Source: a virus. From it: a stretch of DNA of 20,226 bases. Position 1 is the first letter of the stretch, and every line of letters starts with the position of its first letter. Location: the IMG/VR virus record IMGVR_UViG_3300025879_000142, positions 1 to 20,226 of that record; one strand, written 5' to 3'. The position numbers were made by a program, and so were the translations under genes. This document shows positions 1 to 20,226 of the stretch, one piece after another. The notes beneath the pieces were generated by a model. It was not told the origin of the DNA. It saw only the letters and a program-made list of their open reading frames with translations, and ran no database searches.

Positions 1-20
1 TCACATTACGCTAAATTTAG

Positions 21-28
21 TATCTTAG
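21..28 (+). promoter_or_regulatory. Probable -7 promoter element, TATCTTAG
   Basis: TATCTTAG lies 22 bases before the ATG at 51 and resembles the TATCTTTA box found upstream of four other genes in this window. The matching TTTG element would fall at or beyond the left edge of the window, so it cannot be checked. The 5' leader would be A/T-rich with no Shine-Dalgarno sequence, as is usual in Bacteroidota. Confidence 0.45.
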
Positions 29-50
29 TAAGGAATTTAAATTCTTTATT

Positions 51-281
51 ATGAGTAAAATTACTGAAGAAGAGTTAGGGCAACTCCAAGACCAAGAGCA
101 AAAGAAAGTGCAGTTCATCCAAGAAGTAGGTGCATTAGAAGCAAGAAAGCATCAGTACCTACACGCTTTAGAGCAAGTCTTAGCAGAACAAGAAAAGACT
201 AAGACCGCACTTGAAGATAAATACGGAAAGATCAATGTCAATTTGGATGATGGGTCTTACTCTCCGATTGAGGAGGAATAA
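51..281 (+). CDS. Small coiled-coil protein of unknown function upstream of the tail fibre
   Basis: A 76-residue acidic, charged protein. Residues about 5-58 are rich in Glu, Gln, Lys and Leu with heptad-like spacing, so a single long helix or coiled coil is expected. The tail (residues 60-76) is acidic and ends in EEE. There is no signal peptide, membrane segment or cysteine. It has its own probable promoter and is followed by a hairpin terminator, so it may be transcribed separately from the fibre gene downstream. Its position next to the tail fibre suggests a virion or assembly role, but that is inference from context only. I do not recognise a named family. Confidence 0.8.
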   Translation: MSKITEEELGQLQDQEQKKVQFIQEVGALEARKHQYLHALEQVLAEQEKTKTALEDKYGKINVNLDDGSYSPIEEE

Positions 282-289
282 CAATAACG

Positions 290-316
290 GGCAGGTCTAA
301 AAAGCCTGCCTTTTTT
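290..316 (+). terminator. Intrinsic terminator or attenuator before the tail fibre gene
   Basis: A perfect 6-bp stem, GGCAGG (290-295) with CCTGCC (305-310), encloses a 9-base loop and is followed by six T. It sits only 10 bases before the tail fibre start at 327. No promoter is visible between it and that start, so it may be leaky and lower fibre expression relative to the small upstream gene. Confidence 0.8.
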
Positions 317-326
317 AAATCAACTT

Positions 327-3287
327 ATGGCAGTTAATGTTTCTAAGATACCTAATAGAAAAGACTTTGATGCAGTCAGAGAGGCTATTCTACAGGTAGA
401 TGCCAATGTATCAGAAATATTAGATGCAGAGGGACTTGTAAGTAGTGTAGCAGGTATTACAGGAGATGTATTAGTAACAGGTGATGCAGTATCTGTTAAT
501 GTAGCTACTAAGACAATCACAATAAATGCAGGTACTGCCAACGATGGGGTACTTACTATTGCACAGGGATCAGGTATTACTATATCAGATCCTAATACTT
601 TTTCAGCGAATCAATCTACGAATCGCACAATAACAATCACAAATAGTTCTCCTGACCAAATAGTTACTTGGTCGCAAGTAGGTAGTAACATAGCTATCAC
701 AGGAAACTATCCTAACTTTGCTGCTGATCTTACAGATACGGTTACTATTAGCGGTACACTTACTGCAGGTAACTTAACAACAGGAGGCACATTAACGGCT
801 ACTAATGTATCTGCTACTAATGGTACTTTTACTGACTCACTAACATTAGATGGTAAATCAGTAATTAATGAATTAAGTGCTAAGGGAGCAATTACCTTTG
901 AAGGGGTACAACAGATATCTGCTAATACAGATGCTTGGGGAGTAGAATCTCAGACTTGGGAATCTTCTACATTACCTGAAGGCACTACAAGTTTTACGAT
1001 CTTACATCAAGATACCTCTTCACAAGCTGATGTATATAACACAGGGGGTAATGTAATACAAAGCATAGGACTTGATACTTATGGTCATTTAGGCTCTATA
1101 GGCTCTACGGATTTAGACCAAAGGTATCTTGCGTTTAAGACGATATCTGTAGGTGGCACAGCCTTAGAGGCTGATGCCTACAACGATACATTAAGCATTA
1201 CTTCGAGTGACGGCATTACGCTTACTACGGGTAATGACTCTTTTAATATTGCAGGGGATGATAAGTTCAAGTTTATCTATACCTCTAATGATAATAATAC
1301 TGCTATACCTGACCAATTCAACGACACACTTACATTCTTAGGTTCAGGTGCAGTATCTGTTACTAAGAGTGCTACTGAGAACGAAATCAGATTTGGATTA
1401 GCAGTATCTGATATACGCTTTGAGGATGGTATTAGAGTATCAAGAGGATTTGTTTATTATGTGGGTAGCTCTGAAACAGTACCTACTGCAACTCCTACGG
1501 GTTCTACTTTTGACTTTACTTCTGACCTATTAACCATTAATGATTCAGACTTTAGCCTTACGCCTCCAATTACAGGATACAATCTTACTACTTACTATAT
1601 AGCAAGATTCACTTCAAGAGATGAGGGTGCAGGAACTACGGAATCAAGAAGCGTAACTTATTCTGCTATTGAAGATGCTACAGGATTCGAAAGTCCTGTT
1701 ACATTCAATGCTTTAACAGAGGGTCTTGGTAGTAAAGGATTCTCTATTATTGATGGAGGTAATATCAAGACGGGTATTATTCAGTCTATAGGAATCAATA
1801 GAGCGAATTTTGATGCAGGTACTTCTGTATTTACTCAAAGAGGCTCTTTCTTTGACTTAGGTAGCGGAGATATAGTAACACCAAACTTTAGCATAACAAG
1901 CGGTAATGCGGTTATGAGAGGGGTGTTTATAGCAGGTGATGGAACAGAGGTTAGTCCTGATGATATTATCGCTGCTCAAGCCTCTGCCGATGCTGCTCAG
2001 TCTACCGCAGATAGTGCTTCAACTGCTGCGAGTAATGCTCAATCTGATGCTGATGCTGCACAAACAACTGCTGATAATGCAGCTACCGCAGCAAGCAACG
2101 CTCAATCAACAGCAGACACAGCTAAGAATACTACAGACAAGTTAGAGAATGCATTTGCTACAATTAGCAATGATGTAATAGCAATACACGAACAGGGAGT
2201 TACTCCTGATTATGATGATGCAGATACTCCGTTCTATGTAGATAGTTCAGGTAACTTTAGTTTGGGTCAGAAGTTGTTATTTAACGGAACTAATTTAAAT
2301 GTAACAGGACAAATTACCGTTCAATCAGGTTCTACAATATCTTCAGACACTTTAATTGATGGAGAGGCTGCTTCAGTAATTAATACCAATGCTTCTAATG
2401 GTAATACAGCGTACGGAACTACTACTGACTTAGAAGATGTAGTTTTTATAACCTCTACTAAAATATATCAGGGTGCAGGTAACTTTGGTCTTGCAGATAC
2501 AGGGTTCTATCTTGATGATGCAGGTCAGTTCTCACTAAAGGACAAACTATCATTCAATGGAACTACCTTAACTGTTGATGGTAATGGTACTTTTACAGGT
2601 ACTTTAAATGCAGGAGATGTTACTATTCAAGAGGATGAGATTGTAGTTGACAACACAAGCGGAAGCAATATTACTTCTAAAATATCGTTTACTCAGTCCT
2701 CAACAGAAGTAGGTACGATAAAGGGTGGTAATGTAGCAGGAGGCACTGTATTTGGTGGTTTGTCTCTTGAGAGTTTAGGAGACAGATTAGAGATTAAAAA
2801 CTCTGATGCTGTAAATATAGAAGCCAACTATCTGTTTAACACAGGTAGGCTATACTATACTATGGAGGCTACTCAGATAAACAACCTTGCTGCTTTACCT
2901 GTACTGAAGTTTGATACTGCGGTAACAACCAATACTCCTTCGAGAGTAGTTACTGCTGAAATTACCGTTGGATTTACAGATGCAGGAGTTCCTAAATACT
3001 ATAAGGCTATTTATGTAAAGACATATATTCTATTAGTAGCACCTGATGGTTATCAAATGTCAAGTAGCTTTAAGAAATATGAAGAGGGAGATACAGGTCT
3101 TGGTATCAATGTAAGTACAGGTGGAACTTATGGTGAGTTCTTTATTGTAACTAACAACACAGGTTCTACTTCTAATGTTCAAATAAGCGTAGAGGTAAAA
3201 GGTAGGTTTGCTACCTATGATGAGGCACTACAATATTTAGACAATGGCTACTCAGGACCATTAGGAACAATAGGAACTATTTTGTAA
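327..3287 (+). CDS. Tail fibre / receptor-binding protein
   Basis: A 986-residue protein, the largest in the window. It is built of Thr-, Ser-, Gly- and Asn-rich beta repeats of the GTLTAGNLTTGGTLTATN type (residues about 135-170), typical of trimeric phage fibres. Residues about 548-605 form an Ala-rich alpha-helical coiled coil with repeated A-D-A-A-Q-S/T-T-A-D units. Next come two similar modules starting near residues 633 and 724, each with F-Y-x-D, F-S-L, K-L-x-F-N-G-T and L-x-V. The last 140 residues look like a globular tip. No enzymatic domain or chaperone domain is apparent. It is followed at once by the lysis genes, a usual place for the last structural gene of a tailed phage. The role is inferred from composition, length and context. 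Confidence 0.85.
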   Translation: MAVNVSKIPNRKDFDAVREAILQVDANVSEILDAEGLVSSVAGITGDVLVTGDAVSVNVATKTITINAGTANDGVLTIAQGSGITISDPNTFSANQSTNRTITITNSSPDQIVTWSQVGSNIAITGNYPNFAADLTDTVTISGTLTAGNLTTGGTLTATNVSATNGTFTDSLTLDGKSVINELSAKGAITFEGVQQISANTDAWGVESQTWESSTLPEGTTSFTILHQDTSSQADVYNTGGNVIQSIGLDTYGHLGSIGSTDLDQRYLAFKTISVGGTALEADAYNDTLSITSSDGITLTTGNDSFNIAGDDKFKFIYTSNDNNTAIPDQFNDTLTFLGSGAVSVTKSATENEIRFGLAVSDIRFEDGIRVSRGFVYYVGSSETVPTATPTGSTFDFTSDLLTINDSDFSLTPPITGYNLTTYYIARFTSRDEGAGTTESRSVTYSAIEDATGFESPVTFNALTEGLGSKGFSIIDGGNIKTGIIQSIGINRANFDAGTSVFTQRGSFFDLGSGDIVTPNFSITSGNAVMRGVFIAGDGTEVSPDDIIAAQASADAAQSTADSASTAASNAQSDADAAQTTADNAATAASNAQSTADTAKNTTDKLENAFATISNDVIAIHEQGVTPDYDDADTPFYVDSSGNFSLGQKLLFNGTNLNVTGQITVQSGSTISSDTLIDGEAASVINTNASNGNTAYGTTTDLEDVVFITSTKIYQGAGNFGLADTGFYLDDAGQFSLKDKLSFNGTTLTVDGNGTFTGTLNAGDVTIQEDEIVVDNTSGSNITSKISFTQSSTEVGTIKGGNVAGGTVFGGLSLESLGDRLEIKNSDAVNIEANYLFNTGRLYYTMEATQINNLAALPVLKFDTAVTTNTPSRVVTAEITVGFTDAGVPKYYKAIYVKTYILLVAPDGYQMSSSFKKYEEGDTGLGINVSTGGTYGEFFIVTNNTGSTSNVQISVEVKGRFATYDEALQYLDNGYSGPLGTIGTIL

Positions 3288-3306
3288 ATGCTAAAATAAA
3301 ATCAAC

Positions 3307-3318
3307 ATTCGTTATATA
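3307..3318 (+). promoter_or_regulatory. ATTCGTTATATA motif, candidate phage-specific promoter of the lysis genes
   Basis: The 12-base string ATTCGTTATATA is found again exactly at 11542-11553, and with one change at 18131-18142. All three lie just before the first gene of a block. Here it stands 14 bases before the ATG at 3333. It is unlike the TATCTTTA boxes of other genes in the window. Use by the phage sigma-like factor (7864-8343) is a hypothesis. Confidence 0.45.
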
Positions 3319-3332
3319 TATAAATAAAGACA

Positions 3333-3530
3333 ATGACTATTGACAGTAAAATATCATTCTTTGCAGGGTACATCTTTACAGCAGTATCTTCAGTTAGTTT
3401 GTTAGGATTTTTAAATGCAGCGATTATAGGTCTTATTGGGGGGTTCTTTGGACTCTTAGGTAAGGAAGTTTATTATTATGTGAAAGGAGAAATAAAAGAC
3501 AAGATCAATGACCGCTCCAAAACTAAATGA
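3333..3530 (+). CDS. Small membrane protein, possible holin-type lysis protein
   Basis: A 65-residue protein whose residues about 7-43 are hydrophobic and glycine-rich (FFAGYIFTAVSS, then FLNAAIIGLIGGFFGLLG), enough for two short membrane helices. The C-terminal 20 residues are strongly charged (Lys, Asp, Glu, Arg). This topology, the small size and the position just before a spanin-like protein and an endolysin fit a holin or lysis accessory protein. The ATTCGTTATATA motif lies directly upstream. The next gene starts inside it (23-base overlap). Function is inferred from context; no family was recognised. Confidence 0.75.
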   Translation: MTIDSKISFFAGYIFTAVSSVSLLGFLNAAIIGLIGGFFGLLGKEVYYYVKGEIKDKINDRSKTK

Positions 3531-3789
3531 TGATAGTAGCTTATCAATAAACATCAAGTGGCTCATTCAGATAGTTATCTTAGTGGGTACTGCGGTTTAC
3601 TTGTACTTTGGACTTGAGAACCGAATTGCAGATAACGAAGATGAGTTAAAGAGTTTAAGATACAATCAGAACACTTACATATTCCCTGACATTAGAGTAT
3701 TAGAAAATGAGGTTATAGACTTTAAACTTGAAAGGGAGAGAGTTAGAAAAGATATACAGAGGCTAAGAGAAATAATAAACGAACGATGA
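3508..3789 (+). CDS. Single-pass membrane protein with coiled-coil tail, spanin-like
   Basis: A 93-residue protein with one membrane helix at residues about 18-36, followed by a long charged helical region (about 37-93) rich in Glu, Arg, Asp and Lys with heptad-like spacing. An N-terminal membrane anchor with an alpha-helical periplasmic domain is the layout of inner-membrane spanin subunits. It lies immediately before the endolysin, whose ATG overlaps its stop by four bases. I saw no lipobox-bearing o-spanin nested in it, so the spanin assignment is only a suggestion from topology and neighbours. Confidence 0.75.
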   Translation: MTAPKLNDDSSLSINIKWLIQIVILVGTAVYLYFGLENRIADNEDELKSLRYNQNTYIFPDIRVLENEVIDFKLERERVRKDIQRLREIINER

Positions 3790-4139
3790 GAAATTTTAAG
3801 TACGCAGAGTTTGACTCACCTGATGAAAAAGGTAGTGGTAAAAAAATGGACAAGGGTCTATTAAAGATGCTTGACCAAGCAAGGGATCTATACGGAAGCC
3901 CTATGACTATTACCTCAGGTTATCGAACAGAAGAGCATAATGAAAAAGTAGGAGGCAAGAAACACTCAAGCCACCTAAAAGGGTTAGCAGCAGACATAGC
4001 TTGTGATAACTCTACAGATCGATATAACCTTATAGATTCTTTAATGAAAGTAGGGTTTAATAGAATAGGTATTGCAGATACTTTTATTCATGTGGACATT
4101 GACCTTGATAAGGCACCTTTTGTAATTTGGACATACTAA
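3786..4139 (+). CDS. Endolysin, M15 family D-Ala-D-Ala type zinc peptidase
   Basis: A 117-residue compact peptidase predicted to cut the peptide cross-links of host peptidoglycan at lysis. Motifs of the M15 family are visible: T-S-G-Y-R (residues 43-47), then S-S-H-L-K-G-L-A-A-D (61-70), giving zinc ligands His63 and Asp70, and F-I-H-V-D (100-104), giving the third ligand, His102. The length is usual for a single-domain M15 phage endolysin, with no cell-wall binding domain. There is no signal peptide, so release must depend on a holin. It overlaps the preceding membrane protein gene by four bases and is followed one base later by a holin-like gene. Confidence 0.92.
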   Translation: MRNFKYAEFDSPDEKGSGKKMDKGLLKMLDQARDLYGSPMTITSGYRTEEHNEKVGGKKHSSHLKGLAADIACDNSTDRYNLIDSLMKVGFNRIGIADTFIHVDIDLDKAPFVIWTY

Positions 4140-4140
4140 G

Positions 4141-4560
4141 ATGAAGAAACCTTTTAAAGAAACAAAAATTGGTAAGCTACTCGGTAAAGCTACAGGACTA
4201 TTGCCTGAAGAAGGGATCTTGGGGGTTGTAAAGAACCTTATAGATAACGACGAAGAATTGACTCCTGAAGAAAAAGCAGAGGCTAAGAAGTGGGCTACAG
4301 AAGCGTATAAAGCAGAAGTAGAAGATAGAGATTCTGCAAGACAGAGAGAGGTAGGGGTAGCTAACTCAGGTAAGAAAGATCACCTCATGTTTATAACAGG
4401 AATTGTAGGTTTATCAGCCTTTGTGTTTATGATCTACGCAACTGTATATGAGCCAACTGCATTAGATAACGACCTTTTTGTTCACCTAATGGGTATGATT
4501 GAAGGAGTAGTAGTGTCAAATATTTTTGCCTATTACTTTGGTACTTCTTACAAAAATTAG
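4141..4560 (+). CDS. Holin-like membrane protein
   Basis: A 139-residue protein with a charged N-terminal half (residues about 40-78, rich in Glu, Lys and Ala) and two hydrophobic helices, at about 81-102 (ITGIVGLSAFVFMIYATVY) and 113-133 (HLMGMIEGVVVSNIFAYYF). It resembles proteins of marine phages that share the D-R-D-S-A-R-x-R-E and G-M-I-E-G-V-V-x-S-N-I-F-A-Y-Y-F-G motifs and are usually called holins. The start directly follows the endolysin stop. Function rests on topology, recalled resemblance and position in the lysis cassette. Confidence 0.8.
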   Translation: MKKPFKETKIGKLLGKATGLLPEEGILGVVKNLIDNDEELTPEEKAEAKKWATEAYKAEVEDRDSARQREVGVANSGKKDHLMFITGIVGLSAFVFMIYATVYEPTALDNDLFVHLMGMIEGVVVSNIFAYYFGTSYKN

Positions 4561-4567
4561 TATTTTC

Positions 4568-4623
4568 TACTTATATATATTATATATATAGTTATATAGT
4601 ATATATACTAATATTATATATAT
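4568..4623 (+). promoter_or_regulatory. AT-only tract with a 14-base palindrome before the next gene
   Basis: Almost every base is A or T in TATATA-type runs. Within it TAGTATATATACTA (4597-4610) is a perfect palindrome, and GTTATATA (4591-4598) matches the core of the ATTCGTTATATA motif. The tract marks the boundary between the late lysis genes and the next gene block and runs directly into the ATG at 4624. It could be a promoter, a protein-binding site or an easily melted origin element; the sequence alone does not decide. Confidence 0.5.
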
Positions 4624-4878
4624 ATGAGCGATATGGAAATTCAGGAGTTTACAGACAAGATATTAAGCTATAAAACTTATAGCGACAAGAGAAAAGTAGA
4701 TGCTTTGTTACATAAGGTAGCTACTATGTGGGCACACACAGGTACAGACTCTACTAAAAGCGAGATACAACAAGTACGCAAAAACTCAAGAGCCATATAT
4801 CGTGCTATTAAGCAGATAGATCCAAGATTCGGTGAATCACTACTAAGAACCGAGGACAAGGACTATGGCAAAGCGTAA
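4624..4878 (+). CDS. Hypothetical protein upstream of NinG
   Basis: An 84-residue, mainly helical, charged protein with no cysteine, membrane segment or recognised motif. Its ATG is the end of an AT repeat (TATATATATG); a second ATG nine bases further in is an alternative start. The reading frame overlaps the NinG-like gene by 14 bases, which suggests co-translation and perhaps a shared role in recombination. No function can be assigned. Confidence 0.75.
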   Translation: MSDMEIQEFTDKILSYKTYSDKRKVDALLHKVATMWAHTGTDSTKSEIQQVRKNSRAIYRAIKQIDPRFGESLLRTEDKDYGKA

Positions 4879-5248
4879 ACCTACAAGAAGCCACTTAGTT
4901 AAGAAGTTAGACACAGTATTCTCTCAGTATATACGAAGAAGATATGCTCAGGGAGATATAGCTACTTGCGTTACTTGTGGTAAAAAGGATCATTGGAAAA
5001 GAATGGATGCAGGACATTTCATGAGTCGCAAACACTATGCAACTCGATGGGATGAAGATAATGTACAGGTACAATGTAAATCTTGTAACCTATACAATCA
5101 GGGTGAGCAGTATAAGTATTCTATATTCTTGGGATCCGAGAAAGCTGAGGAATTACTTAGGAAGAGCAGAGAAACAGTTAAGTTCTCAGGATATGATCTA
5201 AACATGATGATAGAAAAATATCAGAAAAAACTTGCAGAGATGGACTAA
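4865..5248 (+). CDS. ninG: NinG-like recombination protein
   Basis: A 127-residue protein of the lambda NinG type (known in lambda as Rap, an endonuclease acting on recombination intermediates). It has a basic N-terminus, C-V-T-C-G-K (Cys35 and Cys38), D-A-G-H-F-M-S-R (residues 48-55) and V-Q-C-K-S-C-N (Cys71 and Cys74), the HNH-like zinc-binding core of the family. The C-terminal third is helical. It is shorter than lambda NinG (about 200 residues) but keeps the core. The preceding gene overlaps it, and a Bacteroidota-type promoter lies across its 3' end, directed at a probable small RNA. Confidence 0.88.
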   Translation: MAKRKPTRSHLVKKLDTVFSQYIRRRYAQGDIATCVTCGKKDHWKRMDAGHFMSRKHYATRWDEDNVQVQCKSCNLYNQGEQYKYSIFLGSEKAEELLRKSRETVKFSGYDLNMMIEKYQKKLAEMD

Positions 5249-5262
5249 TTGATATATATTTG
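5232..5262 (+). promoter_or_regulatory. Bacteroidota consensus promoter (TTG-N20-TATATTTG)
   Basis: TTG (5232-5234), a 20-base spacer and TATATTTG (5255-5262) match the TTTG/TAnnTTTG consensus of Bacteroidota primary sigma factors. Transcription would begin near 5266-5269, just past the NinG stop, and would meet the terminator at 5310-5341. This layout suggests a short stand-alone RNA. Confidence 0.6.
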
Positions 5263-5265
5263 AGT

Positions 5266-5341
5266 ATCTGTCTTATTGTCCCCTAACAATAGTTCTCCTA
5301 TGTTAAGAAGAGGTTGCCCTAATAGGTAGCCTCTTTTTTTT
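5266..5341 (+). ncRNA. Probable small non-coding RNA of about 75 nt
   Basis: The segment lies between a consensus promoter and a strong terminator and holds no convincing open reading frame. It contains ATCTGTCTT, then a hairpin TATTGT-CCCCTA-ACAATA, then the terminator hairpin. A second segment at 18040-18105 has the same layout, also begins with ATCTGTCTT, and ends with a similar A-GAAGAGG terminator stem. No known RNA family was recognised. An alternative is that this is an attenuated leader for the gene starting at 5407. Confidence 0.45.
5310..5341 (+). terminator. Intrinsic terminator
   Basis: A 9-bp stem, GAGGTTGCC (5310-5318) with GGTAGCCTC (5325-5333), including two G-U pairs and a 6-base loop, followed by eight T. 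It ends transcription entering from the NinG operon and from the promoter at 5232-5262. Confidence 0.88.
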
Positions 5342-5350
5342 GTTTAACAT

Positions 5351-5381
5351 TTTGAGTATTAAAAAATTTTAATTATCTTTA
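5351..5381 (+). promoter_or_regulatory. Promoter TTTG-N19-TATCTTTA for the replication block
   Basis: TTTG (5351-5354), 19 bases, TATCTTTA (5374-5381). The same elements with the same 19-base spacing occur at 16495-16525 and 17429-17459. Transcription should start near 5386-5389, so the ATG at 5386 would be at or before the transcript start; the next in-frame ATG, at 5407, is preceded by an A-rich leader like those of the other two genes. Confidence 0.75.
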
Positions 5382-5406
5382 AGACATGATTCTAAAAGAC
5401 AATAAG

Positions 5407-5742
5407 ATGACAAAGATTAACTTAAAAGATTCTGTATTTACAGAAGATGATGTACCATTCGTGAGTACACACAAAGTAGGTAGTCTGTATGACATTACCT
5501 ATTATGATTTAGTAGCGATCTTAGGAGAGCCTACTTACAACACCGCATCTGCGGATGATAAAGTCCAAAAGGAATGGGTATTAGAATTTGAGGGTTCTTA
5601 CTTCACGATCTATGATTGGAAAACATACGATCAGGACTACACTATTAACTCTTTAACTACTTGGTCAGTAGGAGGTACTGCTCATAGTACACCATGGATG
5701 GAACTTTGTGAACTAATACATTCTCAGAAAGATGACCTATAG
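5407..5742 (+). CDS. Conserved phage protein of unknown function, first gene of the replication block
   Basis: A 111-residue protein from the chosen start. It resembles a widespread small phage protein with the pattern L-x-x-x-x-G-E-P, then K-V-x-x-E-W-V-L-E-F, then T-I-Y-D-W-K and a C-terminal W-S-V-G-G; its function is not known to me. An ATG seven codons upstream (5386) is possible but sits on the expected transcription start of the TATCTTTA promoter. The leader before 5407 (AAAAGACAATAAG) closely matches that before the gene at 17481 (AAAACAATAAGAC), so 5407 is preferred. It overlaps the next gene by 11 bases. Confidence 0.8.
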   Translation: MTKINLKDSVFTEDDVPFVSTHKVGSLYDITYYDLVAILGEPTYNTASADDKVQKEWVLEFEGSYFTIYDWKTYDQDYTINSLTTWSVGGTAHSTPWMELCELIHSQKDDL

Positions 5743-5941
5743 TGAGGATGTAAACAGAGTAAAAGGTTACGAAGAAGCAAGAATCGAAGCCTTAGAAAAA
5801 GAAGTAAAACGACTTAATGAGGTTTTATCTATATCATATAAAGAGATAGAAGGACTGAATGAGGTTTTAGATAAAAAAGAAGCTGAGATTATTCAGTTAG
5901 TACTTAGACTTAATTATTATAAAAACGCAGACAATGGCTAA
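5732..5941 (+). CDS. Small coiled-coil protein
   Basis: A 69-residue protein, almost all a predicted helix rich in Glu, Lys and Leu with heptad spacing from residue about 10 to 60 (for example E-A-L-E-K-E-V-K-R-L-N-E-V-L). It has no membrane segment or cysteine. It overlaps the genes on both sides (11 and 8 bases), so it is translated as part of the same operon. Function unknown; proteins of this kind in phage replication blocks are often accessory and poorly conserved. Confidence 0.7.
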   Translation: MTYSEDVNRVKGYEEARIEALEKEVKRLNEVLSISYKEIEGLNEVLDKKEAEIIQLVLRLNYYKNADNG

Positions 5942-6377
5942 AACACTAAGGGGTAACATTAACCACATTGAACAGAAACAGGATTATTCTAACAACTATG
6001 GAAACTACCATAATTGGCAGGTGATCCTAAAGAGCGGAGAAGTTTTATACTTCCTGACTAAGGAGGGCTATCCATTTAAGCATGGAGTAGGAGAAGAGAT
6101 CTACTATCAACTTAAGAACGAAGAAACGGGTAATGCTAAACTTGTAGATGCACCTGAAGAACAACCTCAGCAGAGTTTTAAGAAACCTGCGTATGTTCAG
6201 CAAATTCCATCTAAACCTTTTAGTGGTCAAAGTAAGGCACCTGATACGCAAACCTCTATTATAAGACAATCGAGTCTAAAAGCAGCTATTGAGTTTCATG
6301 GTACAGACAAGATTAGCAGAGTAGAAGAGGTTTTGAATACGGCAAGAATTTTTGTAGAATTTGTAAATAATGGATAA
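5934..6377 (+). CDS. Possible OB-fold DNA-binding protein
   Basis: A 147-residue protein. The N-terminal 60 residues read like a small beta barrel, with N-W-Q-V-I-L-K-S-G-E-V-L-Y-F-L-T-K and P-F-K-H-G-V-G-E-E-I-Y-Y. A Pro/Gln/Lys-rich linker (about 72-105) follows, then a helical C-terminus with S-I-I-R-Q-S-S-L-K-A-A-I-E-F-H and A-R-I-F-V-E-F-V, which I recall from marine phage proteins of the replication region. It lies next to the DUF3127 SSB-like gene (8-base overlap by the longest frame). An ssDNA-binding or replication accessory role is inferred, not shown. Confidence 0.6.
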   Translation: MAKTLRGNINHIEQKQDYSNNYGNYHNWQVILKSGEVLYFLTKEGYPFKHGVGEEIYYQLKNEETGNAKLVDAPEEQPQQSFKKPAYVQQIPSKPFSGQSKAPDTQTSIIRQSSLKAAIEFHGTDKISRVEEVLNTARIFVEFVNNG

Positions 6378-6378
6378 C

Positions 6379-6720
6379 ATGGAATTAGAAGGAGTTATTA
6401 AACTTATAGACAAGACTCAGTCTTTTGGAGATAAGGGTTTTCAGAAAAGGGATCTTGTATTAACTACTGAGGAGAAGTACCCACAAGATGTATTGATTCA
6501 GTTTGCACAGGATAAGTGCGAGGTGTTGGACAAGTACAAGGTGGGAGAGAGAGTAAAGATTGGTATTAACATAGGTGGTAGAGCATGGACAAAGGATGGA
6601 GTTACAAAGTACTTTAACACTATCAAAGGATGGAGAATTGAGTCAAGTGAGAAGCAAGAGGTAGAGGCAGTAACCTCTTCGCAATTTGCACCTGACAGAG
6701 ATGAGGATCTACCATTTTAA
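6379..6720 (+). CDS. DUF3127 family SSB-like protein
   Basis: A protein of 113 residues from the start chosen at 6379 (116 from the ATG at 6370). It has the DUF3127 pattern common in Bacteroidota and their phages: an initial M-E-L-E-G-x-I-K-L-I, then F-Q-K-R-D-L-V-L-T-T-E-E, then Y-K-V-G-E-R-V-K-I, and a final W-R-I. This is an OB-fold-like domain. The C-terminus is D-E-D-L-P-F, which matches the acidic tip of bacterial SSB proteins that recruits replication partners. The likely role is coating single-stranded DNA beside the helicase encoded next. The start at 6379 follows the upstream stop and fits the family N-terminus. Confidence 0.82.
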   Translation: MELEGVIKLIDKTQSFGDKGFQKRDLVLTTEEKYPQDVLIQFAQDKCEVLDKYKVGERVKIGINIGGRAWTKDGVTKYFNTIKGWRIESSEKQEVEAVTSSQFAPDRDEDLPF

Positions 6721-6722
6721 CT

Positions 6723-6748
6723 GAGGGGGGACTATGTCCCCTCTTTTT
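6723..6748 (+). terminator. Intrinsic terminator after the DUF3127 gene
   Basis: GAGG and GGAC on the left arm, with a two-G bulge, pair with GTCCCCTC on the right arm over a 3-base loop, followed by five T. It separates the SSB-like gene from the helicase gene, which therefore needs its own promoter or read-through. Confidence 0.75.
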
Positions 6749-6750
6749 AT

Positions 6751-6758
6751 TATCTTAA
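6751..6758 (+). promoter_or_regulatory. Possible -7 element TATCTTAA before the helicase
   Basis: TATCTTAA lies 15 bases before the ATG at 6774 and the leader ACCAAAAACAACCG resembles the leader of the gene at 16557. There is no TTTG at the usual 19-base distance, because the terminator hairpin occupies that place, so the promoter may be weak or may depend on another factor. Confidence 0.35.
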
Positions 6759-6773
6759 TACCAAAAACAACCG

Positions 6774-7685
6774 ATGATAGTAAACATAGATGAGCAACTA
6801 CAGAAGATAAAGGACATACGGACAGGTAAGATTAAGGAGGGTTTAAAGTTAGGGATCGAGAGTATAGATGAGTTTCTTAGGTTTAAGCCCTCTAATTTTA
6901 ATGTCATATTAGGACACGCGAATGTGGGTAAGACTACGGTAATTATGTACTTGATGTTATTGTACGCAAGACAACACAATGTGAAGTGGTTGGTGTATAG
7001 TTCAGAGAACGAACCCTACACACTTATACGCAAGTTTATCGAGTTCATAGAAGCCGAGCCTATAAACAGAATAGAGATGGCAACTATAGAGACACATACG
7101 GCATGGATTAACGAGCATTTTAAGTTCATTGACCCTAATGTACTACATTCGTACAAAAGTCTCTTAGAAGTCGCTAATACGGTTCTGAAGCAATGGAAGT
7201 ATAACGGACTATTAATAGATCCGTATAATAGTTTAATGAAAGACAAAGAGTTTACAAGCATGAACGGACACGAGTACGACTACATGGTTACAAGTGAACT
7301 CAGAGTATTTTGTAAAACGAATAGTGTAACTATATGGCTTAACACCCATGCAGCTACAGATGCATTAAGAAAGAAACATAGTCAAAGAGAACAATACGAG
7401 GGGCATCCTATCCCACCAATGGCTTCAGATGTCGAGGGTGGTGGTAAGTTTGTCAATAGAGCAGATGACTTTTGGGTTATACACCGATACATTCAGCATC
7501 CGACAGATTGGATGTATAGTATGATCCATGTACGAAAGGTGAAAGATATAGATAGTGGAGGCAGACCCACACCTATAGATGCACCGATCATGTTAAGAAG
7601 CATAAAGAACAATGTAGGGTTTACAATAGGAGGCAGAAATATTATTGATGTTAAACCTAAAGTAACACAGAACCTACCATTTTGA
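6774..7685 (+). CDS. DnaB-type RecA-fold replicative helicase (helicase domain only)
   Basis: A 303-residue ATPase. The P-loop is G-H-A-N-V-G-K-T-T (residues 47-55), and a Walker B-like strand, G-L-L-I-D-P-Y-N-S-L (145-154), follows. H-x-x-T-D/H-x-R-K-K-type basic residues (about 193-206) and G-G-G-K-F-x-N-R-A-D-D (221-231) match the DnaB/KaiC/RecA-like helicase core. There is no N-terminal DnaB domain or primase, so it is about two thirds of DnaB length. It is expected to unwind phage DNA at the fork. The C-terminal tip, Q-N-L-P-F, resembles that of the SSB-like protein encoded just upstream. Confidence 0.85.
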   Translation: MIVNIDEQLQKIKDIRTGKIKEGLKLGIESIDEFLRFKPSNFNVILGHANVGKTTVIMYLMLLYARQHNVKWLVYSSENEPYTLIRKFIEFIEAEPINRIEMATIETHTAWINEHFKFIDPNVLHSYKSLLEVANTVLKQWKYNGLLIDPYNSLMKDKEFTSMNGHEYDYMVTSELRVFCKTNSVTIWLNTHAATDALRKKHSQREQYEGHPIPPMASDVEGGGKFVNRADDFWVIHRYIQHPTDWMYSMIHVRKVKDIDSGGRPTPIDAPIMLRSIKNNVGFTIGGRNIIDVKPKVTQNLPF

Positions 7686-7876
7686 TACAGATTGAAACAC
7701 CTAACGGAGGGACAAATATTCAACTTATTCCTGTTTATGGATTAAGCGTAGGGATCTTATATTATGATCCTACTCTTGAGCCTAATAGTGATGAGATAGC
7801 AGAAGAGGACTTTTATAGACAGATAACTATTATGTTCTTTTTATTTGCTATTCACATCACATCATGGAGGAATTAG
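7682..7876 (+). CDS. Small conserved phage protein with hydrophobic C-terminus
   Basis: A 64-residue protein that starts with TTG at 7682, overlapping the helicase stop by four bases (TTGA). It has an acidic centre (E-P-N-S-D-E-I-A-E-E-D) and a hydrophobic C-terminus, I-T-I-M-F-F-L-F-A-I-H-I-T, possibly a membrane anchor or a buried strand. I recall similar small proteins in marine flavobacterial phages with the same L-Y-Y-D-P-x-L-E-P and Q-I-T-I-M-F-F patterns. It fills the only gap between helicase and sigma genes and overlaps the latter by 13 bases. Function unknown. Confidence 0.7.
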   Translation: MIQIETPNGGTNIQLIPVYGLSVGILYYDPTLEPNSDEIAEEDFYRQITIMFFLFAIHITSWRN

Positions 7877-8343
7877 AAAAGATTTACCAAAAACATGATG
7901 ATTGGGTAGCTATTGTTATGTCAATGGGTTGTAACAAGGAAACTGCTAAGGATTTAGTTTCTGAGATGTACATAAAGATTCATGTAAAGATTCAAGAGGG
8001 TTTAGATATAATTTATGAGGAAGATGATATTAATTATTATTATATCTTTAAGACTCTTAGATCACTCTTCTTGGATCTAAAGAGGAAAGAAAAGAATGTT
8101 ACTTATGTTGATCCTGATATCTTACTTCGTGTTATCTCGCAAGATGACAATGTTCCCTTTAGAGAGGTTTATGAGAAAATACAGGAGGAATTAGACAATT
8201 TGCATTGGTACGATAGAAGAGTTTACGAGTATATAGATGATGGAGTTAGTATTCAGAAGTTAAGTGATGATACTAATATTAGTTATTGGAGGCTTAGGAA
8301 CACTTATAACAAGGTAAAGAAGAACCTAAAAAACAAGATATGA
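7864..8343 (+). CDS. Sigma-70-like (ECF-type) transcription factor
   Basis: A 159-residue protein with a two-domain ECF sigma layout. Residues about 12-77 resemble region 2: an A-K-D-L-V-S-E-M-Y-I-K-I-H helix (28-40), as in region 2.1/2.2, then Y-Y-I-F-K-T-L-R-S-L-F-L-D-L-K-R-K-E-K (59-77), like the -10-binding helix. Residues about 115-157 resemble region 4: W-Y-D-R-R-V-Y-E-Y-I-D-D-G-V-S-I-Q-K-L-S and a recognition helix near I-S-Y-W-R-L-R-N-T-Y. It would redirect the host RNA polymerase to phage promoters. The ATTCGTTATATA motif found before three gene blocks is a candidate target. A start-to-stop overlap with the next gene shows co-translation. Confidence 0.75.
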   Translation: MEELEKIYQKHDDWVAIVMSMGCNKETAKDLVSEMYIKIHVKIQEGLDIIYEEDDINYYYIFKTLRSLFLDLKRKEKNVTYVDPDILLRVISQDDNVPFREVYEKIQEELDNLHWYDRRVYEYIDDGVSIQKLSDDTNISYWRLRNTYNKVKKNLKNKI

Positions 8344-8540
8344 AACTACTTAGAAAACTTGGATGTATCATAAAGTTAGGAACGATGGTACATGGACTAA
8401 CTGAGATATTGACATTAGGTAATGCCTACAATGTCTCATTATGGATCGCAGGTCTATTTGGTAAAAAAGAGTGCGGTTGTTATCAAAGAGAGTTATTCTT
8501 AAACAGGCTAACTTGTTCTTGCTATGACACCGATGAGTAA
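8340..8540 (+). CDS. Small cysteine-rich protein
   Basis: A 66-residue protein. The N-terminus is basic and hydrophobic (M-K-L-L-R-K-L-G-C-I-I-K), the middle is hydrophobic, and the C-terminus carries K-E-C-G-C-Y-Q-R-E-L-F-L-N-R-L-T-C-S-C: four cysteines in two C-x-C pairs, suggesting a metal site. The C-G-C-x-x-R-x-x-x-L-N-x-L pattern recurs in small phage proteins of unknown role. The gene overlaps the sigma-like gene by four bases (ATGA) and is probably co-expressed with it. Confidence 0.7.
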   Translation: MKLLRKLGCIIKLGTMVHGLTEILTLGNAYNVSLWIAGLFGKKECGCYQRELFLNRLTCSCYDTDE

Positions 8541-8724
8541 AGAGGATTTAGATCTTTGGATTGAAAACAGACCTACAGGAAATGTAGTTACTAATAAGCA
8601 ATTAAGGATTATTTCTGAACTTCATGCAAGATACTTTAAGCACAAGTTTAGTGTGCCTTGTGGATGCAATAAAAAATTAGTGATATCGTGGATAAAAGAT
8701 TTAGATAGAATATATGAGCAATAA
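8533..8724 (+). CDS. Small phage protein with a C-x-C motif
   Basis: A 63-residue protein from the chosen start (66 from the ATG at 8524). It has the pattern L-x-x-I-S-E-L-H-A-R-Y-F-x-H-K and V-P-C-G-C-N-K-K, then a helix with I-S-W-I-K-D-L-D. I recall this as a widespread small phage family of unknown function whose members begin M-S/T-K-E-D. The ATG at 8533 sits within the previous gene's last codons and is preferred because it matches that beginning. It overlaps the next gene by 11 bases. Confidence 0.7.
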   Translation: MSKEDLDLWIENRPTGNVVTNKQLRIISELHARYFKHKFSVPCGCNKKLVISWIKDLDRIYEQ

Positions 8725-9067
8725 TATAACTAAAGCAGCTATACTTGTCCTTAATAACTTTGATGGATGGCAGTTAGATTATAACCCAAGCGATCAATGG
8801 GGGTATGATGCTCATGGATATACACCTAAGAATATACCATGTGTTATTAAGTTTCATTACGACAACCAAGAACCATATATAAGCAAACAGAATTACGACA
8901 AGCTGATGTCGGTACATGATGGAGTTACGATTCTTTATGTTTATGTGAGCAAATCAATTAACTATCTTTTTTGGATTCCGCAGGTAACACCTAAGGAGGA
9001 TGGCGATATGTTATGGCTTGACAAACAAGATGCAAAACTCATAAATTTTGGAGAAAGAATACTTTAA
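8714..9067 (+). CDS. Probable degenerate PD-(D/E)XK-fold protein
   Basis: A 117-residue protein. The run W-G-Y-D-A-H-G-Y-T-P-K-N-I-P-C-V-I-K-F-H (residues 28-47) and the following Y-D-K-L-M and V-T-I-L-Y-V-Y-V resemble a family of small phage nuclease-fold proteins in which D-A-x-G is followed by a strand with E-x-K. Here the E-x-K position appears to read K-F-H, so catalysis may be lost. It lies immediately before the MjaI-like endonuclease gene and overlaps it by 20 bases. It may be a binding or regulatory partner, but both the fold and the role are inference. Confidence 0.55.
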   Translation: MSNNITKAAILVLNNFDGWQLDYNPSDQWGYDAHGYTPKNIPCVIKFHYDNQEPYISKQNYDKLMSVHDGVTILYVYVSKSINYLFWIPQVTPKEDGDMLWLDKQDAKLINFGERIL

Positions 9068-9701
9068 AAACAAAGTCCCTGAGAAGTTATACAAGAACCT
9101 CAACAAGGATAGAAGATTAAACAGATACTTTTCAGCACAGGCAGTAGGCAAGTGTGTTAAGATCTACGATGATTACTATAATTTAGTTACAGGAGATATT
9201 AGCAAGGAGGGGTGGAAAAGGTACTATTATGGTCAGGTAGATCGAGAGGCATTGATTAGTGCTGCTCAGTTTATAAAGTTGAATTACGATACAGATTGGA
9301 AAGAAGCAGCAGAGTATGTTTTCTATAGAACTGTAGGTCAAACATGGAACGGGATGCAGGAAGAGATCAATATCATTCAGCAGTTAGATAAATACTTTCC
9401 ACTAATAGACTTTGAGAAAGCACCCTATGAATTAGATTCTGAGTATTTTACAGATTGGCAGGCATTTTCAGGAGAGGATCTACTCTTTGGAATACAGATT
9501 AAACCTCATACTTACAAATTAATGAATAGTGCGTATCAGGTGAGAGCAAAAGAGAATCATAATGCACAGAAAGAGAAGTACAAAGAGACTTATATGGTAG
9601 GACACTTTATGGTGTACTATAAAGATCATAAGATAGAGGACAAGAAAGACCTATTAAACAGAATAGATACATATTTAGCATATAACATTAGAATCAAATG
9701 A
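9048..9701 (+). CDS. Putative MjaI-like type II restriction endonuclease
   Basis: A 217-residue protein that resembles, from memory, the MjaI restriction endonuclease family (MjaI cuts at CTAG). Visible features are R-T-V-G-Q-T-W-N-G-M-Q-E-E (residues 94-106) and a PD-(D/E)XK-like pair: Asp136 in F-T-D-W, then G-I-Q-I-K-P (148-153) with Lys152. The only available start is TTG at 9048, inside the previous gene; no in-frame ATG occurs before about residue 103. No DNA methyltransferase gene is visible in the window. I found no CTAG by eye in the whole window, which fits a CTAG-cutting enzyme that spares phage DNA. The family call is moderate and specificity is inference. Confidence 0.6.
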   Translation: MEKEYFKNKVPEKLYKNLNKDRRLNRYFSAQAVGKCVKIYDDYYNLVTGDISKEGWKRYYYGQVDREALISAAQFIKLNYDTDWKEAAEYVFYRTVGQTWNGMQEEINIIQQLDKYFPLIDFEKAPYELDSEYFTDWQAFSGEDLLFGIQIKPHTYKLMNSAYQVRAKENHNAQKEKYKETYMVGHFMVYYKDHKIEDKKDLLNRIDTYLAYNIRIK

Positions 9702-9934
9702 GAAGTACAGTAATTCACTACGAGGGAGATGGTAAGAAAGATGTCATTGATATTTGCAAAGACTATGACCTAAACTTCAACAGAGGTAATGTGGTCAAGT
9801 ATGTCATCAGAGCAGGAAGAAAAGAAGATGAGATTAAGGACTTAGAAAAAGCTAAGGACTACATTCAGAGAGAGTTAGACTATCTAAGGTCAAAAAGGGA
9901 TCAAAAGAACATGAGTATAACCTTAGATTATTAA
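9698..9934 (+). CDS. DUF3310 family protein
   Basis: A 78-residue protein with the DUF3310 pattern: H-Y-E-G-D-G near the start, D-V-I-D-I-C-K-D-Y-D-L-N-F-N-R-G-N-V-V-K-Y (residues 15-35), then I-R-A-G-R-K-E-D-E-I-K-D-L-E-K-A-K-D-Y-I. The family is common in the replication or nucleotide-metabolism blocks of many phages; its function is not established. The length is typical. The ATG overlaps the endonuclease stop by four bases. Confidence 0.85.
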   Translation: MRSTVIHYEGDGKKDVIDICKDYDLNFNRGNVVKYVIRAGRKEDEIKDLEKAKDYIQRELDYLRSKRDQKNMSITLDY

Positions 9935-9944
9935 AAATATTTCA

Positions 9945-9952
9945 TATCTTTA
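9945..9952 (+). promoter_or_regulatory. -7 promoter element TATCTTTA
   Basis: TATCTTTA is preceded by an A/T-rich stretch like those at 5361-5373 and 16504-16517. No exact TTTG lies 19 bases upstream (the best partial match is TTAG at 9923-9926), so it may be weaker than the other three. It would start transcription near 9957-9960. Confidence 0.5.
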
Positions 9953-9974
9953 AGGCATGAGGGACTATCAGGAG

Positions 9975-10238
9975 ATGCAATATAATGCAGATATATTAGG
10001 TGCTTTAGATTTAGTAAAGAAGTGGTCAGAGAAGAGTTCAAACGAAGAGATCAAACTCATGACTAAGTTTATACTAAACATAGCATATTTTGTAAATGGA
10101 CTAACTATGGAGCGTAAGGGTTTTGATATGGTCGTGGATGAGCAACACAAGATTGTACGGCAAAGAGATCTAAAGATCCGTGAGTTAGAAGAGAGAATAA
10201 GAGAACTTGAGTTGAATCTAAAAATGGCAGAAGAATGA
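9975..10238 (+). CDS. Helical protein of unknown function
   Basis: An 87-residue protein from the start at 9975. The ATG at 9957 is an alternative but lies on the expected transcription start. The N-terminal two thirds are mixed helical and hydrophobic (F-I-L-N-I-A-Y-F-V-N-G-L). The last 35 residues form a charged coiled coil with L-K-I-R-E-L-E-E-R-I-R-E-L-E-L-N-L. It has no known motif. Its stop overlaps the start of the exonuclease gene by four bases, so the two are probably made together. Confidence 0.7.
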   Translation: MQYNADILGALDLVKKWSEKSSNEEIKLMTKFILNIAYFVNGLTMERKGFDMVVDEQHKIVRQRDLKIRELEERIRELELNLKMAEE

Positions 10239-10960
10239 TTTTATTAGTGGACGCAGATAGCTTGATATGGTCAAGTTGTTACAAGACAAAGCGAGAACCT
10301 GATGAGTCTATATTCTTTGAGAATATCACAGATGCTTATGATAAGTTTGATGAGGTATTCATGAAGATTATAAACGACATAGAGGAGAACCACTACCCTG
10401 TAGATGAGGTAGAGGTCTTTGCTAATAGCAGGGGAAACTTTAGGAAGTACATATACGACAAGTACAAGGCTAACAGGAAAAGGAGAGAGTTACCTCCGTT
10501 GTTACCTTTTATGCAGAAGTATGTAGTAGATACTTACAATGCTACTTATATGTACGGAGTAGAAACAGATGATGTGGTAGCTTCTAAGTGGAAGATTTTA
10601 TCGGAAGAACATGGGAGAGAGAATGTAATGATCGTATCTATTGATAAAGACTATAAGCAGTTCCCTTGTTTGTTGTATAATTACCATTCGAATCATAGGT
10701 GCGTATATGACATCAATGATTGGCAGGCGATGTACAATTTCTATGGGCAAATGATTACAGGAGATACGGCAGACAATGTGAACTTTTGTGTAGGGTATGG
10801 GCAAAGATGGGTAGAGAAGAACCTTAGCACTTGTGAAACACACTTTGAGTTTACTAAGGCGGTGTTTAAATTGTACAAGAATTTATACAAGAGCAAGGCA
10901 AGAGAGAAGTATATTCAATGTTATAACCTTTTAAAACTAAGAGATAATTTGTATGATTGA
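10235..10960 (+). CDS. FEN-type 5'-3' exonuclease
   Basis: A 241-residue nuclease of the PIN/FEN superfamily, expected to remove RNA primers or flaps and resect phage DNA during replication or recombination. Metal-binding acidic residues are in the expected order: L-V-D-A-D (Asp6, Asp8), an arch-like basic segment Y-K-A-N-R-K-R-R-E (77-85), V-E-T-D-D-V-V-A (Glu110, Asp112, Asp113), S-I-D-K-D-Y (Asp137, Asp139) and T-G-D-T-A-D-N (Asp177, Asp180). The length is close to the usual size of stand-alone phage FEN proteins. It overlaps genes on both sides. Confidence 0.88.
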   Translation: MILLVDADSLIWSSCYKTKREPDESIFFENITDAYDKFDEVFMKIINDIEENHYPVDEVEVFANSRGNFRKYIYDKYKANRKRRELPPLLPFMQKYVVDTYNATYMYGVETDDVVASKWKILSEEHGRENVMIVSIDKDYKQFPCLLYNYHSNHRCVYDINDWQAMYNFYGQMITGDTADNVNFCVGYGQRWVEKNLSTCETHFEFTKAVFKLYKNLYKSKAREKYIQCYNLLKLRDNLYD

Positions 10961-11102
10961 AGATGATTTAGTACCTGATTGGCAGAAGGAAAACAGGAAT
11001 TATGTTACAGGATGGTGTATGTGGACAGAGAAAGTATATCAGACTAAGTTGAATAATAACCAAATGAGAAAATATTACGGACAATATGAATACGAAAATT
11101 AA
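10953..11102 (+). CDS. Small protein of 49 residues
   Basis: A short open frame starting at an ATG eight bases before the exonuclease stop and ending 17 bases inside the next gene, filling what would otherwise be a gap in a gapless operon. The protein is polar and aromatic (W-Q-K-E-N, G-W-C-M-W-T-E-K-V-Y-Q, Q-M-R-K-Y-Y-G-Q-Y). It has no recognised motif. Coupling by overlap and the lack of any other content support it as a real gene; function unknown. Confidence 0.6.
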   Translation: MIEDDLVPDWQKENRNYVTGWCMWTEKVYQTKLNNNQMRKYYGQYEYEN

Positions 11103-11541
11103 GAGAAGAGATAAGAAGTTTACAAGAGCATTAGCAGTAGCTAACAAAGTAGTAGAACTAACAGGTCAAGACATATTTAGTAATTCAAGGAAACACGCAG
11201 TTATTGATGCAAGATCCTTGTTAAACTACCTATTGTATAACAATCTTGATTTTACACTACATGAGATCAAGGAGTTTTATGAGAATGAGGGTAAGAGTTA
11301 CGATCATGCTACTGCATTACACTCCCTAAACAACTTTGCAGTTTATAGGAGATCTAACCCTAACATGGATTCATGGTTAGTACAACTTAGTGCAGAATAC
11401 ACTACGGTAAAAGCTAAGATTAATATGTTGGTACAGAACATTATGACACTACAGGAGAACGATGTAGATGTATTGTTAGATATATCAAAGAGGATGTACG
11501 AAAAACACGAATCGTTAGAGTCAGCCAAAATTGTTAAATAA
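11086..11541 (+). CDS. DnaA domain IV-like replication initiator
   Basis: A 151-residue protein with a DnaA C-terminal (domain IV) DNA-binding module. S-R-K-H-A-V-I-D-A-R-S-L-L-N-Y-L-L (residues 34-50) and F-T-L-H-E-I-K-E-F (56-64) are followed by K-S-Y-D-H-A-T-A-L-H-S-L (70-81), the signature helix that reads the DnaA box. There is no AAA+ domain, so it is not a DnaA homologue over its full length. Such proteins in phages probably bind an origin or control replication. The C-terminal half (95-151) is helical and could mediate oligomerisation. It is the last gene before the ATTCGTTATATA motif. Confidence 0.78.
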   Translation: MNTKIKRRDKKFTRALAVANKVVELTGQDIFSNSRKHAVIDARSLLNYLLYNNLDFTLHEIKEFYENEGKSYDHATALHSLNNFAVYRRSNPNMDSWLVQLSAEYTTVKAKINMLVQNIMTLQENDVDVLLDISKRMYEKHESLESAKIVK

Positions 11542-11553
11542 ATTCGTTATATA
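11542..11553 (+). promoter_or_regulatory. ATTCGTTATATA motif before the ParB/PP-loop cassette
   Basis: An exact copy of the 12-base motif at 3307-3318. It ends three bases before the ATG at 11557, the same spacing as the copy at 18131-18142 before the ATG at 18146. If the TATATA part is the -7 element, the transcript would start at or near the ATG, giving a leaderless or nearly leaderless message. Confidence 0.5.
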
Positions 11554-11556
11554 CCT

Positions 11557-12177
11557 ATGAAGCAAAAAGTTACCATTGACAAAATACACAAGAATTCTGA
11601 CAACCCACGAACGATCAAGGGTGTTAAGTTTGAGAAACTTGTACAAAGCATTAAGGAGTTACCTAAGATGCTTGAGAAACGACCTATTGTGGTAGATGAA
11701 AACTATGTGATACAAGGAGGTAACATGAGATACTTAGCTTGTATTGAAGCAGGACTTAAGGAAGTATGGATTGACAACATGGAAGATTGGACTGAAGAGG
11801 AGAAGAGGCAGTTTATCATCAAGGATAATGTTAGCTTTGGGGAATGGGACTTTGATATGCTTACTTCAAGCTACGATGCTTTAGAGTTAGATCAGATGGG
11901 TGTGGATCTTGATCCTAATATGTTCAAGGTCGAGATAGATGAGGAGCAATACGAGCAATCAGTAGATACTAAGTTTAACGACTACACTATATACTTTGCA
12001 AACGAGGAGGAGATGGATATTTGGTACGCATTTTTGAAGAGGTTGAAAAACAAGTTCTCAGATTACGAGAATGTTTCAGAGCGTGTACTAAGATATATTG
12101 CTGAGGTTTATGAGGACAACAATATGCCTGAAAGCAAAATGATACTCAAGTTTATTCAAGGTGATATAGATGGCTAA
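11557..12177 (+). CDS. ParB-like nuclease-fold protein (IbrB-like)
   Basis: A 206-residue protein. Residues about 5-90 form a ParB/Srx-type domain: N-S-D-N-P-R-T-I-K (13-21), R-P-I-V-V-D-E-N-Y-V-I-Q-G-G-N-M-R-Y-L-A (42-61) with the G-G-N-M-R nucleotide or catalytic motif at 54-58, and I-I-K-D-N-V-S-F-G-E-W-D (about 87-98). The C-terminal part is acidic and helical. It overlaps the PP-loop gene by eight bases. ParB-like and PAPS-reductase-like pairs are known as IbrB/IbrA in an E. coli prophage and recur in phages, where the biochemical role is unsettled. It is not a chromosome partition ParB, since no ParA is nearby. Confidence 0.8.
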   Translation: MKQKVTIDKIHKNSDNPRTIKGVKFEKLVQSIKELPKMLEKRPIVVDENYVIQGGNMRYLACIEAGLKEVWIDNMEDWTEEEKRQFIIKDNVSFGEWDFDMLTSSYDALELDQMGVDLDPNMFKVEIDEEQYEQSVDTKFNDYTIYFANEEEMDIWYAFLKRLKNKFSDYENVSERVLRYIAEVYEDNNMPESKMILKFIQGDIDG

Positions 12178-13294
12178 GAAAGAAGATTTAATATACTTAG
12201 ACCAAAATGTCTATGAAGCGGCATTAGAACGCATAGACAGGATCTACAATAGTCATGATGAGGTATGGGTTAGCTTTTCAGGAGGGAAAGATAGTCTTGC
12301 TATGCTCAAACTTGTAGAAGAGTACTTTGATAATGAGGGAATCTCAGATAAGATCAATGTGCTATTTAGAGATGAGGAGATGATTAACTCCTTTGTACGA
12401 GATTTTGTAATGACCTTTAGGGATAACCCACGATACAACTTTAGGTACTATGCTACTCCATTAGAGTCAGAGATATACATCTTAGGAGAGAAGCGTAAGT
12501 ACATACAATGGGATCCAAACAGGGAATGGATCATACCTAAGCCTGAAGGATCTATAACATTGAAGGGTGTTTACAATCAGAACAACTTTGATAAAGTGGT
12601 GTTTGAGAAAACCAACAAGAGGGTATGTACCATGATTGGGATACGAGCATCAGAGAGTCTTATGCGATTTGCAGGTATTACGATGAGTAAGGTATCATAT
12701 CTAACGAAGAACCCTAACCTAAAGAACGGAACACTTGGTAAGCCACTATATGATTGGGAGGAGAAAGATATCTTCAGGTACTTCTACGATAAGAATATCG
12801 AGTATTGTCAGGTTTATGATATGCAGATATTTAACAAGGATAGTCTAAGGGTAGCTACAGTTTTACACGCAGAAGCAGCCAAACAGTTATACAAGGTTAA
12901 GACCATTGACCCAATATTGTACAATCAGATCATGAATGTATTTCCTGAGGTGGAATTACAGGCACGATACTACAAGGATGTGATTAAAGGATCTACAGAG
13001 AAGATTATCTATGAGTTTAAGGAAAAAGCAGGAGGCGATCCATGGGGTGCTATCTTGTTATACATCCAAGAGAAACTTACAGATGAGTATCAATACAAGA
13101 CTGCTATGAATAGGATAGCAAGATGTAGAATCACGAGAAAGAACAGGTGTACCCCTAAAAACCCATTTGGTGGTTACCCTGCATATTACTTGTTTGGTCA
13201 GATCATTAGTGGAGCCTACAAGAGAAACATAATACCAACCCCTGAACAGAAAGATATATACTTTGAGTATGAAAATATGTCCCTTAGAGCATAG
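12170..13294 (+). CDS. PP-loop ATP pyrophosphatase, PAPS reductase-like (IbrA-like)
   Basis: A 374-residue protein of the PAPS reductase / PP-loop superfamily. The ATP-binding PP-loop is S-F-S-G-G-K-D-S-L (residues 35-43). A second conserved stretch, C-T-M-I-G-I-R-A-S-E-S (about 159-169), is typical of the phage and IbrA-type branch. The classic PAPS reductase ending with a C-G-I-H motif is absent. A C-terminal A-R-C-R-I-T-R-K-N-R-C-T-P-K-N-P-F-G-G is present. These proteins adenylate a substrate, in many cases for sulfur transfer; the substrate here is unknown. The neighbours, a ParB-like protein upstream (8-base overlap) and a GNAT enzyme downstream (26-base overlap), argue for one functional unit. 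Confidence 0.83.
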   Translation: MAKKEDLIYLDQNVYEAALERIDRIYNSHDEVWVSFSGGKDSLAMLKLVEEYFDNEGISDKINVLFRDEEMINSFVRDFVMTFRDNPRYNFRYYATPLESEIYILGEKRKYIQWDPNREWIIPKPEGSITLKGVYNQNNFDKVVFEKTNKRVCTMIGIRASESLMRFAGITMSKVSYLTKNPNLKNGTLGKPLYDWEEKDIFRYFYDKNIEYCQVYDMQIFNKDSLRVATVLHAEAAKQLYKVKTIDPILYNQIMNVFPEVELQARYYKDVIKGSTEKIIYEFKEKAGGDPWGAILLYIQEKLTDEYQYKTAMNRIARCRITRKNRCTPKNPFGGYPAYYLFGQIISGAYKRNIIPTPEQKDIYFEYENMSLRA

Positions 13295-13658
13295 TCAGGT
13301 TTACAGAAGATTTGCTAAGTATATGCGGATCGAGAGAGTGGCGATCAAGAAGCAAGATGAGAATACTGAATATTTAGGAGTCATAGAAGATGAGCAGGTT
13401 ATTGCAGTAGTCGGATGGCAAAAGATATCAGAGGATCATATAAGGCTAAAGACAGACTATGTAGCCAACGGATTTAGAAAGCAGGGACACTACTCTCGTT
13501 TGTGGGACTCAAGAATTATTGCTATCTTAAAGTATGAGCCAAAGGTATTGTCGGCATATTGTACCCCTATGAGTTTGCCAAAGTATCTAAAGGAAGGCTT
13601 TAAGGTAGTATCAACGAATAAGCAGGGTATAGCTTATGTAAAAAAACAACTTAATTAA
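13269..13658 (+). CDS. GNAT family N-acetyltransferase-like protein
   Basis: A 129-residue protein. V-I-A-V-V-G-W-Q (residues 44-51), D-Y-V-A-N-G-F-R-K-Q-G-H-Y-S-R-L-W (63-79) and a late Y-L-K-E-G-F-K-V-V (106-114) follow the order of the GNAT fold. The R-K-Q-G-H-Y pattern corresponds to the acetyl-CoA-binding Q/R-x-x-G-x-G/A loop. The ATG at 13269 is preferred over an upstream TTG at 13263. It overlaps the PP-loop gene by 26 bases and completes the ParB/PP-loop/GNAT cassette. The acceptor substrate cannot be read from sequence; modification of DNA, nucleotide or protein are all possible. Confidence 0.72.
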   Translation: MKICPLEHSQVYRRFAKYMRIERVAIKKQDENTEYLGVIEDEQVIAVVGWQKISEDHIRLKTDYVANGFRKQGHYSRLWDSRIIAILKYEPKVLSAYCTPMSLPKYLKEGFKVVSTNKQGIAYVKKQLN

Positions 13659-13659
13659 C

Positions 13660-13788
13660 ATGGAGAAAAGACTAAAGGAATTAGAAAGACTTGTAGATTG
13701 GTATAGTAATTATGCCGATTATGTAGAGTATCACTACAGGAATGTGAACAACTCAGCTATTGATTATGCTAATAAATGTCAAGAGTAA
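13660..13788 (+). CDS. Small protein of 42 residues
   Basis: An open frame that begins one base after the GNAT stop and ends at the TAATG junction with the next gene. The protein starts M-E-K-R-L-K-E-L-E-R-L, a probable helix, and continues with tyrosine-rich sequence (W-Y-S-N-Y-A-D-Y-V-E-Y-H-Y). No motif is recognised. Its tight fit between two genes and the stop-start overlap support it as real. Confidence 0.6.
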   Translation: MEKRLKELERLVDWYSNYADYVEYHYRNVNNSAIDYANKCQE

Positions 13789-14042
13789 TGAAAGCAGTAT
13801 TAGAATTTGATTTACCAAGAGAAGATGCTGATCTAAGAGTTGCTATTGATGGTAAACATTGGCAACAGATACTTCATAATGTTCAGAATTATGTTTGTGA
13901 ATTTAGAGATATGTGCAGAGACAAAGAAGATAAGAACGAGGAGTTAATAGATGCTTTACAGGCAATAAACTACTACATTATAGAGCAGAAATCTGAACAT
14001 GATGTGGTTTATCAATGGGATGCAATAAAAGAGGAAGAATGA
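13788..14042 (+). CDS. Conserved small phage protein beginning MKAVLEFDLP
   Basis: An 84-residue protein from the start at 13788 (the ATG at 13776 is an in-frame alternative). The beginning M-K-A-V-L-E-F-D-L-P-R-E-D is shared by a widespread family of small phage proteins of unknown function. The rest is helical and charged, with Y-V-C-E-F-R-D-M-C. The chosen ATG overlaps the previous stop as TAATG, and the stop overlaps the next start as ATGA, so translation is probably coupled on both sides. Confidence 0.72.
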   Translation: MKAVLEFDLPREDADLRVAIDGKHWQQILHNVQNYVCEFRDMCRDKEDKNEELIDALQAINYYIIEQKSEHDVVYQWDAIKEEE

Positions 14043-14437
14043 GGAACTACAAACAATGGAGTGCAGAGTTTAGAAAGGAGTCATTAAAGCTAACTAACAA
14101 GGCAAAGAAGTTAGGATGGATCAAACAACCTACCAAGTGCTGCAAATGTGGTCAAGACAAAGGGATCATACAACTGCACAACGAGGATTACGATGCAACC
14201 TACTATACCTTACGAGATGCGTTTAATAGGTTCCCCATAGACATTACAGAGGAAGAACTACAGAAGGTCAATGATGCGTTATTAGAGTTATGTTGGAGAT
14301 GCCACATGATGCACCATAGCAAACACAGAAACGCAGAGGCAGTAGAGCAATATTTTCAGGAGGTAAAAGCAGGTAAGCAATACCCTCCTGTATATAGACA
14401 CGATTTTGATATATTAAAAAGAGACCATAATGTTTAA
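14039..14437 (+). CDS. HNH-like zinc protein upstream of the terminase genes
   Basis: A 132-residue protein from the ATG at 14039, chosen because it overlaps the upstream stop by four bases; the ATG at 14015 is an alternative. It has a treble-clef or HNH-like core: C-C-K-C-G-Q (a C-x-x-C pair), I-I-Q-L-H-N-E-D-Y, and later L-E-L-C-W-R-C-H-M-M-H-H (a second C-x-x-C followed by His residues). Phage HNH proteins next to terminase genes are known to assist DNA packaging in HK97-like phages. Whether this variant keeps nuclease activity is not clear, since the spacing differs from classic HNH enzymes. Confidence 0.72.
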   Translation: MRNYKQWSAEFRKESLKLTNKAKKLGWIKQPTKCCKCGQDKGIIQLHNEDYDATYYTLRDAFNRFPIDITEEELQKVNDALLELCWRCHMMHHSKHRNAEAVEQYFQEVKAGKQYPPVYRHDFDILKRDHNV

Positions 14438-14942
14438 AGAAGATCCAATAAGTAATGTACAATGGGTGGATGCAGAGAAACTCAATGCAAACGACTACAA
14501 CCCAAATGTAGTACTGAACAAAGAATTGCAGTTATTAGAACTGAGCGTACTAAAGAATGGGTGGATCCAACCTGTGTTAGTGAATAAAGATTACACGATC
14601 ATAGATGGGTACCACAGAAGTTTTTTGTCAAGAACAAGCAAAGCCCTCAAGGAAAAGTATGAGGGAAAGGTACCCTGTGTAGTAATGGATCTAACCGAAC
14701 CTGAAAGAATGTTACTGACTATTCGTATTAACAGAGCAAAGGGTAACCATATTGCAGTTAAGATGCATGATATAGTCAAGACACTTATAGATAAGCATGA
14801 GGTATCAGTAGATTACATTTGCAAGAGTATAGGTGCAGGAAAAGATGAGGTAGATCTATTGTACAAGGATGGGGTATTTGATGCGTTGAATATAAAAGAA
14901 CACAAATACAGCAAAGCATGGAAGAGTCCGAGAACGGTTTAA
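14430..14942 (+). CDS. ParB-like domain protein adjacent to terminase
   Basis: A 170-residue protein with an N-terminal ParB/Srx-type domain: L-N-A-N-D-Y-N-P-N (residues 18-26), L-E-L-S-V-L-K-N-G-W-I-Q-P-V-L-V (36-51) and I-I-D-G-Y-H-R-S (57-64), the D-G-x-H-R motif of the fold. The C-terminal half (about 100-160) is helical, with an I-C-K-S-I-G-A-G-K-D-E-V segment. This type sits next to small terminase genes in many phages and may act in DNA recognition for packaging or in modification. It differs clearly from the ParB-like protein at 11557-12177. It overlaps both neighbours (8 and 25 bases). Confidence 0.8.
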   Translation: MFKEDPISNVQWVDAEKLNANDYNPNVVLNKELQLLELSVLKNGWIQPVLVNKDYTIIDGYHRSFLSRTSKALKEKYEGKVPCVVMDLTEPERMLLTIRINRAKGNHIAVKMHDIVKTLIDKHEVSVDYICKSIGAGKDEVDLLYKDGVFDALNIKEHKYSKAWKSPRTV

Positions 14943-15292
14943 TGCAACAAAAGCAACACATAAAAAAAGAGAAATTCATTGAGGCATTAGAGCAGTCAAT
15001 GGGTATCATAAGTCATGCAGCTAAGAAGATAGGAGTAGATAGGACTACACCCTATAGATGGATGCGTGAAGATGAGGAATATAAGAAACGAGTAGATGAG
15101 GTACTTAATGTGCCTTTAGACTTTGTGGAGAGCAAACTATTTGAAGCAATTAATCACAACAACATAACTGCTATTATATTTTATCTAAAGACCAAAGGGA
15201 AGCATAGAGGCTATGTAGAGCGACATGAACTGACAGGTATTGATGATAAAGATATAAAGGTAGAGATTGAAGTACTCCGTACAGACAAATAA
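14918..15292 (+). CDS. terS: Terminase small subunit
   Basis: A 124-residue protein expected to recognise phage DNA for packaging. Residues about 18-55 contain a helix-turn-helix: F-I-E-A-L-E-Q-S-M-G-I-I-S-H-A-A-K-K-I-G and V-D-R-T-T-P-Y-R-W-M, typical of the phBC6A51-type small terminases. A region that may form the oligomerisation core follows (about 70-105, with F-Y-L-K-T-K-G-K-H-R-G-Y). The C-terminus is acidic. It lies directly before, and overlaps by 26 bases, the large terminase gene, the standard order. Confidence 0.85.
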   Translation: MEESENGLMQQKQHIKKEKFIEALEQSMGIISHAAKKIGVDRTTPYRWMREDEEYKKRVDEVLNVPLDFVESKLFEAINHNNITAIIFYLKTKGKHRGYVERHELTGIDDKDIKVEIEVLRTDK

Positions 15293-16427
15293 GGTATTTG
15301 ACCATTTACAGGAGAGTGATAGCCGCTTTATTGTAGAACAAGGAGGTACGAGGTCAGGAAAGACATATAACATCCTGACATGGATCATCTTTGTCTATTG
15401 TATGAAGAAGAGAGATAAGATTGTTACTATCTGTCGTAAGCACGGACCGTCATTAAGAGGTTCCTCTATGAGGGACTTTTTTGATATACTGCAAAAGCAT
15501 AATCTCTACAGGGAAGAAAATCACAGTAAGAGCCTTAATGAGTACAAACTATTTGGTAACCTTGTAGAGTTTATTTCTTTGGATGAGCCTCAGAAGGTGA
15601 GAGGTCGTAAAAGGGATCTGTTATTTGTCAATGAGGGTAACGAGATTACTAAGGAGGATTTCTTTCAGCTAAACATCCGTACTACAGAGAGGATCATACT
15701 TGACTACAACCCATCGGATGAGTACCATTGGATATACGATGACTTGATTACGAGGGATGACTGCGACTTCCATGTAACAACCTACTTAGACAATCCTTTC
15801 TTAGATCCTACCCTTATTCAGGAGATAGAGAGATTAAAGGACACAGATGAGACCTATTGGCAAGTATATGGATTAGGTCAGCGTGGTGTATCTAAGGCTA
15901 TCATCTTTAACTATATGGAAGCAGATAAGATCCCTGAGGATGCAGAGTTTCTTACCTATGGAATGGACTTTGGATTTACTAACGATCCAACTGCATTAGT
16001 AGAGATTTACCAAAAGGGATTTGACCTGTATGTTAGAGAACTACTCTACAGGACTATGATGCACGCCAACGATATAAACTCTAAGTTTAAGCAGATCGGT
16101 GTAGGAGGCAAGACTATATACGCAGACTCAGCAGAACCAAGACTCATAGATACCTTGAGAAGGATGGGTTGGAATATCAGACCAAGTACTAAGGGACAAG
16201 ATTCAGTAAGAGCCTCTATAGACTTATTAAAGAGGTATAGGATCCATGTAACAAAGGATAGCAACAATTTGATACAGGAGATAAGAAACTACAGATGGAG
16301 AGAAGATAAGACAGGTAAGCTACTCAATGTTCCTGTTGATGGCAATGATCACTTGATCGACAGTCTTAGGTATGGTACATATAGTGTACTAAGTAAGCCT
16401 AACTTTGGTAAGTATGTCATCAGATAA
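15267..16427 (+). CDS. terL: Terminase large subunit
   Basis: A 386-residue packaging motor. The ATPase Walker A is G-G-T-R-S-G-K-T (residues 26-33). R-D-L-L-F-V-N-E-G-N-E (about 110-120) is the Walker B with the catalytic Glu. The RNase H-like nuclease domain starts near Y-G-M-D-F-G-F-T-N-D-P-T-A-L (about 231-244), with I-Y-A-D-S-A-E-P (about 287-294) and a last acidic motif, G-N-D-H-L-I-D-S-L-R-Y (about 355-365). The length is on the short side but complete. Translation starts at TTG (15267), inside the small subunit gene; no ATG is available before the Walker A motif. No portal or capsid gene follows in this window. Confidence 0.93.
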   Translation: MKYSVQTNKVFDHLQESDSRFIVEQGGTRSGKTYNILTWIIFVYCMKKRDKIVTICRKHGPSLRGSSMRDFFDILQKHNLYREENHSKSLNEYKLFGNLVEFISLDEPQKVRGRKRDLLFVNEGNEITKEDFFQLNIRTTERIILDYNPSDEYHWIYDDLITRDDCDFHVTTYLDNPFLDPTLIQEIERLKDTDETYWQVYGLGQRGVSKAIIFNYMEADKIPEDAEFLTYGMDFGFTNDPTALVEIYQKGFDLYVRELLYRTMMHANDINSKFKQIGVGGKTIYADSAEPRLIDTLRRMGWNIRPSTKGQDSVRASIDLLKRYRIHVTKDSNNLIQEIRNYRWREDKTGKLLNVPVDGNDHLIDSLRYGTYSVLSKPNFGKYVIR

Positions 16428-16494
16428 GAAAATCAAAAAATCTATACATTAGATAGGTTATTAGATAAGAAAACTAAAAAAAATTACAGTAGTA

Positions 16495-16525
16495 TTTGGT
16501 GTATTAAAAATTTTTAATATCTTTA
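16495..16525 (+). promoter_or_regulatory. Promoter TTTG-N19-TATCTTTA
   Basis: TTTG (16495-16498), 19 bases, TATCTTTA (16518-16525). The spacer is A/T-rich and ends TTAAAAATTTTTAA, very like the one at 5351-5381. The transcript should begin near 16530, giving a leader of about 30 bases before the ATG at 16557. Upstream, AGATAAGAAAA occurs twice (16422-16432 and 16463-16473). Confidence 0.75.
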
Positions 16526-16556
16526 AGTATTGAAAGTTTAAGTAAACCAAAACACA

Positions 16557-16745
16557 ATGAACGAAAAAGTTATTTTAGTATTAGCCAAGAGTAGAGTAAG
16601 ATTCGAAGAGGCTTTAGGTAGAACCCTGTCATTAGAAGATGCTATTGCACAGGAAAGAGCAAAGATTGCAAAGACCAAGCAGGTTATGCAAGAGGAAACT
16701 TGGGTGGACATCACCACAGGTCAAAGATTCAAAGGACAATTTTAA
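16557..16745 (+). CDS. Small protein of unknown function
   Basis: A 62-residue, mostly helical basic protein (R-F-E-E-A-L-G-R-T-L-S-L-E-D-A-I-A-Q-E-R-A-K-I-A-K-T-K) ending W-V-D-I-T-T-G-Q-R-F-K-G-Q-F. It has no known motif. It is the first gene after the consensus promoter at 16495-16525 and precedes two other small genes with 10-base gaps. Its leader is A-rich with no Shine-Dalgarno sequence. Genes of this kind under strong host-type promoters are often early takeover genes, but that is inference. Confidence 0.7.
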   Translation: MNEKVILVLAKSRVRFEEALGRTLSLEDAIAQERAKIAKTKQVMQEETWVDITTGQRFKGQF

Positions 16746-16755
16746 TTTAGGAGAC

Positions 16756-17043
16756 ATGGCAAGATCAAGAGAACGCATGATTCAGATTTTAGAGAACACA
16801 TACCCTAACCTATTCGTTAGCACGACAGAAAGGTTTGATGGATCAGAGGGGGGTATATGGTTAAGCGGAGAGAGTGGAGTAACAGACAAGGAAGGCTTGG
16901 AGTTATTTGACTACTACGCTGAGGACTACAAGGAAGAGTACTACATCTTTGGAGTTAGAAAGCACTTACACCATTGGGCATACCGAGCAGGTTGGTTCTT
17001 TGAGTGGCACGATGCAGGAACTATGATGTTATGGAAGCAGTAA
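16756..17043 (+). CDS. Conserved small phage protein of unknown function
   Basis: A 95-residue protein. The open frame extends upstream to 16639 inside the previous gene, but the ATG at 16756 is chosen: it lies 10 bases after the upstream stop and starts the part that looks conserved. Features are G-G-I-W-L-S-G-E-S-G, L-F-D-Y-Y-A-E-D-Y, Y-I-F-G-V and W-F-F-E-W-H-D-A-G-T-M-M-L-W. I recall this pattern from phage proteins without an assigned role. It is acidic and aromatic, with no cysteines or membrane segments. Confidence 0.72.
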   Translation: MARSRERMIQILENTYPNLFVSTTERFDGSEGGIWLSGESGVTDKEGLELFDYYAEDYKEEYYIFGVRKHLHHWAYRAGWFFEWHDAGTMMLWKQ

Positions 17044-17053
17044 ATTATTAGAC

Positions 17054-17419
17054 ATGGAATATAAGAGAAATAAGGTAAGATGGTCAGCAGGTGGATCACT
17101 TCAGAATCGTTTAGCAGAAACAAGTAACGCAGCACCTGTTGTAGGTGAAGGAGCAACCAAGTTATCGTACACAGATCGCTCAGCATACTTTGTAACTTAT
17201 GTAAGTGAGTCAGGTAGAGAATGTACAATTCAGAGAGCAAAGGTTAAATGTTTAGACTACTATGCAGGTCAGTACAAGGTAGAGCCTGACCCACAGGGTT
17301 ACGAGATTAACCTATACTACAGATGGGGATCATGGAGAGTGAAACTTGAATGTGGCGAATACTCGATATTTAGAGTAGCCTTTGGATATGCATCAGAGTA
17401 TGAAGATCCTCACTTTTAA
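17054..17419 (+). CDS. Hypothetical protein, conserved-looking, in the small-gene block
   Basis: A 121-residue protein with a beta-rich look: S-A-Y-F-V-T-Y-V-S-E-S-G-R-E-C-T-I-Q-R-A (residues about 43-62), then C-L-D-Y-Y-A-G-Q-Y-K-V-E and L-Y-Y-R-W-G-S-W-R-V-K-L-E. It ends E-D-P-H-F. I do not recognise a named family, though similar sequences occur in flavobacterial phages by my recollection. The stop codon lies in the loop of a terminator hairpin, so it is the last gene of this transcript. Confidence 0.72.
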   Translation: MEYKRNKVRWSAGGSLQNRLAETSNAAPVVGEGATKLSYTDRSAYFVTYVSESGRECTIQRAKVKCLDYYAGQYKVEPDPQGYEINLYYRWGSWRVKLECGEYSIFRVAFGYASEYEDPHF

Positions 17420-17431
17420 GGTGGGGATTTT
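17406..17431 (+). terminator. Intrinsic terminator overlapping a stop codon
   Basis: ATCCTCAC (17406-17413) pairs with GTGGGGAT (17421-17428), eight pairs including one T-G, over a 7-base loop that contains the TAA stop of the upstream gene, followed by TTTT. The TTTG of the next promoter (17429-17432) overlaps the T-run, so terminator and promoter are fused. Confidence 0.7.
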
Positions 17432-17459
17432 GTACTTTCAAATATTTTTAATATCTTTA
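17429..17459 (+). promoter_or_regulatory. Promoter TTTG-N19-TATCTTTA
   Basis: TTTG (17429-17432), 19 bases, TATCTTTA (17452-17459), the third copy of this promoter with identical spacing. It should start transcription near 17464 and give a short A-rich leader before the ATG at 17481. Confidence 0.75.
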
Positions 17460-17480
17460 AGTAAGTTAAAACAATAAGAC

Positions 17481-17663
17481 ATGATTTACACTACAGAAGA
17501 ACTTTACATGGAGCAGTTGTCTAAGATGACAGAGGCTCAGTTAGAAAACGAACTACAGGAGGCAAAACTTGTAGTAACTATGATCCGAACAGAACTTAGC
17601 AGACGCTATAGAAAAGATGTTCAGGAGATGAAATTTAGACCTATGAATCACCTAAACATATAG
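17481..17663 (+). CDS. Small helical protein of unknown function
   Basis: A 60-residue protein, mostly a charged helix (Q-L-S-K-M-T-E-A-Q-L-E-N-E-L-Q-E-A-K-L), with a basic C-terminal part (R-R-Y-R-K-D-V). It has a strong consensus promoter and an A-rich leader that nearly matches the one before the gene at 5407. The next gene begins two bases after its stop. No function can be assigned. Confidence 0.65.
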   Translation: MIYTTEELYMEQLSKMTEAQLENELQEAKLVVTMIRTELSRRYRKDVQEMKFRPMNHLNI

Positions 17664-17665
17664 AC

Positions 17666-18013
17666 ATGGATAAGGAGAGATACAACGGTTGGAGAAACTA
17701 CGAAACATGGAAAGTTGCTTTAGAGTTTTTTGATAACCACAGAGTAGATGACAGAATAGATGGTGATTACTGCTACGATATGTTATGTGAATACTTAGAG
17801 GTAAACGACTATGGAGATGCAACTGACAACTTTAAAGATAGCCTTATAGATACACTTTTTACTGAATTTGTAGATAAGGTAGATTTTGATGAGATCGCAG
17901 ACATGATAAACGAGATGAGCGGTATAGAGAATGAATGTCAAATGTGTGGCAAACCTATAGACTACAATCAGTTATATTGTAGCGGTAGATGTCATGAGGC
18001 AGGAATGAGATAA
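17666..18013 (+). CDS. DUF7249-like protein with a C-terminal zinc ribbon
   Basis: A 115-residue protein. The N-terminus, Y-N-G-W-R-N-Y-E-T-W-K-V-A-L-E-F-F-D-N (residues 5-23), matches a small domain widespread in phages and mobile elements (recalled as DUF7249; function unknown). The middle is very acidic. The C-terminus carries C-Q-M-C-G-K-P-I and Y-C-S-G-R-C-H, a C-x-x-C ... C-x-x-x-C zinc-ribbon-like fold that may bind nucleic acid or protein. It is the second gene of the transcript from the promoter at 17429-17459. Confidence 0.72.
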   Translation: MDKERYNGWRNYETWKVALEFFDNHRVDDRIDGDYCYDMLCEYLEVNDYGDATDNFKDSLIDTLFTEFVDKVDFDEIADMINEMSGIENECQMCGKPIDYNQLYCSGRCHEAGMR

Positions 18014-18027
18014 TGACTCCTCAATAA

Positions 18028-18035
18028 TAGTTTTG
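18028..18035 (+). promoter_or_regulatory. Possible -7 element TAGTTTTG upstream of a small RNA
   Basis: TAGTTTTG fits TAnnTTTG exactly, but no TTTG or TTG occurs at the expected distance upstream. A 6-base dyad, TGACTC (18014-18019) and GAGTCA (18056-18061), spans it and could be an operator or an RNA stem. Confidence 0.35.
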
Positions 18036-18039
18036 GTTT

Positions 18040-18105
18040 AGTAACAATCTGTCTTGAGTCATGGCAGGAGAAGAGGGCAACCCCGTAAGGTTGCTCTTTT
18101 TTTTT
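18040..18105 (+). ncRNA. Possible small non-coding RNA of about 65 nt
   Basis: The segment between the TAGTTTTG box and a strong terminator has no convincing reading frame. It starts with AACAATCTGTCTT, sharing ATCTGTCTT with the RNA at 5266-5341, and has a similar A-GAAGAGG terminator stem. It may equally be the 3' untranslated end of the upstream gene. Confidence is low without transcript data. Confidence 0.35.
18072..18105 (+). terminator. Intrinsic terminator before the tail genes
   Basis: GCAACC (18077-18082) pairs with GGTTGC (18089-18094) over a CCGTAA loop; after a two-G bulge, AGA pairs with TCT. Nine T follow. It separates the small-gene block from the tail operon. Confidence 0.88.
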
Positions 18106-18130
18106 GTACATTACTAAAACCTAACTTAAA

Positions 18131-18142
18131 ATGCGTTATATA
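18131..18142 (+). promoter_or_regulatory. ATGCGTTATATA motif before the tail operon
   Basis: Eleven of twelve bases match the ATTCGTTATATA motif at 3307 and 11542. As at 11542, it ends three bases before an ATG followed by AA (18146). The ATG inside the motif (18131) is in frame with the gene but is probably part of the promoter rather than the start codon. Confidence 0.5.
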
Positions 18143-18145
18143 GAT

Positions 18146-18796
18146 ATGAAAGTAGATATTTATGTCCCTACAGAACTGAATGAGATGACTCTTGGGCAAT
18201 ACCAAAAGTTTGTTGCATATCAGAAGATTACAGAGGATGAGGGTAAGATTGCACAGAAGATGTTAGAGATCTTTTGCGGTCTGAAGAGTACTGAGGCTAT
18301 ACAGGTCAAGTACAGAGATGCCAATGCGATCATAGATATTTTAGTAGAGATCTTGAATAGGAAACCTCAACTTATCAGAAGATTCACACTTAAAGGTCAA
18401 GAGTATGGATTCATACCTAACCTTGATGAGATGACCTTAGGAGAGTATGTGGACTTAGATACTTTTATAGGAGATACAGATAATTTGCATAGAGCAATGG
18501 CGGTCTTATACAGACCTATAGAGCAGAAGAACAGAAATAACTACAATATTGTAGAGTACACAGGTGCAGATACAGAGGCTATGAAGGATATGCCGTTAGA
18601 TGTAGCGTTTGGTGCGATGCTTTTTTTTTATCGTTTAGGGATGGACTTATCGGAAGCTATGATGAATTATTTGGAGGAGGCGGAACAGAGCAACTTGATT
18701 CAGCATCTGTCTTCGGAAGAAAATGGGGTTGGTATCAATCAATTTACGCACTTGCTCAAGGAGATATTACGAGATTTAAACATATCACCGAACTAA
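18146..18796 (+). CDS. Tail assembly chaperone, upstream (gpG-like) frame
   Basis: A 216-residue protein from the preferred start (221 from the ATG at 18131). L-N-E-M-T-L-G-Q-Y-Q-K-F and later L-D-E-M-T-L-G-E-Y-V-D-L (about 10-21 and 94-105) are typical of phage tail assembly chaperones of Bacteroidota, whose partner proteins guide the tape measure protein. A T9 run at 18621-18629 gives a T-TTT-TTT slippery heptamer in this frame (18622-18628). The -1 frame is open from there and encodes a conserved-looking domain (see 18628-18897). The frame continues 56 codons past the slippery site, longer than in lambda G. Confidence 0.78.
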   Translation: MKVDIYVPTELNEMTLGQYQKFVAYQKITEDEGKIAQKMLEIFCGLKSTEAIQVKYRDANAIIDILVEILNRKPQLIRRFTLKGQEYGFIPNLDEMTLGEYVDLDTFIGDTDNLHRAMAVLYRPIEQKNRNNYNIVEYTGADTEAMKDMPLDVAFGAMLFFYRLGMDLSEAMMNYLEEAEQSNLIQHLSSEENGVGINQFTHLLKEILRDLNISPN

Positions 18797-18897
18797 ATGT
18801 ACACGAGTGCCTACTCATGTTATCGTTCATGAGCGACAAGGCAGAGTTAGAGAAACGAGAAATAAACAAAAAGACAAATGGCCAATACAGGAATTAG
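18628..18897 (+). CDS. Tail assembly chaperone, -1 frameshift extension (gpGT-like)
   Basis: This frame has no start codon before a late ATG but is open from 18541 to the TAG at 18895-18897. It encodes F-G-R-K-W-G-W-Y-Q-S-I-Y-A-L-A-Q-G-D-I-T-R-F and, further on, L-N-V-H-E-C-L-L-M-L-S-F-M-S-D-K-A-E-L-E-K-R-E-I, which I recall as a conserved pattern in flavobacterial phage tail regions. A -1 slip on the T run would join it to the upstream frame and give a product of about 250 residues. It overlaps the next gene's start (18878) by 20 bases. A slip elsewhere upstream of about 18700 cannot be excluded. Confidence 0.6.
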   Translation, partial: LSFRDGLIGSYDELFGGGGTEQLDSASVFGRKWGWYQSIYALAQGDITRFKHITELNVHECLLMLSFMSDKAELEKREINKKTNGQYRN

Positions 18898-19348
18898 AGG
18901 GTTTTACTTACTGACCGAAAAGATCAAGGATGAGTTACAGGCAGATGACAATGTCAATACTGTAACCTATGGTGATATTACTAAGGTGGATCTTGATAAG
19001 CAGACTATATTCCCACTATCACACTTCATAGTGAACAATGTATCTTCAGGAGAGAATACCTTAACATTCAATATAAGCGTATTAGCGATGGATGTAGTGG
19101 ACTTTAGCAAAGAAGAGGTATCAAATACCTTTGAGGGTAATAACAACGAGCAGGATGTCTTTAATACGCAATTAGCGGTACTTAACAAATTGATCCAAAA
19201 GCTAAGAGCAGGATCTTTGTACAGAGATAAGTATCAGGTTATAGGAGATGTGAATATTGAGCCATTTACAGACAGATTCGAGAATGCGTTGGCAGGGTGG
19301 ACTGCAACCTTTGATGTAATGATTCAAAACGATATAGATGTCTGCTGA
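18878..19348 (+). CDS. Conserved tail-region structural protein
   Basis: A 156-residue protein with no cysteine before its last residue. Features are G-F-Y-L-L-T-E-K-I-K-D-E-L, V-D-L-D-K-Q-T-I-F-P-L-S-H-F-I-V-N-N (residues about 37-54) and F-T-D-R-F-E-N-A-L-A-G-W-T-A-T-F-D-V (about 128-145), which I recall as a conserved set in marine flavobacterial phages. By position, and by beta-strand content, a tail completion or terminator protein is plausible; this is inference. It begins inside the frameshift extension of the chaperone gene and overlaps the following gene by 11 bases. Confidence 0.75.
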   Translation: MANTGIRGFYLLTEKIKDELQADDNVNTVTYGDITKVDLDKQTIFPLSHFIVNNVSSGENTLTFNISVLAMDVVDFSKEEVSNTFEGNNNEQDVFNTQLAVLNKLIQKLRAGSLYRDKYQVIGDVNIEPFTDRFENALAGWTATFDVMIQNDIDVC

Positions 19349-19859
19349 TTATAAAAGAACACAAGAGGCATTGAATAAGTTTGCTAAATATGTGATCCAA
19401 CAATCACGATCTAACCTCAGCAAACAAAAAAAGAGTGTTACAGGAGATCTGTATAAATCAATGAGCTATAATCTACAGGTGAACCCTAACTCTTTTAGCT
19501 TAGAGTTTTTCATGGCGGACTATGCGATGTTTGTAGATCAAGGGGTAAAGGGTAAGTTAAGTACTTACTCACAGAGTAGAAATAGTCCCTTTAGCTTTAG
19601 AGGCAAGAAACCACCTATGCAACCTTTAGCAGATTGGGCAAAGAGCAGAAACATAAGACTCAGAGATGAGAAAGGAAGATACAAGAAAGGAAACTATAGG
19701 ACTATAGGCTTTATACTACAGAAGAGTATATATGAGAAAGGGATCAAAGCATCCATGTTCTTTACTAAGCCTTTTGAGAAAGCCTTTGATAATTTACCAC
19801 AGGAGATAGTAGAAGCCTTTGGATTAGATATAGAAGATTTATTAGAATTTACGACATGA
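19338..19859 (+). CDS. HK97 gp10-like neck or tail protein
   Basis: A 173-residue protein. T-Q-E-A-L-N-K-F-A-K-Y-V-I-Q-Q-S-R-S-N-L (residues 8-27), G-D-L-Y-K-S-M-S-Y (36-44), Y-A-M-F-V-D-Q-G-V-K-G (63-73) and a late T-K-P-F-E-K-A-F-D-N-L-P (about 143-154) follow the order seen in HK97 gp10-like head-tail or tail-completion proteins. The F-V-D-Q-G motif is characteristic. The length is usual for this type. It overlaps its neighbours by 11 and 4 bases. Confidence 0.72.
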   Translation: MSADYKRTQEALNKFAKYVIQQSRSNLSKQKKSVTGDLYKSMSYNLQVNPNSFSLEFFMADYAMFVDQGVKGKLSTYSQSRNSPFSFRGKKPPMQPLADWAKSRNIRLRDEKGRYKKGNYRTIGFILQKSIYEKGIKASMFFTKPFEKAFDNLPQEIVEAFGLDIEDLLEFTT

Positions 19860-20226
19860 GTAAGATAAATGTAAGAAGCCCGTACTATGTAGTGATTAAT
19901 CAATCACCAACAGCTACTGCAAACTTAAAGATATGGACAGGTGCATTAACTCCTGAGCCAAGTACTAACAATTACGAACTAAGCAAAGATAGTACAGGAG
20001 GCTATGGTCATTTTGAGGTGGCTGAGTTAGTAAGAGATGAGATATCTCACTCCTTTGATGGTACTTATACTTCGTATGCAGCTTGGCTAAAAGTAAATAG
20101 TGAAACTACACTACTTGCATTAGATGGCTACACAGAATACTCAGATGGCACAAATGCACAAGGTAATACTGAACAACTAATCTCTAACTCTACAATATGG
20201 ATTCCAAAGGATGTAGATGTAAGGAT
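19856..20226 (+). CDS. Tail structural protein, partial (runs off the right edge)
   Basis: An open frame from the ATG at 19856, overlapping the previous stop by four bases (ATGA), and still open at the last base, giving at least 123 residues. It begins M-S-K-I-N-V-R-S-P-Y-Y-V-V-I-N-Q, a beginning I recall for large structural proteins of flavobacterial phages. L-K-I-W-T-G, Y-G-H-F-E-V-A-E-L-V-R-D-E-I and F-D-G-T-Y follow. The composition (Thr, Ser, Tyr, Asn, few Lys or Cys) is that of a beta-rich virion protein. Total length and function cannot be given from this window. Confidence 0.8.
   Translation, partial: MSKINVRSPYYVVINQSPTATANLKIWTGALTPEPSTNNYELSKDSTGGYGHFEVAELVRDEISHSFDGTYTSYAAWLKVNSETTLLALDGYTEYSDGTNAQGNTEQLISNSTIWIPKDVDVR

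Follow-up and report, generated by a model that had tools for sequence, protein, structure and literature searches.

MjaI cleaves CTAG, and a phage sequence that encodes a putative relative of this enzyme contains no CTAG at all. The question is whether the gene and the missing word are connected. An earlier note on this stretch (20,226 bases in its entirety, hereafter the window) had proposed an endonuclease that acts without a methyltransferase and to which the phage is immune because its own genome lacks sites.

Tetranucleotide composition of the window

We counted CTAG in the window (G+C 36.8%) and found 0 sites, against 64.5 expected from base composition and 80.2 from a maximal-order Markov model. 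The earlier reading, made by eye, therefore holds, as do its estimate of about 60 random sites at roughly 35% GC and its remark that CTAA, CTAC and CTAT are frequent (136, 121 and 143 occurrences). It had missed that the loss extends to the whole degenerate palindrome CYRG: CCAG, CTGG and CCGG were also at 0, with 34, 33 and 7 expected, respectively. ACGT (27 expected) and GCGC (10 expected) were likewise absent, and GGCC and CGCG occurred once each. When synonymous codons were shuffled within the 40 called ORFs, CTAG appeared 51 ± 5.5 times (minimum 36 in 300 shuffles); this result and the Markov expectation rule out chance as the cause of the missing CTAG.

A predicted MjaI-family nuclease and its neighbors

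The features of the window considered here are as follows.

6774..7685, + strand: DnaB-like helicase, the backbone anchor (DnaB_C match)
7864..8343, + strand: sigma-70 region 2-like protein, after the helicase and before the nuclease (E = 7e-4, under the curated cut-off)
8714..9067, + strand: 117-aa neighbor (alignment; no significant family match)
9048..9701, + strand: MjaI-family PD-(D/E)XK nuclease, 217 aa (homologs' RE_MjaI matches, PADLOC, AlphaFold2 model)
9363–9365, + strand: predicted catalytic E106 (conservation, model)
9453–9455, + strand: predicted catalytic D136 (conservation, model)
9495–9503, + strand: predicted catalytic Q150-x-K152 (conservation, model)
9558–9560, + strand: H171, candidate word-breadth residue (residue compared with purged words across carriers)
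10235..10960, + strand: 5΄-3΄ exonuclease, downstream of the nuclease (PF02739, E = 6e-14)
15267..16427, + strand: terminase large subunit (Terminase_3, E = 5.7e-21)

The terminase large subunit indicates that the window is phage DNA, and this 20 kb virus record is probably a fragment of a phage genome. The nuclease is a free-standing ORF in a gene-dense stretch, begins with TTG and overlaps the end of the upstream gene. A scan of the window with the Pfam model RE_MjaI (PF09568) gave nothing at E ≤ 10, with M. jannaschii matched as the positive control; the ORF alone had no match to RE_MjaI at E ≤ 1, and comparisons with RE_MjaI, NCBIfam, PHROGs and PDB sequences gave no useful match. The protein did match the PADLOC Type II REase model PDLC03450 (E = 9.8e-13). 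We aligned 83 family members, reduced to 81 by dropping L117 (partial) and L138 (internal stop), and 58 of these 81 matched RE_MjaI at E ≤ 1 (best 4.9e-10); of 10 chosen members, 7 passed the curated cut-off, for example that of L150 with 37.2 bits against 22.7. The window nuclease, which is 35–53% identical to other members except that of L081 (70%), is thus tied to the MjaI family solely through the homolog alignment and PADLOC. Taken alone, the window copy would be placed outside the family by an HMM search, an outcome that the earlier note had named as evidence against its proposal, and the homologs overturn this placement.

E106, D136, Q150 and K152 were invariant in all 116 aligned proteins, and the residue before x-K was Q in every member, not D or E. 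In the AlphaFold2 model (pLDDT 93.9), the predicted core is strand-strand-helix with D136 and Q150-x-K152, and E106 lies earlier, in a helix. By this predicted fold and set of catalytic residues, the product is a predicted PD-(D/E)XK nuclease. Its closest structural neighbors were Hjc resolvases, at a middling Z of 8.4 (rmsd 3.0, 102 aligned), and Foldseek searches with the nuclease models found no significant match. A likeness to BsaWI (Z 8.0 for a shallow model) was rejected, as BsaWI was not among the best 50 matches for the deep model. That the protein is catalytically dead or unexpressed, and the absence of sites merely inherited, is hardly credible, given that the four residues are kept throughout and that sites remain absent across 25 nuclease clusters (see below).

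In all 85 unique carriers with both genes detected, the nuclease followed the helicase on the same strand at a distance of 749–2066 bases, and homologs of the sigma-70 region 2-like protein were present in 70 of 82 carriers compared with the window. By eye, relatives of the 117-aa neighbor contain E-x-K, which recalls the PD-(D/E)XK motif; the window copy lacks it. The 5΄-3΄ exonuclease could break down cut DNA; it is not a conserved neighbor of the nuclease, being outside the families found in at least 5 other carriers.

Search for a cognate methyltransferase

Restriction enzymes are thought to require a methyltransferase to be tolerated. Among the 40 ORFs called in the window, 30 were scanned with Pfam, and no DNA methyltransferase domain was detected, in agreement with the earlier remark that none was in view. 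ORFs 11557 and 14430 matched PHROG 498, annotated as a DNA methyltransferase, only at positions 33–160 of 633, the part also matched by other ParB-like PHROGs. We searched the records of 40 of the 114 carriers for PF01555, which we take to be the family expected for CTAG methyltransferases. It was not found in 26 of them, including seven longer than 28 kb, and these 26 also lacked PF02086. Two megaplasmids carry homologs: PF01555 was not detected at E ≤ 0.001 in the complete pSC2 and gave a single match, below the cut-off, in CP139434. Within 15 kb on either side of the nuclease, according to incomplete PLSDB tables, no methyltransferase was annotated in pSC2, and only a class I SAM-dependent methyltransferase, ~9 kb away, in CP139434. 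The cognate methyltransferase nearby that is expected of a Type II restriction–modification system was not found in these searches. An ordinary system of this kind, with its methyltransferase outside the sequenced fragments, is highly improbable: most carrier contigs are indeed fragments, and 14 of the 40 records do encode a PF01555 protein, but the records and the complete plasmid lacking one argue against it, and there is no need for sites to disappear from a protected genome.

CTAG in carriers and non-carriers

We collected 367 viral loci and dropped 40 as duplicates, leaving 114 unique environmental contigs with the nuclease (carriers, window included) and 213 non-carriers. The loci were taken from best-80 lists, and the samples are incomplete and not independent; the non-carrier contigs are mostly fragments, and some contigs share one metagenome. 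Words with fewer than 5 expected sites were left out of null calls. In these best-80 samples, CTAG occurred 3 times in the 1.25 Mb of the carriers against 3403 expected, compared with 3244 against 5483 in the non-carriers, and CCAG and CTGG together occurred 123 times in the carriers against 4644 expected. The carrier expectation corresponds to roughly one CTAG per 370 bases. The control palindromes GTAC, AGCT and TGCA were at 0.81–0.89 of expectation. Among 25 nuclease clusters (70% identity, G+C 26–48%), CTAG was 0 in 23, and the remaining two had 1 of 14 and 2 of 301 expected sites. Nine longer carrier records (27.8–34.8 kb) contained no CTAG against 767 expected, a total that excludes the L138 record. 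The nuclease gene of L138, which has one CTAG, is interrupted by a premature stop, and L340 has two CTAG and five CCAG/CTGG, all within one stretch (5156–5906) that resembles a recent recombinant or an assembly patch. These exceptions would fit self-immunity.

CTAG was null in 65 of 212 non-carriers from the best-80 lists, and it was 0 in 16 of 77 non-carriers of a first helicase-anchored sample. Missing CTAG alone therefore does not imply the gene, and equal depletion in relatives lacking the nuclease, which the earlier note had held to count against its proposal, was observed in part of the relatives. In a freshwater group of non-carriers, CTAG was depleted generally and CCAG/CTGG were often kept. 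CCAG/CTGG were null in 36 of the 213 non-carriers, and in 17 of these CTAG was close to expectation, which indicates that other forces also purge these words. L176 and L177 had no CYRG, yet no family member was found anywhere in either record; since L177 is only 86–90% identical to the nearest carriers over 1.8–2.8 kb, a very recent gene loss fits it poorly. Family members were found neither in 39 terminase-relative non-carrier records (a search without a positive control) nor in 27 other non-carrier records (three carriers matched as controls). PF09568 was not detected in 32 non-carrier records, mostly CTAG-null, in a search that matched one of the two carriers included (L333) and not the other (L134).

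Association of genes with missing words

The null non-carriers speak for the possibility that host restriction against CTAG (and CCAG) purged the sites and that the phage gene is a bystander. We compared 90 gene families with 136 words in 238 contigs, retaining pairs in which ≥80% of the contigs that have the family were null for the word. The top pair was the nuclease and CTAG (null in 82/83 versus 27/154, P = 1.5e-38), followed by the nuclease and CCAG (76/83 versus 32/155), and the best other family in this listing reached P = 8.5e-9. CATG and GATC were also purged in many of the same contigs, with P = 2e-7 and 3e-5 for the best phage gene families, which again is in favor of host restriction; however, the nuclease association with CTAG and CCAG is far above that of any other family. 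For GGCC, the best family, that of ORF 11086–11541 (a DnaA-C-like protein), gave P = 8e-20 (null in 44/66 versus 7/128); this pair, third overall after the two of the nuclease and far from all-or-none, probably reflects backbone or G+C structure.

We further compared helicase-anchored contigs, with null defined as <5% of expectation; helicase matches of <200 positions and non-carriers with <4 kb downstream were left out, and carriers were exempt from the length rule. CTAG was null in 79/79 carriers versus 28/93 non-carriers, and CTAG, CCAG and CTGG counted together were null in 75/79 versus 5/93. Among 12 independent carrier/non-carrier pairs on the helicase tree, 10–11 agreed with loss of the three words in the carrier, 1–2 showed no difference and none was opposed. 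These pairs rule out phylogeny alone as the cause and are a further argument against host restriction.

Residue 171 and the breadth of the missing words

H171 was present in all 108 carriers in which CCAG/CTGG were at or below 5.4% of expectation, and D or N occupied this position in all five carriers that keep CCAG/CTGG (48–65% of expectation), which belong to two separate clades. No single residue in the carrier alignment accounted for retention of CCGG. Residue 171 is, in the aligned sequences, a putative tracker of which words are absent, CYRG or CTAG alone. That one residue of the protein predicts the missing words is difficult to reconcile with purging by host restriction.

It also bears on the reversed order of events, in which only lineages already freed of CTAG by host restriction acquire and keep the enzyme, which would still cut CTAG. 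CTAG-free non-carriers exist and could be recipients, and the freshwater non-carriers often lack CTAG and keep CCAG/CTGG. Under this order, however, most lineages would have had to lose the odd set CYRG beforehand, and precisely those with a different residue 171 would have had to lose CTAG alone; we regard it as unlikely. Part of the data can be accommodated by it, and it is not exclusive of other readings.

Homologs on Bacillota megaplasmids

Both pSC2 (P. polymyxa SC2) and CP139434 are Bacillota megaplasmids, and their nuclease homologs have N171 and are 35% identical to that of L150; the family is thus not confined to phages. CTAG was 0 throughout these complete replicons of 510 and 414 kb (690 and 624 expected), and CCAG/CTGG were normal. 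Three related megaplasmids without RE_MjaI had 62 of 77, 41 of 64 and 29 of 36 expected CTAG sites. These plasmids and the non-carrier contigs rule out general rarity of CTAG as the cause, and recurrence of the pattern with the gene, and not in the three relatives, adds to the case against a host-restriction origin, which is very unlikely. The homolog-bearing megaplasmids encode MPF_F mating-pair genes and are typed as non-mobilizable in PLSDB. A separate point, unfavorable to self-immunity, is that the resident chromosome would have to survive beside the enzyme. Genome contigs scanned with patterns of the window's own branch yielded no relative, and six nuclease queries against cultured phages (INPHARED) gave no credible match, only two pieces of 25% identity with E near 0.9. 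Relatives present in INPHARED have Flavobacterium, Cellulophaga and Bacteroides as hosts.

A probable solitary endonuclease in genomes without its sites

The reading that we prefer, with a probability of about 0.87, is a solitary MjaI-type restriction endonuclease without a methyltransferase of its own, to which the carrier is immune through missing CYRG sites. The two plasmids and the nine longer phage records lack CTAG throughout, as expected for carriers of such an enzyme, and the earlier proposal is supported by the 3 CTAG in 114 carriers and the lack of opposing pairs. The product of ORF 9048–9701 would cleave unmodified CYRG, presumably with CTAG preferred most strongly, CCAG/CTGG next and CCGG least. 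The phage would dispense with a dedicated methyltransferase, its immunity residing in a genome without sites, and selection by its own enzyme would remove every site brought in by mutation or recombination. Family membership, the near-total absence of CTAG, the independent pairs, the coupling to residue 171 and the megaplasmid replicate all point to this reading.

Expressed in infection, the enzyme may fragment any site-bearing DNA. This could be the host chromosome, for takeover and nucleotide supply, or phages and plasmids in competition with the carrier. That the latter are the main target has, in our view, slightly less than an even chance. The megaplasmid homologs live beside a chromosome in elements with MPF_F genes, the CTAG depletion of freshwater relatives without the gene would be expected from encounters with carriers, and a phage endonuclease acting in interference competition is described in a passage of PMC11620839; however, proximity of the phage gene to a replication helicase fits an early role in takeover. 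Rival elements are as possible a target as host DNA that is cut for takeover or to recycle nucleotides.

We consider it probable, with less assurance than for the reading itself, that mobile elements are widely armed with frequent cutters that lack methyltransferases, that immunity consists of a 4-base word missing from a whole replicon (of up to 510 kb), that word content reads out enzyme specificity, and that a change at a single residue, such as 171, broadens or restricts the two in step. In place of methyltransferase protection, selection seems to have edited whole genomes, a natural experiment tying enzyme specificity to genome composition. If so, further enzymes of this kind may be recognizable from other words purged in phages and megaplasmids, with CCAG/CTGG where CTAG is normal, and GATC and CCGG in an Aneurinibacillus plasmid, as candidate words. 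This would offer candidate new enzymes and a route to predict specificities of uncharacterized nucleases from sequence alone. It would also be a caution for studies that read site avoidance in phages solely as a record of host restriction.

Comparison with known systems

MjaI of Methanocaldococcus jannaschii belongs to the same sequence family (RE_MjaI, PF09568), and CTAG is missing from nearly every carrier. Its partner M.MjaI is listed, in a section of PMC5867850, among beta-class 4mC methyltransferases homologous to a CTAG enzyme, whereas no consistent partner was found in the carriers here. Also unlike MjaI, the present gene resides on megaplasmids and phages, with a purged motif that often extends to CYRG.

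PacI has an 8-bp site and an HNH fold. This solitary enzyme of Pseudomonas alcaligenes is likewise without a methyltransferase, its host's survival being explained by a genome without recognition sites, as stated in part of PMC3488263. PacI is, however, bacterial, and its 8-bp site is easily absent by chance, whereas a 4-bp site appears to be actively purged here, in phages and plasmids and around another fold. Loss of short palindromes by phages under restriction pressure is described in a portion of PMC4687349, but there the cutter is the host's, and here it would be the element's own. The gp210 endonuclease of PhiPA3 is also encoded by the element and strikes a rival in interference competition, according to the same passage of PMC11620839. 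It is a homing enzyme encoded in an intron, and its specific site lies in the rival's gene, in contrast to the predicted frequent cutter and genome-wide purging seen here. The endonucleases of T4 and T7 degrade host DNA, and a role in host takeover may be shared; T4 is protected by modified cytosine, whereas the carriers described here would be protected by their sequence.

CTAG and its sister words in the window and in related contigs

We counted short words across the whole window and found no CTAG in 20,226 bases, where 64.5 were expected from base composition and 80.2 from a Markov estimate. This bore out the earlier note, which had claimed its absence although CTAA, CTAC and CTAT are frequent. 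Synonymous-codon shuffling gave a mean of 51 ± 5.5 CTAG (minimum 36, 300 trials). CCAG, CTGG and CCGG were likewise absent, leaving no instance of the degenerate palindrome CYRG. Of the 5- and 6-base words whose expectation reached 12 or more, just two, AGCTC (2/16) and CACTG (1/13), fell below 15% of it.

Several other words were also strongly depleted in the window (observed/expected: ACGT 0/27, GCGC 0/10, GGCC 1/11, CGCG 1/5, CGTC plus GACG 7/34), with GACG at 6 versus 49 and ACGT at 0 versus 51 after synonymous shuffling. No gene explaining the depletion of these words was found; host restriction is our guess.

We then compared 327 contigs remaining after duplicate removal, 114 with the nuclease gene (carriers; all profile matches at E < 1e-20, with no borderline cases) and 213 without, scoring a word as null below 5% of expectation. 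In carriers, CTAG occurred 3 times versus 3403 expected, CCAG plus CTGG 123 versus 4644, and CCGG 142 versus 1036, and the control palindromes GTAC, AGCT and TGCA stood at 0.81–0.89 of expectation. The carriers form 25 clusters at 70% identity, spanning 26–48% G+C; CTAG was zero in 23 clusters, and 1/14 and 2/301 in the other two. Nine longer carrier records (27.8–34.8 kb) also lacked CTAG (0 versus 767 expected). Non-carriers contained 3244 CTAG versus 5483 expected and 6266 CCAG plus CTGG versus 8647 (36/213 null). The proposed tie between CTAG and the gene stood for carriers, in which the word is nearly absent, but was loosened by relatives without the gene, 65/212 of which were also null.

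The nuclease and its neighbors

The features of the window concerned are as follows.

9048-9701 (+), candidate nuclease ORF of 217 aa; its gene-dense surroundings include a helicase, a sigma-like protein and an exonuclease
8714-9067, slot protein of 117 aa beside the nuclease
11557-14942, cassette encoding ParB-like, PAPS-reductase/DndC-like, GNAT, HNH-like and second ParB-like proteins

The window copy of the nuclease on its own did not match RE_MjaI. Homologs were collected from scans of viral contigs (3 at first, then the best 80 of 145 relatives and the best 80 of 191), and 58 of 81 aligned members matched RE_MjaI at E ≤ 1 (best 4.9e-10), with 7 of 10 chosen members exceeding the curated cut-off. 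The described likeness to MjaI therefore holds through homologs and not for the window copy alone. A Type II restriction enzyme model was matched at E ≤ 0.01 by 75/81 members, including the window copy (9.8e-13). An AlphaFold2 model built with the 81-member alignment (pLDDT 93.9) has a predicted C-terminal PD-(D/E)XK-like core. Foldseek gave no significant match with this model; the closest solved structures to the core were Hjc resolvases (Z 8.4, rmsd 3.0, 102 aligned), a middling match that would indicate the fold only. E106, D136, Q150 and K152 were unchanged in 116/116 proteins.

In the slot adjoining the nuclease, several small proteins bear E-x-K motifs resembling that of PD-(D/E)XK nucleases, at 2374-2787 and 2791-3216 of locus L177 and 4822-5217 of locus L176; the 117-aa protein of the window lacks the motif, and its family is modestly associated with missing CATG (103/118 versus 130/209). 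The cassette, shared wholly or in part by six loci (L001-L006), possibly has a DNA-modification or defence-related role.

Passages in PMC5867850 place the CTAG methyltransferase M.MthZI, together with the homologous M.MjaI and M.BfaI, among the beta-class 4mC enzymes. Methyltransferases of this class presumably fall in PF01555. A search of 40 carrier records found no PF01555 in 26, and these also lacked PF02086.

Specificity of the link

We scanned 90 gene families against 136 words in 238 contigs, listing pairs null in at least 80% of a family's contigs. The nuclease gene with CTAG ranked first (82/83 versus 27/154, P = 1.5e-38) and with CCAG second (76/83 versus 32/155); the best other family reached 8.5e-9. 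When 140 families were scanned in all 327 contigs with the 80% filter dropped, the nuclease gene still came first, with CCAG (107/114 versus 36/213) and then CTAG (113/114 versus 65/212). The third-ranked pair joined GGCC to the family that includes window ORF 11086-11541 (44/66 versus 7/128, 8e-20).

Carriers had been recruited mostly through the nuclease gene and non-carriers through terminase or helicase; we therefore also took the helicase as anchor. The nuclease gene lies 749–2066 bases after the helicase on the same strand in 85/85 contigs holding both. An initial helicase-recruited sample (n = 80) lacked CTAG in 3/3 carriers and 16/77 non-carriers. With non-carriers limited to those extending at least 4 kb past the helicase, CTAG was null in 79/79 carriers versus 28/93 non-carriers, and CTAG, CCAG and CTGG together in 75/79 versus 5/93. 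The helicase tree contained 12 well-supported independent pairs differing in the nuclease gene. Absence of the three words agreed with the gene in 10–11 pairs and opposed it in none (about 0.001 by sign test). For CTAG alone, 5–8 pairs agreed and none opposed (median P = 0.016).

Nested loss and residue 171

Absence was nested, from CTAG, missing from nearly every carrier, through CCAG/CTGG (null in 107/114) to CCGG (null in 46 of the 57 carriers with enough expectation). CCGG was kept in carriers L105, L124, L138, L287, L337, L351 and L352, and in L091 (2 of 6 sites). A symmetric enzyme reading two half-sites, with CT preferred over CC, would leave such a pattern. In two separate nuclease clades, CCAG/CTGG remained at about half of expectation, and H171 was replaced by D (L091/L093/L094/L095) or N (L100/L101), with N25 also replaced in both. 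H171 was present in 108/108 unique carriers with CCAG/CTGG at or below 5.4% of expectation (the sequence of an additional one, L335, is truncated at this point), and D or N in 5/5 unique carriers keeping these words; position 25 was looser (N, S, K or R among purged carriers). Such coupling between residue and word would not be expected of a bystander gene.

Exceptions and other missing words

Carrier L138 has one CTAG (versus 13 expected in its longer record) and a premature stop in the nuclease gene, possibly a sequencing error. In the 18.8-kb carrier L340, two CTAG and five CCAG/CTGG all lie within 5156-5906, about 750 bases overlapping the helicase gene, which looks like a recent recombinant or chimeric assembly patch. 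Conversely, L176 and L177 have no CYRG sites, yet their entire records contained no member of the nuclease family. L177 is 86–90% identical to carriers L083/L084 over 1.8–2.8 kb, so gene loss since the split should have allowed some sites back; a different enzyme, or a system of the host, may be at work there. In a freshwater sample (79 loci), CTAG was often missing without the gene, and CCAG/CTGG were nearly absent only with it or where the contig ended within 1.7 kb past the helicase, short of the slot or close to it.

Other words were also null in the unique viral contigs (CATG 233/327, GATC 118/327, GGCC 51/194); the 140-family scan gave no strong link between phage gene families and CATG or GATC absence. 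Among CCAG/CTGG-null non-carriers, 17/36 had CTAG near expectation (e.g. L080, L076, L036, L027, L065 and L068), the purged word there being a non-palindromic 4-base word.

Megaplasmids

Plasmids provided an independent replicate: among them, three records carried an enzyme annotated as MjaI-family (35% identity over 57–77% of the query).

pSC2, Paenibacillus polymyxa, 510,118 bp
Same-sized plasmid record, Paenibacillus polymyxa
Brevibacillus halotolerans plasmid, 414,359 bp

The enzymes of pSC2 and the Brevibacillus plasmid have N171, for which the rule derived from phages gives loss of CTAG only. Both were read entire in pieces, excluding sites spanning piece borders: CTAG was 0 versus 690 expected in pSC2 (CCAG plus CTGG 2171/2271) and 0 versus 624 in the Brevibacillus plasmid (1565/1570); CCGG and GTAC were also rather low in both. 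Three related megaplasmids, recognised via a shared exonuclease (68, 57 and 43% identity), lacked RE_MjaI in their entire records and had CTAG at 62/77, 41/64 and 29/36 (31–41 kb read). Neither pSC2 nor the Brevibacillus plasmid matched PF01555 above the cut-off; cytosine methyltransferase genes lie elsewhere on pSC2 and might protect the resident chromosome.

At NC_014628.2 310612-313222 of pSC2, a tnpB gene lies between two fragments that both carry a DNA cytosine methyltransferase annotation, as if a methyltransferase gene had been interrupted. Two stretches read from megaplasmids that have no RE_MjaI lack other words: L400 (NZ_CP116888.1 564203-605204, Aneurinibacillus; CCGG 0/53, GATC 0/145) and L401 (NZ_CP062975.1 669714-700724, Pontibacillus; CCGG 0/48), candidates for more self-encoded nucleases or host effects.

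Comparison with known systems

We hold with high confidence that the earlier note's central idea, an MjaI-type enzyme whose carrier is immune through missing sites, is upheld, with cleavage and target as predictions. We found no open-licence PubMed Central literature coupling an element-encoded restriction enzyme to genome-wide site loss in phages, which is weak evidence of novelty. As a passage in PMC3488263 describes, PacI is a solitary enzyme tolerated since its own genome lacks its sites. PacI and the window nuclease family would have in common a solitary enzyme and a siteless genome; this combination is already known, and its scale and setting here are unmatched in the literature examined.

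Follow-up and report, generated by a model that had tools for sequence, protein, structure and literature searches.

A PP-loop gene of the IbrA type, carried by a virus record, was found to belong to a co-evolving set of phage genes with a two-way slot: one position in the set (here called X) is held by either a GNAT acyltransferase or a SAM methyltransferase, the two sharing this one slot and, presumably, one substrate. Our preferred explanation, put forward tentatively and at rather less than an even chance, is that this five-gene phage cassette (ParB1, short IbrA, X, HNHl and IbrB) modifies DNA around replication and packaging. A fuller version, in which the cassette represents a new class of phage DNA hypermodification, with a PP-loop/ParB core making a reactive group, an interchangeable X finishing it, an HNH-like partner reading or protecting the product and phages swapping X, is possible but, in our view, doubtful.

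The cassette and its neighbours

The window, by which we mean the whole stretch of DNA analysed, is a virus record of 20,226 bases from IMG/VR and is probably a fragment (an incomplete genome). The cassette lies in it in the order ParB1 - short IbrA - GNAT - HNHl - IbrB, followed by terminase genes:

11557..12177, + strand: ParB1, ParB/Srx-like protein, not IbrB; upstream partner of the short IbrA (ParB_N, weak at 1.8e-4)
12170..13294, + strand: short IbrA, PP-loop ATP pyrophosphatase of the PAPS-reductase superfamily, without DUF3440 (PF01507, 2.3e-12)
13263..13658, + strand: GNAT acyltransferase, in slot X (PF13673, Acetyltransf_10, 1.5e-5)
14015..14437, + strand: HNHl, small HNH-like zinc protein (phrog_2255, 5.8e-5)
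14430..14942, + strand: IbrB, the YbdM/IbrB-type ParB partner of IbrA (phrog_2159, 1.5e-67)
14918..15292, + strand: terminase small subunit-like protein, adjoining the cassette (phrog_4044, 2.4e-8)
15267..16427, + strand: terminase large subunit, adjoining the cassette (Terminase_3, 5.7e-21; Terminase_3C, 2e-14)

The ParB1 and IbrA ORFs (206 and 374 aa) both start with ATG and overlap by 8 bases; the GNAT ORF (131 aa), which overlaps that of IbrA by 32 bases, has a TTG start with an alternative in-frame ATG at 13269. The first-pass annotation had taken these three overlapping genes (11557-13658) as one block with its own promoter-like motif. The ORFs are real, as their coordinates were reproduced and their order is kept in dozens of other viral contigs, and they do belong together, but the block was closed too early at 13658, since HNHl and IbrB are part of it. 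The promoter-like motif was not borne out: the 13 sigma-70-like sites in the region match the chance number (12.9 in shuffled sequence), and the 15-base gap before 11557 contains no promoter-like site.

The gene before ParB1 (11086-11541) encodes a helix-turn-helix resembling that at the C-terminus of DnaA (3.4e-6); several close relatives retain this gene, and its product is possibly a regulator or replication protein. Between GNAT and HNHl lie some 350 bases (13660-14014) with two small ORFs, which are absent from close relatives such as loci L004 and L009. Elsewhere the window encodes a tail fibre (327-3287), an endolysin-like peptidase (3786-4139), a NinG-like junction nuclease (4865-5248), a DnaB-like helicase (6774-7685) and a 5'-3' exonuclease N domain (10235-10960).

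Two ParB genes and a short IbrA

The first two genes had been likened to an IbrB/IbrA pair. This stands for 12170-13294, an IbrA relative which matches YbdN (29% over 262 aa, E 2e-22) and the profile phrog_2302 (3.1e-85); it does not stand for 11557, as the true IbrB is 14430-14942. YbdN-YbdM of E. coli K-12 is the chromosomal relative of IbrA-IbrB, and the 14430 protein aligns with YbdM over its whole length (35% identity over 169 aa, E 6e-30), while the 11557 protein gives a 24-residue match to YbdM at E 0.35. The combination of the IbrB motifs NxYNPN, DGFHR and NRAxGxH with YbdM homology and an IbrA neighbourhood is found in 14430-14942 and not in 11557-12177.

The distribution of matches among phages agrees with this assignment. 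Those of the PP-loop protein fall in phages of Flavobacterium (90), Mycobacterium (55), Arthrobacter (12), Bacillus (6), Microbacterium (5) and Rhizobium (4), and the 14430 ParB has identical numbers for each host; the 11557 ParB mostly matches other phages, for example those of Lactococcus. ParB1 matches phrog_498 (7.5e-23), and also phrog_940 and phrog_620, its nearest relatives in the PHROG profile search being ParB domains of phage DNA methyltransferase proteins; it has a C-terminal stretch in common with other ParB proteins encoded upstream of IbrA, with which it was aligned.

The window IbrA gives no match to DUF3440 (PF11922), which is strong in YbdN and in the Streptococcus phage IbrA. 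In short IbrA proteins SGGKDS is invariant and the GIRAxES and DWxExD elements are conserved. A role in sulfur chemistry, hinted at in the first-pass annotation, is not what these proteins suggest: they have one near-invariant cysteine (Cys213, in 44 of 45 sequences), the catalytic ECGxH motif of the CysH PAPS reductase is absent from all 45, and none has an Fe-S cysteine set. The structural model (pLDDT 88.7) matches best to human FAD synthase (Z 18.9, rmsd 3.2 over 171 residues) and then to an ATP sulfurylase subunit (Z 17.2, rmsd 2.8 over 166 residues), with FMN adenylyltransferase and PAPS reductases further down. DndC is absent from the fold lists, which by itself proves nothing. These modelled folds would fit cleavage of ATP between its alpha and beta phosphates with transfer of AMP, and not sulfur transfer, a shared fold being no proof of a shared reaction.

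Conservation of the cassette among viral loci

Viral contigs were gathered with IbrA and IbrB alignments, so that selection was on IbrA or IbrB and not on X. All ORFs in about 170 loci were searched with family HMMs, and the loci were reduced to a non-redundant set (90% IbrA identity). Sixty-two loci of this set had a short IbrA with enough flank to be counted; they are largely environmental contigs, in which families are called by HMM. ParB1 lies upstream in 59 of the 62, IbrB is present in 61, HNHl in 50 and X in 49, and terminase genes stand beside the cassette in many loci. The core must be able to work or persist alone, as 13 of the 62 have no X. By comparison, all 32 long-IbrA control loci have IbrB, but one has a GNAT and none has the methyltransferase or HNHl. 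A survey of how far the ParB, PP-loop and GNAT families co-occur in phages had been proposed with the original annotation, their failure to do so being given as grounds for giving up the idea; instead the gene order is kept, with ParB1 in 59/62 and GNAT in 33/62. The idea that these genes, the GNAT among them, co-operate in a modification cassette holds up well; that its target is DNA is our inference.

Slot X is filled by a GNAT or a methyltransferase

The GNAT had been singled out earlier as the least expected member of the block. Least expected it is, but it is also the most informative, because its slot holds a GNAT in 33 of the 62 short-IbrA loci and a SAM methyltransferase in 16; the other 13 have neither, and no locus has both. 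The absence of overlap would have P 2.5e-7 if the loci were independent, a value inflated by kinship among them. On the IbrA tree the two labels need 15 changes; the starred branches require the GNAT label to have been gained or lost 10 times or more and the methyltransferase label 8 times or more, the sister pairs L012/L089 and L051/L053 (support 98-99) differ in which of the two they carry, and the labels cluster no more than shuffled ones. X has therefore been exchanged many times.

The window GNAT is modelled with an ordinary GNAT fold (pLDDT 95.7), with hundreds of GNAT matches in the PDB, and its relatives are under purifying selection (dN 0.13-0.44 against dS 0.9-1.5). In the CoA-binding R-x-x-G region, Arg72 is nearly invariant, and Gly75, present in the window copy, is missing from some relatives. 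We considered and rejected homology to Mom: comparison with Mu Mom gave an hhalign probability of 0.4%, and a Salmonella phage Mom surfaces merely as a general GNAT fold match. Two different GNAT members used as queries found no match in annotated phages, so that all examples of the GNAT form in this analysis come from environmental contigs, apart from one in a metagenome bin.

The alternative occupant of the slot (L011:6070-6621, alignment A6) is a compact methyltransferase with a class I SAM loop, DLxxxxGLL, an invariant ARR and a conserved EGR. The absence of an NPPY-type motif sets it apart from the usual adenine or cytosine amino-methylases, and its chemistry may, judging from these motifs, be unusual. 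Ten proteins from the empty loci yielded no other filler of the slot, save an HD-domain gene in L006 and L121. These belong to a small clade without X or HNHl (L006:7713-8270; L121:4410-4925), in which a gene of 210-220 aa without a family match and the HD-domain gene lie between IbrA and IbrB.

HNHl accompanies X

In 50 relatives HNHl shows the pattern CxxC..HxEDY..CxxCHxxxH, with two CxxC pairs and three invariant histidines; their alignment favours a start at 14039 over that at 14015. The family is highly diverged, the Pfam HNH model reaching one of the 50 members (at 0.0026), and sequence search found no relative of solved structure. HNHl is present in 47 of the 49 loci with X and in 3 of the 13 without (p 1.6e-7), and independent pairs on the IbrA tree favour the association in 5.7 cases and contradict it in 0 (median p 0.03). 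In 35 of 45 cases no more than 60 nt separate the end of X from the HNHl start, the commonest arrangement being an ATGA overlap. The X-HNHl pair itself varies in position, standing between IbrA and IbrB or after IbrB. A GNAT-HNHl fusion ORF (L222:4629-5411, 260 aa) was not counted as evidence of interaction, since a single additional T within the TTT run where the two parts meet would suffice to produce it, and the ORF may be an error.

Distribution in phages and bacteria

Alignments of the methyltransferase and of HNHl proved too diverged to scan the collection with, and single sequences took their place as queries. The methyltransferase matched 16 of 50,697 phage records (Arthrobacter 9, Bacillus 6, Mycobacterium 1) and HNHl matched 5 (Rhizobium 4, Mycobacterium 1), and every one of these records also matches IbrA; carriers of the methyltransferase form include Bacillus phage 031MP004 and Arthrobacter phage Salgado, while Mycobacterium phage Gadjet has the core and no X. 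Scanning viral contigs with one HNHl gave 14 loci, 7 of them on contigs already surveyed; 13 have IbrA, and the remaining one is on a truncated contig, where a methyltransferase adjoins HNHl. In 84,980 bacterial and archaeal genomes we found at least four clear cases of short IbrA: two in Nocardia, one in Kribbella and one in a metagenome bin. Of these four, all but the Kribbella case, where the contig ends inside IbrA, have the full cassette. The rarity of short IbrA in these genomes suggests that this is mainly a phage system. No description of the cassette was found in the open-access papers that our search covered; the 2013 survey of phage DNA modification systems by Iyer and colleagues reportedly discusses PP-loop enzymes.

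A proposed route to modified DNA, and its rivals

We propose that IbrB and ParB1, as ParB/Srx-type nucleotide- and DNA-binding proteins, would place the complex on DNA, where the short IbrA, judging from its fold and motifs, could convert ATP to AMP and pyrophosphate and adenylylate an oxygen of a base or phosphate. Replacement of the adenylylated oxygen by a nucleophile would then leave a new group, such as an amine, which X could cap with an acyl group (by the GNAT, in the window) or a methyl group (by the SAM methyltransferase, in other phages). That X acts on the IbrA product is suggested by its being tied to the short IbrA and yet exchangeable between two group-transfer chemistries. HNHl would partner X, either as a subunit delivering it to DNA or as a nuclease sparing decorated DNA, and a phage that swapped X might alter the final mark and so evade host nucleases adapted to the old one.

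We prefer DNA to RNA or small molecules as the target for three reasons: the ParB proteins belong to types linked with DNA, HNHl is similar to proteins that act on DNA, and ParB-domain genes accompany CmoX and CmoY, enzymes of proven phage base hypermodification (PMC12783734). For the GNAT in particular, a protein, RNA or small-molecule substrate is possible instead.

It is unlikely, but worth weighing first, that the target is instead a free nucleotide or RNA, such as tRNA or rRNA of the host, modified for anti-defence or host takeover, with X capping the IbrA product. PP-loop enzymes often act on tRNA, and TilS, TtuA and NcsA are among the IbrA fold matches; GNATs and SAM methyltransferases are, moreover, common RNA modifiers. 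However, the two ParB-type proteins and the HNH-like protein point to DNA, domain and profile searches found no RNA-binding domain in the five cassette proteins, and the adjoining terminase genes of many loci also speak against an RNA target.

The next reading, also unlikely and ranked below that of RNA, is of a regulator: late transcription or packaging would be under the control of IbrAB together with ParB1, and the substrate of X would be a protein, for instance RNA polymerase or IbrB. Database records do label relatives 'co-activator of prophage gene expression', the cassette lies at the late-gene boundary, and Rac of phiKMV is an example of a phage GNAT that acetylates RNA polymerase (PMC7824862). 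Such regulation would nevertheless leave unexplained why GNAT and methyltransferase exclude each other, why HNHl goes with both and why a full PP-loop ATP pyrophosphatase is needed.

More improbable again is that X and HNHl are an independent accessory pair, a cargo module that happens to occupy a preferred insertion site next to IbrAB and the terminase. The 13 loci that have IbrAB and ParB1 without X would fit this, as would the two positions of the pair. Yet the pair was never seen away from IbrA, the methyltransferase and HNHl phage records all having IbrA too, and it is missing from long-IbrA loci, while a free cargo module should occur elsewhere as well.

Finally, a phosphorothioation-like or other sulfur insertion of the Dnd/Ssp kind is very improbable, for although a PP-loop enzyme here accompanies a ParB-superfamily protein, as DndC does DndB, and there are weak DndC profile matches (34 bits; 27 bits against a cut-off of 290), the lone near-invariant cysteine without an Fe-S set contrasts with the Fe-S centre and cysteine dyad that DndC requires (PMC10853773), and desulfurase, DndD and DndE were not found among the window proteins searched, from what is an incomplete genome.

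Returning to our preferred reading of DNA modification, IbrA and IbrB remain proteins without a settled function, and annotation continues to place phage 'PAPS reductases' in sulfur metabolism. A short-IbrA branch locked to an acyl-/methyltransferase slot and an HNH-like partner offers a testable modification pathway, against the sulfur reading, and predicts marks in culturable phages, such as the Bacillus and Arthrobacter phages named above. If the target is DNA, the swapping of X would visibly document an arms race with nucleases that sense modification.

Comparison with known systems

The IbrA/IbrB pair of E. coli prophages and YbdN/YbdM of K-12 are alike in setting a PP-loop enzyme beside a YbdM-type ParB, both clearly homologous to those of the cassette, which differs in its short IbrA without DUF3440, in the additional ParB1, X and HNHl, and, in the window, in having X and HNHl between IbrA and IbrB. 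Long-IbrA loci of Streptococcus and Flavobacterium phages (e.g. CHPC1062 and FCL-2) have the IbrA-IbrB pair in common with the cassette, but there DUF3440 is present and a SNF2/helicase-type gene lies directly upstream (L018:3836-5005, L019:3243-4454).

Mom of phage Mu works without IbrAB. This phage DNA modification enzyme is of the GNAT superfamily (PMC7824862), which it has in common with the window GNAT, with no detectable sequence relation between them.

Dnd, Ssp and BREX type 4 systems combine a PAPS-reductase-like PP-loop enzyme with a ParB-superfamily protein, some with an HNH nuclease (PMC11662687, PMC12839542), and in Dnd and Ssp systems HNH-bearing sensors accompany these proteins (PMC11662687). 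In contrast, the cassette is without the Fe-S cysteines, no desulfurase or ABC ATPase was found with it, and it adds an acyl- or methyltransferase.

The CmoA-CmoX-CmoY system of cytosine hypermodification uses unrelated enzymes, and its handle is first made by a carboxymethyltransferase (PMC12783734). It nonetheless resembles our proposal in the ATP-dependent decoration of a handle on the base, in the frequent presence of a ParB-domain gene nearby and in a final group that is variable (PMC12783734).
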